Below, piece after piece: positions 1 through 64,000 of a DNA stretch of 64,000 bases. The DNA is from Cladocopium goreaui. Its lineage: Eukaryota > Sar > Dinophyceae > Suessiales > Symbiodiniaceae. The notes under the pieces are model-generated. The model searched no databases. It saw only the letters and a list, made by a program, of their open reading frames with translations, and was not told the origin of the DNA. The stretch covers positions 211,183 to 275,182 of the forward strand of contig CAMXCT020006146.1 of the NCBI GenBank assembly GCA_947184155.2, given 5' to 3'. Every line of letters begins with the position of its first letter. Position 1 is the stretch's first letter. A program made the position numbers and the translations under genes.

Positions 1-222
1 AGATAGATAGAGATAGATAGAGATAGATAGAGATAGATAGAGATTGATAGGGATAGATAGAGATAGATAGAGATAGATAGAGATAGATAGAGATAGATAG
101 AGATAGATAGAGAGATAGATAGAGAGATAGATAGAGAGATAGATAGAGAGATAGATAGAGAGATAGATAGAGAGATAGATAGAGAGATAGATAGATAGAT
201 AGATAGATAGTTAGATAGATAG
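1..222. repeat. GATA/AGAGATAG microsatellite
   Basis: The window opens inside a tetranucleotide array of AGAT/GATA units with interspersed AGAGATAGATAG variants, ending near base 222. It is pure simple sequence and has no coding potential. Confidence 0.97.
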
Positions 223-611
223 ATCTACTTGTTGTTATCCAAATGCTCTAGTTTCCTTTTGTGCAGTACGCCATTCTTCCATGTCCGCATGCCAAACAGC
301 AATCGCAGCCCAAGCCGCATGAAGATTTCGGGGTGCCCAATCACATCCGGCTGTAAAACGGGATTGCTCCCTACAGCCAGATAGGCACTGATCCGGAATC
401 CTGAGGCTCTGAAAGTGCTCAACCAACCTCTGAGAATATGTGCCGACGAGGAACCCAAATGCACATAAAAAGAGCCCAAGATGACCTGAGTGCTAATCAA
501 CATTAACTAATTACAAGTTAATTCTCTGCAAACAAAATAGAATCTGTGGTCTTGAAGTCCAATAGAATCTTTCCATTGTCCACTTAGCAACTGCTCATTT
601 GGAGAGTTGGG
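223..611. other. No gene recognised
   Basis: Two short minus-strand open frames (92 and 63 codons) overlap here in different frames. Neither shows a recognisable domain, so I see nothing to annotate. Confidence 0.5.
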
Positions 612-1122
612 TTATGTTCACCAGACCATAGCTTATTCTAAGAATCAACAAACTTGAGAAAAAAACGAGACAAATGCAAAAAAAATGGAAAAAACAAAAA
701 GCAAATCAGCAAAAAAATCAAAAAAACACAAAAGCAAAATAAAAGGGGAAAAAAAGGAAAGTCAAAAAGGGAAAAAATTGGAAAAAAATGGACTTGTCCA
801 TTTGCATTTATTTTGCTTTTTCGATTTGCTTTTTGCTTTTGCGTTTATTTTGCTTTTCTCTGCTTTTTTCCAGGCAAAAAGCCCCCCCAAAAAAAAAAAG
901 CAAATCGAAAAAGCAAAATAAATGCAAAAAAAATGCGAATGGACAAGTCCATTTTTTCCCCATGTCTTTCCCTTTTTGACGTTCCTTTTTTCCCCATAGA
1001 TTTTGCTTCCGGTTTTTTCAGTTTTGAAGTTTTGCTTTTTGATTTTCCATGTGTTTTCCTTTTTTTGCATTTTTTCAAGTTTAAAAATCATTAGAATAAG
1101 CTATGGAGGAGAACATAACTCT
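612..1122. repeat. A-rich 0.5-kb foldback (long inverted repeat)
   Basis: The ends are inverted copies: CCATAGCTTATTCTAA at 627-642 pairs perfectly with TTAGAATAAGCTATGG at 1091-1106, and the flanking GTTATGTTC / GAACATAAC extend the match outward. The inner arms also pair: TGGACTTGTCCA near 789 with the copy near 938, and GCAAATCGAAAAAGCAAAAT with its complement. The arms are A-rich on the left and T-rich on the right, with a spacer near 870-890. Overlapping Lys- or Phe-rich frames arise from this composition and are not genes. It could be a MITE or other foldback element; no transposase or clear target duplication is visible. Confidence 0.8.
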
Positions 1123-3830
1123 TGGGCACAGGTACATTCTTGATCTCTGGGCATCCGACCATATCTGCAAAATTCCATCCATATCGGAAGAACTGATACA
1201 ACGTTCTGAATGGAAATAGGAGTCTTGCCTGCAAGGCAAATCACACATCTTTTGAAGCACACCTGTGATGTGAGATTTGCAGATGTCCTTGGGATGATGT
1301 GGGCTAGCTTACAAAAGGCCAGGAGAGCTAACAGTCTATTTTAAAAATGTAAACGATGGTAAAAGCACAAAGAGCACCAAGATCCGTGGAATCCAAGGTG
1401 CAGTCCACCCAGAGCGTTTCAAATATCCTATCGGATTCTGACCCAGATAATTGAAGCAGGTCCTCAGGTGCGATGTGACAGTCATGCCTTGAACATGACA
1501 TGAACGCATTATTGTAGGAAAACTGCACGGTTTACATATATTTGAAAGGCTTTTATTTGCTTCCAAGGCTCTTGTACATTAGCCACAAAGAGTACAGTGT
1601 GAAAATGAAGAACATCAATGACAGCCTTAGAAATTTTGGACACACAGCTGCGACACACATCACTTTCGCATGAGGCACGTGTAATTTGGCACAAGCTCGA
1701 AAAGGCCTTGCTATGCCTTGTTCGAAGTCCTGGACTCGTCCACTAAGCGTCACTAAGGCCATGACCAAATGAGAAGAATAAAAGCGAAAAGGTTCGATCC
1801 CTGGAGTGATGGTGTGAAGAAAAAGGTCCGCATAGCTGTGCTGGACACCTCAGTCACCAAGCAGATCCTGAGGGCAAATTCAACATCTTCACATCATCAT
1901 CTAGTTAAAAAATGCTAAAGAGATTGCCAAGTTTGAGGCCGCTCCCGCCGCTCCTGTGGAATTCTTTGCTGAGTCCTGTGCAGTGCCTGTCACCGCTCCG
2001 TTTGGAGTGAATTCGAAAAGTATCACCTGAGTTCAACCCAAGGCCAGAGAAATTGCAACGGGACTGGAAGCAAATAGTTGGAAAACCTTGGACTCATCAA
2101 ACGCTTTGAATTTCCAGTCCGTTTCTCTTCAAATCTCAAATGATACCAACTTGTCCCGATCCTTCCAAAGAACAAGCCTTAAAAGGACCACGAAGAATTA
2201 CATGAATTCACTGTGCTTGTCGTCGAAACAGAGCATGGGGGGTCCGTCCTTCTTGACACATTTCACAACACGATACAAGAGCAGGCGCAAACAGGCGCAA
2301 GCTGCTGGTACTCATACTTGCTTTACGCGGAGAGCGAGTAAGCTTAAGCAGCACTTAAGAATGTAATTCGGTACGTCGCAACGACAAAAACACTGCATTT
2401 AACAGGATGTTTTTGGGAAACATCTGGGAAAGAGATGTATAGAGTCCGTGAAGTTCAGCATACAAACGGAATTGGATTCAATTTCAAGATTCTGCGCTGG
2501 AGTATATGCTCTAAATGGCAGATTGGGCAAAGCTGTTCAAGGTTTCTCACTGGAGAAATGCACTGTTTGCCGTGCTTGCAGCTAAGGAACCGTATTCACC
2601 TGGAAAGGCATCTTGAAACAAAAAAGCGGAAAGGCGAACAAGGATCGGAAGGTCGGCAAATTGCACATTCTCACAACATTTACTCAACTCAGTCAAATCC
2701 AGACCCTGCTACATGACATTCTCAGACCAGGCTCTTCAAGCAACTCTGAGGCTGCGACGATCACATTCACATTCGTACTCATTGTTGTCAACTCGATAGT
2801 AACCCTCAGCAAATTTCATGGAATCCCGGTCTTTATCAAACCGAAGATGAAACAATGGTCAAAGAAAAGGGACAACGACGTCGAGGGATGAATACCACAA
2901 AATGTGATGCAACATGCGTTTGTGTGTGTGAAAAACCTGTGGCACACTTCTCGCCGTTGTTTTGATGCAGGTCTTTCTCAGGCAAGGAACGCACGGGTTA
3001 GTTTGTCGACCCACCGCCAAACATGTAGGTCGCTGAGCATGCTGGAAGCATGAGACTTGTTGGCCGGCAGGTCAATAAAGTACCCTGAGCCTGAAACGAA
3101 AGAAGCGATTGTGGTTGCAAACGTGAGCAGGCTGTCACCATGTGTATCGGAAGTACATACCACACAGATACACAGTGTATCACAGTGCTGCACAAGGCTG
3201 CACCACTGACTATTGAATGGCTCAAACTGCTTCACGCCTGAGTAAGAAGCTGCGGATCCTGTGAGGGAAACCTGCTGAGTTTCTTCTACAGGTCGCCATT
3301 GATATGCCTTCCACGGGTTCTGCGCTGTCCAAACGACAAGAACAGAACTGAAGCCAGGCAAAAACGGTTGAAACAGAATTGGGAGGCAGAAAGGCCAAAG
3401 GAAGCTGAATCATAGAGCATCTACACAATCATCTTTGCAAACTACCATCGCTCCAAGCTTGCACCCTTGTTTATCTCACTGAATATTGGCTTTCCAATGA
3501 ATCCGATTCGCCAAAGGCTTGCATCATATATGAGCAAGCAGCCTTTGTCAGGTATGTCGGAGCAAACCGCGGATCATATGGATCCTGGAAAGTGGAGGAA
3601 AGTCACACCAGGAAGGCAAAGGCATCAGCCCTGTGTGATAAATAATCTTCGCTGCCCATTGCTCTGTTGCCTGGCCCTAGCAAAATGATGCAAAATTAGG
3701 ATGTTATAGGATGTCTAAAAGGAGGGCCTGACTCTCTCGGCTGGCATCATAGGTGGAATAACAGTCCTTCGTGGCCGACAAACACACTGAAAATGGATTC
3801 AGTGGAATGGTCGAACGAGCTTGCAGCGGC
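1123..3830. other. 2.7 kb without a recognised gene
   Basis: Only short overlapping frames occur on both strands and none carries a domain I recognise. A stretch near 1911-2030 on the plus strand reads as an Ala/Pro-rich peptide that looks coding-like, but it closes quickly and has no known family. A GGTTCGATCCC near 1794 resembles a pol III B box but no tRNA fold surrounds it. Confidence 0.5.
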
Positions 3831-3903
3831 AAGCATACCGAAGCATACCAAAGCATACCGAAGCATACCGAAGCATACCGAAGCATACCGAAGCATACCG
3901 AAG
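3831..3903. repeat. 10-bp minisatellite (AAGCATACCG)n
   Basis: Seven consecutive AAGCATACCG units, one with a single change, run directly head to tail from 3831 to 3900 and then break into AAGCTAGC. Confidence 0.95.
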
Positions 3904-4629
3904 CTAGCAAACAAAGTATTGATTTTGGATAAATCCACCCCTGAGCAGCCGAAAGACCGGATAGACATGCCGCACAAGCGCTGTCACAATACAGCCAGCA
4001 TTGGGCTGCACACGCCTAGGAAGCCCAGGTTGGAAGCATTACAAATAATCTAAAGACAATTTGGGACAAAGTGATCTCAAAGAATCTCAAAACTGGAACC
4101 GCAAACTGGAGCCAAAGCACAGTTGCCGCATTCGCAGCGAGCCTAGAAGCACTGTACTCCGTGTATCGCTTAGGTATCTAGGGCTCCTCGTGAAAGGCCG
4201 TGCAACGTCAAGCTCCGTGTCGCCATGTCACATTCAACTGGATACTGACTGAATACAAGAATGATGCAGCTTACAATGCTTACAATTGCAGGGATGCCAG
4301 AGATCCGAATCACTGGGAAGCAAACACAATCACCGTGGAAGTACTTCAATTTCCACATTTTTTAAACGAAGGACGTACACTTCCAACAAACACTCTGAAA
4401 AGGAGGCAGACAGCAAAGTCCCCAAAGCCCGCAATGCCACCAAAGCGGGGCTCCAGTAGAGCGGGAACTTGCTATTCCTGATTCCAAGAGTAAAAGACTC
4501 GATCCAGGTAAAGTAAAGTAACCTCAATGCACCTACCACTGCTATTCATTGTTCAAATGAAATCGTGTGCATAGCGGTTCGTACAAATGTGCCTTGGAAT
4601 TGTTCACAAATTTATTCATTGTTTATGTA
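3904..4629. other. No gene recognised
   Basis: Short frames of 62-93 codons on both strands overlap one another and none shows a family signature. Confidence 0.5.
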
Positions 4630-5076
4630 TAACTACCTTGTATATCTAGTCATATATGCATATATGTGAATATGTGTATATCTATATGTATATGTACACG
4701 TGTATGGGTATGTGTATGTGTATGTATGTGTATATGTGTATGTATATATATATATATACATGTGTATATACTGTATATACTGTATATGTATATCTGTATG
4801 TATGTGTATCTGTATGTCTGTGTATCTGTATCTGTATGCGCATGTGCATGTGCATGTGCATGTGCATGTGTATATGTATATGTATATGTAAAGGTATATG
4901 TATATGAAAATGTATATGTAGACATTTTGTATATGTATATGTATATGTATGTGTATGTGTATGTGTATGTGTATCGGTTGTACATGTATATGCATATGTC
5001 ATATCATAGAATTATGTGTATATATATATATATGTATATATGCATATGTATGTGTATATATATATACACATATATG
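4630..5076. repeat. TG/TA-rich simple repeat tract
   Basis: An extended TATG/TGTATATG microsatellite with GCATGT and TATATA blocks. Long frames open on both strands only because the units avoid stops. The tract abuts the right end of the DIRS-like element at 5077, while a TGTATATATA tract abuts its left end at 12502, suggesting that the element landed inside one TG/TA tract. Confidence 0.92.
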
Positions 5077-5270
5077 TTTCTCTCGTTTCTGTGCGATCCC
5101 CTTTCGCCACCAACTCAAGTGCAAGCCAAACCTTTTTGACTCGTGCACGAGGGGTCGATAGCGGTTTGTGAGTGCATGCCGCAGACATGCAAATTGAAAG
5201 GAAAATTCAGTGCCAGGCAATGTCGACAAGCTGCATGGTCTCTGAATGATATCTCTTTCAAAAAAGGTCC
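5077..5270 (-). repeat. Split direct repeat B2 (outer right end)
   Basis: 194 bp nearly identical to 5351-5544 at an offset of 274 bp; one visible difference is GTGCGATCC versus GTGAGATCC. It is the outermost right terminus of the DIRS-like element. Confidence 0.92.
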
Positions 5271-5350
5271 CCACCAAAGAAAACAGGTGGAGGTGGGGTG
5301 GAGGAGGCCCCATTGAGCCTCAAGCAAACGTACAAAACATGCGGTTCATG
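5271..5350 (-). repeat. Split direct repeat A2
   Basis: 80 bp between B2 and B1. Its high-coordinate 43 bp (5308-5350) match A1 at 12459-12501 exactly, completing the B1-A2-B2 arrangement diagnostic of PAT/Ngaro-type elements. Confidence 0.88.
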
Positions 5351-5544
5351 TTTCTCTCGTTTCTGTGAGATCCCCTTTCGCCACCAACTCAAGTGCAAGC
5401 CAAACCTTTTTGACTCGTGCACGAGGGGTCGATAGCGGTTTGTGAGTGCATGCCGCAGACATGCAAATTGAAAGGAAAATTCAGTGCCAGGCAATGTCGA
5501 CAAGCTGCATGGTCTCTGAATGATATCTCTTTCAAAAAAGGTCC
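5351..5544 (-). repeat. Split direct repeat B1
   Basis: 194-bp copy of B2 on the internal side of A2, just downstream (minus strand) of the hydrophobic ORF. Confidence 0.92.
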
Positions 5545-5614
5545 AAAACCACCATTGTGAGGTGGCAGGGGAGGTGGTGGATTACAAGCAACCACAACGG
5601 AGGTGCATCCATTG

Positions 5615-6265
5615 CTAGTCAATGGTTGGGATGTTGATATAGCGGTTTCGATTGCTGATATATGTGGCCAGCGATGAAACAGCTGCTCCTGCAAGTGCAG
5701 AGAGTACATGTGACAACATCTCAAAAGGGGCGCTTGCAAACTGTTCGAAATCAATTGGATGCGGAAGCAGTTGCCGCAAGGCAAACTCAATCTGGTAAAT
5801 CACCTCAGTCAAAAGTCCTTCCATCAACAAAACCAAAAAACCAGTCATCCGCCTCAGGGTGAGGCGCAACAATCTCACCAGAACTTTTGTAACTGCAATT
5901 GCCAGTGACGGTTTGAAAAGCACCAGCAGTGTCACAATCAACATCACCAGCAAGATAACCCGGTTCAAGGTCAGTTTGTAAATGTAGGCAATCACCAGTT
6001 TTTTCAACGGCAGACGCTCCGCGTCCGAACTGAGAGCCGATGGGCTGTCACGCAACATCAGCGGCTGACAAGGGGCTGGATCCGCAATGCCCTCCAGCTC
6101 TTTTGCAGCCACCACCATCTTGGCGTACTTCTGGAGTTGAACATCACTCGGATATCTTTTCGCAGCCCGCTGAAGCTGATCATATGACAGCTCTTCGAAG
6201 ACGGCGCCCTTGAAAGCGCCCCCAGCAACCAATCGCTTACCATGTTTCCCCTTCAAGGCTAGCAT
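5615..6265 (-). CDS. Hydrophobic accessory protein of the DIRS-like element
   Basis: 216 codons; the start overlaps the last 29 nt of the recombinase frame, suggesting coupled or overlapping translation. A basic and polar N-terminal 90 residues precede a strongly hydrophobic segment (about 101-118, Leu/Val/Ile-rich), a second at about 141-155, and a small-residue hydrophobic stretch at about 185-203. I do not recognise a family. Ngaro-type elements often carry an accessory ORF (an SGNH hydrolase in some), but no GDS or hydrolase motif is seen. Its position inside the terminal repeats makes it part of the element. A membrane-associated or env-like role is conjecture. Confidence 0.6.
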   Translation of the reverse strand: MLALKGKHGKRLVAGGAFKGAVFEELSYDQLQRAAKRYPSDVQLQKYAKMVVAAKELEGIADPAPCQPLMLRDSPSALSSDAERLPLKKLVIAYIYKLTLNRVILLVMLIVTLLVLFKPSLAIAVTKVLVRLLRLTLRRMTGFLVLLMEGLLTEVIYQIEFALRQLLPHPIDFEQFASAPFEMLSHVLSALAGAAVSSLATYISNRNRYINIPTID

Positions 6266-7325
6266 ATTTGCTGCACCAGGAAGCGATTGCCGAACTTGAC
6301 TTGTAATCCCTTCTTTTTAAATTGGGCAGCAGAGCATGAAAATCATCAGGAACTACCAACTCCAAACACGGACCTGCTACCTTCTTCAACAGAGCCACGG
6401 CCGCGGTTGAAAGCTTGTTCATGATCTGAGTAGACATAGCAAGCTGAATATAGTGCTCCAGGGATCTTTCAACCGACCATCTACCCATGAAACGCAACGT
6501 GCTGATGGGAATACCTCTGCTATAGTACATGGTGGCTCCTCCCGGTCTCAAACTCCCCGGGGTGAAGTGGCAGTCAGAAATCTTTAGATCCTTGCATACC
6601 TTCCGGAACATTTGACTAAACTGGTTTGAAGTGCTCTTCCAAAGGGGTTTGTCCAACCCTTCTTTTAGAATCTCTCGGAGTCGTTCCACAGTGCAGGGGT
6701 TACGCAGGAGCACAAATTGTTCCAGCCCAAACTGCCGCCTATTTTTCGGACTGGCCACTCTGATGGCGGCAAAAGGCTGACTAAAAGTGAAATTTCCTGG
6801 CATTGAAAAGTCTGAATGCCTCAACTTCAGAAGCTCACCCGGTCTGAACATGCATAAAAGGCCAACTTCCAGCAGGGTAGCAAAAATAGTCCACTTCTCA
6901 CGTTCCAAAGGTGCGGCGTTAACTGCTGCCTGGGCCCTTGACAGCCCGATCATCAACAACCATAAAGGCACTGGCAGGGGGGGTCTAAGAGCGTTGCTTC
7001 TTTGCTCCTCCCAAACTCTCAGCGTATCCCAGGCAGTTGCAATTTTTCCTCTTATCTTTGGCTGCACGTGCTGACAACATAAGAGCGCATGCTTCACTAC
7101 ATAAAGACGTTTCCCGTCCATGTTTGCATGACGGTGCATGACATATTGTGACAGGACCTCATCTGCACAAGCTGCATTAGAAATCACAGATCCCAGTGGC
7201 TTTTTGAGGTAGCTCCAGGTATAGTCATGGAGGTCTCGGAACCCAGCCAGTAATCTCTGTCTGTATGGCTTTGAAAATCTGCTGATTCGAAAGGCAGCGG
7301 ATGAGGCATCTATTCCATCTCTCAT
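6237..7325 (-). CDS. Tyrosine recombinase (DIRS-type integrase)
   Basis: 362 codons. It would integrate the circular cDNA by site-specific strand exchange. Visible catalytic features are Arg161 in FRPGELLKLRHSD (motif I), the second Arg260 in GSLRPGGAT, Trp283 in MGRW (a common substitution for His in DIRS-type enzymes) and the nucleophile Tyr292 in LEHYIQ. The usual His two residues before the second catalytic Arg-containing motif reads Gly here. The family norm of Arg-Arg-Tyr spacing is kept. The gene starts 102 bp after the polyprotein stop and overlaps the hydrophobic ORF at its end. The frame is intact and probably functional; certainty of family assignment is high. Confidence 0.88.
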   Translation of the reverse strand: MRDGIDASSAAFRISRFSKPYRQRLLAGFRDLHDYTWSYLKKPLGSVISNAACADEVLSQYVMHRHANMDGKRLYVVKHALLCCQHVQPKIRGKIATAWDTLRVWEEQRSNALRPPLPVPLWLLMIGLSRAQAAVNAAPLEREKWTIFATLLEVGLLCMFRPGELLKLRHSDFSMPGNFTFSQPFAAIRVASPKNRRQFGLEQFVLLRNPCTVERLREILKEGLDKPLWKSTSNQFSQMFRKVCKDLKISDCHFTPGSLRPGGATMYYSRGIPISTLRFMGRWSVERSLEHYIQLAMSTQIMNKLSTAAVALLKKVAGPCLELVVPDDFHALLPNLKRRDYKSSSAIASWCSKYASLEGETW

Positions 7326-7427
7326 GCTTCAGCAGGGGCGGCCGGCCATCAGTCTAAAAAACTACATGCAAGCAAGCAGCCAGAGTATAGTAAAAAACTA
7401 AGTCATGCAAAAACATCCTACTGCAAA

Positions 7428-10400
7428 TCAGTTTTCCAAGTGCTTCATCAGTGGCAAAATGCGGCTGGCTATGGTGACATATCTGTTGCACAAGGCAAAG
7501 GGATAGTGCCCTGCGAGCTCTGATCTACGTTTCCACCCTTGCTTCGTGCGCACTCCCCCGACCGCATGCACATGCCTTGAACGGCAACTGCAGTGTTTTT
7601 CGAGCAGTGGCAAGTCTTTCAAGTTACCGACAAACTGGGTGTGCTTCCGGCATGGTCCTAGCTTCCCATGTTCATCACGCAGTTTCAACCCATAAGAACA
7701 TTGGTGCATGTCAACACTATGAACTTCCTTACATGTCAACTTTTTGCACATTTCAGGCATGACCCAAACATACGAAGAGGCAGGGTTTTCCAGCGTCCAA
7801 AGGTTTCCCACTGACTCAAGGGCCTTTATTAGACAAAGAGTCCGCCTTAGTAGTTCATTTCCTATGATCTCACGGCTAAGGGTTCCATCCCCTGCCGGGC
7901 AGTGACGCCTACGTGTGCCATGGTTTGCATGCTGCAGTATGGAAAAGGAACAACACGGTAACCCAAAATGCCACAGCTGTCTTGGTCTCTTTGCATCTTT
8001 CAACAACTGCCTGAAAACCTTATCATCCAGTAGGTCATGAGATTCTTTCACCTGGGCATTGGTCCTTAGTTCTATAGGGGGGTCCACCTTGAAACCTTTA
8101 TGCCTTTTAAAGACTTCAGTCAAACGCGCCCTACCGGCAAAGATCTCTCGGAAAGTCCAGTCCTGGCATGTTTCGCTCATGGCAGCCTGCACATCAGCTG
8201 CTGGTTCAGCTTTTTTGTCGGTGTTCCGAACCGGCGCGTCAGTTTTTGGCTCGGGGTCTATATCCCATGAAGCAAAAGTCTCCCAGGATGGATCACTCCA
8301 CTTTTTCCGAGCCTCATGCTCAAGGAGCGCTTGGAGTCCAGGTGATCGATATTCTTGAACCACTTCTAAGATACTTTTCTCCAGCAAGTCATCATGGGTG
8401 CATGGAACAGGTTTGGGGATAGGCTTAAACCGTGAGGGGTAATCTGCAGGGTTACTATGAGTATCTACCCAAAGGTTTACCATCTGCAAATCACCTGTCA
8501 GCAGCCAAGGAAGACAGCTTCTCAAGCCATGGTTCATATTTTTTGAACTGCTCCTACCTTTTGCGAAGGCCCCTACCACTACTCTGCTGTCACACAAATT
8601 TACCGCTCGACATTCACCACGCCCCTCATTGACACGACTTTTGATCTCTTCTTTGAGCATGTCAAGTTCAAGCAGGTTGATATGATCTTTTCTTGCAAAG
8701 CGGCATGACTGTGTGGCCACCCAGTGGTGTTTAGAAAGGCTACGCAAAACGGCATCGGGAGCACGCGTCATGTTTGACTCTGGTGGCAGTGGACTGTCCT
8801 CCCAGTCAAGCCTTGTGTGTTCCCCCTTAGCTTCGCTGAAGCGATACAGCAGTTTCGAAAACATCTTACTAGTCAGTGTAGAGGCCCTTCCACCACCGCT
8901 TAGGCTGGCATCAGTTGCTGAAACACGAGTCGAAACTGGCCTACGGATGTTGGCCGTCGCAAGTGGCAGCAACAGCACAGCTGTGAGAATTTCATCACAA
9001 ATATATTGCGGCAACTTATGAGGACGACCCTCAGGAAGGCTATCAACATAAAGATACGTGTGATGGAAAATACTCATACATTCACGACGGTGCATGAATG
9101 GGTGCACAAACAAGCCTAGTAATTTTTGGAGAGATTTTTTAGTGGCACGCCTATGCCTAACTAACTCCACAGCTAACCATTCTATTTGTCTTAGTTTTAC
9201 TAGTGGGGTTCCCACCCGGCCACTTTTTGAATCCACCTCCGTACCCCACGCTTTAAAGGTGTATTCTTTATTAAAAGCCTTTTTCTGGGAAGTGGGAAGT
9301 CCTAGTTCTGCGTACCTGTCCCGTGATCTGGCCATCAAGGTTTCGTCCTCATAGGGTGTCCTATCACGCCAAGGTTTCTTGTCAACAATTTGGAAAACCA
9401 AATGGTCGTCTATGTAGAGTCCTTCAAGTGTATCTGAGGCGGGAAAAAGCTTACCATACCTGAGAGTTTGATCCGGCTTTAGGCATCCAGCGGCTTTTAG
9501 GACACCTTCGTGCGTTGCCTGGGCAATATCGACACCGTTTGTGTCGCCCATGCACACTACTCTAAAGGCTGGGTAATACCTAAGCGAAGGTGACAGGCCC
9601 AGGTCTCGCAGCTTACTTCCTGAAATAGAACGACGAAAACAATTACGAGGGAGCCACTCATCAAGGTGCTTGATAAGATAGAAATAGTTGGATAGATCAT
9701 CTCCAGAAGCCCTTATGCTCTGATGGTCCTCAAGAATTATTTGGTTTAACATTACCCCTGAAGGAAGTTCACACCAATTCAAACGCCTTTCCCTTTGGTT
9801 TAACGGACGCCGGTCATTTATGAGTCGGTCTGAATCTGGTTTGTGTGGCACCCCAAAAAGCCCCCCTTTTATAACCGTATCCCCTTCATAGATGGCTTCG
9901 TCCACTGGCACGAATGAGATCATCTGAGCACTGTGCAACTTCCCCAACAGACGCGGCCAATCTTTCGGGTCTACTTTATGGCAGGCTTTGCAATCGCCCG
10001 GTACCGGTCCGGGGATGGGAATGGCATGCGGCATCGACTCAAATTCAGTGACACGATCATGAGACAGGTGTTCTCTAGGATCCAAGATACCTGCAATATC
10101 TGGGACTGAAATGCGGTCAGGATTTACTTGCATTGCGCCACACATAGCTTCATCAAGATCTACAGTAGGATCATACTGGCTAAAACGAATTCTACTTATT
10201 AATTCATCAAGTTTTGCCGAACCCCTATCCAAGGTCCCCCTAGGTTGGGTCACAAAGCAACAAACTTTTTTGTACATTGCTCTCGCATAGCTTTCATGAA
10301 GGGCAGTCCACTCCCCTAGCGATGCGCGTGAGATGGCGGCATTTGCAGCAAACTTACGGCTGGGTGATCCACTTTCTAAAAAATTGAAAAGGCACCATAG

Positions 10401-11837
10401 CAAATGCATCCACTCCAAAGCCTCCCACTTTTGGTCAGATCGGAGGCCTCGTCCATGCTTAGACTTACCCGGTGGCTTGGTCCATGGCAGCATTGACGGG
10501 AACAACGTGGTGGTCCCAGTAGGCTTACTGGGTGTACTTACCCCTGTCTGTATAGACCTATAGATCCTAGCAAAACGGGCAAAGGATCCATGAGTGCTGT
10601 TAATTAAACCAAAAAGAGGACTCCTATCTTTTGCATGCTTCTCTTGTGGAAGCTCCGGAGTCGTGCAGCTCGGAGGTGATTCAGCCAGGCCACTCACTTT
10701 CACTCTGGAGGCTCTTCCTGCTTCTTCTTGTTGCCTTTCCCTTTTTTGCCCTTTCCGCCTTCTTCTTCGTGCTCGCCCTTGTTGAAGTGTTTCGATCTCT
10801 TCTCCAACTTCTGTAGGGCGTTCAAGTACCCTGCCACCAGCTCCAAATCTTGAGGCTCCCCCCCAAACTTCGGAACTTCTATCGGGTCCTGGTACCTCAA
10901 CAGCAACCAACTCGCCTTCCATGAGCCTTGGTCCAGCGCAGTCTGATGGATAGCTCGGAGAAGCTGCACTACTTCGAGGGCAGCTTGGTCCGGGCGATTC
11001 TTCAGCAAGGTTTGCAGGATCTCTGAAAGTGCAAAGTGGCATCGCAGGAGAGTGCGTTGTTTTCCCCAGTTCAACTTTCTCGAATAGTCTGACAGGCTGT
11101 AAGCTGTTTCTAGCGACGCACCCAAGAAGTGCTCCACCTCCCGGATGTATCTTTTCACATGCTTCATGGGTTTTCTTCTCATAGAGCGATGGCCTCTTCG
11201 GTAAGCCCTCAAAGCACGTGAGGCTCCTCCCTTTTTCCCATGGCTGCTGTCGGACTGAGAACTGCTGTCCTGGCTTTCCTCTGGGTCCGACGGTGGCGCC
11301 TTGGATTTTTTCTTTGTTCCCTTCAGCACCTTCAGCAACTCCATGGTGATCAAGGCATTGATCCTGCTGCTGGCCACCTCTTGGTTGCCCCCAATTGCAA
11401 TCTTTTCCAAAACAGTCTCTATGCCACCTGAAGAATCCCGCTGATCCTTCTCGGAGTCTGCCCGGAGCAGTGCATAACGACTGGCAACCTTCTTTGTGCT
11501 TTCTTTGGGTTTTTCTGAACTGGTAGCCAAACCTTGACCACCTCTTTTTGCTCGGCTCAGCAAATCCAGAATCTCCTTCCCACTGCCCTCGCCCTCGTCT
11601 GAGGACTCGCTTGACGAATCGCTCATTGCCTTCCCGTCTGCCTTCGGCGCAGGCACCGGTTCGGCAGGAACGTCTTCCGACGCAGTGGCATAGTGAAGAT
11701 CCTCTTTTTGCAGTGTAACCAAACCCACAGACTGCACAATGGTTGCGGCTACTTCTAGCCCTCTCATGGACTGATTGCACTGTAGTCTCACCTGTGCGGG
11801 AGCTCCCTCGACCAGCAAGAAGCGACATCCCTCGCAT
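7428..11837 (-). CDS. Pol: reverse transcriptase - RNase H - methyltransferase-like
   Basis: The open frame is 1,469 codons, but the part overlapping the Gag ORF (about 10,700-11,837) is Arg/Ser-rich and probably not translated in this frame; coding likely begins near 10,700, with the first good Met at 10,493. RT fingers (LINDRRPLNQRERR) lead to the catalytic YIDDHL at about 9,402-9,416. An RNase H domain follows (VSATDASLSGGG, LLELDMLKEE, VNLCDSRVVV, VDTHSNPADYPSR). The C-terminal 235 residues are methyltransferase-like: IFAGRARLT (SAM-site-like), FGLPCCSFS (PC motif, about 7,945-7,965), TLENPASSYVW (about 7,775-7,800), a Cys/His cluster and HYPFALC. DIRS elements classically carry a methyltransferase after RNase H, so the order fits; a cytosine-C5 type is inferred from PC and ENP. 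Confidence 0.85.
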   Translation of the reverse strand: MRGMSLLAGRGSSRTGETTVQSVHERARSSRNHCAVCGFGYTAKRGSSLCHCVGRRSCRTGACAEGRREGNERFVKRVLRRGRGQWEGDSGFAEPSKKRWSRFGYQFRKTQRKHKEGCQSLCTAPGRLREGSAGFFRWHRDCFGKDCNWGQPRGGQQQDQCLDHHGVAEGAEGNKEKIQGATVGPRGKPGQQFSVRQQPWEKGRSLTCFEGLPKRPSLYEKKTHEACEKIHPGGGALLGCVARNSLQPVRLFEKVELGKTTHSPAMPLCTFRDPANLAEESPGPSCPRSSAASPSYPSDCAGPRLMEGELVAVEVPGPDRSSEVWGGASRFGAGGRVLERPTEVGEEIETLQQGRARRRRRKGQKRERQQEEAGRASRVKVSGLAESPPSCTTPELPQEKHAKDRSPLFGLINSTHGSFARFARIYRSIQTGVSTPSKPTGTTTLFPSMLPWTKPPGKSKHGRGLRSDQKWEALEWMHLLWCLFNFLESGSPSRKFAANAAISRASLGEWTALHESYARAMYKKVCCFVTQPRGTLDRGSAKLDELISRIRFSQYDPTVDLDEAMCGAMQVNPDRISVPDIAGILDPREHLSHDRVTEFESMPHAIPIPGPVPGDCKACHKVDPKDWPRLLGKLHSAQMISFVPVDEAIYEGDTVIKGGLFGVPHKPDSDRLINDRRPLNQRERRLNWCELPSGVMLNQIILEDHQSIRASGDDLSNYFYLIKHLDEWLPRNCFRRSISGSKLRDLGLSPSLRYYPAFRVVCMGDTNGVDIAQATHEGVLKAAGCLKPDQTLRYGKLFPASDTLEGLYIDDHLVFQIVDKKPWRDRTPYEDETLMARSRDRYAELGLPTSQKKAFNKEYTFKAWGTEVDSKSGRVGTPLVKLRQIEWLAVELVRHRRATKKSLQKLLGLFVHPFMHRRECMSIFHHTYLYVDSLPEGRPHKLPQYICDEILTAVLLLPLATANIRRPVSTRVSATDASLSGGGRASTLTSKMFSKLLYRFSEAKGEHTRLDWEDSPLPPESNMTRAPDAVLRSLSKHHWVATQSCRFARKDHINLLELDMLKEEIKSRVNEGRGECRAVNLCDSRVVVGAFAKGRSSSKNMNHGLRSCLPWLLTGDLQMVNLWVDTHSNPADYPSRFKPIPKPVPCTHDDLLEKSILEVVQEYRSPGLQALLEHEARKKWSDPSWETFASWDIDPEPKTDAPVRNTDKKAEPAADVQAAMSETCQDWTFREIFAGRARLTEVFKRHKGFKVDPPIELRTNAQVKESHDLLDDKVFRQLLKDAKRPRQLWHFGLPCCSFSILQHANHGTRRRHCPAGDGTLSREIIGNELLRRTLCLIKALESVGNLWTLENPASSYVWVMPEMCKKLTCKEVHSVDMHQCSYGLKLRDEHGKLGPCRKHTQFVGNLKDLPLLEKHCSCRSRHVHAVGGVRTKQGWKRRSELAGHYPFALCNRYVTIASRILPLMKHLEN

Positions 11838-12007
11838 TCAAACTTGGTGTAGCCCGAGGCAGCTGTCTCGGCACCTGTCTCTAGACTGGTCACCCTAACA
11901 GCTAAAATCAACTTGTTCCTCTTTTCTGTCAAAACAACCGCTTGACGCCAGGGTGGATTGAAATCGTCCAACTTGATGTAAACAACGGATCCAGCTCTTA
12001 TGACCAT
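10700..12007 (-). CDS. Gag-like protein 2 of the DIRS-like element
   Basis: 435 codons starting ATGGTCATAA, which overlaps the stop of the upstream ORF, a typical termination-reinitiation or frameshift junction. The N-terminal 100 residues look globular. A Ser/Glu-rich acidic linker (SDSSSESSDEGEGSG) follows, then a predicted helical region around LSDYSRKLNWGKQRTLLRCH, and a Lys/Gly/Glu-rich tail (GKGKKGKGNKKKQEE). No zinc knuckle is seen. It probably packages element RNA; assignment rests on position and composition rather than a domain match. Confidence 0.68.
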   Translation of the reverse strand: MVIRAGSVVYIKLDDFNPPWRQAVVLTEKRNKLILAVRVTSLETGAETAASGYTKFECEGCRFLLVEGAPAQVRLQCNQSMRGLEVAATIVQSVGLVTLQKEDLHYATASEDVPAEPVPAPKADGKAMSDSSSESSDEGEGSGKEILDLLSRAKRGGQGLATSSEKPKESTKKVASRYALLRADSEKDQRDSSGGIETVLEKIAIGGNQEVASSRINALITMELLKVLKGTKKKSKAPPSDPEESQDSSSQSDSSHGKKGGASRALRAYRRGHRSMRRKPMKHVKRYIREVEHFLGASLETAYSLSDYSRKLNWGKQRTLLRCHFALSEILQTLLKNRPDQAALEVVQLLRAIHQTALDQGSWKASWLLLRYQDPIEVPKFGGEPQDLELVAGYLNALQKLEKRSKHFNKGEHEEEGGKGKKGKGNKKKQEEPPE

Positions 12008-12456
12008 CTGAAGATTGTGTCAGCCAAGTTTGGGTCCACGTCGTGTACCGCTGCTTCTTCACGGAATAGGCGCTGTGCCTCTTCCTTGGTGTCTGCGCGT
12101 TTGAATCTGATACTCGGAAAATCGTTTTGATTTGCCCCCAAGATCCGACAGTAGGCAAGGTTCCCCACACTAGTGTGTATGCCCACAAAAGTTCCACTGG
12201 AGGCCCGAGGGATACGCCACACAGCGTACCACCTGGTATCGGGAGGATCAGCTGCACGTGGAGTGCTTGCTACCTCCTCCTCAGATTCAGATTGAGAGCT
12301 CTCAGTAGCAGGTGTTGATCGTGGTGTTCCAAAATTTGGCTCCCTTTCAGGTTCACCTTCAGTAGGTCCCGAGGCCGATGGCTGCGACGCGATAGAAAGC
12401 CTAGTTAAAGACTCCCTGACTTCCTCAACCGAGGGGCCTACAGAAGGTCTGCTCAT
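11998..12456 (-). CDS. Gag-like protein 1 of the DIRS-like element
   Basis: 152 codons from an ATG at 12456, directly inside the A1 terminal repeat. The first Met inside the element was chosen; the longer open frame upstream reads through GTT/ACA simple sequence and is artefactual. The N-terminal half is Ser/Pro/Glu-rich and disordered; the C-terminal half (around DPPDTRWYAVWRIPRASSG and FKRADTKEEAQRLFREE) looks folded, resembling small viroplasmin/RNase H1-N-like modules that begin with a WYAV-type strand. Its stop overlaps the next ORF by 10 nt. Confidence 0.6.
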   Translation of the reverse strand: MSRPSVGPSVEEVRESLTRLSIASQPSASGPTEGEPEREPNFGTPRSTPATESSQSESEEEVASTPRAADPPDTRWYAVWRIPRASSGTFVGIHTSVGNLAYCRILGANQNDFPSIRFKRADTKEEAQRLFREEAAVHDVDPNLADTIFRWS

Positions 12457-12458
12457 AC

Positions 12459-12501
12459 CCCCATTGAGCCTCAAGCAAACGTACAAAACATGCGGTTCAT
12501 G
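12459..12501 (-). repeat. Split direct repeat A1 (left end)
   Basis: 43 bp identical to the inner part of A2 at 5308-5350 (CAAGCAAACGTACAAAACAT core). It marks the 5' end of the element next to a TATATA tract. Confidence 0.9.
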
Positions 12502-12688
12502 TGTATATATATATATATATATCCGCCGACCCCGGCAGACCCAAGGGGGTGCGCGCCAGGGAATAAGAGTTCCAACACCAACACCAACACCACAATCATG
12601 ACAACTACTGTATAACAACCAACACCACCACCACAACAACAACAGCAGCAACAACAACAACAACGACGACAACAACAACAACAACGAC

Positions 12689-12721
<33 letters not shown>

Positions 12722-12790
12722 CACAACCACAACCAGGACAACGACAACGACAACAATAACCATAACGATAACCACAACTACAACCACAGT
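12502..12790. repeat. TA tract and (GTT/AAC)n microsatellite
   Basis: A TGTATATATATA run (12502-12523) is followed, after about 60 bp, by a long AACAAC/ACAACG trinucleotide array (about 12570-12790). Frames encoding poly-Val, poly-Leu or poly-Cys on the minus strand are artefacts of it. Confidence 0.95.
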
Positions 12791-13022
12791 CACAGAAGCT
12801 AAAATACACAAGAACAGGAGCCAGTAACGAGAGCACAGGTGGCAGGGACGGGGCACGGGGGTTTGTGGCAGCGGCTGTCAAAGAGTAGTACCAGCAACGG
12901 CAGTAGCTGCAGCAGGTTTGTGGGATGTTCCTTTCTCCAGGTTTTCAGAAGTCGCATTAGGCACTCTTTCCGTGCAATTGCAACGGCAGTAGCAGCAGCT
13001 GGTCTATGAGATGTTGCTGGCT
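12791..13022. other. Intergenic, no gene seen
   Basis: Short mixed sequence with a loosely duplicated GGCAGTAGC(T/A)GCAGC segment (about 12898 and 12980). Nothing else is recognised. Confidence 0.5.
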
Positions 13023-13965
13023 CTAGGGATTCAGAACAAAGCCATGCAGCTTGTGCTTGGCAGGCTCGCTGGCTGCAAGATGTGGCAAACATGCGTAAAA
13101 AGCTGAAAAGCCTGAGCTTTAGTAAGGTTTCAGAAGGGACGTTAGGGACTTTTCTGGGGTGCCTTTGCTACTTTTTGGGCACGAAATTCGGTTGTGTTTT
13201 GCTGTTGCGGATGCGTCACAAAGCCATGCAGCTTGTGTTTGGCAGGTTCGCTGGCCACAAGATGTGGGCAAACATGCGTAAAAAGCTGAAAAGCCTGAAC
13301 TTTAGTAGGGTTTCAGAAGGGACGTTAGGCACCTTTTTGTGGTTCCTTTGCTACGTTTTGGGCACGAAATTAATTTGTGTTTTGCTGTTGCGGATGTGTC
13401 ACAAAGCCATGCAGCTTGTGCTTGGCAGGCTCGCTGGCCGCAAGATGTGGCAAACATGCGCTTTAGTAAGGTTTCAGGAGGGGCGTTAGGGACTTTTCTG
13501 GGGTTCCTTTGCTACGTTTTGGGCACGAAATTAGGTTGTGTTTTGCTGTTGCGGATGCGTCACAAAGCCATGCAGGTTGTGTTTGGCAGGCTCGCTGGCC
13601 GCAAGATGTGGCAAACATGCGTAAAAAGCTGAAAGGCCTCAGTTTTAGTAGGGTTTCAAAAGGGACGTTAGGGACTTTTCTGGGGTTCCTTTGCTACTTT
13701 TTGGGCACGAAATTCGGTTGTGCTTTGCTGTTGCGAAGCGTCACAAAGCCATGCAGCTTGTGCTTGGCAGGCTCGCTGGCCACAAGATGTGGGCAAACAT
13801 GCGTAAAAAGCTGAAAAGCCTGAGCTTTAGTAGGGTTTCAGAAGGGACGTTAGGCACCTTTTTGTGGTTCCTTTCGCTACGTTTTGGGCACGAAATTAGG
13901 TGGTGTTTGGCTGTTGCGGATGCGTCACAAAGCCATGCAGCTTGGGCCGCAAAATGTGTCAAACA
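13023..13965. repeat. 182-bp tandem repeat array, about 5 units
   Basis: The anchor GCCATGCAG recurs at 13041, 13223, 13406, 13567, 13748 and 13932, giving periods of 182, 183, 161, 181 and 184 bp. The short unit lacks a 22-bp GTAAAAAGCTGAAAAGCC block. Each unit reads through GGCAGGCTCGCTGGC, CAAACATGCG, GTTTCAGAAGGGACGTTAGG and TTGTGTTTTGCTGTTGCGG. Multiple frames stay open but differ between units, so this looks like satellite DNA. Confidence 0.93.
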
Positions 13966-14020
13966 TGTGTAAACCTGAGAAGGGGGAAACGGAAGCCAGC
14001 CTCCCATCTACCCCTATTTT

Positions 14021-14025
14021 CCCCC
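14021..14025. other. Target-site duplication CCCCC (left)
   Basis: CCCCC directly precedes the TG of the left LTR and is repeated after the right LTR at 21283-21287; 5 bp is typical of copia integrase. Confidence 0.85.
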
Positions 14026-14263
14026 TGCGAGAGCCCCCTGGTCAGGTTCACCAAAGATCGTAGATATGCACAATGCAAGTTCACTAATTTGGGGGCTTCT
14101 AATGAATCAGGCACCACAGGAGCACACTGATGGATGGCCGCAAGTCTTTGTTCAGGCAGCGATCAGGTGCTGACCCCACAAAAGGGGGATGGATCCGAAG
14201 CTGGCGGCGTGATTTGCTGTAGCATATGTGGCAAGATGATCAACAGCCAATCTCAGATTTTCA
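14026..14263 (-). repeat. 3' LTR
   Basis: 238 bp beginning TGCGAGAGCC and ending CAGATTTTCA on the plus strand; the same sequence recurs at 21045-21282, offset 7,019 bp. On the minus strand this is the downstream LTR, and the RNase H frame stops just inside it. Confidence 0.95.
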
Positions 14264-15479
14264 TGGCTTCAAAATTTTCTTTTGATCATCAGCCAGGGAA
14301 AGTACCGTGTGCAACCAATAGACATCACTTTGGTTCTGCTGGAGACGCATAGCCCTTTTTCGGCGGGCCGACTGAAAAGTGGGATCATACACAATTCTCC
14401 AAACACCCTGTTGAAGTGCTCTCAAAAGTGGCTCATGTTTCCAAGGCTTAGTGAGCCCATCGGCCATTTCCTGTTCACCATCAACCCACTTAAGTGTGAC
14501 CCTAGCTTGCTGCAGCCGTTCCTTTATGGCAAGAAGCTCAATGGCGGTTCTCTTTTCCTCCATCTGAAGTCCTGAAGTTTCAACCTTGACAATTCCATCG
14601 AAAATATTCCTAGCATCGCAGACCATGGTGGACTCAAAAGAGGACAAATATTCATCAGTATGTCTCAAATCAATTTTCTGAGTACACTCAACATCCACAA
14701 AAGCCAGTTTGACAAATTCATGGTTGTCCAGGGCATTGGCACTCATTTGGGCTTCAGCACTCGTGGAAGATCGAGCTACCCTACGAAGTCTACGGCTAGT
14801 CCAATTCAAAACACAAAAAGAAGTCTTTTCTCCCCAAAGAACACCTTTCTGCATAAGGAGGGTAATCTGACCACCTTGACTGGAATCATCTTTACGGGTA
14901 GCCCAACTAGCATCCGTGAAAGTGACCACCGTGGCATCACCAGTAACAGGAACAAAATCCAAACCACGATTAAAATGTTTTCTTTGCAACCGAACCAATT
15001 TATTGACAGAACAAAGATCTCCAACACAAGCTTGTTCAACACATCCTTGCAAATGAGATACCGTGGCCAACATCCAAGGTGCACTTTGAGTTGCTCTCCA
15101 GTTCAAAGCTCCCAAAGCTTGTCGCATCAAACGGCGCTCTGAATGAGTCACTGGTTCATACGTTTCGTTTCTACGCTCTTGTGACACATTGATTTCATCA
15201 ATACTCAGAGCAAACCGTTCTTGGTTGACATGAATAGCAAAATTGAAATCCTGAGTGATTTCACAGCCACAGTACATGAGGCTTTCCTTTTGGGCTTCAG
15301 CCCAAGACCCAAAAGTGAATTTTTTGTCGAAGTCGTTCCAGACTACGCTCATACTCAACGCCCCGTCCAGCACACAAAACATCATCAACATGAAACCCAA
15401 GATACCCACACACTTTGTTGTTTTCATCAATTCGTTTATAAACACTTATCAAGACTATGGGGAATCCAACCATCATCAA
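14261..15479 (-). pseudogene. Copia pol 3' part: RT palm and RNase H, frameshifted
   Basis: This part holds the catalytic and C-terminal half of pol. GYLGFHVDDVLCAG (the RT YxDD-type site reading HVDD) lies in a short frame 15479-15297; the following 394-codon frame (15445-14261) carries the RT connection and a copia RNase H (VVTFTDASWATRKDD, SSTSAEAQMSA, TMVCDARNIFD, KWVDGEQEMADGLTKP). Joining them needs frame changes near 15,440 (after SLDKCL) and near 15,310 at a CAAAAAATTC run. The domains are otherwise well preserved, so the damage is recent or is sequence error; programmed frameshifting is unlikely because two shifts would be needed inside one domain. Confidence 0.85.
14264..14284 (-). 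other. Polypurine-tract candidate
   Basis: On the minus strand an A-rich stretch (AAAAGAAAATTTTGAAGCCA) lies directly before the TG of the 3' LTR, where plus-strand DNA synthesis would prime. It is interrupted by TTTT, so the exact tract is uncertain. Confidence 0.4.
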
Positions 15480-18400
15480 TCAAGAAAGTACTGAGAGACT
15501 CAAACCAACGCTTTGGTGCATTCAAGAGGCCATAAATAGCTTTTGCAATACGCAGGATTTCATTGTCTTTCATGGACAGGGCAGTTCGCACTTCTGGAGG
15601 TGGCATTCCATATAGTTCGTCCTGAAGTTCGGTTTTACCACCTTGCAGGAAAGCTGTTTTGATATCTCCTGAGGCTACGGGAAAGTGTTTCCTGGCAGCG
15701 CATGTCAACAACATGTTTCGACCCAGAGTAGAAAGTGTGGGAGATTCTCTGGGCAAGTGGAGGAGTCTAGGATCCTGAAAACCCTTGATGATCAACCGAG
15801 CTTTTGCACGTTTCCCAGTTTCATTACCAGCGCTATCAGTGACCACTTTCCAAGTATATATCCAACGCATTTGCATAATGCGTTCCTCTGGAATGCCAGC
15901 CGCAGAACAGATTTGAACAGCATCACTGGAAAGAAAGGAGTCAATTTCCTTTTTCATGGCTTCATCAAACTGCTGTTGTTCATGAGGTAAGAGTTTTCTC
16001 AAAACAACTTCAGCTCCCTTCTTAACCTTCGCATTGATCACCCAGGCACTCTTTTGTCGGTGGACGTCACGAGGTGCAAGTACTAACTCCATTTGAATAA
16101 CATCAAGTTCTTGAACATAAGCAGTGAAATTTTTCAACAAGTCACTAGACACATGTTCTCCAGACACTGTCTTCGCAGTGTCCTGACAGCAAAAGGTTGT
16201 TCTCACACCTACGGACTCTCTTGAATTCTGGCATCCCTCACTCAGTTCGTGTTCTCCTGGCTCAACGCTCCATGTGGTCCCGACTGCAAGACCGTGAGAA
16301 TCTGGGCCATGCAGGCTTCCATCTGCGCCATGCGTTGGTGCAGCTGCTCGTTGCCATTGTGGAGGTTCTGAATGTCGTTCTCCATGTTCTCCACCTGGCT
16401 CCAATGAGACAGGCTCTCGTCGTCCGGAATGGGCATTGGAGTCAACTGACCCATGGCTTCCAGTTCTGCTGCTTGGCGGGACCCCTCCTTGGTGTGCACC
16501 TTCTTCACGTTCGAAGGTTTCAGGGGAAGTTGATGGCTTCCGCTTCCTGGATGTCCCAGGACATTCTCCTCCTCGAGCTCCTGAGCCAGACGACGATGCA
16601 GGTAGATCTTGTACTTGTGGATGGTGCGGAAGACTGGGTCGTCGTCCTTGATGTGGCTTGCCACCCAACGGTTGTAGCTCTTGTCCTTGTAGATCTCCTG
16701 GAAGAGGTGCCCCTTGTGGCGTTCCCCTTGGTCCATCTTCATCGAGCCGAGGTCTTCGAGCGACATGCTCTGAATCTCCTCTCGGCTCACTTGTCCCTTC
16801 TTGTCCTGAAGGTCCAACAGAGTCTTCAGGTCGGCGCTTGGCATCGACATTGCGCTCTCGGGTTGTGTCACCGAATGCTTCGTCAGGATAGCGGAGTTCA
16901 CTGAGTGGCTTTTTGCCTCGAGCCCTAAAATGAGGAACATCAGGTTCTTGCGTGTCAAGACGTGTCATGGCTTCGACATCAGAAGTCAGATCTAGATACC
17001 TTTGTTGATTTTTGATGCCTTCCAACAAATCAAAGAAGTTTCGTGGTCCATTAATGTCCTTGTCCAGATGTCTCAAATCATGCTGCACAGGACGTAGCTG
17101 CTCAGGTGAACATCTAAGGATTTTACCAGCATGTGAAATCCAAACGACAGATCCCAAATGTTGTCCAGTTTCATAAGAGGAAGTCTTTTCATGTGTCAAA
17201 ACACGTGCTGGTCCATGCCAATGTCCCCCATACCGTGATCCCTCTTTCACTCCTCTTCGAAAGTAATAGACGAGTTCGCCCAATTGGAACTCTTTCAAAG
17301 GTCGGCATTTCGAATGGAGAGCTCGAGAGAGCCTTCGCTGTGCATCCACTTTCAAAAACAAACGTTGGGCAGTGACCTCAGTTTGAAGATTCTCCTCAAA
17401 GGTCAGGTCTTCACGACGTGACTGCAGTGGCATGTTTTGATACTGCTGCAAGAAGGAAGACAACCTACTGTGGCTTTGTCCGAAAGCCCATTGATTAGGA
17501 CTGTATCCTCGCACCTGATGCATGGAGTTTTTGGCACTGACTGCTAGGGCTAACAACTGATTACAATCACGATCACTCCCAAGTTCCATACTCAACAAAT
17601 TCATTTGTTCTTTCAAAGTCTGAAGATGTTTGGAATGTTTCCCAGCTTGCCATGCCGACTCTCCCGCAATAGGTTCAAGTTTCATGCCAAACGTTTCCAA
17701 CCACTCAATAACTTCCACTTTTCTAAGAAACCCTTCTTCATCGTAGCGCAAGCAAGAGGGTGCAGGAAAACACTGGAGCCAGGTCTTCTCAAAAGCCTGT
17801 TTGAAATCAGCTCCAGAAATATTTCGAAAAGGTTTCTCAAAACCAGATCTGATGATTGCGGCACAGTGGAAGTCAGTGGCTTCATCCATCATACTAATCC
17901 CAATACAGTACTGAGGTTTTTCCCCGGGTTTCAAGGCTTCACGAGGAGTATGCCACCAAAAGGAATCAACACTAACACACTGCCATTTTTCATAGATTTT
18001 GGGAACAACAGACTGGCGGACAGTACTTCTCCTACCCCTCATGAGACAATCAGGACAATCAAATTCTTCAGCAAGTTGAATGATTCGGGGTTTGGAACCA
18101 GCATCTTTCAACAGCCTAATAAAGGATTCTTTGCCAGGATGACCCAAATTCCGGTGAGCATCACGAATCATTTGTTTATATGCGGCATCATTCCCAGTGT
18201 CCTCCTCAGATTCTCTATTATCGTCCCCAGGTGCTTGAGGTTGGTCTTGTTCCTCCCTATCAGGAACGGGTGCAGCATTGATATTGTCCTCAGCACCTGC
18301 CACCCCTTCAGCCAAAATGGCGTGAGTGGGATCAAAATCAAAACTGTTGTTTTCGGTTGAATCCTTCACCTCACAGCTTTGAAAAATAGGAAACAAATCA

Positions 18401-19293
18401 ACAACGTCTTGCATCAAGGCTTTGGCAAAACGACGACACAACAAAGGAGGATAAACTGCTGTGGATGAAGTGATGCTACCTTGGATGACGCGGTGTGCTC
18501 CAGTTCCATGAATGCACTTTCGTTCCAGAGCTTTTCTGATTCCAGCATGTGTGGAAAACCAACCCCATGGTTTCTTGACAAGTTCACGTGTATCCCTACT
18601 ACACATGCCATGCATACAAACATGAACAGCAAAACGTTCACCACACAACCGAACCATTTTTCTCATGTCAGGTACCCTCCAGCTCTGTGCATGAAGTGGG
18701 TGTTCACCTCCCCCATGGTGTGGTCCCATGTCCGGTATCAGTCCTACACTGCCGTTCAATTCTTGTACCTGAATTTCCAAAAGCCTACGACAGTTCCTTA
18801 GCAAACGTCGACTGATCCTACGGCGTTCATGAAGCCGAGACACTTGTTCCTCAGTTCGTTGATTACAATTCGAAAAAGCAGTCCATGGATCACAAGGTGG
18901 GCTAACATGAAGGTACCGGGGTTTATATTCTCTGATTAACTTGGAAACATCTTTGAAACCCTGATTGGTGGTGAGATCATACCCATTATGAATCCCAACA
19001 GCCATAGCCCGTCCCCCTGCATCCTTCACTGCTTGGGTCAGTGGTGCATCCCAAGGTGCACAAACTTCCAACAAATCCAACGAACTTTCACCTATGAGGT
19101 TGAGAATGTCACCCACTCCAGCCAACATGGTATCTTGGAGCTCTTGCGCGCACTCCCGCTTACAGTCACCCATGAATTGGTACTGTGCGTCCCCAACATC
19201 ATCAGGAGGCTCCACAAAAACACAGAAACCATCATCAAAATTGGTTGCACTGAATTGTGAATCTAGGTTCCTATCTCCACTCAAGACCCTCAT
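15436..19293 (-). CDS. Copia Pol: methyltransferase-like - integrase - RT N-terminus
   Basis: 1,285 codons. Residues about 72-294 are methyltransferase-like: LLEVCAPWDAPLTQAVKDAG (SAM-site-like), SPPCDPWTAF (131-140), EHPLHAQSW (197-205), a Cys/His segment CIHGTGAHRVIQG (260-272) and YPPLLC (281-286). The integrase follows: HRNLGHPGKESF...CPDC zinc module, then a core with VSVDSFW, LRYDEEGF and an LKEQ-type Glu helix. A Pro/Ser/Gly-rich linker (about 16,250-16,960) leads into RT (RWIYTWKVV, KARLIIKGF, ASGDIKTAFLQ). The frame ends at SLDKCL before the catalytic Asp pair. The protease lies in the upstream Gag frame. Confidence 0.88.
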   Translation of the reverse strand: MRVLSGDRNLDSQFSATNFDDGFCVFVEPPDDVGDAQYQFMGDCKRECAQELQDTMLAGVGDILNLIGESSLDLLEVCAPWDAPLTQAVKDAGGRAMAVGIHNGYDLTTNQGFKDVSKLIREYKPRYLHVSPPCDPWTAFSNCNQRTEEQVSRLHERRRISRRLLRNCRRLLEIQVQELNGSVGLIPDMGPHHGGGEHPLHAQSWRVPDMRKMVRLCGERFAVHVCMHGMCSRDTRELVKKPWGWFSTHAGIRKALERKCIHGTGAHRVIQGSITSSTAVYPPLLCRRFAKALMQDVVDLFPIFQSCEVKDSTENNSFDFDPTHAILAEGVAGAEDNINAAPVPDREEQDQPQAPGDDNRESEEDTGNDAAYKQMIRDAHRNLGHPGKESFIRLLKDAGSKPRIIQLAEEFDCPDCLMRGRRSTVRQSVVPKIYEKWQCVSVDSFWWHTPREALKPGEKPQYCIGISMMDEATDFHCAAIIRSGFEKPFRNISGADFKQAFEKTWLQCFPAPSCLRYDEEGFLRKVEVIEWLETFGMKLEPIAGESAWQAGKHSKHLQTLKEQMNLLSMELGSDRDCNQLLALAVSAKNSMHQVRGYSPNQWAFGQSHSRLSSFLQQYQNMPLQSRREDLTFEENLQTEVTAQRLFLKVDAQRRLSRALHSKCRPLKEFQLGELVYYFRRGVKEGSRYGGHWHGPARVLTHEKTSSYETGQHLGSVVWISHAGKILRCSPEQLRPVQHDLRHLDKDINGPRNFFDLLEGIKNQQRYLDLTSDVEAMTRLDTQEPDVPHFRARGKKPLSELRYPDEAFGDTTRERNVDAKRRPEDSVGPSGQEGTSEPRGDSEHVARRPRLDEDGPRGTPQGAPLPGDLQGQELQPLGGKPHQGRRPSLPHHPQVQDLPASSSGSGARGGECPGTSRKRKPSTSPETFEREEGAHQGGVPPSSRTGSHGSVDSNAHSGRREPVSLEPGGEHGERHSEPPQWQRAAAPTHGADGSLHGPDSHGLAVGTTWSVEPGEHELSEGCQNSRESVGVRTTFCCQDTAKTVSGEHVSSDLLKNFTAYVQELDVIQMELVLAPRDVHRQKSAWVINAKVKKGAEVVLRKLLPHEQQQFDEAMKKEIDSFLSSDAVQICSAAGIPEERIMQMRWIYTWKVVTDSAGNETGKRAKARLIIKGFQDPRLLHLPRESPTLSTLGRNMLLTCAARKHFPVASGDIKTAFLQGGKTELQDELYGMPPPEVRTALSMKDNEILRIAKAIYGLLNAPKRWFESLSTFLIDDGWIPHSLDKCL
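16242..16958 (-). CDS. ORF in a second frame inside the copia pol linker
   Basis: 238 codons in a different minus-strand frame from pol, lying exactly over pol's low-complexity linker between integrase and RT. The product looks more protein-like than the overlapping pol frame: a segment GERHKGHLFQEIYKDKSYNRWV with regular H-x-G, E-I-Y, D-x-S-Y and W residues, then a likely coiled coil (QVENMENDIQNLHNGNEQLH). I do not identify the family with confidence. Either the region is dual-coding, or two compensating indels moved pol's frame and this is the ancestral linker. Confidence 0.55.
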   Translation of the reverse strand: MTRKNLMFLILGLEAKSHSVNSAILTKHSVTQPESAMSMPSADLKTLLDLQDKKGQVSREEIQSMSLEDLGSMKMDQGERHKGHLFQEIYKDKSYNRWVASHIKDDDPVFRTIHKYKIYLHRRLAQELEEENVLGHPGSGSHQLPLKPSNVKKVHTKEGSRQAAELEAMGQLTPMPIPDDESLSHWSQVENMENDIQNLHNGNEQLHQRMAQMEACMAQILTVLQSGPHGALSQENTN

Positions 19294-19335
19294 CCCATGT
19301 TCAGGATGTCCATTACAATCCTGGTGGAGCTGTCC

Positions 19336-21006
19336 CTAGAGCTTCGGTTCATCCCCCTTTGGGTCCGGATCTGACTCAGGCGCACTCAGTACAGGAACCG
19401 CAGGAGGCCACATCTCAGTAGATCTCATCAGTCCACGGCGCCCACCAAAGACAGTGACTGGTAGAAGGAGATGATTACCTGGACTCCTTTCCAGCTGATA
19501 CGCTTCATGGTTGATGCCCTCAAAGACAGCTGTCCCCTTTCGGAAGTCAATGGTGGCTCGGGAATCATAGAGGAACTTTGCACTGAGCAGCAAAGGTGTA
19601 CTGCCCTCCACAACATGCACATCGACCATCATCTCATTTCCCAAGACACCAAGGTTCAGGTGTGCAAGTGCCAGAGCCTTGCTACTGTGATCACCACCAT
19701 AGACAAAGCTCTTGTGGATGTTACGGTCGATCTCAAACTCGTCCTCAGTGTTGAGGCCAAGCTCCTCGTACATGTCTGCGAGATCTTGCAAAGTGTTCAC
19801 TCCAATCACGTTATCTGAGGCACCACTATCCAGGACAGCCTTGCCACGAAGTTGGTTTTCATGGCCAGTCGTGGCCCAGACCTGTGCACACTCGTCACCT
19901 TTATCACATGCATTCTCTGCAGTTGGTTCTTGCCATTGGACACCGACAAAACCCACCTTGCCACTTCCTTTTCCACTTTGGCCTTTGCCATCACTTTGAG
20001 CTCGTTGTGGGCAAATACGAGCAATGTGGCCACGCTTCCCACACCGAATGCAGGTCTTGTTGGCATGCTCATTGTCTCGATTGTAGTTCCCCTTGCCCTG
20101 AGACTTACCACGACCTTTTTGACTGTCAGGGTGTCTCACAGGGTAAAAACCCCTCGCCGTTCTAGCTTGGTCCAGGGCACGACGAGCATCCTTGAAGTTG
20201 GCAAGTATCTCAGTATCATCAGGCTCATCTACGAGTGCAACATAGGCTTCTTGGTACCAAGTGGCCAATTCCTCAAGCTCTTCATCATTGGTGGCGGCAT
20301 GGCTTTCCATCACATCTTCGTCCACATTCTGGTAGACCTCCCCTTCATCAGGTCGAGAAGGCTCATCAACCAGCAAGGCTTGTCCACCATCTTTTCGGCG
20401 ACGACGCATCTCTTGATCCTTGGCAGCTAGGCCGCCTCCACTCCACATCTTTTGAAGGGAGGCCACCACGTGTTCCAGCTTGTATGACTCTGAGCATCCA
20501 CGAACATTGGCGATGTCCGATGGATCCATCCTCATATAGCAGTTCAACAGGAACCAGCCAAGGACTTCTGTTGGCAGTTTGCCTTCTGATCCTGATTCTT
20601 TGAGGGCTTTCTCTAATCTTCTGGTCAGACTTCGAAATCTGGGTTCATATTCTGAAAACTCCTCACCGTCCTTGCGGTAGACTTCTTTGCGCACAAAGAA
20701 CTCGTTGAAAGCATCTCCAAGAAGATCTACCTTTTCACGGCCTCGAGTCTTCTCGAGAAACTTGAGAAAGTACTGCCACCCATCGGGTTGGCGTAACTTC
20801 TCTCTGTCAATCTCAGCGAGACTGTCAAAGGCCTTTCCAGTCAGATTGGATGCAAGCCGAGGTCCTAGAAGTTTCTGGTCCTCCTCTTTCAGTCCATCAG
20901 CTCTCAACTCAACACGCAGCTGATAGTCCGTCCATTTGTTCCAGTCACCATCCCATGTGGGATACTTGAAGTCCACTGAGTCCTCCTTGTTCCCCATGGT
21001 CGCCAT
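19336..21006 (-). CDS. Copia Gag-protease
   Basis: 556 codons, starting 38 nt inside the 5' LTR boundary; a second Met three codons on (MATMGNKED) is equally possible. Residues 1-190 resemble a copia capsid domain with a YMRMDPSDIANVRG helix region. A CCHC zinc knuckle CIRCGKRGHIARIC lies near residue 317, preceded by a GRGKSQGKGN basic tract. The aspartic protease active site is LDSGASDNVIG in the C-terminal third. The frame stops 43 nt before the pol frame opens, so pol would need readthrough, frameshift or separate initiation. It appears intact. Confidence 0.9.
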   Translation of the reverse strand: MATMGNKEDSVDFKYPTWDGDWNKWTDYQLRVELRADGLKEEDQKLLGPRLASNLTGKAFDSLAEIDREKLRQPDGWQYFLKFLEKTRGREKVDLLGDAFNEFFVRKEVYRKDGEEFSEYEPRFRSLTRRLEKALKESGSEGKLPTEVLGWFLLNCYMRMDPSDIANVRGCSESYKLEHVVASLQKMWSGGGLAAKDQEMRRRRKDGGQALLVDEPSRPDEGEVYQNVDEDVMESHAATNDEELEELATWYQEAYVALVDEPDDTEILANFKDARRALDQARTARGFYPVRHPDSQKGRGKSQGKGNYNRDNEHANKTCIRCGKRGHIARICPQRAQSDGKGQSGKGSGKVGFVGVQWQEPTAENACDKGDECAQVWATTGHENQLRGKAVLDSGASDNVIGVNTLQDLADMYEELGLNTEDEFEIDRNIHKSFVYGGDHSSKALALAHLNLGVLGNEMMVDVHVVEGSTPLLLSAKFLYDSRATIDFRKGTAVFEGINHEAYQLERSPGNHLLLPVTVFGGRRGLMRSTEMWPPAVPVLSAPESDPDPKGDEPKL

Positions 21007-21027
21007 GGCTCAGATCTATTGGTGCCT

Positions 21028-21044
21028 GCCAGGCTCCGCTACCA
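21028..21044 (-). other. Primer-binding site
   Basis: Directly after the 5' LTR on the minus strand the sequence reads TGGTAGCGGAGCCTGGC. TGG complements the CCA tail of a tRNA, and TGGTAGCGGAG resembles sites primed by initiator-Met tRNA. The exact tRNA in this organism is unknown. Confidence 0.7.
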
Positions 21045-21282
21045 TGCGAGAGCCCCCTGGTCAGGTTCACCAAAGATCGTAGATATGCACAATGCAAGTT
21101 CACTAATTTGGGGGCTTCTAATGAATCAGGCACCACAGGAGCACACTGATGGATGGCCGCAAGTCTTTGTTCAGGCAGCGATCAGGTGCTGACCCCACAA
21201 AAGGGGGATGGATCCGAAGCTGGCGGCGTGATTTGCTGTAGCATATGTGGCAAGATGATCAACAGCCAATCTCAGATTTTCA
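21045..21282 (-). repeat. 5' LTR
   Basis: 238-bp copy of the LTR at 14026-14263; no difference was found when the two were compared by eye. It would hold the element's promoter, but no motif is obvious. Confidence 0.95.
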
Positions 21283-23060
21283 CCCCCAACCACTTTTCAC
21301 CCACAGACTTCTCACCCATATACTTTTCACCCACAGGCTTTCACCCAGAGCCTTTCACCCATATACTTCTCACCCATATACTTTTCACCCACAGACGGAT
21401 CAACCATATACTTCTCACCCACAGACTTTTCCCCCATACACTTTTTGCCCATGGACTTTTCACCCACAAACTTTGCACCTCAGACTTTTCACCCATGCCC
21501 GTTTCACCCACATACTTTTCACCCACGGACTTTTCACCCGTATACTTTTCACCCAGGGACTTTTCACCCACAGTCTTTCACCCATATACTTCTCACCCAT
21601 ATACTTTTCACCCGCAGACTGTTCAAGAATATACTTTTCACCCCCAGACTTTTCACCCAGAGACTCTTCACCAATATACTGTTTGCCCTCAGACTTTTTC
21701 CCCATATACTTTTCACCCACAGACTTTTCACTCACAGACTCTTCACCCACCGTCTTTCGCCCATATATTTCTCACCCATATACTTTTCACCCAAGGCTGT
21801 TCAACCATATACTTTTCACCCACTGACTTTCACCCATACACTTTTCACCTACAAACTTATCACGTGCACACTTTTCACCCACAGACTTTTGGGCCACAGA
21901 CTTTTCACATGTATACTTTTCACCCAGGAACTTTCACCAACTTTGCACCCTCAGACTTTTCACCCATACCCGTTTCACCTGTATACTTTTAGACGTACTT
22001 TTGACCCACGAGCTTTTCACCCACACACTTTTCACCCACAGACTTTTCACCCAGAGACTCTTCACCCAGAGACTCTTCACCAATATACTTTACCCTCAAT
22101 TTTTCCCCCATATACTTTTCACCCACAGACTTTTCCCCCATATACTTTTCACCCACAGACTTTTCACCCATATACTTTTCACCCAGGGACTTTTCACCCA
22201 CAGTCTTTCACCCATATACTTCTCGCCCATATACCTTTCACCCCCAGACTTTTCACCCAGAGACTCTTCACCAATATATATTTTTTACCCTCAGGTTTTT
22301 CCCCCATATACTTTTCTTCGTCCATATACTCTTCACCCATACATTTTTCGCCCAGAAACTTCTCACCAATATATTTTTCACTCATAGACTTTTCACCCAC
22401 AGACTTTTCACCCGCAGACTTTCACCCATACACTTTTCGCCCACAAAGTTTTCACCCACAAACTTTGCACCCTCAGACTTTTCACCCATACCTGTTTCAC
22501 CCATATACTTTTGACCCACGGACTTTTCACCCACACACTGTTCACCCACAGGCTGTTCAACCGTTGAGTTCAACCATAAACTTCTCACCCACACTTTTCA
22601 CCCACAGACCTATCACCCGCAGACTTTTCACCCACAGATTCTTTAGCCACAGACTTTGCACATATATTATACTTTTCACCCAGAGACTCTTCACCCAGAC
22701 ACTCTTTTTCTGCAGGTTTTTCACCCACAGACGTATCACCCACAGACTTTTCACCCATATACTTTTCACCCTCAGACTTTTCACCCATGCCCGTTTCACC
22801 CATATACTTTTGACCCACGGACTTTTCACCCGCGCACTTTTCACCCACACACTTTTCGCCCAGAGACTTTCACCCACAGACTTTTCACGCACAGCCTTGT
22901 CACATTTTTCACCCACAGACTTTTCACGCATACACGTTTCACCTATGTTTTTCACCCACCGACTCCTCTCCCAGAGACTCTGCTTCCACTGGCTTTTCAC
23001 CCACAGACTTTTCACCCACAGACTTTTTCACCTGCAAACCTTTCGCCCTCAGACTTTCAA
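21283..23060. repeat. 15-bp minisatellite (ACTTTTCACCCAYAK)n, 1.8 kb
   Basis: Over 100 degenerate units such as ACTTTTCACCCATAT and ACTTTTCACCCACAG run from the right side of the copia element to about 23,060. Because the unit is a multiple of three and poor in stops, long frames open on both strands: a 549-codon plus-strand frame of FHPQT/FTHIL pentapeptides and several minus-strand frames of GEKSV/WVKSL pentapeptides. These are probably artefacts. The first five bases are the right copy of the CCCCC target duplication. Confidence 0.95.
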
Positions 23061-23089
23061 GCATCCTTACGCTCATATTTTCATAGTTT

Positions 23090-24190
23090 CATGAACCCTT
23101 CCAAAGTTTCCTACTTGCACATCCTATACCGACAGAAGTTTCTTCTCCATAGCGACTGTGCCTCCATTCACGGAACCTTGCCTCTGCCCTCCTCACCTCA
23201 TATTTTCCTCACCCCTTTCCATAGCTTCCTAACTTCACCAAAAAAAATCAAAAAGCATTGACGGAGCCGACACAGCAGTGTCATCTTCTGCTATGTTATC
23301 ATCCCTTTCCAAAGCTTCCTAATTTCACATCCCATGCTGACAGAAGTTCCCTCAAACGGTCCAAGAGAATAGTGGTCCCACATCGAACCCCACTGCATAT
23401 TTTCGTCCCCCCCTCCCAAGTTTCCGAATTTCACATCCTACGCTGACAGAAATTTCTTCTAATTCTTGCGACAGAAATGGTTTGACATCGGAGCCCAACA
23501 GATACGCCTGTAGGAGTCAGAGAAAGGGATATAAAGAAAAGTAGCCATTGAGTTCCCACCTTTCCAAGCAATGCCTTTGCCTCTGGCCTCATTCTATTCC
23601 AGTCTATTCCAGTCTCTATACCGGACGGACCAGGAGACCCCACTGCATATTTTCGTCACCCCTTCCAAAAATTCCTAACTTCACATCCTATACTGATAGG
23701 AGTTTCTTCTCATCTTTGAGACCATAATGGTCCCACATCGGAGCCCAACAGATACGACGAGCACATGCTCGCCCACATCCTCCAGCGACCTTTCCAAGCA
23801 ATGCCTTTTCCTCTGACTCCCTTCTATTCCAGCCTCTCCCAAAGCATCGTATACTGACAGAAGTTGCTTCTAATCCTTGCGACCGTAATGGTCCCATATC
23901 GGAGCCCAACAAATACAAGTCGACGAGTACATTCTCGTCCACATCCTATACTGACAGAAGTTCCTTTTAATCCGTGCGACCGTGAACAGTGCCCGTCCAC
24001 ATCCCATACTGACAGAAGTTCCTTCTAATCCTTGCGACCACAATGATCCCATATCGGAGCCCAACAGATAGGGGTAGAAGAGAAAGCGACAAAAATACAC
24101 CTCCAGCAATGCCTTTTCCTCTGACTCCCTTCAATTCCAGTCTCTCCCAAAGCATCCTATACTGATAAAAGTTCCTTCCATTGCCGTAGG
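23090..24190. repeat. Degenerate long-unit repeat array
   Basis: At least eight units share a core like CATCCTATACTGACAGAAGT followed by TTCTTCTAATCCTTGCGACC, many continuing into ATCGGAGCCCAACAGATAC. Cores occur near 23128, 23335, 23440, 23690, 23855, 23950, 24007 and 24163. Spacing is irregular (about 55-250 bp), unlike the neighbouring minisatellites. Confidence 0.8.
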
Positions 24191-24337
24191 CGGTTCTCTC
24201 CTCTCCGTAGGAGAGAGGGGCCGCCGCCCCTTCCGCCGACCTCGCGGTGGGGTGCGCGTGTCGACAGAACCCCCTGTAATTTACAGTGTTTTTTGGCCCT
24301 GTGACATTCAACATGTTTTTGCACAAACATCGCAAAT
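24191..24337. other. Unique spacer between repeat arrays
   Basis: A GC-rich stretch (GGCCGCCGCCCC) and a TTTGGCCCTGTGACATT stretch without a recognised feature. Confidence 0.5.
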
Positions 24338-24535
24338 GTGCCAACATAGGCCTCAAGATGGGCCAACATAGCCTCAAGATGGGCCAACATAGCCCCCAAG
24401 ATGGGCCAACATAGCCCCAAGATGGGCCAACATAGCCCCCAAGATGGGCCAACATAGCCCCAAGCTGGGCCAACATAGCCCGCAAGATAGGCCAACATAG
24501 GCCAACATCGCCACAAGATGGGCCAACATAGTTGG
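24338..24535. repeat. 20-22-bp minisatellite (AAGATGGGCCAACATAGCCCC)n
   Basis: About nine units of GATGGGCCAACATAGCCCC with one to three extra C/A bases between units. A minus-strand frame reads as WAYVGPSWGLC repeats; this is an artefact. Confidence 0.93.
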
Positions 24536-27500
24536 GCCCCTGGCCGGCTGTCGCGCGTAAGCGTTTAAATATGTGCATGTGTGTTGTCATAGTTTCAAAA
24601 CAAGGAAAACTGGAAAGAAGAAGCATTGACCCTTCTGCAATTGAGATTCGGAAAGACCGTCTCTATCTGTGCAACCTTTGGTGCATCTACGTCATCCGTG
24701 TAGGCAAGCGGAACCAGCTCATTCCTGTACTGCTTTAGGGAAGCTTCACTCCGCCCACACAGTTTCTGCTCCACTGAAAGCACTGAACTCCCATCCACAA
24801 GAATAATGCTTGGTCACAAGTTCAACAACAATGCCCCATCACCAGCGAATACAAGTCTTGTATCAGCATGATCTGCACATGTTTTGTAAGAGGTTTGCAT
24901 AACCTTGAGCAACAACATCTGTGGAACATTGTATGAAGATGGACCACCTTGGTTTTTGCGCTTTCTAGTTTGGTTTTTCGGCAAAGATAGGCAAGCTGAG
25001 CTTAGCACTGCATCCATGTCCAAAAGCTGGCAACATCTTCTACCTCCGAAATTGTCTGGCTTCAAAGCACTCTGAATCAGGGGCAAGCCGGATAAAATTT
25101 CAAACTTCGACATTGGAAGATAAGAAGACAAGAAAGCACTATCAGGAGATGGAGACAGCCTCTGCACCCTTCATCTAAGCTGCAGTAAGAAAAACAAAAT
25201 CTTGGTTTCCAGTAGGTTATGCAGTCATACAATCTACTTTCAACTGATGATTTGAGTCAAACCTTAAAGCAAAAGGCACAGGAAAAAAGACCAGCAAATC
25301 AAAAGCTCTTTCCATCAAGTCTTGTAGCGCTTCCAACTGGGTGCCCAAAAAGTTCCCGCCTTCTGAATGCGGCAATTGCCATCAGTGTCGCAACCTCTCC
25401 AGTAGTCCAGTTGCTCGATACGGCTCTCGAATACATCCTGCAATGCAGCTCTTTCCCACAAGACTAAACACAAGCATTGCGATTACTCGACTGTGGCATG
25501 AGCAAGGTGACAGCTTATGCCCCTGGTCCTGCGATTGCAAGTTATAAGCATAGGCTGTGACAGATCCCCTGAAGTGCAGTGAGGTGGAAAGTGTGACAGA
25601 TGATCACTCAGAAGATCTTGAAATACAAATCCAAGAGTCCAAGAGAAAAGACTCAAATTCAAATCCGCAGAGCCATGCAGAGATCATGTAGAGACAAGGA
25701 CTGTGCCGACTTGGTGGACTAATGATCTAGTGATGTTCAAACAAGAGGCAACAACACCAAGTAGAAGAGCGTTTCGAAGAACATGACCTTCAAATTCCTC
25801 TGCAGGGTGGCTGTCGTTGCAAGTGCGGTATTGCCATGTATTGCCGTCTATGCCTACTATGTCAACTCTGCCTACTATACCTACCGCTTGCATGGAGGTC
25901 AATGCACGTGGCAAGGAAGAAACCGTCCTGTACTCCACGGAGTTGGTGTGGTAGATTCTGTTGGCATCAATATCCTCGAAGAATTTCCAGAACATGACGT
26001 CTCCGACAAAACGATCTTTGTCGGGGGTCTCCTCAAAAATGTCCTGAGAGGGACGAAAACTTCCAAATCTGACGGCTCAGGACTCTCAGGACTGCGAAGG
26101 ACTGCGGAATTTCAGTGCAACAGCAGGTAGGCACAACATTAAAAGACACATGCCACAACATGTTCTGGTTCTGAGCCTAAATCTTGCTCAGTCTTACAGA
26201 GCGAAGCTGGTGATAAACCAAAGCAAGGCCAAGTTTCTTTGAGAAGAACCATCGGACTGGCCTTGGAATCAAGCTGAGCACTGATATCGCCTTTTTGTAG
26301 CATCTAAGACTCTGGAGCGGAAAAGGTAGCATGGTTCGAATGAGAAGAGTTCCCTAATAGTTCCCTAGAAGCCTTTTTCAAACAGATTGCAGGAGGGGTT
26401 GCTGCTTGCTGAAGTTAGTATCAATTCCTGTGGGTATCTGCCACTTGGAACAACCTTTACGCTTGGCTGGACTGGGAGCCGGTCCTTCTTGCTTTGCTGA
26501 CGATGATGTAGTCGTTTGATCACTATATCTCTGTTCAGGAACCTGGGTTGTAGGACTGCTAGCAACTTGCTGCACAACAGAAAGTTTGTTCAAACTCGCA
26601 GCGCAAAGTATGTTGCGCGCGAATACGACTTAAGACTTGCATTGTATCAGCTTAGTTGTCAGCAGTGGCCGGGAACTTTTCTTTCTTTTTCCTGTCGGAT
26701 GCCAGATCTCAGTGGGTGTCAGCATACAATATCCTTTGCATCACCCTGTCTGAATAGTCAGCATCATGTCAATCTTTTGAAGACCCATGATTGGCCCATG
26801 TATGATACATGTATGTCTTTGTTGCAATCCTCCATCTGGCCCATCGGGACTGTCCATGGCTGCGCTGGAAAGCAGCAACCCAAGCTGTCACTAGTAAAAG
26901 AACAAACAAAGCCGCAAGTGCGGTACTGGAAGAGTTTATCTATTGTTCTTCAGAAGTGGAAGAGATACTTTATAACCTTCAGACCCCGTATAATACATCC
27001 GGTTTTTGGCACAGGAATAACCTACGAGGGGAATCCAACAATGACCTACCACTGGAAATCCATTGATTCTTGCACATGTTTCATGAACCATACCAGCAAG
27101 TTGCTTGCAAAAATTGAACCAAAGTCAGGCCACGGCTCCAATATTTTGTAGGAATCGGTGACAATGTGTCTGCTGTCAAAACCAGGGCACAAACTCAAAT
27201 GTTTACTGAAAAATTGATGTACAGAACATAACTTAACAGTACCACACGAAGCATCCGTATCACAAGAATTCCTTCTTGCAGCACGTGCAAAAAAAATCAG
27301 CCTGCAAATTATGGAGGCATCTGTCTTGGGCCTGTCGATATGAACAGATGTGGACAATGACAATAATGATTCATTCTGCAATCCCACAACTCACGAAAAC
27401 ATCAGCAAAAATATTCATTCATGCAAAATTATGACTGTCTCATTCACCACGGTACCGTATTTGTCAAGAAAAAACAATTTCACGGCCAACAACATTGGCC

Positions 27501-29221
27501 TGCTGTTCTTGTTTCAGCGTTTTCAAACCACCAGCCAATTCAGCCAGTCGCCGTTCAACATGCAGTTGCCTTGAAAACAGAACGCACAGTTTGAAACAAA
27601 TCAAAAATTGAACGTCCCTGAAAAAAACGATACGAACTATTGTTTTACTGAGTTGTTGATGTTTCTGCGACAAACACCGTGCGTCCAAATTTTGAATAGT
27701 CTCTTCATGACAGTGCATGACATCTTGCTGTTCAATCAAAAGCCTTTGCATTGACGAAATGGTTTCTGCTGTTTCCTGCAGTTTGCGCGGAACCCATTCG
27801 CATCCATTTTCATTCAAAATGAAGCATACAAACAAAAACACATCATCCAATCATCGTCCTGTCAAATTCCATTGATTTCATTGTTCAGGTGTATAGGTGC
27901 TGCAAAAGTCCTCTGCATCCAAGTGATGTCCAACCCACCGTTCTTGGCAATTTTTCAGTGGAGAAAACTGATGCCCAGAAGTGGAACCGCATGATGTCCT
28001 GTGGTTCGCGACCAGTGTAATCTATGCAAAACAAACACAGGCAGTGGAGTAACGTACACAACAACAGTTTGATTGTCCCGCCATTGAAGCCATCAGTTGC
28101 AGGCCAATGTCGGCCGATGCTTCTCATTGCACACCACACTATTTGACAAGAGATGTGACACAAATGATGTTGTTCCACAAAACCATTGGCACAGGTCCAC
28201 CATTGTGCTTTTGTATCTGCTGAATCACTTTGCAACAAAAAACCGTTGAGCATTTGAATCCGACTTGCAAAAATATATTGGATGGCATTTCATACTTTGG
28301 ACCAACAAGTAATGTGTGAAACCTTGTTTTGATCTAGAACAACATGTTTGAAACCTCAAATGCGGAGAGGGTGATATTGAAACATTTGCATGCACAAACG
28401 CTGCATAATTTTGATCATAAGGTCCAATCTTGGCAATTCGACCACGCAATGCCGAAACAATTTTCCAAAATGACGATTTGTTCACATTCAACCCATTGGA
28501 ATAATTTATGATATGTATGCCTTTCGGTGCCAACATTCATTTGAATCATATTGATCTCATGATTCATGATGCGCGTTTTTAAATGCATCGTTTTCGGCTA
28601 AAATGTTGATTCAATTGATGTTGTTTCTGCATGGCATCGTTCACGTTGGCCCAATGGATATAATCAAACACGTCCAAAAATCAAATTGAATGGATATAAT
28701 CAAACACGGTCAAGAATCAAATTGAGGTTCCGACGATCCAGATAGCAAAATCAATTCCCCGGTGGTCCAGGAAGGGGAAAGAAATCAAACTACCAATTTG
28801 TTCACGAACGACACACACCGTAAAACACACATTGAATTTTTAGTTAATAGGGGGTGCGTTCTGTGAAAAAAATGTACGCTCTTGAAATCAATCGTGGAAC
28901 TGCATTCCAGTCCGAAATTCCACAAACATTTACATGGCACCACGGCAAGGTGTGGAGTGGATTTTGTTTCCAGGAAATCATGCAACCCATTGTTTTTGTT
29001 GACGCCGCCTCTAACGACCCCAGTCCGTTTGCTAATTTTTGCACTGTTGTCTTGTTACACGTCATATTTGCCGTGTTCTTTTCTCATGCACGTTCATATG
29101 TGTCGCGTAGGTGGGGGGGGCTAATAACGTTCTGTCGCCTCTTCTCTGGGCAGTTGCTTTAAACTTTCTGACGTTTCTGGTCACATAAGGGTGGTTGGGG
29201 GGCCAATAATTTTCTATGCAC
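24536..29221. other. 4.7 kb without a recognised gene
   Basis: AT-richer sequence with many short overlapping frames. The best looking, 25783-26130 plus, begins with a signal-peptide-like hydrophobic stretch but its remainder has no recognisable domain. A 38-bp tandem pair (GGATATAATCAAACACG...) lies at about 28657-28725. Nothing else stood out. Confidence 0.45.
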
Positions 29222-29475
29222 ACTTTCATGTCACATCTAAGATGCTCTTGGTGCTACGCGCTTAGCATTTTCATGTAAGATCTTACACGCTCTTGATGCT
29301 ACATTCTTAACACTTTCATGTAAGATATAACACGTTTTGCACAATTTCATGTAACATCCAACACGTTCTTGGTGCTACGCTCCTAAAAGTTTCATGTGCA
29401 TCTAACACGCTTTGCACTGTTTCATGTAACATCTAACACGTTCTTGGTGCTACGCTTAACACTTTCATGTGCGAA
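29222..29475. repeat. Degenerate tandem repeat (TTTCATGTAACATCTAACACG)
   Basis: About five to seven imperfect units combining TTTCATGTAAGATCT, AACACGTTCTTGG and TGCTACGCT run from 29,222 to 29,475, partly halved in places. Confidence 0.82.
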
Positions 29476-30289
29476 GGTTCACACGGAAACACGCTCAATA
29501 TCCCCCCCTGTCCCTGTTGTAGGGTCAGGGAGGGCGGGAAAACAAAAATTTGAATGAACAAAATGTTTAGTGATGCCACATTCAAGTCGACATGTTCAAG
29601 TCCCTGTGAAGTGATGCAACACTTCAGAATGACATGAACATGAAGAGTTCAGGCGCTCTTAGTGCCTTCTCTGCTGAAGGTCTATAAGCCAAAATGTCAC
29701 GACATTCGACTCATCATCACCTGAACATTTCTAAACAATTTGGCGTGTTTCAGTTTTGTATGTGATCATTGATGTATGCCACATGTTTCAATTTTTATCC
29801 AAAAGTCTTCAATCTATCGTTCTATTGAAATCAAACAAGTCACTTTACCAATAAAATTAATTCCTCTGTTGGGTTTTCTGTTGGTTGTTTTTAAGGCATT
29901 TCATGCAACAAAGCATGAAAAGATCAAGTCGACGGATCCAAGAAAATTCTATCCACGTTGTGTAAACTCCCTTCTTGTCTCCTACTCCTTGACCCTAAAA
30001 GCAACGATCAACATGACCTTGCTATTCTCAATTTTCACAACTGGACATCTGACTCAAACAACCCACGCGCCAACGCAGCAACCTTTTTTGATCAAATCGC
30101 GGGAATATTTGGTTTTAGATTCGGACTTCTCTCTCTGATCTGCACACTTTCGTTTCCAGCCTGTCGGCGGGCTGATCCATCTGATTGGATCTGGTTTGAC
30201 TTTCTGATAAAGTGGCTGGATCGGATCGGTTTCCATATCCCCCTCTTTCAAGAACCGAGTCGTCTGTTTTCTGCTGCTCTGACTAGCCA
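29476..30289. other. No gene recognised
   Basis: Short frames only. The segment may contain the 3' end of the rearranged minus-strand element that follows, but no terminal repeat could be identified. Confidence 0.45.
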
Positions 30290-30906
30290 ATCGGCAACTT
30301 TGGGTTGACAGTCGAACCCCTGAACGAAGTGGGCCTTCCACCGTAGTGCTGCCGCTTTGCCCTCAAATCGAGATGGTTCATCAGCTGGATTACTTTTGCT
30401 GGGCACTCTCTCTACCCACCAAAAACGAGGGCAGATGCACTTCGATCGAATAGAAGGCTTTCACTAAATCATCCATTGTGGGGCTGCTAGATCTGCCTTT
30501 GACGGTGCCCCCCCCTTGCCGAATTATTGCCAACAAAGAGAAGAACCTTTCCTCCTTTCCAGAGCATAAGGAGGTTCTCTTGCACACGGTCTTGGATCAC
30601 TACACGAAGCCCTGTCGATTCATCCGACAGGATGGCTCCTAAGCCGGCAATTCCATCTTCCCAAGACCCGTCAGTGAACACCAACACTGTTCGAGTGTTA
30701 ATGTTTATTGGGATGGTCCTGGGTTGGACACTACTTAGTAACAAAAGAACCTCTTCACACCAGTTTCTCAACTGGGGCATGTGGGGGCGACCCATATTTA
30801 CTAAGGAAAAGACTTTGAAACAGGCATATTTCAAAGATCTGCCAGCGAAATATCCAGTCACGAAGTTTAAGAGGCCATGTATCTCTTGTGCTTCTGCCAA
30901 GTTCAT
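30290..30906 (-). pseudogene. RNase H remnant (inverted relative to RT)
   Basis: From about 30906 the minus strand reads an RT-thumb/connection segment (AQEIHGLLNFVTGYFAGRSL), then RNase H with VLVFTDGSWEDGIAGLGAIL (first catalytic Asp), and after frameshifts near 30,520 and 30,400 the C-terminal motif RVPSKSNPADEPSRF. The motifs match those of the other DIRS-like copies (compare RVPSKSNLSDAASRL at 54.6 kb). Three frames are needed, so it is a pseudogene. Confidence 0.75.
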
Positions 30907-30908
30907 GC

Positions 30909-32877
30909 TGCCAGTCTCAGGGGGCCCCTCAGCCTCCAGCACTGCGCTCTGCCGATCATCCCCTGGGCTTACCCCACATTAATCCAGCATCGACATCAGG
31001 CATCAGGCTGAAGAAAGCCAACCAACTGTACAGATTCGTTATTGATATCCTCCTAATCGCCATGAAGTACAATTCTGTGATTAGCTTGGAGAACCCATAC
31101 AGATCTTGGTTTTGGGCAGCCATTTTGGCATTTGTACAGGCTCAAAATGACCCATCTCTCACCCGATTTTGGGATTCATTGACCGAAGTTTTCTTCCATA
31201 ACTGCTGTCATGGCGGCCAACGAAAGAAAGGCACCCGATGGAAGTCCACCCCAGGAGTCTTCCAGTCCACAACAGCGGTCTGCCAAAACGACCATGAGCA
31301 CTTGCCTTACCAGGTGCATTCCGAAAATGGCACATGGTCTTTCGACACATCCAGTGAAGCAGCCTATCCGGAACTGTTAACAAAACGAGTTGCAGCAGCC
31401 ATTCGTAGCTTTTTGGTTGCCAGAAAGTTCTCGTTTAACTCTCCGCCCAACCCTAGGATTAACAGTCTCGCTGTCCAACACCGGAAGCATAAGAAACGAA
31501 CCCAACTTATACCTGAATTTGCCACGGTTTGCTGGCTGCCTCCTAACACTAAACTCACTGATTCTCAAAAAGAGATCCCTTCTTCACTCAGGGGGGAATA
31601 CCAAGAAGGAGATCCAATGAAGAGGTCAAACGAAGATATCTTGGTGGGGACTTGGCACACACCTAATCAATTTGTAACTAGAGCCCAGGGCGTTACACAT
31701 CCAATGGATGAGTGTGCGTTGGAAAAAATTACAAAGGAAACCATTAGGTTTGTGTCCGAGTCAGACCCCAAGCTTGTGTCGATAGAAAGGAGAAAGAACT
31801 TGCTCAAGGCGAGGATCATGGCCAAGCAGCTGGAAGTACAAGAAAGAACCCTGCACGAAGGCTTGCCGGAATCAGTTGAAAAGGAAGTACGTGGGAAGAA
31901 GGTCCTACTTTGGCAGAAGCTGCTGGAACAACATGGATATGACGACATGGAGGTGGTGAGGTTCATGAAGGAAGGGGTCCCCTTAGTAGGGTCGCATGAT
32001 CATCTGCCTTGTTATCCTCTGAAGATCAAAATGGCATCCACCACAGAGGCTGAACTTCGTAGCATGGCCGTGCCTTGCAGGTTGGCCCTGGAGAACCGCA
32101 GACCTCAAACGGATGCTCCAGGTTTTGCTGAACATCTTGAGGAAACGGCATCTGAAGAGGTGAGCTTGCGTTTCTTGGAGGGCCCCTTTTCATCCCCATC
32201 AGAAGTGACAGAAGTTCTTGGCCACGATAACTGGCGAATAATGAGACGCTTTCTGATTGAACAGGGCTCGAAGTTGAGACCCATAGATCATGGACTGAGG
32301 GCACAACTTAACTCGGCTTACACCTCGACCATCAGACTCGACCTCCAGGATGCAGATTACATGGTGGCCCTCACATTGGAGCTTGGAAAGGCGAAGGGAC
32401 TTGATTGGGTTGGCAAAACGCTGGACTTGTCCAAAGCATACAAACAACTCCCAATCCTGCCCAGCCACAGAGACCTGGCTGTTGTGTTTTTCCGAGGCAG
32501 TAGGGGATGTCCCAGGTACTACATCCCAAAGCTCTAATGACTCTATGTTTGGATCCACTGCAGCAGTTTATGCATTCAACCGAGTTAGTAGGTCGTTGTG
32601 GTTCTTGATCAATGTGTATCTGAAAGTGCCAACCGCTGTGTACTGCTATGATTACCCAATGTTTTCGCCAGAGACAAGTGCCCAGGAGACAGACAATGTG
32701 GTTTCCGACTTCCTAGACCTACTAGGATGGCGTCATGACAGAACAGGGCCGAAAGGCAAACCCTTTGCCTCGTCCTTCGATGTATTGGGAATGAATCTTG
32801 ACCTGTCTGGGCTGCGAAATGCCAACTCGGTCACCTTGAAAAACAAAGAAGGGAGAGTCGAGAATTTTTTTTCCTAA
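30909..32877 (+). pseudogene. Methyltransferase-like C-terminus and RT, frameshifted
   Basis: The first frame (to 32537) begins inside a methyltransferase-like domain: SQGAPQPPALRSADHPLG, SLENPYRSWFW (ENP motif), CCHGGQRKKGTRWKST, a Cys/His segment NDHEHLPY and EAAYPELL. It continues through a variable region into RT: KLRPIDHGLRAQLN and LDLSKAYKQLP (motif A Asp). A frame change near 32,535 moves into a frame with FGSTAAVYAFNRVSR (motif B) and YCYDYPMF at the catalytic site, where related copies have DD. The loss of the second Asp would inactivate RT. The same order is seen in the element at 55.7 kb. Confidence 0.78.
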
Positions 32878-32999
32878 AGTTCTCAATGTCAAGGAGAATT
32901 TTTGTTTTTGCGACGGGTCTTTCCCGTGCTCTGGATGCTGTACCACACGGCATTCCCAAATGGATGTATTCTGGGGGGCGGTTTTTCAAAAGATCAATT

Positions 33000-33215
33000 A
33001 AGATTTAAGATTTTCTGATGACTGGCCTCTGTAAGGTCCAAAAGAGTTACCGGAACTTGAGGGTCATGCATAACATGGTCCACTGCGAGAACGGAAAAAC
33101 CTGCTTCGATCAAACTGCGGGATAATGAAGCTAGCCCACAACAGATTTCTACGGCAAAAGGCTGCCGATGTGAAACTGGCTGAGGTTGTGACGGATGCTC
33201 CTCAGCCGTAACGGC
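33000..33215 (-). pseudogene. N-terminal fragment of the methyltransferase-like domain
   Basis: In a minus-strand frame different from Gag the sequence reads AVEICCGLASLSRSLIEAGF then SVLAVDHVMHD and LLDLTEASHQKIL, resembling a SAM-binding motif I with the following acidic strand. It lies just downstream of Gag on the same strand and stops abruptly near 33,000, where the inverted block begins. Confidence 0.62.
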
Positions 33216-33221
33216 TGGTTG

Positions 33222-34446
33222 TCACTCTTGGCTGTGACTGCACTCATGATGTGGCTTGGGCTTATGGCATCCCTGCTTGTAACACAGGTGGTATCCCCGC
33301 TGGCAGCGAGGGCCAGATCCTCTGAATCCACAAACCCATTTGTTGAAAGCAAAGCATAGCGGCTTTCCATCGGCTGTCTTTGCAACACACTCTGGGGGGA
33401 TGTCGATTGTGGACCCCTGCTTGGATTTGGACTTTCCTTTGCCCTTGCCTTTGCCTTTCCCTTTGGGATGCTTTGTAGGCGGATCGGATGCATCGGATGT
33501 GGACCTCTTGTTAGGTCGCGGATTGGCCGCTTTTGGGCTCGGCTTCACAGGCATTGGCATGAGATATGGCATCAGCTCGGGAGATGTTCGCAACAGTTTA
33601 ATTTCCTCGTCCAAGGGCGTGCTGTTGACGCCTGGCTCGGCCTGCAACTGTCCGACCAGATTGTTGGACGCCCTGATAAACATCTGTTTGTCACACTCGA
33701 TAATCTGCTGCAATGTCACCGAGGCGAAACCTGACGGCTGAGCCCGTTCATGGGACAGGAAGAGATGCTGGACCCACATTTCAATCTCCCGAAATAAACA
33801 AAGCTTTGCCTGATCCATTGCAAGAGATCGCCTTTGAAAAGCATTGCGCAAGTCCAACTCTGATCCAACTGAACAAGTTGTAGCTGTTGCTTTGGAGGTG
33901 ATCTTAATATTTCCACTAGCATCTAGAGATACTTTGGGATCCTTTTTCAAACTCTGAATCTCCTGAGAGCGGGACGTACACTCTTCTGGCTTGATCCAAG
34001 TCAGAACGTTCTGCTCCAGCATGTTCACAAAGATCTACTAAAGCATGGCTAGGACTAGGAGTAACTTCTGGTGAGAAGATAATCCCTCCAAGCGCATCTC
34101 TTGCTCAGCTTGCCTGGTCTGTCTCTCCGCCATTGGCAGCTTTCTAGTCACCAGTTGAGGGTTGATCGACCTTTCTTTGAAGATCATTCAGCGCAAGTGC
34201 GTGGGACTCTACAACAAGCCTTCGGATGCATGAGGTCTGATACGGATTCAACTCACTGGCAGTGACCTTTGTGAGCCAGGTGTCAAGTACAGCATCGGTA
34301 ATTTGTTGAGGCATCGTTGACACTGCAAAGGCTAATGATCCGAAGGTTTCAAATCCCCTCGCTTGCAATTCAAGTCTGAAGTCATATTCCACACCCAGTT
34401 GTCTCAATCGCTCTGCAAATGCAGCTTTGCCATCAAGAGCTGACAT
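33222..34446 (-). pseudogene. Gag with CCCH-type zinc finger, frameshifted
   Basis: An N-terminal piece 34446-34144 (SALDGKAAFAERLRQLGVEY) is followed, after two frame changes around 34,140 and 34,050, by 34028-33222 (MLEQNVLTWIKPEECTSRSQ). The C-terminal part has a PKGKGKGKGKGKSKSK tract and a Cys/His cluster (CFAFNKWVCGF ... CYKQGCHK ... HHEC). The order and motifs parallel the Gag at 55.7 kb. It probably bound element RNA. Confidence 0.78.
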
Positions 34447-34913
34447 GGCCGAAGAGGGAATCCGAGGTGAGAAAGTGAAGGTTTATCTCCATGCTGTCAC
34501 ATTTGATCATCATCAAAGTCTTAACATTCAGTTTACAAGCGTCATTTGACTGGTGTTTTACTGGACATGTCCCTGTGAAATTTCTTGCCCGATTCACATG
34601 AGCCATGTGACTAATGTCCCTACCAGGTTTTTGTTAGATTTTGAAATCGTCTGAGAATTGTTGATATGTCATGACTGCCCCTGAAACATTTCTAATCCCC
34701 CTCGGTTGAGGTCTGGCTTGTCTTGGCTCTGGTGCCATTTGACATGCTGGTGGCACATGTTATGAGAGCATCTCAACATGTCTGTGATTGGACGGCTCAG
34801 CACCTTTTTCATGCTCATCGGACTTACTCTCGATGGGTCGAAGGAACTTTGTTGTTCCCAATCGACCTTTAATGGCTTTCTTAGCCATTTCTGGCTTCCA
34901 AGATGACTCGGAT
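34447..34913. other. Spacer between elements
   Basis: No gene or repeat recognised; it would be the leader of the minus-strand Gag at 34446. Confidence 0.45.
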
Positions 34914-35265
34914 CTGTTCTACAACGTTGGGGATAAGCGGGAGGCGCGGTGCGCAGAGTAAACTAACGCTGAAACAAAACGCTAAACCAAACAAACGCGT
35001 CGCCATGTTCGCGGTATACGCGCAAACTGAACCAACTGAAACAAAACCAAACTGACATCGCAAAAACAAATCAAAACTGAAACTCGAAAGCACATGCGGA
35101 AAACGAAATGTGAAAGCCACTGTTGATGGGTTGACGCCACACTCTCCTTTTTTCTTTCGGTGGTCGACGGCACTGAAACACGGTCTCAAGTCCAATCAGT
35201 GGATCCTCATCAAATCGTTTTCCATCTTGTTGATTTTCACATGTAGCCGAGGGTATCGTTCCCCC
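34914..35265 (-). repeat. 352-bp direct repeat, outer copy
   Basis: Matches 36096-36447 at an offset of 1,182 bp with no difference seen. It includes CTGTTCTACAACGTTGGGG at one end and TATCGTTCCCCC at the other. Confidence 0.95.
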
Positions 35266-36095
35266 TTCCAGAGTCAGTGCCGTTGATTGCATTGATTGCA
35301 AATCATGATACGCAAGTGAAAGTCAGCCAAAAGCCTCATCGAGGGCGAAGGAGGCCCGCAGAGTTGCTGCACTCATCAAGCCGAATCAAAATGTCAGAAC
35401 GATCAATGTAGATGCCATAGCAAGTCCAGCAAAGGTTCTGTAAGTCACTGCGACTCAGAAAAGATAAACACAGCACATTGGCAAATCGTGAAGGTCCAGA
35501 GTGGTCCCAAATGTTCCAAGTTACCAAAAAGAAAGGTTGAACGCTGATATAATCGCATCGGTCCGGATCCCAAGCCAGTCGAAGTGTATCGTAAATTTGC
35601 ATTGCAGCCAGAATTACGTACGGGACGGTACGTGAAAGCAAATAAACGCAGGGTGGGAGGGAGCGGACTAAAAAATTGAACAGCTAAAACTGCAAGGCAA
35701 AGGATTGACTAATCGAACACGGAGTGTTTCAGAGTAACAAGGCAACTGAGAAACTCCAAACATAAAATTCAAAAAACTAAAACAGAAAACCAAAACCAAC
35801 AAAACGTTGGGCAAGCACGGCTGAAACTGAGACTGAAGCAGCACATAAAATTGAAGTTCAAGGACGACATCACCAAACCAGCTAAAACGCAACCAAACTG
35901 AAACTGACTTAACATGTCGTTCACAAGACGGTTTGGGAAAGTTGTCCACACCTCTCCTTAACACCAGCGAGGGTAGACGGGGTAACGCGAGGTAGCTAAA
36001 GGTAAGGCGACGAAGCGCAGGCCAACAACGGCACCCCAGCCACCCACCCCAAATCCCAACGCTTCCAAACAGTCACTTTGGTGACCCAAATTGTC
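35266..36095. other. 830-bp spacer between the direct repeats
   Basis: Rich in AACTGAAAC-like words on the plus strand, like the repeats themselves. No gene. By position it could be the A2 segment of split direct repeats. Confidence 0.5.
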
Positions 36096-36447
36096 CTGTT
36101 CTACAACGTTGGGGATAAGCGGGAGGCGCGGTGCGCAGAGTAAACTAACGCTGAAACAAAACGCTAAACCAAACAAACGCGTCGCCATGTTCGCGGTATA
36201 CGCGCAAACTGAACCAACTGAAACAAAACCAAACTGACATCGCAAAAACAAATCAAAACTGAAACTCGAAAGCACATGCGGAAAACGAAATGTGAAAGCC
36301 ACTGTTGATGGGTTGACGCCACACTCTCCTTTTTTCTTTCGGTGGTCGACGGCACTGAAACACGGTCTCAAGTCCAATCAGTGGATCCTCATCAAATCGT
36401 TTTCCATCTTGTTGATTTTCACATGTAGCCGAGGGTATCGTTCCCCC
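36096..36447 (-). repeat. 352-bp direct repeat, inner copy
   Basis: Lies 55 bp beyond the stop of the RT-RNaseH frame; identical by eye to 34914-35265. Confidence 0.95.
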
Positions 36448-36502
36448 ATTTGCAACGCAACGAGGCTGCATAAACTGACACTGAAACTGAAGCAGGGCCA
36501 AG

Positions 36503-37957
36503 TCAACCCCAAGCTGATTTCTCAAATTTGTCTCTCCCCTTTCCATAAACCGCCCAAGAGTCGCGGTCCAAAAATTCTTGCCTAGCTTCCCAAAGGCTCA
36601 AAAGCAAGGAAAGATCTAAATCTGAAAGCTCGATGTCTATCCTTTTGCTCAAGTCGACATCCCCAAACCTGGAATTCGTAAGGTCATCCGCAAGGGTGTT
36701 CTGGTCTCTCGGTCTCCAAGCTAAACTGATTCTGACACCAGCCCTCATCAAGCAGTGTGACAATTGCATATTCACTAAGGTGAGAGGCCAACGTGTTGTC
36801 GAATTCTTCCTGGACAAGAAATCAATAGAGCGATTATCAGTCCCGCTCTGCACCCAAAGCCGGATGCACGTCCTCCCCGACTTGGGCTCCAAATAGCCGA
36901 AGAGCTGAAGCGCAACTAAAACTGAGAGAAGTTCTGCAGGCGCCGAAGCCCACTCACTGTCCCCGTTCTCTTTGAAGAGGTACGGAGCATCGTGCGGTGT
37001 AACCCGCACAGAGAACCATCTGCCATCGGGAAAATGATACCCAGCTAACACCACAAGATTGTTTTCGCACTTTGCATCCGTCCTGAATACTTCATTAGTA
37101 AGCCTTCGCGGCTTCAAGCAAGAAAACATGAACTTCTGTTCCTCAAACTGCTTTTCCAAGAACATGCAAACAAGCCTGACCAGCCGAGGCGCCGTAGCAA
37201 CTGTGCTCTTGCTGACTGCCGAAGCCCATGAGTAAAGTGGAGCCAGGTGCGGTTTCAACCACAGCAACACCCGGCATGTGAAGCCGAGCCTACCAAGAAA
37301 CTCCGCAAACCGGTGGACGTGAACCGTGAAAGCATCTCTTCTCAATTCCCGCAAGAAGGTGAGCAACCACTGTCCACGAGCTTCGCTTATGCCCACAGAC
37401 ATGTTCAAATAGTCAACACGGTAACCAACAAACTGCACGTCCAGTCCGCCAGAGAATTTCTTGTAACCAAAAGGGGTGCCCAAGGCCTCATAGGCCGCAA
37501 TCGTCATCCACAAGGTCTCAAACTTTTCTTCGCCAACGCATACAACATGGAGGTCATCAACGTACACCAGCTGTACGACCCATCTGTTCAAGAGAACCCT
37601 TGCAACAAGCCTACCAGCCAGGCCAAAAAGTCTACTCCACCAATAGAGCGCGCTAGACACCCCAAAAGTACCAACTTTGTTGACCCAGCATACGTCTGAA
37701 TCTGAATTGGACTTGCATACCAACAGCCTCCAATCGCTCTCGCGGATCTTGACCAACCTGTGTGCCGCCTTTATGTCAGCGGAAACAGTGAAGAAGGAGT
37801 CCTGGGTGTCCCTTGCAGCACGGACAGCTCCAGCAACATCAGGTGGCCCGGGATAGTCCAGCTTGTCTGTGAACCGTATCCCGTTGTTAACCTGGACGAA
37901 GTGCGTTCCATCATGTATGGGCCTAACACTCCCGTCCGGCTTCTTTATGGCCCCCAT
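36503..37957 (-). pseudogene. Reverse transcriptase - RNase H (5' part lost to frameshifts)
   Basis: The 484-codon frame starts within RT: GSVRPIHDGTHFVQVNN (fingers), ADIKAAHR (motif A), GTFGVSSALYWWSRL (motif B) and the catalytic VYVDDLHVV at about 37,553-37,570. RNase H follows with RTDAKCENNLVVLAGY, APAELLSVLVAL, GTDNRSIDFLSRK and WRPRDQNTLADDLTN. All catalytic Asp/Glu positions seem present. The upstream linker to the methyltransferase runs through three frames (38443-38255, 38321-37985), so the polyprotein as a whole is broken even though the catalytic part is open. Confidence 0.82.
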
Positions 37958-38443
37958 GGCCGCTACAAGGATGGGTTTGCCTAGTGGGATACATCATGCC
38001 TTGGGCCTCGTCCTCTCTGAATTTGCTCTCAAGACCTTCTTGATTTTCAACCGCAGACTTAAAGTTACGTGCCTCCTCCATGTACTCAGACGCGTCCAGG
38101 TTGCTCTGTTTCGTCCTTGTGCGGAACACTTCAGGAGCAGGTGGTATGGGCTCTTCATACCCGACAGGAACGCCCGTCGTGAAGGAATCCTTTGAGGCAA
38201 CCAATATCTCGGAGTCAGGGTCGCCTTGGATCTTCAGAGTCTGAGCCATGAGGTCTAAAAGGAAAGGCGACCCTCTGCCTTCTGCACAGCACTGCTGGGG
38301 GCAGGTAAAAGGGCGGCCCAACGTTTTCTCAGCTTGTCAAGTGCTTCCTTGCAGAATGGCGACTCCGTCAACTTCCCTGTGGCAAGTTTGAAAGCCATCA
38401 TGCGCAGATCTCCCATCTGTTCATGAACAAAACGTCTGAGCAA
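37958..38443 (-). pseudogene. Methyltransferase-RT linker, frameshifted
   Basis: A first piece (RRFVHEQMGDLRMMAFKLAT...) runs from 38443 to 38255; a second (LLDLMAQTLKIQGDPDSEIL...EDEAQGMMYP) runs from about 38290 to 37985 in another frame, leading to RT. The acidic, charged composition matches the RT N-terminal extension of related elements. At least three indels separate it from its neighbours. Confidence 0.6.
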
Positions 38444-39678
38444 GTTGTGGATCTTGTGATGTCACGTGCTTGAGCGCTTTGTCCAACCCCTCTGCAATCA
38501 GGAGCCCACCTGTTAGGTGAGCACAAACCAAAGCCATCAGTGATCTCTCTCTCCTCCCCAGACCATTCAACCATCATCGGTCTGCCCCAGTTAGAGTCTG
38601 AAACAGTGTGCTGGATGCCACTCGCGTTGGTAGGACCATTGGTCTGTGCAGCCGGTTTCTCAGCCACCATCTGTTTGGAACCATTTTCCGCATCAGGTTT
38701 GGGGGTATCTCCACCCTTGTCGACATCCATGGGCAGAGCAAGACTGCTTTGCCCACAACACAAGTGCTCACCTGAAACTGTAGTTGGAGGTGTCTGCCCA
38801 ACCACTTCCGTTATCTCGTGGGTGCCCCTTTTCCGAAGGACGGAGACCACGAGGTTGGCCAAATATTTGCACAAGCCAGGTGGATATGAAGCAGCGGGGC
38901 CGGTCACCCAGCGGCCCTGGGAGTCCTTGCCAATCAAACGCCTGATGTGGCGTGTGTGGGTGCATCTAGCGGGCAATGGCCCCACATATTTGCCTTGCTC
39001 GTCGAAGGCCGGCCATTTGGAAAATGTTGCTCTGATGCCCGGTATTGAAGAGAGAAACCTTGTAGGTTTGCTAGTATCGGCTCCAAAACCGCATTGGAAG
39101 ATTGCCCAGGTTGTTGCATTGGTTGTGATCTGCAAGTTGCGCATCTCGTCAAGCTGCCAGATGGATGCTGGTGCTTCGCCATTGACCGTGCCCAGGTCCT
39201 CCGGGTGCTCAATCAAAAAGAATGCCCCAACTTCTGATGCCAGGTGAGCAGCACGTATGGTTTGCGAAACAAAATAATTTGCCAAATCGACTTTCTTGCG
39301 CTGTGCTGAAGACAACCATGGAAAACCCCATGGCCATGACTTGTTGCGTTGTGGGCGAGGACCTGGATGAAGTTGCCACTGGAATCGAACTCGGGACCAT
39401 GTCCCACAAGGAGGTGACATAATCAGAACATCGTATTTGCCGTCTTTGATCTCTGCAAAAATCTCCTCCCAAAGCTGGTCACGACTGAGGTCGTCGGCCT
39501 CAGAGCGCTCAATGTCCACTTCGCGGACATGCAGGTCAAAATCCTGCACCTGGGAGTACTCATGCAAAAAGGAATTGATATCTGCACGACGTGGGCCCCT
39601 GCAAACAAGTAGAGAACATTCAAGGTCTGTTTGACAGGTCCATTGCCCTCTTTTGAAGCCCCACGTTCTGCTTGTCAC
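38398..39678 (-). CDS. Methyltransferase-like domain of a retroelement
   Basis: 426 codons; the start overlaps the end of Gag by 4 nt. Motifs in order: SLLVCRGPRRADINSFL (22-38, nucleotide-site-like), VREVDIER, YDVLIMSPPCGTWSRVR (82-98, PC motif with Cys91), FFLIEHPEDLG (153-163), CGFGADTSKPTRFLSS (196-211), CTHTRHIRRLIG (239-250) and ASYPPGLCKYLA (263-274). The order of PC, acidic-x-P, a phage-like KPT motif and a terminal YPP-LC recalls cytosine-C5 methyltransferases but lacks an exact ENV motif. The C-terminal third is a low-complexity linker. Activity is unproven. Confidence 0.75.
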   Translation of the reverse strand: MTSRTWGFKRGQWTCQTDLECSLLVCRGPRRADINSFLHEYSQVQDFDLHVREVDIERSEADDLSRDQLWEEIFAEIKDGKYDVLIMSPPCGTWSRVRFQWQLHPGPRPQRNKSWPWGFPWLSSAQRKKVDLANYFVSQTIRAAHLASEVGAFFLIEHPEDLGTVNGEAPASIWQLDEMRNLQITTNATTWAIFQCGFGADTSKPTRFLSSIPGIRATFSKWPAFDEQGKYVGPLPARCTHTRHIRRLIGKDSQGRWVTGPAASYPPGLCKYLANLVVSVLRKRGTHEITEVVGQTPPTTVSGEHLCCGQSSLALPMDVDKGGDTPKPDAENGSKQMVAEKPAAQTNGPTNASGIQHTVSDSNWGRPMMVEWSGEEREITDGFGLCSPNRWAPDCRGVGQSAQARDITRSTTCSDVLFMNRWEICA

Positions 39679-40964
39679 TCATCGCCAGCCTTGCCCTTGT
39701 CATCCCCTCCTTGTTGCGAAGGTTTGTTGTTGGAGTACTTGTGGTGTTCACGTGCGGAGTGTTTGGCATAGCATCCTTTCACCCTGCAAGCATGAACTCT
39801 TCCACACCGACCAGCGCACCCCTGGGCGTTGAACGCGAAGCATAACTCCCTGCCGTCCGGCGTGTGGGTTACCAGACTGCTGCCATTGAAATCCCTGGGG
39901 CCCTTGCCAAACTTGCCTTTGCCTTTGCCACCTTTGGTTGGAGCCCCTTTGAAGTTGGACTTCCCTTTGGAGCTCGTGCGCTGCCATTTGTTGGGCTGCG
40001 CTGATGGGCGCTGATTGTTCCAGCCAACGCCCAATGCAATCGGTGCAGTGAAGTGAGCCTCCTTGATCTCTGCGTCCCTGATGACGGCAGTCAACCCTTC
40101 TGCAATTGTATGTGTGCCCGCTTGAACAAGCTTGAAAACCTCTTTCCGCATTTTCTGCTCATAGCTCAGGATGACAGCCCAAGGCGGCTTCACTGCATGG
40201 GACTGGCCTTCAACGTTGAACTTCAGGCCCAACACTTTCTCACCAAGCAGGTATTCTGTGTATTTTGACCAATGCTGCAGCTCAAGACCATGCAACCACG
40301 TCTTGTTTCGGAACTTCGCTGACATGCAAAGCCAGCTGACTGCTTCCAACTTCAACGCCTTGCGAAGGGACTCTGTGTCCTTCGGAAGACGGCCCTTGGT
40401 CTTGACCTTTGTGACCCGGACATGGCCTGACGAATCAAGAGACGTCTGCAAGGCCGAAGAGCTGGTGTCGGCCCTGGATGAAATCTCATCAAGCCCCAAG
40501 GCTTGAGGCTCGTTCGCCTCGCACTCCTCAACCTTTAAAGCAAGGTATTCATTGCTAGGTATCTCAACGTCCTGCAATTTGCCCAAGACCACTTCAACCG
40601 CTTTGACCATTGCTTGACGCTCTGTCTGCTGTAAAACGCGGGGCATGCCCAGCACCTTTGTTTCAGCTTGAAGTTCTTGCTCCTTTGCTGTCATAGTGCG
40701 TGAGAGCTCCCACGCGGTCAACACTTTGGCCACGTTTGCCCTGGTCTCAGGACTTGCTATTGGATCAATACGGAAATCTGTGCGCAATGCCTCACGCACC
40801 TCAGCCTTTGTATCACACATTGAGCTGAAGACCTTCATAGTCTTGTAGTATTGGGCCAAAGTGTGTTGTGTGGTGAGGGACACATCAGCCTCTTGCCAAA
40901 TATATTGCAAATCCGAGCTGACATGCTCTGAAATGTATGCCCTCCGTGCAGCGTCGTCAACCAT
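39675..40964 (-). CDS. Gag with zinc finger
   Basis: Coding probably begins at the ATG at 40964 (MVDDAARRAYISEHV); the frame is open to 41069 but the extra residues read as hydrophobic leader sequence. About 429 codons. A helical N-terminal region (LQYIWQEADVSLTTQHTLAQ) is followed by KTKGRLPKDTESLRKALK, a basic GKSNFKGAPTKGGKGKGKFGKG tract and a Cys/His cluster CFAFNAQGCAGRCGRVHACRVKGC, similar to the Gag at 33.2 kb. It overlaps the methyltransferase frame by 4 nt. The frame is intact. Confidence 0.75.
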   Translation of the reverse strand: MVDDAARRAYISEHVSSDLQYIWQEADVSLTTQHTLAQYYKTMKVFSSMCDTKAEVREALRTDFRIDPIASPETRANVAKVLTAWELSRTMTAKEQELQAETKVLGMPRVLQQTERQAMVKAVEVVLGKLQDVEIPSNEYLALKVEECEANEPQALGLDEISSRADTSSSALQTSLDSSGHVRVTKVKTKGRLPKDTESLRKALKLEAVSWLCMSAKFRNKTWLHGLELQHWSKYTEYLLGEKVLGLKFNVEGQSHAVKPPWAVILSYEQKMRKEVFKLVQAGTHTIAEGLTAVIRDAEIKEAHFTAPIALGVGWNNQRPSAQPNKWQRTSSKGKSNFKGAPTKGGKGKGKFGKGPRDFNGSSLVTHTPDGRELCFAFNAQGCAGRCGRVHACRVKGCYAKHSAREHHKYSNNKPSQQGGDDKGKAGDE

Positions 40965-41864
40965 CGTTGGCAACGCGGATGACCAGGTGAGTGAATTGCA
41001 AACAAGAATGGAAATGAGATGAAAATGTAAAGAACAGTCAAGCAAACTCTCAATAAATTTAACGGACAACCACAGTCTAACGTTAAAAATTTTCTTGAAG
41101 CCCTCACTGCACCTAGAAGCCTGATCAAAACAGGTGTGCGCTGACTCTGAATCTGAACTGAAGTGGCTCCATGCCGCAACATTAAGTGAACTGCTGACTT
41201 CTGAAACAGCGAACTGAATTGCACAGAGCGTGCCAAGTTTTCAACTGAAAATCCCGACTGAACATTCCAAAACCTCACATGAAGGCCACTGAATCTCACT
41301 GCATTTTCTTTTGACACCTCCGCAGGGCTGAGTTGATGACCTCGCGGCCCACATCATTGTGTGCCCTGTGCACCCTAAAACTACCTGGCCTGTCACCGGC
41401 CGGGTACTGCACAGCCAACATGTTGAAACATATGAATATGAAATTAAGGACAAGACTGAAGACCCATGCCACACAACAACTCAGCTAAAAACAAAACAAC
41501 CTGACTGAATCACTCCGAGGCAGGTGCCAGCAATGCCGAAGGTTCAGGCCGCTTTGGCCGGTGAAAGCACCAGTGAATTAGCAGTGACACTGTATTGTTG
41601 ACATGTCGAAACTGCAGTGAGTTACAACAAAACAACTCGAAAAGAACTCATGACCCATCTCAACATCCTACACTCTGAAGGACTCACGCCGAGGCCAGCG
41701 CCAGCAATGTCCAGATTTCGGGCACGTTCATCCCGTGGATGCACTGGTGCGCAAACATCAATCTGAAACACCTGCAAAGGAAACATGGAAACATCACAGA
41801 ATAAACATGACCACAAGAAGCAAAAGGAAAGCCTGATTCAACTTGTTCTTTCAAAAACCTTTTC
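40965..41864. other. Leader / intergenic, no gene recognised
   Basis: Lies between Gag and the YR remnant. It contains CTGAA-rich words resembling the repeats at 35-36 kb but no clear copy of them. Confidence 0.45.
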
Positions 41865-42183
41865 CAAACCCTACAAATGGCAGCTGTCCATTTGCCCTGT
41901 TTTCTTGTGTTGTTTTTTGTTTAGTTGTTGTTGTGTTTTTGTGTGTGTTTTGCTTTTTGTGGTTTTTGTTTGTTTGCTTTCTTGTTGGTTTGTGCTCGCT
42001 CTCGGCAATTGGATAGTTTATGGACTATGTAAAGGTCCACACCTGCTCTCTTTTGTAGCCTTCTTTACTGACGGCTTTGCATGCATATCAATTCAATTTT
42101 CGGCAAGTTGAAGCTTGTGTAACGACCTGGCGAAAGCCTTGGAGGCGTTGGACGGAAAAAAATTGCAAACCCTACAAATGGCA
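41865..42183 (+). mobile_element. SINE-like retroposon copy 1 with 18-bp target duplications
   Basis: An insert (41883-42165, 283 bp) is flanked by perfect copies of CAAACCCTACAAATGGCA (41865-41882 and 42166-42183). It has a T/G-rich body, a GGACTATGTAAAGGTCC block and a 3' end AACGACCTGGCGAAAGCC...GCGTTGGACGG followed by an A run. It interrupts the 3' end of the YR gene. Poly(A) tail and long target duplications indicate LINE-mediated retroposition. Confidence 0.88.
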
Positions 42184-43963
42184 TTAAATTTGGTGCAAGT
42201 GACGGATTCGACGCTCTCAGTCTCCTGAAACCTGTCCTTCTCAAGATTGTGACGAAATAGGTCACGCCCTCATCAGGGTTGTCAGGAGGTAGTTGCTCTC
42301 CATCAGCCTGATGTTGCGGATTCTCGTCCTCTGACTCTTCCTCATCACCATGTCTGGTTATGTCTTCTGCCTTGAACAATGGCAGCATTTTGTGGCGGCG
42401 CCTGACCCACTGTCCACTCAAGTCAGACTTTGCCGCAAACTCACGCAAATTGTCCAAGAGCTCGTTCTCATCGTACGCGAAGCCCTCTCCACAGAGGGAC
42501 TGCAAGACTCGTTGGATCCTCTCAGTGATCTGACGCGATGTCAAAAAAAGGTATGCATTTGACCCGACACGCCATCTGCGAAGAAAATCTCTGTCATGCT
42601 TGTCAGATCCAATGAGGCAGGAAATGCCTGGCACTATGCCCTTTCCAGAACAGAGAGAGCTCAGCTGGGACAAGTTCCATGCTGGCGTTCACACGCTATC
42701 TGCCGTCCTCAAACTTCGGCGTACCAAGCATCTGAAGCACCATCCTAAAATAGTTGGCCAGCTGCGGTGGCTCCATCAACTTCTTTCTCATTGCGTGCCA
42801 GTCAGCTGTGGGTGCCGGCACCAAATAATCCCTGGGGAAAATTGCACTTTCATGCCTCAAAAGTTGTAACCCTTCTTCCATCCAGTCATGGCCAGTGAGT
42901 GTGATACTCCTATGGACAAAAGCATGGACCTGCCCATGGATCTTACCAGGCCCTGTGGTCTTGGTGTGCGACATGCTGACCGAGAAACCTCTCGGAGACA
43001 ACCGCATAGTTTCCGGCATCACACATTGAATATCATCCACTCGCATGCAGCTCCATATGGCGACCAAAATGGTCCATGCAATGACACGTGCACAGTAATC
43101 CCTCTGAACGTCCATGACAAACAACGCAAGCGCCAAAAGAATTGAGACAGTGTAAGGTGGTGCTGAACCACGTGGCTCAGCTCCTGACTCCAGCTCTGCA
43201 AATGAGCTTTCCACGTAGGGTCCATAAAGAGTTGATTGCACTCCGGAACTCTGCCACACCTCTCCAAAAGCACACGTGAAGCCTGTAGCTCAGTGTGTAT
43301 TGACAATGCGCATCCAAAATGTATGCACTCCTCAATGTAATTCACCAAATCTGCAACTGAACGTGGCCACAAGATCCCAGCATATGCTACAAGCCATTGC
43401 CTGTACTTACACCAGCTACGAACCCCATTTCTCAAGGTCTTACCTCTGCGGGCCCCAAAAATTCGCTTCCAAGCTTTGTTGGGGTCATAAAACTGCTGCA
43501 CCTGATAAACCACTGGCAATCCTGCTTCACTGATAATTGTTGCAAGTTCCATTGCAAACTTAGTCCTCAACGACCTCTCCAGCTCTGCTCTATTTGTAGG
43601 AGCAGTCTTACGTTGTTTTGAAACACGTTTCGCAACTTCTAAAGCATGCTTTGGATCGTCCTTGACCATAGACTCAAAAGCATCTGAGGCCTCCACAGGT
43701 GCATCTGCCCTCTTTGCAAACAAACTGCACTCAAGTTCAACTGCAACAGTGCGCCTCTAACGCTTGAAAACTAACTGTTGTGACACTGACCATTCCACCA
43801 AACGCGCTGCAGCTTCACCAGTCAAATGCTGAACATCAAAACCTGTTGAATCGGCTAACTGTCTGAAAACCTCTTGTGCCTCATGTTCAGTGTCAAATGC
43901 GTTTGCAAAGGATGATGCATCATCGGGTGCTCTGACACTTAGCATCATGGTACTTTGTGTCAA
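42166..43963 (-). pseudogene. Tyrosine recombinase, broken
   Basis: The N-terminal frame (43963-) has an in-frame TAG at 43757-43759 and continues in the same frame through RGKTLRNGVRSWCKYRQWLV, a core-binding-like helix bundle. Near 43,190 the frame changes to WSCMRVDDIQCVMPE (motif I Arg) and SHTKTTGPGK. Near 42,690 it changes again to GSDKHDRDFLRRWRVGSNAY (RRWR plus candidate Tyr nucleophile). The exact residue roles are inferred. The original C-terminus was split by SINE-like copy 1. It resembles the YR at 60-62 kb in general plan only. Confidence 0.62.
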
Positions 43964-44321
43964 CGTTTGACAATGATGGAATCATGGCCCATCCAACGCA
44001 CCAAGCATAAGCTCAGCTGGAATCATGACCGGCTTCAGATTGACCCCCGACAGTGCAATTACTGGAATCAAAAAGGAAATTAATAATAAGTCCGAGTGTG
44101 GTGCGCTTGCTTCGTCCTTTGGAATTCGGCGACTGATTTTTTTTGTAAGGTTTATTATTGTGAACATTATATTTACAGAAATTTCACTTGCCTTACTTCA
44201 CAACGATATGCCATATAAATTATCATATAATTGTATGGATATCAACGTGACAATGAAACTTCCACCACCGGTGTTGGATTGGTCTCAATTGATCCTGGTT
44301 TTGTGGAGAAATAATTTTATC
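43964..44321. other. No gene recognised
   Basis: AT-rich stretch with one 99-codon plus-strand frame lacking recognisable features. Confidence 0.45.
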
Positions 44322-44437
44322 TGAACTTTGTTTGTGGCAGGCCCAGTTCTGCGCAGGACCCCTTTCATTTGAACTTGGTTTGTGGCAGGCCCAGTTCTGC
44401 GGATTTTTTTGTTTGAACTTGGTTTGTGGCAGGCCCC
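44322..44437. repeat. Three direct repeats TGAACTTGGTTTGTGGCAGG
   Basis: TGAACTT(T/G)GTTTGTGGCAGG followed by CCCAGTTCTGCG occurs near 44322, 44370 and 44413 (units of about 43-49 bp), the last unit diverging after GGCCCC. Confidence 0.9.
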
Positions 44438-44725
44438 GTCAGCCTCCCCTTAACCTCCTCCAGCCCCCTCTATAAGCTCCCCCCCCTTAAGCCTTAAGCC
44501 CCTCACCCCCTTAAGCCCCCCCCCTTAAGCCCCCCTTAAGCCCCCCCCCTTTAAGCCTCCCCACCTTAAGCCCCCCCTTAAGCACCCCCTTAAAAGCCTC
44601 CCCTTAAGCCTTCCCCCCTTAAGCCCCCCCCTTAAGCCTTCGACCCTTAAGGCTTCGACCCTTCGATGGGGGGGGGCAAGCCCCTTCGTGACCCCTTAAG
44701 CCCCCCCTTAAGCCCCCCCTTGGAC
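44438..44725. repeat. C-rich CCCCTTAAG repeat tract
   Basis: Dozens of CCCCTTAAG-type units with C runs up to nine bases. The complementary strand has many G runs of four or more, compatible with G-quadruplex formation. The palindromic TTAA centre is constant. A minus-strand Arg/Gly-rich frame across it is an artefact. Confidence 0.92.
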
Positions 44726-44905
44726 GAAGGGGTCGGGCCCGCCCTCCGCGAGTCCGTGTATTCGTCGCCACGCGTTCATTTCTAGATGGACGCATTCTTA
44801 ATCTCAGGTAACGCATACCCGTTTCATAATCTCAGCCCTCCGGACTTGACTTAATGTTGCACTCTTCATTTTTTCTTTCCTTTGGCCGAGTGCCCGAAAG
44901 TCAAG
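44726..44905. other. Short spacer, no gene
   Basis: GC-rich then mixed sequence without a recognised feature. Confidence 0.45.
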
Positions 44906-45860
44906 TCAAGGAGGTTGACTCTGGCAACTTCTTCCGTCCCAGTGCATAGGACCGAAGCGTCTTCGCTTGCATCCCAACTGGTCCTCAGGCTCCTCTGGTC
45001 TTACCTCGATCCTTGAATCCATGCTGAACCCGCCAAAGTCGTCATTGGTGGCGTCCGCCTCCCTATTTTGTAGACGGGGCAACCAATCCAATCGGAGTTC
45101 CAGGTCTTTGCAGTGCAGCGTCCAAGCAAGCTGCACAGTGGCGGTCCAAGGTTGTCCGTCCCGGCCGAAAGAAAGAGCGCCAGGTTTTGGTGGAAACGCC
45201 CCAATCGAGGTCAGGGTCTCCAAGAGTTTAATCGTCCGGTAGGGTTCACCGGACTCGAATACCCAGGTGCATTGCTCCTGAGAGCCTTTGGATCAGACCT
45301 GGCATGGTCTCCTTCCACCACTTCGGCGACATCCTCACCTTTGTCCTTACAATGTCCGGGACCATCGTCGTCTTGAGGAAGGTCAATGTCATGATGACGG
45401 CCGCTGGAAGGTGTCGCAATGGTCTACGGCCGGTAACCTACGTGTAAAGCGGACCAAGCTTCAAAATGCGTGCCCACCTGGGCCTTTTCGGTCATGCCCA
45501 CCTCGCGGGCTCCCACATCCACTTGGAGCCCTGTCCACTCGGCACGCGCTCCAACTTGGAACTTTGTTGGATTTGTCCCTCGGCCACGCCACCGGCTCGT
45601 ACTTCCGCCTTCAAAAACTTCAGGCACCGGCATACCTTGGACATCCAAAGGAACCTCCTGAAAGAACCTGGCCCTGTGCCAATGCGCGCATATCGGATCC
45701 CTATAATCTTGACGTGCTCCCCAATGGCCGCCAACCAGAACGGCTGCCTCGCTTCTGTTCACCACAAAGTTTCCAACAGCACCAGACTTCCGCAGTTGAG
45801 CCATACCCTCCCTAGCCGCTTCAAGTACTCGAAAGGGTGGGCTGTCACACTTTAACAACT
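44906..45860 (-). pseudogene. RNase H remnant of a retroelement
   Basis: The frame 45223-44906 reads LETLTSIGAF, then PWTATVQLAWTLHCKDLELR and DWLPRLQNREADATNDDFGG, matching the C-terminal RNase H signature W-x-PR-x-QN-x-x-AD seen at 36.5 kb (WRPRDQNTLADD). Upstream, 45858-45424 is open but not clearly in register and is probably decayed RT/RNase H sequence. No flanking repeats were found. Confidence 0.62.
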
Positions 45861-46500
45861 GCTCCAGTGGTTTTCTGAAAGGGACATTGGATCAATGATG
45901 TTGGGTCCTGTAGTGTCCTGTGGCTGGAGCAATGGCTAAAGTCGGCCAAAGTAGTCACCTTTACAACGGTGGATTGATGACGATGATCCTCTTGAAAGTG
46001 TCTGAACAGTGAGAGGTACGTCGTAATCGTTTTTGCCCCTTCAGCATGATGCTTGGAAAAGCGCCTGTGAGAGAAATCTGAGGAGGCTCCGTTGTGTACA
46101 GTTCGCCAATATTATATCATAATGTGCCACTGATGATCGGTCCTCCCCCTGTGTCAATGTTGTTTCTCTTTGGCGACACGCAAATCTGGCCGGGGGATTT
46201 GCGTGTCGTCGGTGTTGGTGGTTTGTGGTTTTGTTGTTTGATGATTTGCCCTTTGTCTTGTGAAACCAAGGCGTTTCATGCTGAATTTCTAATTTGTTCA
46301 CTCGCTTACTGGGGGGGGTCCGGTGAAGGGTCCCAGTTTTTTGCTTGTTTTTGGCTACCAGAAGAAGAGTTATTGCGTTGTGCACATTTTTCCGCATTTT
46401 GAAACTTGTTCCTGTCACCGCCAGTGACAGGTACCACAAACGGTCAATAATTATCGACGTAATTGTCGTTCGGTGGGCAATAGCACAACATTGTACTCAT
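45861..46500. other. No gene recognised
   Basis: Frames of up to 132 codons overlap on both strands without recognisable motifs. Confidence 0.45.
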
Positions 46501-46539
46501 TGCTCTGCAGACTTTCTCAGCACAAGTAGTTGCACGCAG

Positions 46540-47311
46540 CGTAGGCCTTGTTGGCAGACGAGCTCAAAGATTTGAAGGAGCAGCGGATGTTTGTTTACCG
46601 CCATACCCATGACAGGGTTGATGCAATGCTATCACCCCTTCGTTCATTGCTCGACGTTGCTGAACTGGCCAGCCAATCACACTCCTTGTACTGTTGGTTT
46701 TTTGTTTGTTTTGGTGGCTTGTTTGTGTTTGTTTTTTGTTTTTGTGGGTTTTTTGTTTGTTGTTGTTTGTTTGTAGTTGCTTTGCTTGTGACGGCTGTTG
46801 GGACTATGTATCGGTCCATGCCAGTTCAACTTTTGAGGCTTTTTCCAATTGCCAACGTCAATGCTTTAATTAGTCAATTCATTCTTCTTGCAACATGCAA
46901 TTGAACGTGTTAAACGACCTGACGAAAGCCAAGAGACGTTGGACGGAAAAAAGATTTGAAGGAGCAGCAGAAGACTTTGCGCCAGGCATGCTTTGCCAAG
47001 CGCAAATTTGTTTCGCCGAGATCAGAGCATCCGGGTGGTGAGGCCATGAAGAAAAACAAGATGGACCGCCAAGCGGCAGACCGACGCAAAAGTCGGCTGC
47101 TCAAGGTGGGGTTGTGCTGATTCTGTTGGTGTGCAAGTGGCATATATGGAAGGCAGCTAAGCAGCTCTCCACTTCAGACTTGAAGCTGCTGGTTGCCGCT
47201 AAAGAGAAGGTGGAAGCAGAGGCGGCTGCTGCTGCTGCTGCTGCCCCTGCGGTTGCTCTTGCGGTAGCGGCTGAAGGCCGGTTCGCGTCTAGTGTTGTTG
47301 AGCTAAGGTGA
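46540..47311 (+). pseudogene. Possible host-like coding fragment split by a retroposon
   Basis: Before the retroposon the plus strand reads ELKDLKEQ; after it the same frame continues QKTLRQACFAKRKFVSP and KKNKMDRQAADRRKSRLLK. A 47-nt segment 47106-47152 (GTGGGG...GGAAG, GT-AG ends) then separates this from an in-frame continuation AAKQLSTSDLKLLVAAKEKV and a poly-Ala run. Removing the segment gives a continuous basic, probably coiled-coil N-terminal protein. Lys/Arg-rich leaders like this occur in dinoflagellate multicopy ORFs, but I cannot name the family. The intron is inferred from frame continuity only. Confidence 0.38.
46566..46968 (+). mobile_element. SINE-like retroposon copy 2 with 19-bp target duplications
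   Basis: Insert 46585-46949 (365 bp) between perfect copies of AAAGATTTGAAGGAGCAGC (46566-46584 and 46950-46968). It shares the T/G-rich body, GGACTATGTATCGGTCC and the terminal AACGACCTGACGAAAGCC...GACGTTGGACGGAAAA with copies 1 and 3, and has about 110 bp of extra 5' sequence, so the others may be 5'-truncated or have different heads. Confidence 0.88.
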
Positions 47312-48059
47312 AGATGTTATTTCAATTTTTTTGCCGGTTGGCCAGGATGAAGTCGCCTTCTGTGAGGGGTGGTAAGATTTTTCTTGCCCGCAAGCACGAA
47401 ACGTCGTAATTACAACGTTGCGTGGTGCGTTGCACAGCGCGTTGCACTGGAACTACGCAACGCAGACAAGGGCACAGATGTTCGGCCAAGGTTTTTGAAC
47501 ACTGCTCGTCTCAGAAGTGACAAGTTCTGTGCATTGCGCTGAAATTCAATATCTTTTTCTGCGGAGTTGGTTTTCATGACACGCATGGATGGGAAGTCAT
47601 AGAACTTTGTGAACGCCTTTTTCCTATGGAAAACCGTGCAGCAGCAATTCAAGGTAACCCACATGCAGCCTTCAAGACAGAAATTGTAGAATCTCTTTCA
47701 ACTGTAACTCCAGCAATCTTCACGCTCGACATGTTGGGTTGTATTGCAATGGTTTGAGGAATGTGCAAAATGAGTTGAACCCTCTTGCGCATCTGCTTGA
47801 ACTGGCACTTCAACAACCATGTGCTCTACGCTCGAAGTTGTACCAGTTGTCACATCTTGCACGCCACTTGAACCTGAAGAACCAGATGCAACGTCTGTTG
47901 TGTCTGTGGTAACCATGCCAAAGTCTGCAACACTCATGACGAGAATTGTCAACAACTTCGGTGAGTCAATCTGGAAGCAAACAGAAACTGTGGAATGGGA
48001 TTTTGGCAACATTGGACAAACAGGCAATCAATGCTGAGCGTGAACTTGCGTCGTGGCCT
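47312..48059. other. No gene recognised
   Basis: Short opposing frames. Part of it may be the upstream Gag region of the copia element that becomes recognisable from about 48,060, but no zinc knuckle or protease motif was found. Confidence 0.45.
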
Positions 48060-49665
48060 TGGATGAAACAAAACGCAAAGCAGAATCAGTGCAAGTTGCT
48101 GTTCCTCCAACTGAACAGAGATTGATGCACACATGCTCACACACCTTCCTCATGCTGCATGGGGGTGCTCTGCATGTGTGATGGCATAAGGAAGGCCAGA
48201 CGTACATCAGTCAGGCCCTTCTCGAGCTCAGCGCAGAGAGTTGCCAATCATTTCATGGGATTTTTTCTTTACTGGAAAGACTTGTGAACAGGTTGCAGAA
48301 GATTCACACTGTTTCAGATGTCTGTGAACTGATCAGCTGACCACCGGCCGTGCTGGTTTTTGGTGTGTTTTTTGGGTGTTTATGTGTGTTGTGTTTTGTT
48401 TTTGGTCTTTGTTGTTTGCCCTTTTGTTTTACACGGTGACAGCTCAATGGATTATGTATCGATCCTACTCAGTTCTCTTTTGTATGCACATTGTCGTCAT
48501 GACTGATGTTGCCACTGCATTAATTCGGTGAATTTGCAAAATGCAATTATCTTTCCGGCTTGATAAACGACCTGGCATGAGCCATCTGGCGTTGGACGGA
48601 AAAAAAAAGGTTGCAGAAGATTCACAACAGAGCAAGCTCACATGTTTGGTACCACATGTTTCACATAGCGGTGCAGTTCATTGCGTTCCAGTGCATCACA
48701 AAGGACAAGCCAAGTGCATGTGCCAGGAGATTCTAAGTTTCATTGCATTTCTTGGACATGGGGAAGTGACAATACGTTGTGACCAGGAACATTCAACACT
48801 GGCAATTCAGCGCTTGGTTCAGCGTGCACGTCAGAGGCTCAATCTGAAAACAGTGATTGAAGATGCAAAGGTTGGTCATCATGGAGGAAATGCTGCAGTT
48901 GAGAAAGCAATCGACAGAGTCAGAAGACAAGCTTCAGTGTTTTTTTGCATGCATTGACCTCGAAGATTGGGTTTGATGTGCAGCCTCAACATCCTTTATT
49001 TGCATGGGCCTTTGTACATGCCAGTTGGACGCTTACACGTTTTGCAGTGAAAGCAGGTATGACTCCTTTTGAAGTGATTGCTGGACATGCATATCAATCC
49101 AAACTTTGTGCATACGGTTGTCCAGTGATGGTTTTTGTTGGAGATACTGTGAAACAAAAGGGTGATGCAAGATGGCAGCGTGGCATTTTCCTTACAAAGA
49201 CGTGGTCCAATGATATGTATCTTGTTGCAGTGGGTGGAACCTTGCGTGTGTCGAGATCAATCAAGATGCTCTTTCCTGACTGGAGTGAACATATGGACGA
49301 GTTTAGACAAGTTTTGAGGCAATCTTGGTAACAGAATTTTTCCAATTGTGCGAGGTGAACAGCCCTTTGCAACTGCGATCCCAGGCATTGATGATGAAGC
49401 AGCAGATGAACCTGACGATGAGGTCATTCCACCTCCTGTTATTGAAGATTTGGTCCCAACACCAGAAACAAGCAGACGTAACATGCCTCCTCCACCATGT
49501 GCAGTTGTGAGTGCACCTGCAAGCGTTTTGCCTGCAGCCCCCAATGATGCACAAGGTGGTGCAACCAACGCTGGTGATGCTGCAATGGCGCCTGCGCCAA
49601 CTATAGAGCACTCCAGTACCCAGTTTGAGTCTCCCGGGTCCAGTCACACCGGGAATGGAACTTGA
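48060..49665 (+). pseudogene. Copia integrase, frameshifted and interrupted
   Basis: The zinc-binding region reads HLPHAAWGCSACVMA followed by a TAA and GRPDVHQ. The core begins ISWDFFFTGKTCEQVAEDS (first catalytic Asp at about 48,259) and is split by SINE-like copy 3. After it, the frames read HSGAVHCVPVHHKGQ, EVTIRCDQEHSTLAIQ (second Asp), GHHGGNAAVEKAIDRV (the Glu helix) and, in a new frame, FAWAFVHASWTLTRFAV...TPFEVIAGH. The Pro-rich linker 49348-49665 connects to RT in a third frame. It is dead by at least four lesions. Confidence 0.8.
48291..48626 (+). mobile_element. SINE-like retroposon copy 3 with 18-bp target duplications
   Basis: Insert 48309-48608 (300 bp) between perfect copies of GGTTGCAGAAGATTCACA (48291-48308 and 48609-48626). 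It has a T/G-rich body, GGATTATGTATCGATCC and a 3' end AACGACCTGGCATGAGCC...GGCGTTGGACGG plus nine or more A. Removing the insert and one duplication restores the integrase frame, which proves insertion into a pre-existing gene. Confidence 0.92.
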
Positions 49666-51586
49666 AATTACAGAAACAACTGATGCTGTGGAAGCGTTGG
49701 AACCTGATGCAAAGAGGCCAAGGCTATCAACAATGCGTGTAGGTGCAGAAACGCTTGTGCATGTGGACGTTGATGCAGATGAATATTTTCAACAACTGGA
49801 GGAACTCACAACCGAGTACCCTAAGGAGCTTGTTGATGAAAGTGTTCATACAGGTTGGGACTATGACAATAGCATGCGTGAGATGAGTGAGAATGACCTG
49901 TGGCAACCGTTTTCTTCTTTGGAACCAATGTTGGATGCAGCAACAATGGAAAGGATTGATCTATATGCAGATCAGGTTGAGGTTGACAGGCTTCTGGAGA
50001 TGGGTGTGATAACCATCCATGAGAAATTCAGTGGAGAGCTTGGAACGCAACTCAGTGCAAAATTTGTGCGTTGTTGGAGACAGAAGACAAGGAAAACGAC
50101 AGATGCTGAAGGCAATGTGACTTCAGAAACACCTGGATGGCTGAGACGCTCACGTCTGGTTGCAAGAGAATACAATTGGCTTGATGTGAGGGACGATGTC
50201 TACAGCCCCTCATCCAACTCTGCAATAGTGAAACTACTGCCTGCGTTAGCGCTTACCAACGGATTCAACAACAACTGCGTGCTTGGAACCTTGGACATTG
50301 GAGATGCATTTTTGCAGGTGAGTCAGCCAATGCCCCGTGTTGTCAAGCTGGGCAAGAGTGATTTCATCATCTTGCGTTGTCTGCCTGGACAGCGTGATGC
50401 TTCCAAACTTTGGTACCACCATTTTGTGGAAACGTTGAAAAGCAAGTTTGACGCCGAAGTGTGCACAGAGCAACCTTGCGTGCTGAAGGTGAAAACGTTG
50501 GCAGCCATGGTTTTGCATGTTGATGATGTTTTGTTCATGGGTGATGAAGATTGGATCAAAACAACTTTTCTACCAGAACTGGAAAAGGAGTTCAGACTGA
50601 GCTCAACAGTTGTCAGCCGAGAACATGGAGGTCAATTCGAGTTTCTCAAAAGGTGTCATGTTGTGGATGCTGGGTATACGTGCGTGACAGTGTATCCAGA
50701 AGTCAAGCATGTTTGTGCAATGTTTGATAGATACAGCAAGGCCAATGGCAAGCCGCCTAAGTTGGTCAAAACACCATGTTCACCAGGAACCCCCTCAATG
50801 GATGCACAGCTGGATGAACCTCTCCCTCAACACCTGGCTGAGGAATTTCGATCTCTCGTTGGGATTGCAATGTATGTGAGTCAGGAAAGGTTTGATCTGC
50901 AGTTTGCTACAAAGACACTGGCGTCTAGTCTCAAGGAGCCGACCAAGAGGTCATGGGCTGAGCGAGGACGTTTGGTTGGATACATGAAATTCAGTGAAAA
51001 CTTTGCGTTGAAAATGAAGCAGCTGCAGGCTGGTACAACTTTTGAGGAAGCAATGAGAGATGTCAGTAACCAGAGTAGTTCAAACTGTGTTGAAACGTAC
51101 TCAGACTCAGACTGGTCAGGGAGATCAACATCGTCAGCAGTACATGTGGTGAACGGTTTGGTTGTTTGGTCAACATCTAGGAGTCAGAAATGCGTTTCAT
51201 TGAGTAGCACGGAAGCAGAATGGTATGCTGCAACTTCAGGCGCATGTGATGGTCTATTTCTTCACCATGTTATCAGTTTCTTGTGCGATGGAAACGTGAA
51301 ACCACTTGTCCTCCACACGGACAATTCAGCAGTGCGTATGTTGTCAAAGAAACTTGGTGCAGGTAGGTTGAGACACATACGTGGCCGTTTGCTTTGGCTT
51401 CAGGAAAAATCAAATGGTGGGGAGATTGACATCAAGCAAGTCAAGACCAACTATAACATTGCGGATCTCAACACGAAAGCATTGAACAAGGACAGATACA
51501 CGTGTCTTTTGTTTTTGCTCGGTTTTGTCTGCATGAACCAGTGGGAGAAATGGAGTTTTCAAGAATGGAAGCAAAGGAGTTGTTGA
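49625..51586 (+). CDS. Copia RT - RNase H
   Basis: 654 codons, intact. RT: WLRRSRLVAREYNW, ALTNGF, LGTLDIGDAFLQV (motif A Asp), LPGQRDASKLWYHHF (motif B region) and VLHVDDVLFMGDE at about 50,513-50,548. RNase H: VETYSDSDWSGRSTSS, SLSSTEAEWYAATSGA, LHTDNSAVRMLSKK and KTNYNIADLNTKAL. All canonical copia positions are present. It is the best preserved part of an otherwise broken element. The true start is inside the linker; the first Met is used only as a frame marker. It overlaps the downstream membrane ORF by 85 nt. Confidence 0.9.
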   Translation: MSLPGPVTPGMELEITETTDAVEALEPDAKRPRLSTMRVGAETLVHVDVDADEYFQQLEELTTEYPKELVDESVHTGWDYDNSMREMSENDLWQPFSSLEPMLDAATMERIDLYADQVEVDRLLEMGVITIHEKFSGELGTQLSAKFVRCWRQKTRKTTDAEGNVTSETPGWLRRSRLVAREYNWLDVRDDVYSPSSNSAIVKLLPALALTNGFNNNCVLGTLDIGDAFLQVSQPMPRVVKLGKSDFIILRCLPGQRDASKLWYHHFVETLKSKFDAEVCTEQPCVLKVKTLAAMVLHVDDVLFMGDEDWIKTTFLPELEKEFRLSSTVVSREHGGQFEFLKRCHVVDAGYTCVTVYPEVKHVCAMFDRYSKANGKPPKLVKTPCSPGTPSMDAQLDEPLPQHLAEEFRSLVGIAMYVSQERFDLQFATKTLASSLKEPTKRSWAERGRLVGYMKFSENFALKMKQLQAGTTFEEAMRDVSNQSSSNCVETYSDSDWSGRSTSSAVHVVNGLVVWSTSRSQKCVSLSSTEAEWYAATSGACDGLFLHHVISFLCDGNVKPLVLHTDNSAVRMLSKKLGAGRLRHIRGRLLWLQEKSNGGEIDIKQVKTNYNIADLNTKALNKDRYTCLLFLLGFVCMNQWEKWSFQEWKQRSC

Positions 51587-52590
51587 AACACCAAGTCAGA
51601 GCAGTACGTGAAAACATGGTAGACACCACGCCACACATGCCATGTTCACAGTCGAACAAGTTTGCAAAACAATTTCTCAGAGTTCTTTCCATGTGGAGTG
51701 TTTTGGGGATAGCCGATGGTTCTATGTTCTCCAGTTTGCTTGCGTTCGAAACAGACGCCTTCAAAGCCTTGAGCTGGTGGCACGGGATTCAGAGCCCAAT
51801 GGTTTTAGCAGTGATATGTGGTTTTATTTTCACGGTGGCGCTGGTGGCATATATGGTACCAACTGATGAAACTGAACCAGAACCTGAACAGCAAGCTGAA
51901 GAAGGTCCAATGGAACCGTCAACAGAACCTCAGAGCTCCAGGTATGAAGCAAATTCGAGATCGTTGGGATTGAAATACCCTGGAATTTTCGCAGATGTGA
52001 TGTTTCGTGCTGAAGCTATGCTTGTTTGGTTACACTTCAGATGCCAAGAGCGAATCCACCGTGGAAACAACGTTTTGGTGAATTCAGAAAGAAGAAATGG
52101 ATTGGTGGAGATGATCCACATGTTCATGGATCAACCAAGTGGTGATCAGCACAGACACATGAAAGACAGCCTGATCGCCATGACAGATCTGACAGATAAT
52201 GAAGAATCACCGCGCTTTCGACATACCGAACAACAAGTTAGGGATGAACTTGGACAAGCTTTTCAAGGATTCCAGGTTGGTATGAATCTGTTTGGACACC
52301 TTCGTCGTCCCAACCAAGAACAAGCAGCTGACAGTGATGATAGTGAGATTGCAGTGGAAACACAGGAACAGAGATATCACCGATACTGCCGATCAACACT
52401 ATCCGAGGTGTCAGACCCAGACACATGGATGGAGATGAACCATGAGTCGGAAGATGAACGCTATCATCGATATATGATGAGCGAAAGACATGAGGTATCA
52501 GACACAGAGAGATGGGATGAGCAACAGGCTGAGATGATGGCCGAAAACGAGGAGATAGCAAGAGGAAGCCAGAGAGAAGAAATCGAGTGA
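51547..52590 (+). CDS. Membrane ORF downstream of copia RNase H (env-like position)
   Basis: The open frame starts at 51502; the Met at 51547 (GEMEFSRMEAKE) is a reasonable start, giving about 347 codons. A hydrophobic segment PMVLAVICGFIFTVALVAYM (about residues 85-104) is followed by an acidic Glu/Pro-rich tail. Two related modules, QRYHRYCRSTLSEVSD and ERYHRYMMSERHEVSD, sit near the C-terminus, about 25 residues apart. Some plant copia elements carry an extra ORF in this place. The family is not recognised, but its intactness next to a broken integrase is notable. Confidence 0.6.
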   Translation, partial: EMEFSRMEAKELLKHQVRAVRENMVDTTPHMPCSQSNKFAKQFLRVLSMWSVLGIADGSMFSSLLAFETDAFKALSWWHGIQSPMVLAVICGFIFTVALVAYMVPTDETEPEPEQQAEEGPMEPSTEPQSSRYEANSRSLGLKYPGIFADVMFRAEAMLVWLHFRCQERIHRGNNVLVNSERRNGLVEMIHMFMDQPSGDQHRHMKDSLIAMTDLTDNEESPRFRHTEQQVRDELGQAFQGFQVGMNLFGHLRRPNQEQAADSDDSEIAVETQEQRYHRYCRSTLSEVSDPDTWMEMNHESEDERYHRYMMSERHEVSDTERWDEQQAEMMAENEEIARGSQREEIE

Positions 52591-53559
52591 GAAATGTGAT
52601 CCCGCAGCAAGCTAACATGATCTTGCTGGGGAGATTTCTTTTCAGAGAAGTTTGCATACCTGGCAAGAGTTAACGCGATCTCTTGCAGGTGGTGAGAGAG
52701 CCTAGGAACCATGGTGTTGCTGACGCGACGTCAGGATACCGTGATCTGATGTGACAAGCTTTTGGTTTGTATGAAATTCCACGGCCCTTTGCAGTGGGAC
52801 TTACACGAAGTCCACGTGGAATCGTTTCGTTTCTTTTGCTGTTTTTGTTTCACACCGTAGGTATAAACATTTGCAGTTTTGCTCCATCGACTAAAGACTA
52901 CTCATGGACCAAAGGCGGGGTATAGAAATGTTTTACCACTTTAGCCAGTATATACACCTGTGTATAGGAGTTTGCTAGTTGAAAACTACTCCAAACATTG
53001 AAACCAGTGAAACTCAAATCTCATGTCATGCAAGATGCATGAGCATGTGAAACGACGTTGCGTGCGAGGCTTTTTGGGTTCAAAACAGAGTTTTTAAATC
53101 TTGCCTTTGTCTCATAGTTCCTAGCCTTGTGCCCCTGCGGCCTTCTGTTTAGTTTTGTCGCCTTTCTTGTTTGGTGTTCGGGTGCTCTTGCCTAATGTTG
53201 CCGTTTTGTCTATCATTCTTGTTTTCAGGACCATGGAGAGATTACCCCAGATCTCGCACATCGGTACAATAGTTCCATGTCATAGGTGTCATAGGCGTCA
53301 TCATTTTCCAGTATCCAGCTTTTTCATAACCAATAGAATAAAGTTGTCAAACAATATCAACCAGTTGCTTTAAACATTATTAACCAGATGTTTGTCCAAA
53401 AGAAGGCTGCGCACTTGCACTTTGAAAGTGTTCACGTTCCCTCTTTTGATATTGTTAGATATTTGTCATGTCTGCACCCATGCATCATGGATGACACGCA
53501 CAAATCAGAGAAGTGTCATGAAACGGTTGCTGCACAACATGTGCACATATGCCGCTACA
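52591..53559. other. 3' flank of copia element, no gene
   Basis: No LTR copy could be matched within the window. Short frames only. The sequence at 52,590-52,720 has repeated TTCT/GCAAG words but no clear repeat. Confidence 0.45.
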
Positions 53560-54747
53560 AGTGGCTCTAGCGCCTTGGAAAACAGTTGCACTTGGTCCGC
53601 TCTGCCTTCTAACATGGCAGCGGAGCCCTATGGGGCCTTGCCTTGGATAGCTGCGGCGCTGGTGGTGGCGTGCGTAGCTCTGCTGCCTGGAGAACAACGC
53701 GGGCTACACCACCATCAATTCGATGATGTGGAGATGGGGCATCCCACTATGCGCTGGAGGAGCCCAATCACGATGGATCAGCCCGAACTTTGAATGGCTG
53801 GAACTACAAGGCCAGCCCCTGTGTACTTCCGCTTGGAAGACTGCAGAAACTGTACTTGCTCTTTTGGGTTGGAAGGTAGCCATGAGTGAGGACAAAAGGT
53901 TGCCTTTTGGAAAGAAATTCAATATGCTTGGCGCTGTGATTGACCTGAGCAAGTCTATGGAAGGAGTGGTACAGATTTCAAACAAGCCCTCGAGGATAGA
54001 GGAACTCCTTGCGTCGGTGAAGGAGTTAGCGCTAGGTGATGATTTCTCTGAGTCGATGCTACAATCCTTGAGGGGCAGATTGTTGTATGCAGCTGGAAAT
54101 ACTTTTGGCAGGTGCACACAGGTTGCAGTGCAAGCGCTTGGCAGAGTGGCAAGGCGCGGCACCAGCATTGCCTTGGACGAAGAAATGATCACTTGCATCG
54201 AGTTTGCGGTGCGCACTTTGGCGGAGTCCCTGCCTCGCACCATACATGCTTGGAGAGACGAATGGCCAGTGTTGATCTTCACTGACGGAGCCTGTGAGAA
54301 TGAAGGTGCAATTGTGACCTTTGGAGCTGTCATTTGTGATTCATCAACCAACTCCTACTTCTTTTTCGGGGATCACGTTCCTCGAAGCTTTGTGGATGCA
54401 TGGATGAAAGGTGGAAAGAAACAAGTTATTTTCCAAGCTGAACTTTTCCGATATGGATTGCAAAGGTGACCTGGAAGAACTTGCTACAAAGGAGGCAAGT
54501 GCTTTGGTTTTGTGACAACGAAGCAGCACGATCAGCAATGATCCGTTCTTATTCACCTTTGCTGGATAGCATGCAGCTTGTTAGACTTTGTGCCGCTGAA
54601 GACGTGGCTGCCCAATCCACTAACTGGTATGCGCGAGTTCCATCCAAATCAAATTTGTCAGATGCCGCTTCACGTTTGGACTTCAGCTGCTATGCACTCC
54701 TGGGATTCACAAAGGTGATGCCCTGTTATGCGCACGATCTTGGCTAA
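53560..54747 (+). pseudogene. DIRS-like RT C-terminus and RNase H remnant
   Basis: Degraded RT sequence with a catalytic-like HHHQFDDVEM around 53,710 shifts frame into 53723-54469: GWKVAMSEDKRLPFGKKFNM and LGAVIDLSKSMEGVVQISNK (thumb), ESMLQSLRGRLLYAAGNTFG, then RNase H with VLIFTDGACENEGAIVTFGA (first Asp). A further frame change near 54,467 leads to VLWFCDNEAARSAMIRSYSP and RVPSKSNLSDAASRLDF. The motifs match those at 30.3-32.9 kb. The 5' two thirds of the element are missing. Confidence 0.78.
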
Positions 54748-54759
54748 GTGGGGTGGTTG

Positions 54760-55022
54760 GCGTGGAACAGACTATGCCATATCGAAAGCGATAACAATCC
54801 CCGCTTGGAAAAAGAAAGATCACGTTTGTGCGAGTGACAGCAGTTGTTTTGAGATTTCGTTTGTATTTCGTGAAGCCTCGTTTATTGTTTAAGTTTTTGG
54901 TGCCTCGACTGTTTTTGATAAATATATTTATATATTGACCTTAGGGTGCAATATTTAATATATTTATGTTTTGTGTTTGTCGTTGCGTAGGGTAGGTATG
55001 AGGAGTTAACGCGCTGCAATAA
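54760..55022 (+). repeat. 263-bp direct repeat, inner copy
   Basis: Starts 13 bp after the RNase H stop. It matches 55425-55692 nearly perfectly: one 6-bp difference (ACTATGCCAT versus ACTATGCCTATGCCAT), one single-base gap near TTTTTGATAAA and CGCGCTGC versus CGCGTTGC. By position it could be B1 of split direct repeats. Confidence 0.95.
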
Positions 55023-55424
55023 GTCTGGTTTCACTTGTGATACCTCTTTATTGCGCAGCGTTCTAAGCGTAGTAGTACGCGTCTCCTCTCTGTACCTCTT
55101 CCCTCTCTACGCGCGCGTGTTTAGTCACGCTGCTTTTGGGTTCTCTTTGCTTGGGCTACTCACAATGGTGAGTGCACTCAACCCAAATGAAACTGTGCAA
55201 ACAAGTTGTGACTGAAACCTCACTTCTTTGTGTAGAGGTGTACTAGGTTGTTTAAAGGTATGTTCACAACTGTTTTACTTCAACAAAGGTTTGGAGAAAC
55301 GACTGTTTAAGTATCTCACGTCGGTATTGAATGTCACAATGGTGGCCATTTTGTTTTATGGGTGGGTGGGTGGGACCGTCCTGCCCCACGCGCGATGGTT
55401 TGACCCCCCCTCCGCATCCCACCA
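55023..55424. other. 402-bp spacer between direct repeats
   Basis: No gene. It would correspond to A2 if the end is of PAT/Ngaro type; A1 would lie in the missing 5' part of the element. Confidence 0.5.
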
Positions 55425-55692
55425 GCGTGGAACAGACTATGCCTATGCCATATCGAAAGCGATAACAATCCCCGCTTGGAAAAAGAAAGATCACGTTTGT
55501 GCGAGTGACAGCAGTTGTTTTGAGATTTCGTTTGTATTTCGTGAAGCCTCGTTTATTGTTTAAGTTTTTGGTGCCTCGACTGTTTTTATAAATATATTTA
55601 TATATTGACCTTAGGGTGCAATATTTAATATATTTATGTTTTGTGTTTGTCGTTGCGTAGGGTAGGTATGAGGAGTTAACGCGTTGCAATAA
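55425..55692 (+). repeat. 268-bp direct repeat, outer copy
   Basis: Second copy of 54760-55022. It abuts directly the truncated Gag of the next element, whose frame starts within a few bases of the repeat end. Confidence 0.95.
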
Positions 55693-56554
55693 TACGCATT
55701 AGCCAAAAAGACCTGAAGTTTTCCTTGGACAAGGGTCAGTGAAGGTTGCAGCAAAGATGCAAAGCCCTGACGCAAATGTTGCAGGTGAGATGAGGGTCAG
55801 ACAGGCTCTAAATCGCAGAGCCCGAGCCTTCGACCTTGCCCAGCTGTGCGCCTACACCACCATGGAAGCATGGCACGAGCGTGTTTTTGAAGTCCTACAA
55901 AAAGAACCCGCTCCAAACGCAATGTCAGTCACAATGCGCCAGCTGAAAGAGGCCGACAAGATGCTGTTCAGAAAGCTCGCTGAGAAAACCAGAGGAGCCT
56001 TGGCACAGCAACCAGATGGGTCCAAACCAATGGAAACCCATTTTGAGGCATGCGCTAACAATGCAGAAGTCCAGTTTTGCCTCATTCCAATGGTAAAAGG
56101 AGCACCAAGAGCCAATTCAGTTGATACCCCATCCCCTAAGCAGAAGGGGAAGGGAAAAGGCAGTGGAAAAGTCAGAAAGGATTACAACAAGCCTTCATAT
56201 GGTGCTGGAGCACAGCCGTTGCCGCCAAATTGCCATCAGATGACGCCACAGGGAAAGCCAATTTGCAATACCTTCAACAGAGGGACATGTGACTTCGCAA
56301 AGCCAGGAAAAGGTGCAAGAGAGGCTTTCATGTGTGCTGGCAGTGCTTCAAACCGAAGCCTTTTTCCGCATGTGACCATTCGTGACAGACGGCACCCCCT
56401 TTTTGGGGAGAATTTGGAGCAGCCACCAGGAAACGAGCCAAGTCAGTGCATAAGACTCCACCGCCCAAGCATGACACGTTGCAAAGTTTTTCCAGACGAA
56501 TCTAGCACCACTAGAGCGCTTTTTTGCGAAGTTTTGCAGGGTGTGGACGGCTAA
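55693..56554 (+). pseudogene. Gag with zinc finger, 5'-truncated
   Basis: The frame reads KDLKFSLDKGSVKVAAKMQS, homologous to the internal part of the Gag at 34.0 kb (DPKVSLDASGNIKITSKATA), then VTMRQLKEADKMLFRKLAEK, a KQKGKGKGSGKV tract, and PICNTFNRGTCDFAKPGKGA with the start of a Cys/His finger (C-x7-C). The part after the finger reads into unrelated sequence and stops at 56,554. The first 130 or so residues are absent because the neighbouring repeat replaces them. Confidence 0.72.
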
Positions 56555-56649
56555 GCCGTGCCGCCAAACAGTCTCGTTTCTGCATTTTTGCCAGTTGACG
56601 GACCCCGCAACGAACTCAAGGTTGAATGCCCAGTTTTGACCTTAGACTA

Positions 56650-57434
56650 GTGCGTACAGAAGAGCAGCAGTGTCTCCCTGACACCTACGACAGTTGGAGC
56701 CACCAGCTATCCATGTAACTTTGCCATGTGGCACAGGAAGCAGAGCCAGAGAGCGTCCTGTACCCGCTCACCTGGTAGCAAAGGGGGCACCACAGCCTCG
56801 GCCATTGTGCAACGTATCCCATCCTCTTGGGATGCCTGGGCTGACACACCATGAAAAACAAAGGGTTGAAGGTGCCAACAAGCTGGAAAAAATCGCGCTT
56901 GACTTGCTTGTCATTGCCGTCACTTTGTCATGTGTTTTCAGCTTGAAAAATCCTAGCAACTCATGGATGTGGAACGTTCTTGTTGTTTATGTCCAACAAT
57001 TCAATGATGAGCGTTTTCTGCAGGCCTGGTTGAACGTGTTTGCAGTCCAATTTAGTAACTGTGCGCATGGGGGAGAACGACCAAAACAGACCACATGGAG
57101 ATGCACCCATGATGTTTACAATCACCTGGCCAAGCCATGCCCAGGAGACCACGAGCATAAGCCCTACCAGGTTACCAAATCCTTTGGCACCTGGACCTTC
57201 GACACCGCAGCCACAAGTGAGTCCCGTGGTTGCTGTGCATCCGCCTTTGCCCAGCACTTCATGCAGAATTTTTCCCAGTGTTTTGACCTTTCACCCCCGA
57301 AAAAGCCCACACTGGGTCACACTCAAAATATACACCAAAAGACTTCAATCCCTGAGCACCCTTGCATAACCAACCAAACACCTCAACCACTTGATGAATT
57401 TAAGGTCCTTCCTCCACAATTTACAGGGGGGTAA
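56650..57434 (+). pseudogene. Methyltransferase-like domain, partial
   Basis: AIHVTLPCGTGSRARERPVP (PC motif), VAKGAPQPRPLCNVSHPLGM (same as QSQGAPQPPALRSADHPLGL at 30.9 kb), FSLKNPSNSWMW (ENP-like, Glu replaced by Lys), CAHGGERPKQTTWRCT and GDHEHKPYQV. The SAM-binding N-terminal motif is lost. After TWTFDTAATSES the frame changes. The Glu-to-Lys change at ENP would be expected to hurt catalysis if this is a real methyltransferase. Confidence 0.68.
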
Positions 57435-57452
57435 CAACGGGGAGGAACACCA

Positions 57453-57914
57453 GGAAAAAGAAGTATGGCATTTACTATACACCAGAGCAATTTAGAAAAA
57501 AGGGCCACTTCCATGACGCATCCGTTTGCAGACCAGGTCCAACCCTTCTTGAATTGCTCACAAAGGGTAGAAGCCATGTTGCCGCTCAGCGTTTAAACTT
57601 TGCAAAGAAGTTAGCATGCTGTTCGAAAGAACTTGTAACAGGGGAAGCCAGATACCTTGCAACCCTTCCACAGCATGCCCAAAGGAAAAGAAGTATGGCA
57701 TTTACCATACACCAGAGCAATTTATAAAAAGGGCCACTTCCTTGACGCATCCGTTTGCAGACCAGGTCCAACCTTTTGAGTTGCTCACAAAGGGTAGAAG
57801 CCATGTTGCCGCTCAGCGTTTAGGCTTTGCAAAGAAGTTAGCATGCTGGTCGAAAGAACTTGTAACAGAGGAATCCAGATACCTTGCAACCCCTCCACAG
57901 CATGCCAAAAAGTG
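57453..57914 (+). repeat. 230-bp tandem duplication inside pol
   Basis: Two head-to-tail copies (about 57453-57683 and 57684-57914) start AGGAAAAGAAGTATGGCATT and end CAGCATGCC. They differ at some ten positions and by small indels. The unit encodes the THPFADQVQP and YLATPPQHA segments of the region between methyltransferase and RT, so it is a duplication after the element died or during its decay. Confidence 0.93.
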
Positions 57915-59061
57915 CTAAAAGGTAAGAAGCTGCTACTTTTTCAAAAGTTGCTGGCAGGATCTGGGTGCCCTGACCTGGGGACAAGCGACGTCATGACTGG
58001 ACTGGAATTAGTTGGAACAGCATCGAAGTCGCCTTTCTTCGATGCAAAGCTTGTGCCAGCTACGACAACCCCACAGTTTTTGCAGATGTCAGCTAGGTGG
58101 CAGGGGCCGAAAATGGGAGCCAGAAAAGTGCATGCAGGTGATCCGGAAATGTCCCGCCTTCTTTGGGACACCACTTTGCAGGAGGTAGAGTCTGGATTTC
58201 TGGAAGGCCCTTTTTGAGTCCATGCACAACCTCAAAGAGCATGTTGGGTCAGATCAGTCAGGTCGTAGTCAGCCGCCGTTTTGTCGTGATCTGGTCAGGG
58301 AAGCCAAGGATCATGATGACTTGTGCGAGTCTGGCGTGAACAAAGCTCATACAGCTATTGATGCACTGGAACTACACGCTGTTGACTATGTGGCCTCTCT
58401 TGCGCACTTTGTGACCACCACAGTTCGACATGCCATGGATGACCCTGAACGTCTGGTAAAGGTGTGGTTTAAGACAGGCCAATGGATGGTGGAAAAAATG
58501 GCACCCGGATTTTGGAAGCGAAGTAGAATGGCGAGGCAGGTGTGTGGATCTGTCAAAGGCTTTTAAGCAAATCCCGGTTAGCTCTGAGTCCAGACCCTTC
58601 GCAGTGCTGATAGTTCACCACTATAGCACAGGCTTTCCAGTGTACTTCGTTAGCAACAGCCTTCCTTTCGGTGCAAGCTCAGGCGTTTTTGGTTTTCAAC
58701 CGTGTTTTCCAGGAGTCTGTGGCACATAGGAAACGTGTATTTGCAAGATCCTTGGAGGAGTCTTCTTTGACGATTTTTCCTCTTAGAGCTACAGCCCTTG
58801 TGCACCCTGGCCACCAAGTCTTTTGAATGCCTGCTGAAAGCCCTGGGTTGGAAGTTCTCAGACGACCCGAACAAAACCCATCCTTTTGGGAATGAGTTTG
58901 ACGTCCTTGGCATACGCCTGAACATAGCCTCCTTGCATGGGGGTCCTTTCGAAATACAAAACAAGCCCAGCAGTGTTGAGAGAATTCAGAAACTCCTGGA
59001 ATACACCGCTGCGCTGGAACACGTGACAAAAGGCATGCCCAAGTCGCACGTGGTAACCTGA
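57684..59061 (+). pseudogene. Pol middle region and RT, multiply frameshifted
   Basis: YHTPEQFIKRATSLTHPFAD and EVESGFLEGPF correspond to TWHTPNQFVTRAQGVTHPMD and VSLRFLEGPF in the 31-32 kb element. RT motif A is VDLSKAFKQIPVSSESRPFA (about 58,540), motif B SLPFGASSGVFGF, and the catalytic site GVFFDDFSS is readable near 58,760 in another frame, keeping both Asp. The thumb region FGNEFDVLGIRLNIASLHGG and FEIQNKPSSVERIQKLLEYT follows. At least five frame changes are needed. Confidence 0.72.
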
Positions 59062-60309
59062 ACTTTGCTCTCAGTTTTTTCCTAGGGGAATCCTCCCTTG
59101 TTCAGCCCGTGCGTTCGCCCACTGGACCACCTAAGGTCATGAAGTGCTGCTTGTGTAGTGTAGAAGCTGTCGATGTTGAAACCGTTGCTAAACTCTGCAG
59201 AGACTTCAAACAAATGCCGACACTCCTTCAGCAAGGCATTCAGCATGCAAACAGCCTTCAGCTAGAGCTGCAACAGCATGACGACTTCACGGGGGAATAA
59301 ACGGGTCATGCTATACCTTGCAAGCAACCGACAACTTCAGTCGGCATCAATGCAACAACCTTGGCTTGTCCGTTTTCGAAACCGAAGCTCAACATGAGCT
59401 TTCCATGACCCCCGACCACTCAATTAAGGAATGCGCAAAAAGGAAATCATATATCAAAGAGAATTATCAAGTCGGAAAACAATAAAGAATTGTAAGAAGC
59501 TCTACAGTACTCACGGAGTTTAAATTTATACATATAATTATATATATATATATAATTCAATGCGTAATCATAAGTACACTTCGCTTTGTTTTATAAATTT
59601 TTCCAAACACTCGGAAGTGACGCCTCTGAAAACTTCTAAAGACGGTGCATCTCCCTGAAAGGGAAAAAACTGTCTCTTATAGTTTTCACAGTGCCATCTT
59701 AGGCACGGAAGCGAAAAACAGAACCCCACACACTGACCTTCTTCCCTGGTGTCAACAAACAAACTGTTGAGGTCTGTACTGGGAAAGTTTAACGTACTTG
59801 TTTCGTTTATGTTTTACGGGGAACTTTCAGATCTGTTCTTTCTTGAAACATTTTGGTTCAAGCTTACTTCAATCTTCTGGTGCGTTTATTATGCGTTTTG
59901 CTTTCAAAAAAAACAAACATCAACATCAGGTATCTACTTCAAGACATGCACATCAAACGTCAAATCAATAGCGGTTTGTACTCAGCTTCGCTTGCAGCTT
60001 TTCACTTGCTTTGGTTGGGGTTGCACTTTCACTGCTTCAGATTTACTTTTTCAGTTTTTTACTTCACACCTGACTGCCCGGGGGGGCGAGCAATGCGACG
60101 CGAAAGACGTCGTGATCCTGAGTGGACAGAAGTGCTGGCATCACCTGTTCGAGCTGAGCTGTGTACCATCATTGTCTCCTTTTTGTATGATCAACATTCT
60201 CCTGTACGTGATTTGCCTGTGGATATCATATATCTTAGCTGGACTTCAAATCGGATTTTTTCATTCACCTTGCGCTTCAGAGAGATCACTACTCCATCAG
60301 TGGCAGATC
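59062..60309. other. Mostly non-coding; AT microsatellite near 59,530
   Basis: A 63-codon frame (59109-59300) may be element debris but has no motif. A TATAATTATATATATATATA palindrome lies at about 59532-59556. From 59749 a frame is open into the YR gene, but its first 187 codons look non-coding (Phe/Cys/Leu-rich, mixed). Confidence 0.5.
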
Positions 60310-62475
60310 ATGGAGACTCAGATGACAACAGATGATGGTTGGGACCTCATTGCAGATGATTTATTTTCCGATTTTGTACAGCCCTCAGCCAAAGCATGCC
60401 CATTGCCACGACCTCAACATGTTGTTCAACCCCGACTTCAGGCACCTTTCAGGATGAATGCCACTCCATTGACAGGCACACCAGCTCCTTCAAGCTCAGG
60501 CCCATGCTTGACTGTAGCAGGAATCTCAGCAGCCACTCCTAAAGGAGTTCCGGCTTTTGCTCCAGTACGTAGGGATCTGCTGCACCATGTTTCACGTGTG
60601 GAGTCTCCATATGTTAGGGTTCCTCGTGATGAGTATTACCCTAAAAGTTTGGAGCGTGTTTCACAAGCTGGGTCTGTTGGCGATGCTACTGCACCACATG
60701 CATTTTTGGGAGGGACAGCCTTGTGTCCCAGTACATCGAATGCTCTGCCTTGCCCACCGTTGAAGAAGGATGGCATTCCAAAGGTGCACAAACCAAGTGT
60801 TCGGACCTCAACCGCTATGCAATTGACGCGTTCAAGGATGACTAGTGAAAACAACTTCATATTGGATCGTTTTGCAGCTCTCTTGGAAGTTTTTGGTCAA
60901 TCATCAGATGTTTACAGAGCACTGTCAGCCTCTCCATATGCAGATGACCATCGAAAAAGGCTTCTGAATAATTATGCAGCAACGACGGTGCTTAGACATT
61001 TACAAGCGGTGCAAAAATTTGTCACAGTCGCTCAGCAACTGGGTTTAGATATCCACAACTGGTCGGAGGCTCAACTTGCGGACGTTTTGACAGTGATGCA
61101 GCTGTCCAAATCATGTGACACAGACAAAGACGTCACCTCTGGAAATTTTACTATTAAATCACTTCGCTGGTGGCATAAAGTGGCTGGTGTCCAAAATTTA
61201 CATGTTTGTTTTTCACCATTGGTGGACAGCTTCTTGAAGACCAAGCTGAGCAAGGACAAACGGGAGGCACCCCCTCTCCCTCTTTGGATTTTGTTCCATT
61301 GGGAGCGTCGGATCCTTCAGAGCGCATCAACAAGATATGAAATTATGATGTTGGGATCCTTCCTACTGATCACCTGGTCAGGACTTCGTTTCGCTGATGC
61401 ACAGAGAATGAATGTGGATTAATTGGTGTTCAATTTTCAGGAACTCAGAGGTATGGTTTGGCGATCAAAAACAATGGCTGCAGGGCACCCTTTTGGTGTC
61501 AAGGCTTCTGGGCTTTGCAGTTTAGGCACATTTACATGGCTTTACAAATTTTTGAGGACCTGGGATGAAGTGATGCATGAGTTGCAGATTTCACGGACCC
61601 GCTGTGATTTTTTGATTCCTACGATGTCCCCGGATGGATCGTTTTCGGTCTTTGAACCATTGGATTATGCAGGCACCACCAAAATTTTTCGGGACATGTT
61701 GCTGACACCATGGAAGAGTTGGCAAGGGCCACATCCCCTGGACAAGCTTCAGATGCAATACACGCTTCATTCAATTAAAGCGACCCTGCTGAGTTTTGGC
61801 CCCCAACTCGGTTCCCTTGTCAGTGACTCAGATCGACTGTTGCAGGGACACCATCAGGATCCCAAGCGTTCACTGAATTTGTATGGCCGTGACAGCGTGT
61901 GGGGTTCATTGCGTTATCAACAGACAGTGATTACAGAGGTTCAGAACGGTTGGAGGCCCAAAACCGCCCAACACAGGGGTGGACAGTTTCCGATGGTGGA
62001 ACCACGGGTTACCCTGGAGCGGTTTCAGAAGACAGCTCCAGAGTACAATTTCTTGTGGTTACCGTTTGCTCAACAAGTGGACCCCCAAGAGCTACTGCAG
62101 GAGCACCCATCAAATGACGTTGTGTCAGAATCGGAATCAGATGGCAGTTCCAGCTCAGATGGCAGTTCCAGCTCAAATGACAGTGACAGTTCTTCCGGGG
62201 AGAAACCTCCTCCAAGTGGCAAGGTGGTTTCCAAAGAAGTGATGGAAACTGATGAAGCAGTTTATGCCAAACATCGTCGAGTTACTCATGCCATGGTCAT
62301 CTCAAATGATGGCAACCCATCCAGACCTTGTCACTTGGACAACTACTGGAAAGCTGCATGTGGCGCTCACATGCTTCATACGGAGACGACCTTTTTGGAT
62401 GACTGGCAGGAAGGTATGGCATTTTGCCAACATGCGGGATGCAAGAAAATTTGGGCATCCATCAACATGACTTGA
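60310..62475 (+). pseudogene. Tyrosine recombinase with one in-frame stop
   Basis: Likely start METQMTTDDGWDLIADDLFS at 60310. After a Pro/Ser-rich leader come a core-binding-like segment (SSDVYRALSASPYADDHRKR) and motif I WSGLRFADAQRMNVD, then TAA at 61420-61422. The same frame resumes at once with LVFNFQELRGMVWRSK and continues through LHSIKATLLSFG (motif II, Lys in place of Arg), LLQGHHQDP (His motif) and a candidate Tyr in RSLNLYGRDSVWG. A Ser-rich linker and a Cys/His end (CGAHMLH ... CQHAGCKKIW) close the protein. A single stop separates two halves of one well-kept protein: nonsense mutation or stop readthrough. Confidence 0.75.
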
Positions 62476-62866
62476 ATTTGCGTGTCAAACGAAAGTTGAA
62501 AACAGCGTTGCAGCGTTGAGACAAATTCTAACCCTCATGACAGAGGGTATTCACACTGCGTCATTGCCACATGTTCCACATATTGCACGGGGCCAAAACA
62601 GGGTTTTATATCCAATATTTTCTGCATTCACTGGCTCAAAACTGTTCATTACCGCAGCCATTTCCAAAAAAAAAAGAAAAGGGGACATTTCTGGAGCTCC
62701 CGTGCAGCCCTCAGTGTCATATCAATTTTTCCTTCACCAGCAGCTTGTGCAATCTTACCGGAATGCATAGTGGTTTTAACAGTTGTAGGATTTTTTGTCC
62801 AGCGGTCATGGTTGATTCATGTTGAATTCCAAACATCATCACCTCATTGCGTTGCGGCGTTGAATC
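62476..62866. other. Spacer between YR and Gag
   Basis: Two overlapping 84-codon frames without motifs; a run of 10 A at 62,669. Nothing recognised. Confidence 0.45.
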
Positions 62867-64000
62867 ATGGCTTCTCAAAGTCTGGAAGACATCATGTCCA
62901 CATGTGGAGTGGACCCGACAATTGCATCACAGCTGGTGCAAGACGGATGGACAACTCAGTCCTTTGCATGTGCAGCCTTAGACCTTGAGTCTTTTGACAG
63001 GCTTTGGCAGGACCTTTTTGCAGACACTGAACTCAGTTTGCTTCAAAAGGCATCAGTGCGAGCAGCTTTCAAAATGTGCCAATCAGCTTTGCAGTCAGTG
63101 GCGGCTCCATCAGCCCCATCAAATGCGTCCGCGTCAACTGACCCCATGACCAGCCAAAATTCATGGGCCGAAAGTTTTCCTCCAAAGTTGGACTCAGCAG
63201 TGATTGACCAATTGAAATCGAAGTTTCTGGCCAGTTACCCGTCAGAGTTGGTAAACCATGACACCATGCCAAGCACCAGACTGCTTAGCCTAGTTCACCA
63301 CCAGCTTTTGAAAAAGCAATGGGCATGGATTCCTTGGAAATACAGGTTGACGATGGCCAAATCTGATGAGATTTCATCACAGCGGCAAGCCAAAATGCCC
63401 AAGCTGGAAGTGGCTTCATTGCATCACCTGTTGGTTGATGAACCTCCCTCAATAGATATCTCCAATTCCGGTTTTGGGGTCAATGCAGTGCGAAATTTGC
63501 TGGCAGTACATGACATGGCAGTTGCGATGTGTGGAGGTGCACACCTGGCAAATCTAAAGGCTTACTCGGCCAAATTTCTGGGCTTCTTGACGCAGAAGGT
63601 GGATCCTGAAACTATGTTGAGGTGTGCATCCATTACTGAAGCGCAGGCCGCAGATCGACAGATTTGGGCATCAATAGCAGATTTAATGGCTGAACGCAAC
63701 TGGGACATGGACAATTGCCTGCATGAGTTCACTCATATCCGTCATGATTTGCCAGGTTTTTTACAGCTTCGTCCACGTCCAGCCAAAGCCCAGTCTTCGC
63801 CTCAACCTTGGACTGTCCCAGGATCCAATAAAGGCAAAGGCAAAGGCAAACCATCGAAAGGCAAAGGTAAATCAAAGGGTAAAGGGAAAGTGCAATGGCT
63901 TACAGATGTGAAGACAAAGGACGGTCAGTGGAAACAGTTGTGTATGAGATACCAAACAGGTAACTGCTCCCTTGGTGACAATTGCCGTTTTCAACATGGA
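62867..64000 (+). CDS. Gag-like protein with CCCH zinc finger (partial, runs off the window)
   Basis: Open for 378 codons from the ATG at 62867 (MASQSLEDIMSTCGVDPTIA) to the last base with no stop. The N-terminal 300 residues are helical and unrecognised; a tract GKGKGKPSKGKGKSKGKGK (about residues 322-342) leads to a textbook CCCH finger C-x7-C-x5-C-x3-H (CMRYQTGNCSLGDNCRFQH) ending one codon before the window edge. It follows the YR gene by 392 nt on the same strand, as another Gag follows another YR at 43-40 kb. Probably the Gag of an element continuing to the right. Confidence 0.8.
   Translation, partial: MASQSLEDIMSTCGVDPTIASQLVQDGWTTQSFACAALDLESFDRLWQDLFADTELSLLQKASVRAAFKMCQSALQSVAAPSAPSNASASTDPMTSQNSWAESFPPKLDSAVIDQLKSKFLASYPSELVNHDTMPSTRLLSLVHHQLLKKQWAWIPWKYRLTMAKSDEISSQRQAKMPKLEVASLHHLLVDEPPSIDISNSGFGVNAVRNLLAVHDMAVAMCGGAHLANLKAYSAKFLGFLTQKVDPETMLRCASITEAQAADRQIWASIADLMAERNWDMDNCLHEFTHIRHDLPGFLQLRPRPAKAQSSPQPWTVPGSNKGKGKGKPSKGKGKSKGKGKVQWLTDVKTKDGQWKQLCMRYQTGNCSLGDNCRFQHG

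Follow-up and report, generated by a model that had tools for sequence, protein, structure and literature searches.

Several retroelements within one 64-kb stretch of Cladocopium goreaui DNA (the window, meaning all 64,000 nucleotides analysed) encode domains in which similar short motifs recur. Are these domains one and the same, which enzyme do they resemble, and how did they come into the elements?

Shared motifs and homology

The related motif series that an earlier note had described for five retroelement domains proved to be real: every motif looked up was located (Table 1). Arranged as in C5 methyltransferases, the blocks include a motif I that is missing from the earlier note's list. 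Alignments and counts placed the catalytic PC of motif IV and the Glu of motif VI behind motif I in the C5 order, and the YP-LC end appears to occupy the expected place of motif X. Of the five domains, just two run without a break, those of DIRS and copia. The o38 domain has a frame break within motif I, motif IV of f30 is not readable in the frame of the remaining domain, and f56 has its motif I in another frame; the copia motif I reads CAP instead of FAG. The claim that all five end in A-x-YP-x-LC did not hold for f56, where this end is lost. Otherwise, the Cys/His segment and the YP-LC end are common to the four families (DIRS, copia, o38 and f30/f56) into which the five domains and a sixth remnant, absent from the earlier note, could be grouped.

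Chance similarity of the motifs was ruled out by shuffled and reversed controls. For the six family pairs, hhalign gave 98.6, 98.3, 99.5, 95.5, 99.0 and 96.7% with scores of 61-162, all far above the best score of 10 column-shuffled controls per pair (25.2) and of the reversed ones (27.0). An HMM of the o38 family found all five copies in a six-frame scan (E 1.7e-117 to 4.2e-5); reversed sequences reached E 0.05 at best against any of the family HMMs. As judged from sequence, the five domains and the sixth remnant are homologous.

Table 1. Retroelement features and domain motifs, by position in the window.
Feature	Position	Strand	Evidence or remark
DIRS terminal repeat B, outer copy	5074..5270	-	1 mismatch/197 vs 5348-5544
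DIRS terminal repeat A, inner copy	5308..5351	-	44 nt identical to 12459-12502
DIRS terminal repeat B, inner copy	5348..5544	-	
DIRS tyrosine recombinase ORF	6237..7328	-	PF00589 E 3.2e-5, 24.2 bits, under cut-off 27.1
DIRS pol ORF, 1469 aa: RT-like, RNase H-like, then methyltransferase-like	7428..11837	-	RT-like, RNase H-like by reading
DIRS C5-methyltransferase-like domain, C-terminus of pol ORF	7458..8171	-	
DIRS motifs	HYPFALC 7488-7508; LENPASS 7773-7793; LPCCSFS 7941-7961; motif I FREIFAG 8133-8153		
DIRS terminal repeat A, outer copy	12459..12502	-	
Copia LTR	14026..14263	-	238 nt identical to 21045-21282; TG...CA
Remaining copia RT and RNase H region	14261..15445	-	other frame (frame break near 15.44 kb)
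Copia pol ORF: methyltransferase-like, HRNLGHP pre-integrase motif, presumed integrase region, RT start	15436..19335	-	PF07727 RVT_2 E 1.2e-13; HRNLGHP read
Copia C5-methyltransferase-like domain, between gag-protease and presumed integrase	18394..19095	-	
Copia motifs	VYPPLLC 18436-18456; EHPLHAQ 18685-18705; SPPCDPW 18883-18903; motif I LLEVCAP 19054-19074		
Copia gag with zinc knuckle and presumed protease-like DSGAS	19336..21009	-	PF00098 E 3.6e-4; DSGAS by eye
Copia LTR	21045..21282	-	identical partner of 14026..14263
f30 decayed methyltransferase-like domain	30825..31421	+	f-family HMM E 4.3e-76
f30 motifs	SLENPYRS 31083-31106; EAAYPELL 31356-31379		
Sixth methyltransferase-like remnant, split over two frames: motifs I-II in one, motif IV GMPCGTASRARERP in the next	32834..33221	-	f-family HMM E 1.8e-9 and 3.2e-9
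Gag-like ORF directly upstream of sixth remnant	33222..34034	-	
o38 RT ORF	36503..37993	-	PF00078 E 0.034, weak, below cut-off
o38 C5-methyltransferase-like domain (ORF 38398-39678)	38824..39636	-	family HMM E 1.7e-117; motif I frame-split
o38 motifs	SYPPGLC 38869-38889; EHPEDLG 39190-39210; SPPCGTW 39397-39417		
o38 gag-like ORF	39675..41240	-	39% identity with gag ORF 33222-34034 over 56 aa, E 6e-7
Gag-like ORF upstream of f56	55703..56554	+	28.8% identity to gag ORF 33222-34034, E 3.6e-23
f56 motif I remnant, other frame	56515..56595	+	f-family HMM E 0.0023
f56 decayed methyltransferase-like domain, YP-LC end lost	56685..57281	+	f-family HMM E 1.8e-97
f56 motifs	LPCGTGS 56721-56741; LKNPSNS 56943-56963		

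The elements that carry the domain

The element at 14026-21282 is a Ty1/copia LTR retrotransposon by its RVT_2 match, its TG...CA LTRs and a short target duplication, CCCCC outside both LTRs in C-rich flanks. Since its 238-bp LTRs are identical, the insertion is young. The domain lies before the presumed integrase region, as proposed. Pfam gave no integrase core match in this pol ORF; gag_pre-integrs matched in 4/19 copia-family rows (best E 0.0093). The HxNLGHP motif follows the domain in eight of the ten copia relatives of sufficient length, and HxNLGHP or HxNLGHS does so in 14 of the 19 own-genome copia loci read. We take DSGAS in the gag ORF to be a protease-like motif.

The DIRS element shows the terminal layout A-coding-B-A-B together with a separate tyrosine recombinase ORF. 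Its domain had been placed after RNase H, a position that rests on motifs, since Pfam finds neither RT nor RNase H in this pol ORF. In line with the proposed placement between Gag and RT, the o38 domain (database relatives P0001-P0072) has a gag-like ORF on one side and a weakly recognised RT on the other; for f30 the RT was assigned by reading, and for f56 none was identified. When RT and recombinase candidates were compared, only 53678-54469 and 32299-32877 matched (E 5e-6). The two families besides copia and DIRS have gag- and RT-like neighbours and are probably DIRS-like.

Fold and nearest relatives

For the DIRS domain and for one copia relative, AlphaFold2 models were compared with known folds; each of the two lists had 50 entries, every one a C5-type DNA methyltransferase, which bears out the suggested methyltransferase fold of cytosine-C5 type; in these two families the predicted fold spans the whole domain. 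DNMT3 (DNMT3A/B) stood at the top of both lists, with M.HhaI within a tie for the DIRS model. In a viral fold library, the two best matches of both models were proteins of 210 and 218 aa, the latter a putative cytosine DNA methyltransferase of Tetraselmis virus 1. An adenine (Dam-type) enzyme was rejected: the motif is PC with ENP rather than DPPY, no Dam/D12 family occurred among Pfam hits at E<=10, and the first adenine-specific entry of the viral fold library ranked 35th.

Pfam and NCBIfam do not recognise the domains, in line with the proposed specific subfamily. PF00145 was above cut-off in 0/5 window domains, 0/19 copia rows and 0/18 f rows; one of 18 DIRS-family rows matched at E 0.32, the window DIRS domain not at all, and the status of the o38 relatives was taken from the precomputed field only. 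Pfam, NCBIfam and PDB sequences yielded no significant methyltransferase match, and the methyltransferase PHROGs 2882, 363, 5999 and 757 reached only E 0.025-0.23. The missing PF00145 match limits membership by model, not the fold.

In profile comparison, the closest sequences among those found were phage-type C5 methyltransferases of compact size (~220 aa), and neither Dcm nor DNMT3A. Similarity to ten such enzymes was 97.7, 97.4, 96.1 and 67.3% for o38, DIRS, f and copia, respectively, as against 2.6, 28.3, 17.6 and 0.5% to five Dcm-type enzymes. When both sets were trimmed to the region preceding the recognition domain, with five sequences each, the values were 97.2, 96.5, 94.9 and 72.4% for the compact and 5.8, 53.0, 27.7 and 2.6% for the Dcm-type set. 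DIRS and f also exceeded shuffles with the Dcm-type set (scores 35.0 and 31.3 vs 19.1 and 18.9). The copia link to the compact set is weak at 67-72%, with a score of 38.8 vs shuffled maxima of 15.6 and 20.1, and several single compact sequences scored at background. DNMT3A alone gave 0.1-2.2% against the family profiles.

The compact enzymes (Haloferax tailed virus 1, Bacillus phage BM15, Inoviridae) lack a large recognition domain, as do the domains here, and several have ENP, C-x-YG...KPT, Cys/His and a late P-x-x-LC; the Cys/His segment and the late Pro of the retroelement families are thus partly inherited. Unlike the compact enzymes, which are stand-alone genes, the retroelement domains are fused in Gag-Pol and very divergent. 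One compact sequence, vir520, is annotated phrog_363. Phage tblastn with P0109 and P0081 gave weak matches only, one leading to Haloferax tailed virus 1. Viral contigs searched with queries from all four families yielded no relatives, and neither did prokaryote contigs searched with the f family. The BM15 enzyme was matched in 2 plasmid records, so a bacterial or archaeal source is possible.

We therefore consider it fairly probable that four retroelement families, one Ty1/copia-type, one DIRS and two others probably DIRS-like, carry a compact C5 methyltransferase-like domain whose closest relatives are the ~220-aa enzymes encoded by phages, by archaeal viruses and by a small number of plasmids, not canonical Dcm/DNMT; we further infer that it may methylate new DNA copies.

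Origin and role of the domain

The repeated swapping that the earlier note had envisaged was not supported: each family was monophyletic in both trees, and the four families formed one clade with 100/98 support in both. The first tree comprised 13/27 o38, 10/18 DIRS, 11/19 copia, 12/18 f and 9/10 compact rows with 6 canonical ones; the second dropped DNMT3A and two long compact rows and gained 14/80 IMG/VR loci. One origin of the domain would require a transfer between Copia and DIRS-like elements. With less confidence, we tentatively propose that all four families go back to one compact viral C5 methyltransferase, which a dinoflagellate retroelement took up a single time and which later moved between the Copia and DIRS superfamilies. 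On this reading the 50 loci read, which keep the catalytic Cys under purifying selection, would belong to a second set of element-encoded DNA methyltransferases that has stayed hidden. That compact methyltransferases were captured independently at least twice, with copia apart from the DIRS-like elements, appears rather unlikely in view of the well-supported clade and the Cys/His and YP-LC end held in common. However, branches are long, a tree with copia outside the retro-plus-compact group was not rejected by the AU test (p 0.194), and copia is the weaker family both against the compact set and against DIRS and f.

Dinoflagellate retrotransposons are known to have captured C5 methyltransferases, found with PF00145 (de Mendoza 2018, PMC5890265). 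The SymbioDIRS-Dnmt3 and SymbioLINE-Dnmt elements described there likewise encode such enzymes, classed as Dnmt3 or as a Symbiodinium-specific group, whereas the present families escape PF00145, differ from the published description in their likeness to compact phage-type enzymes, weak for copia, and extend to a Copia element; Copia elements of Symbiodinium are said in that paper to lack any DNMT domain. SymbioDIRS-Dnmt3 as described resembles the window's DIRS element in its A-coding-B-A-B layout, its methyltransferase in Pol and its separate recombinase ORF, so the DIRS domain might be a fast-evolving member, a captured host Dnmt3 from which the other families derived. DNMT3A/B lead both fold lists, a grouping of DIRS with the canonical set survived the AU test (p 0.101), and the trimmed Dcm-type set reached 53%. 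We nevertheless regard this as improbable: the published set was found with PF00145, which the window domain does not match, DNMT3A reached 0.7% against the DIRS family profile where the compact set reached 97%, and the fold ranks are tied for DIRS. The present families look like a separate lineage that escaped detection, with Copia among its carriers.

Related captures have been described elsewhere. Klebsormidium, a charophyte, has retrotransposons with a C5 methyltransferase, by description a Dnmt3-type capture (PMC5890265), in elements called Ty3/Gypsy (PMC6338049), and for streptophytes and dinoflagellates DNMT3 is reported from DIRS elements and from LTR elements of Copia type (PMC12344493). 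The Dam-like N6-adenine methyltransferases of DIRS1 are also encoded by DIRS-type elements (PMC5890265, PMC6338049), but as described they are adenine-type and structurally unrelated to C5 enzymes, unlike the PC and E-N/H-P motifs and C5 fold found here. Algal mobile elements with ParB-methyltransferase proteins likewise carry a DNA methyltransferase, one of prokaryotic type, but by their description they are DNA transposons and the enzyme is N4C/N6A-type (PMC12477816).

Among database proteins with the motif IV neighbourhood found, its Cys was present in 52/53 o38 and in 25/25 f members (for f, the search pattern partly presupposes Cys). A strict pattern found it in 26/28 DIRS and 16/21 copia members, and the Cys is also retained in one of the two DIRS misses and in all five copia misses. 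In own-genome loci it was read in 30/30 o38 (two in the second frame) and 20/20 copia copies; the Glu was seen by strict pattern in 15/19 copia loci. Median dN/dS in the host genome was 0.105 for o38 (90 pairs, 12 of them at 0.5 or above) and 0.20 for copia (10 pairs), after saturated or short pairs (254/435 and 75/190) and those with dS outside 0.05-1.5 had been dropped. By these ratios both families are under purifying selection. A domain that has lost methylation and instead binds nucleic acid or has a structural role within Pol would fit divergence beyond Pfam detection and the copia CAP, but hardly the Cys kept in nearly all copies, the Glu in most readable ones and the low dN/dS; we think this improbable too. 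Methylation of RNA (element RNA or tRNA primer) instead of DNA seems least likely, as the fold-list entries and phage relatives are annotated as DNA methyltransferases, even if the domain is without a large DNA-recognition domain, C5 folds can act on RNA (Dnmt2) and the Pol complex contains RNA.

CpG observed/expected was 0.49-0.64 in the elements, bracketing the window's 0.61; depletion as a sign of self-methylation was discarded for want of a signal specific to the elements.

Returning to the preferred reading of a compact C5 methyltransferase, the domain would be made as part of Gag-Pol, packaged with RT, and would methylate cytosines of the new DNA copy before or at integration. New insertions would thereby resemble the methylated host genome, in a dinoflagellate lineage known to methylate CG throughout its genome. 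The large target-recognition domain may be replaced by a short stretch that lies after motif VIII and before the YP-LC end; conserved Cys/His in this stretch perhaps form a small metal site. With that domain replaced, site choice would probably be loose or set by the Pol complex.

Matching places in the organism's own genome number some two hundred for two of the four families alone. Since counts of dinoflagellate retrotransposon DNMTs rest on PF00145, which misses these families, the load is probably higher than published, and the view that dinoflagellate Copia elements carry no DNMT needs revision. Should the enzymes be active, these families would provide a natural setting in which to test whether an element methylates its own copies, and how an enzyme this small chooses its sites when it lacks the classic recognition domain.

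Relatedness and predicted fold of the domains

Retroelement ORFs are densely packed in the 64-kb window, and the motif series read by the earlier note are present in the sequence where it placed them. The domains belong to four families: DIRS, copia, o38 and f, the last with the copies f30 and f56. Queried with the o38 ORF, protein searches returned 72 relatives; the DIRS domain brought 35, and a combined copia/f30/f56 profile 69 at E ≤ 1. Of these 69, 26 were assigned to copia by pattern, three (P0153, P0168, P0175) by reading, and the remainder taken as f-type. The few that carry a species name are from Cladocopium goreaui and Symbiodinium. When trimmed alignments (27, 18, 19 and 18 rows for o38, DIRS, copia and f) were compared with hhalign, o38 matched DIRS at 98.6, copia at 98.3 and f at 99.5%; the remaining pairs gave 95.5 (DIRS-copia), 99.0 (DIRS-f) and 96.7% (copia-f). 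The scores of the six pairs, 61-162, lay far over the maxima of shuffled (25.2; 10 per pair) and reversed (27.0) controls, so the five domains are related and their likeness is not chance.

Pfam, NCBIfam and PDB sequence searches recognised no methyltransferase, the only match being PF00145 at E 0.32 with one DIRS row. Methyltransferase PHROGs matched at E 0.025-0.23 only, and the precomputed Pfam field is empty for 175 of 176 relatives, P0038 being the exception. These C5-type domains are a real family that domain libraries miss.

C5 methyltransferase motifs are designated I, IV, VI, VIII and X. In the family alignments the blocks run I, IV, VI, VIII, Cys/His, YP-LC, an order that would match these enzymes, with YP-LC putatively at the place of motif X. 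AlphaFold2 models were obtained for the DIRS domain (pLDDT 79.8, pTM 0.78) and the copia relative P0130 (pLDDT 68.5, pTM 0.63; most of its core near 90, ends disordered). In VIA, which covers only Foldseek's best 1000 chains, the 50 entries listed for each model were all C5-type DNA methyltransferases; DNMT3A/B, DNMT1, M.HhaI, ZMET2 and DIM2 were common to both, and the copia model additionally found 3g7u, titled putative DNA modification methyltransferase. Foldseek against the PDB agreed for the DIRS model. The suspected likeness to cytosine-C5 methyltransferases was thus borne out by the fold predicted for both. Among viral models, the top two Foldseek matches of either were 210-218-aa proteins, and the lower-ranked of the two is a Tetraselmis virus 1 protein annotated as a putative cytosine DNA methyltransferase.

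The elements and their surroundings

The copia RT is of the RVT_2 type (E 1.2e-13, Pfam), and the pol reading frame is broken near 15.44 kb. The copia methyltransferase lies between gag-protease and HRNLGHP and precedes the putative integrase region, as had been claimed. HxNLGHP occurred downstream in 8 of the 10 copia relatives of sufficient length, and HxNLGHP or HxNLGHS in 14 of 19 copia loci read in the species' own genome. The CCCCC target duplication is only suggestive, as C makes up 30 and 46% of the two flanks.

Motifs that we take to mark the RNase H end were found in 8 of 11 DIRS relatives with at least 60 residues upstream. The DIRS element has a recombinase ORF and repeats in the A-coding-B-A-B layout, which PMC5890265 describes for DIRS elements. 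On one side of the o38 domain is a gag-like ORF, on the other an RT that Pfam recognises only weakly (E 0.034), and many own-genome copies of the domain lie inside open frames of about 900-1550 aa. In the o38-family proteins P0050 and P0029 a conserved segment (HKDNRNA/HRDSRNA...) follows the methyltransferase; by eye it resembles a dioxygenase-like fold. The f30 ORF runs on by reading into RT-like sequence, to which Pfam gives no support; for f56 the gag side alone is visible, and the RT-like ORF upstream may belong to another f-type element. When the window was scanned in six frames, the family HMMs found the five known copies and a sixth, and none beside the second copia-type ORF.

Features of the window
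Feature	Position	Strand	Remarks
DIRS domain	7458-8171	-	
copia domain	18394-19095	-	
f30 domain	30825-31421	+	
o38 domain	38824-39636	-	
f56 domain	56685-57281	+	
DIRS repeat A	12459-12502 and 5308-5351	-	44/44 identical
DIRS repeat B	5348-5544 and 5074-5270	-	196/197 identical
copia element	14026-21282 (7257 bp)	-	identical 238-bp LTRs, TG...CA ends, CCCCC at both sides
Five-copy array	13027-13944		spacing ~161-183 nt; adjoins copia LTR
Long tandem array	21150-23261	+	15-nt periodicity; several frames open
Sixth domain, remnant	32834-33221	-	strand opposite to f30; gag ORF 33222-34034 adjoins; downstream side runs up to end of f30 RT region
Tyrosine recombinase-like ORF, by eye	42065-43756	-	Pfam on 42696-43289: nothing matched
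Second ORF of copia type (RT/RNase H, by reading)	49607-51586	+	
RT-like ORF	53678-54469	+	36% over 67 aa to f30-side ORF 32299-32877, E 5e-6
Tyrosine recombinase-like ORF, by eye	59737-62475	+	Pfam on 59737-61422: nothing matched

Nearest relatives and origin

A weak phage match pointed to Haloferax tailed virus 1, which has a 218-aa methyltransferase, and to 54 phage records matching at E ≤ 0.01; compact relatives occur on two plasmids as well. Against 10 compact phage-type enzymes (~220 aa) o38 reached 97.7, DIRS 97.4, f 96.1 and copia 67.3%; the corresponding values for a set of Dcm plus four Dcm-type phage enzymes were 2.6, 28.3, 17.6 and 0.5%. The two sets themselves joined at 98.8%. When five sequences of each set were compared after removal of everything from the recognition domain onwards, the order was unchanged: 97.2, 96.5, 94.9 and 72.4% for the compact set, 5.8, 53.0, 27.7 and 2.6% for the Dcm-type set, where DIRS and f also scored over shuffles.

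According to de Mendoza et al. 2018 (PMC5890265), Symbiodinium LINE and DIRS elements carry PF00145-detected DNMTs, Symbiodinium Copia is without any DNMT domain, and retrotransposon DNMTs are able to methylate CG. A 2025 paper citing it (PMC12344493) mentions DNMT3 in streptophyte and dinoflagellate elements of the LTR Copia and DIRS types. The present families, however, escape PF00145 and include copia. A compact phage-type methyltransferase in retrotransposons was not described in the titles and abstract openings searched, most subscription papers lying outside this scope; the "specific, perhaps undescribed" subfamily of the earlier note holds to this extent, and in being unrecognised by domain libraries. 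That the DIRS domain is a fast-evolving member of the SymbioDIRS-Dnmt3 group, from which the other families derived, appears unlikely to us: its match to the trimmed Dcm-type set and an AU test that did not reject a tree joining DIRS to the canonical enzymes (p 0.101) speak for it, but single-sequence comparisons, which vary (best compact 95.6%, several compact at background), gave at most 2.2% for DNMT3A against the families, whereas the compact set reached 96.5-97.4% for DIRS, and the published DNMTs had been found with PF00145, which barely registers here.

In a tree of 61 rows each family was monophyletic and the four formed one clade (support 100/98); 72 rows, with 14 viral loci added, again gave family monophyly and the joint clade. 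Branches were long, and a tree with copia outside the group of retroelement and compact rows was not rejected (p 0.194). A tree constrained to keep all compact rows together did as well as the unconstrained one (p 0.547), so the tree does not establish a retroelement clade nested inside the compact group. A single origin of the domain in the four families is favoured, though not proven, and transfer would have run from virus to retroelement.

Conservation and proposed role

The own-genome assembly (1.166 Gb) held at least 131 matches to the o38 ORF (98 of 3734 candidates scored; several matches per copy possible) and at least 118 to copia (117 of 3193 scored). Median dN/dS was 0.105 for o38 (range 0.062-0.864; 30 loci, 90 pairs at dS 0.05-1.5) and 0.20 for copia (0.154-0.227; 20 loci, 10 pairs), the pairs not being independent of one another. 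Twelve of the 90 o38 pairs were at or above 0.5; among those listed, the high pairs involve three loci with frame-split matches (L111, L119 or L120). The catalytic Cys was retained in 30/30 o38 and 20/20 copia loci, the Glu in 30/30 and, by strict pattern, 15/19. Where database proteins include the motif VI neighbourhood, they had the Glu pattern in 68/68 (o38), 27/29 (DIRS), 23/26 (f) and 23/23 (copia), counts for which the patterns partly presuppose the match.

CpG values of elements and domains were 0.49-0.64, with no depletion beyond the window's own 0.61, which counts against a methylating role. The best-supported mechanism is nevertheless that a predicted active C5 methyltransferase domain, carried within Gag-Pol, would act on the element's newly made DNA. 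The predicted fold and the selection, each in two families, the active-site conservation and the copia position are shown; enzyme activity, its substrate and timing, a loose specificity and a metal at the Cys/His segment are inferred. On balance we lean towards a compact, phage-type-like C5 methyltransferase domain that four retroelement families carry in Gag-Pol and that is predicted to methylate their new DNA copies.
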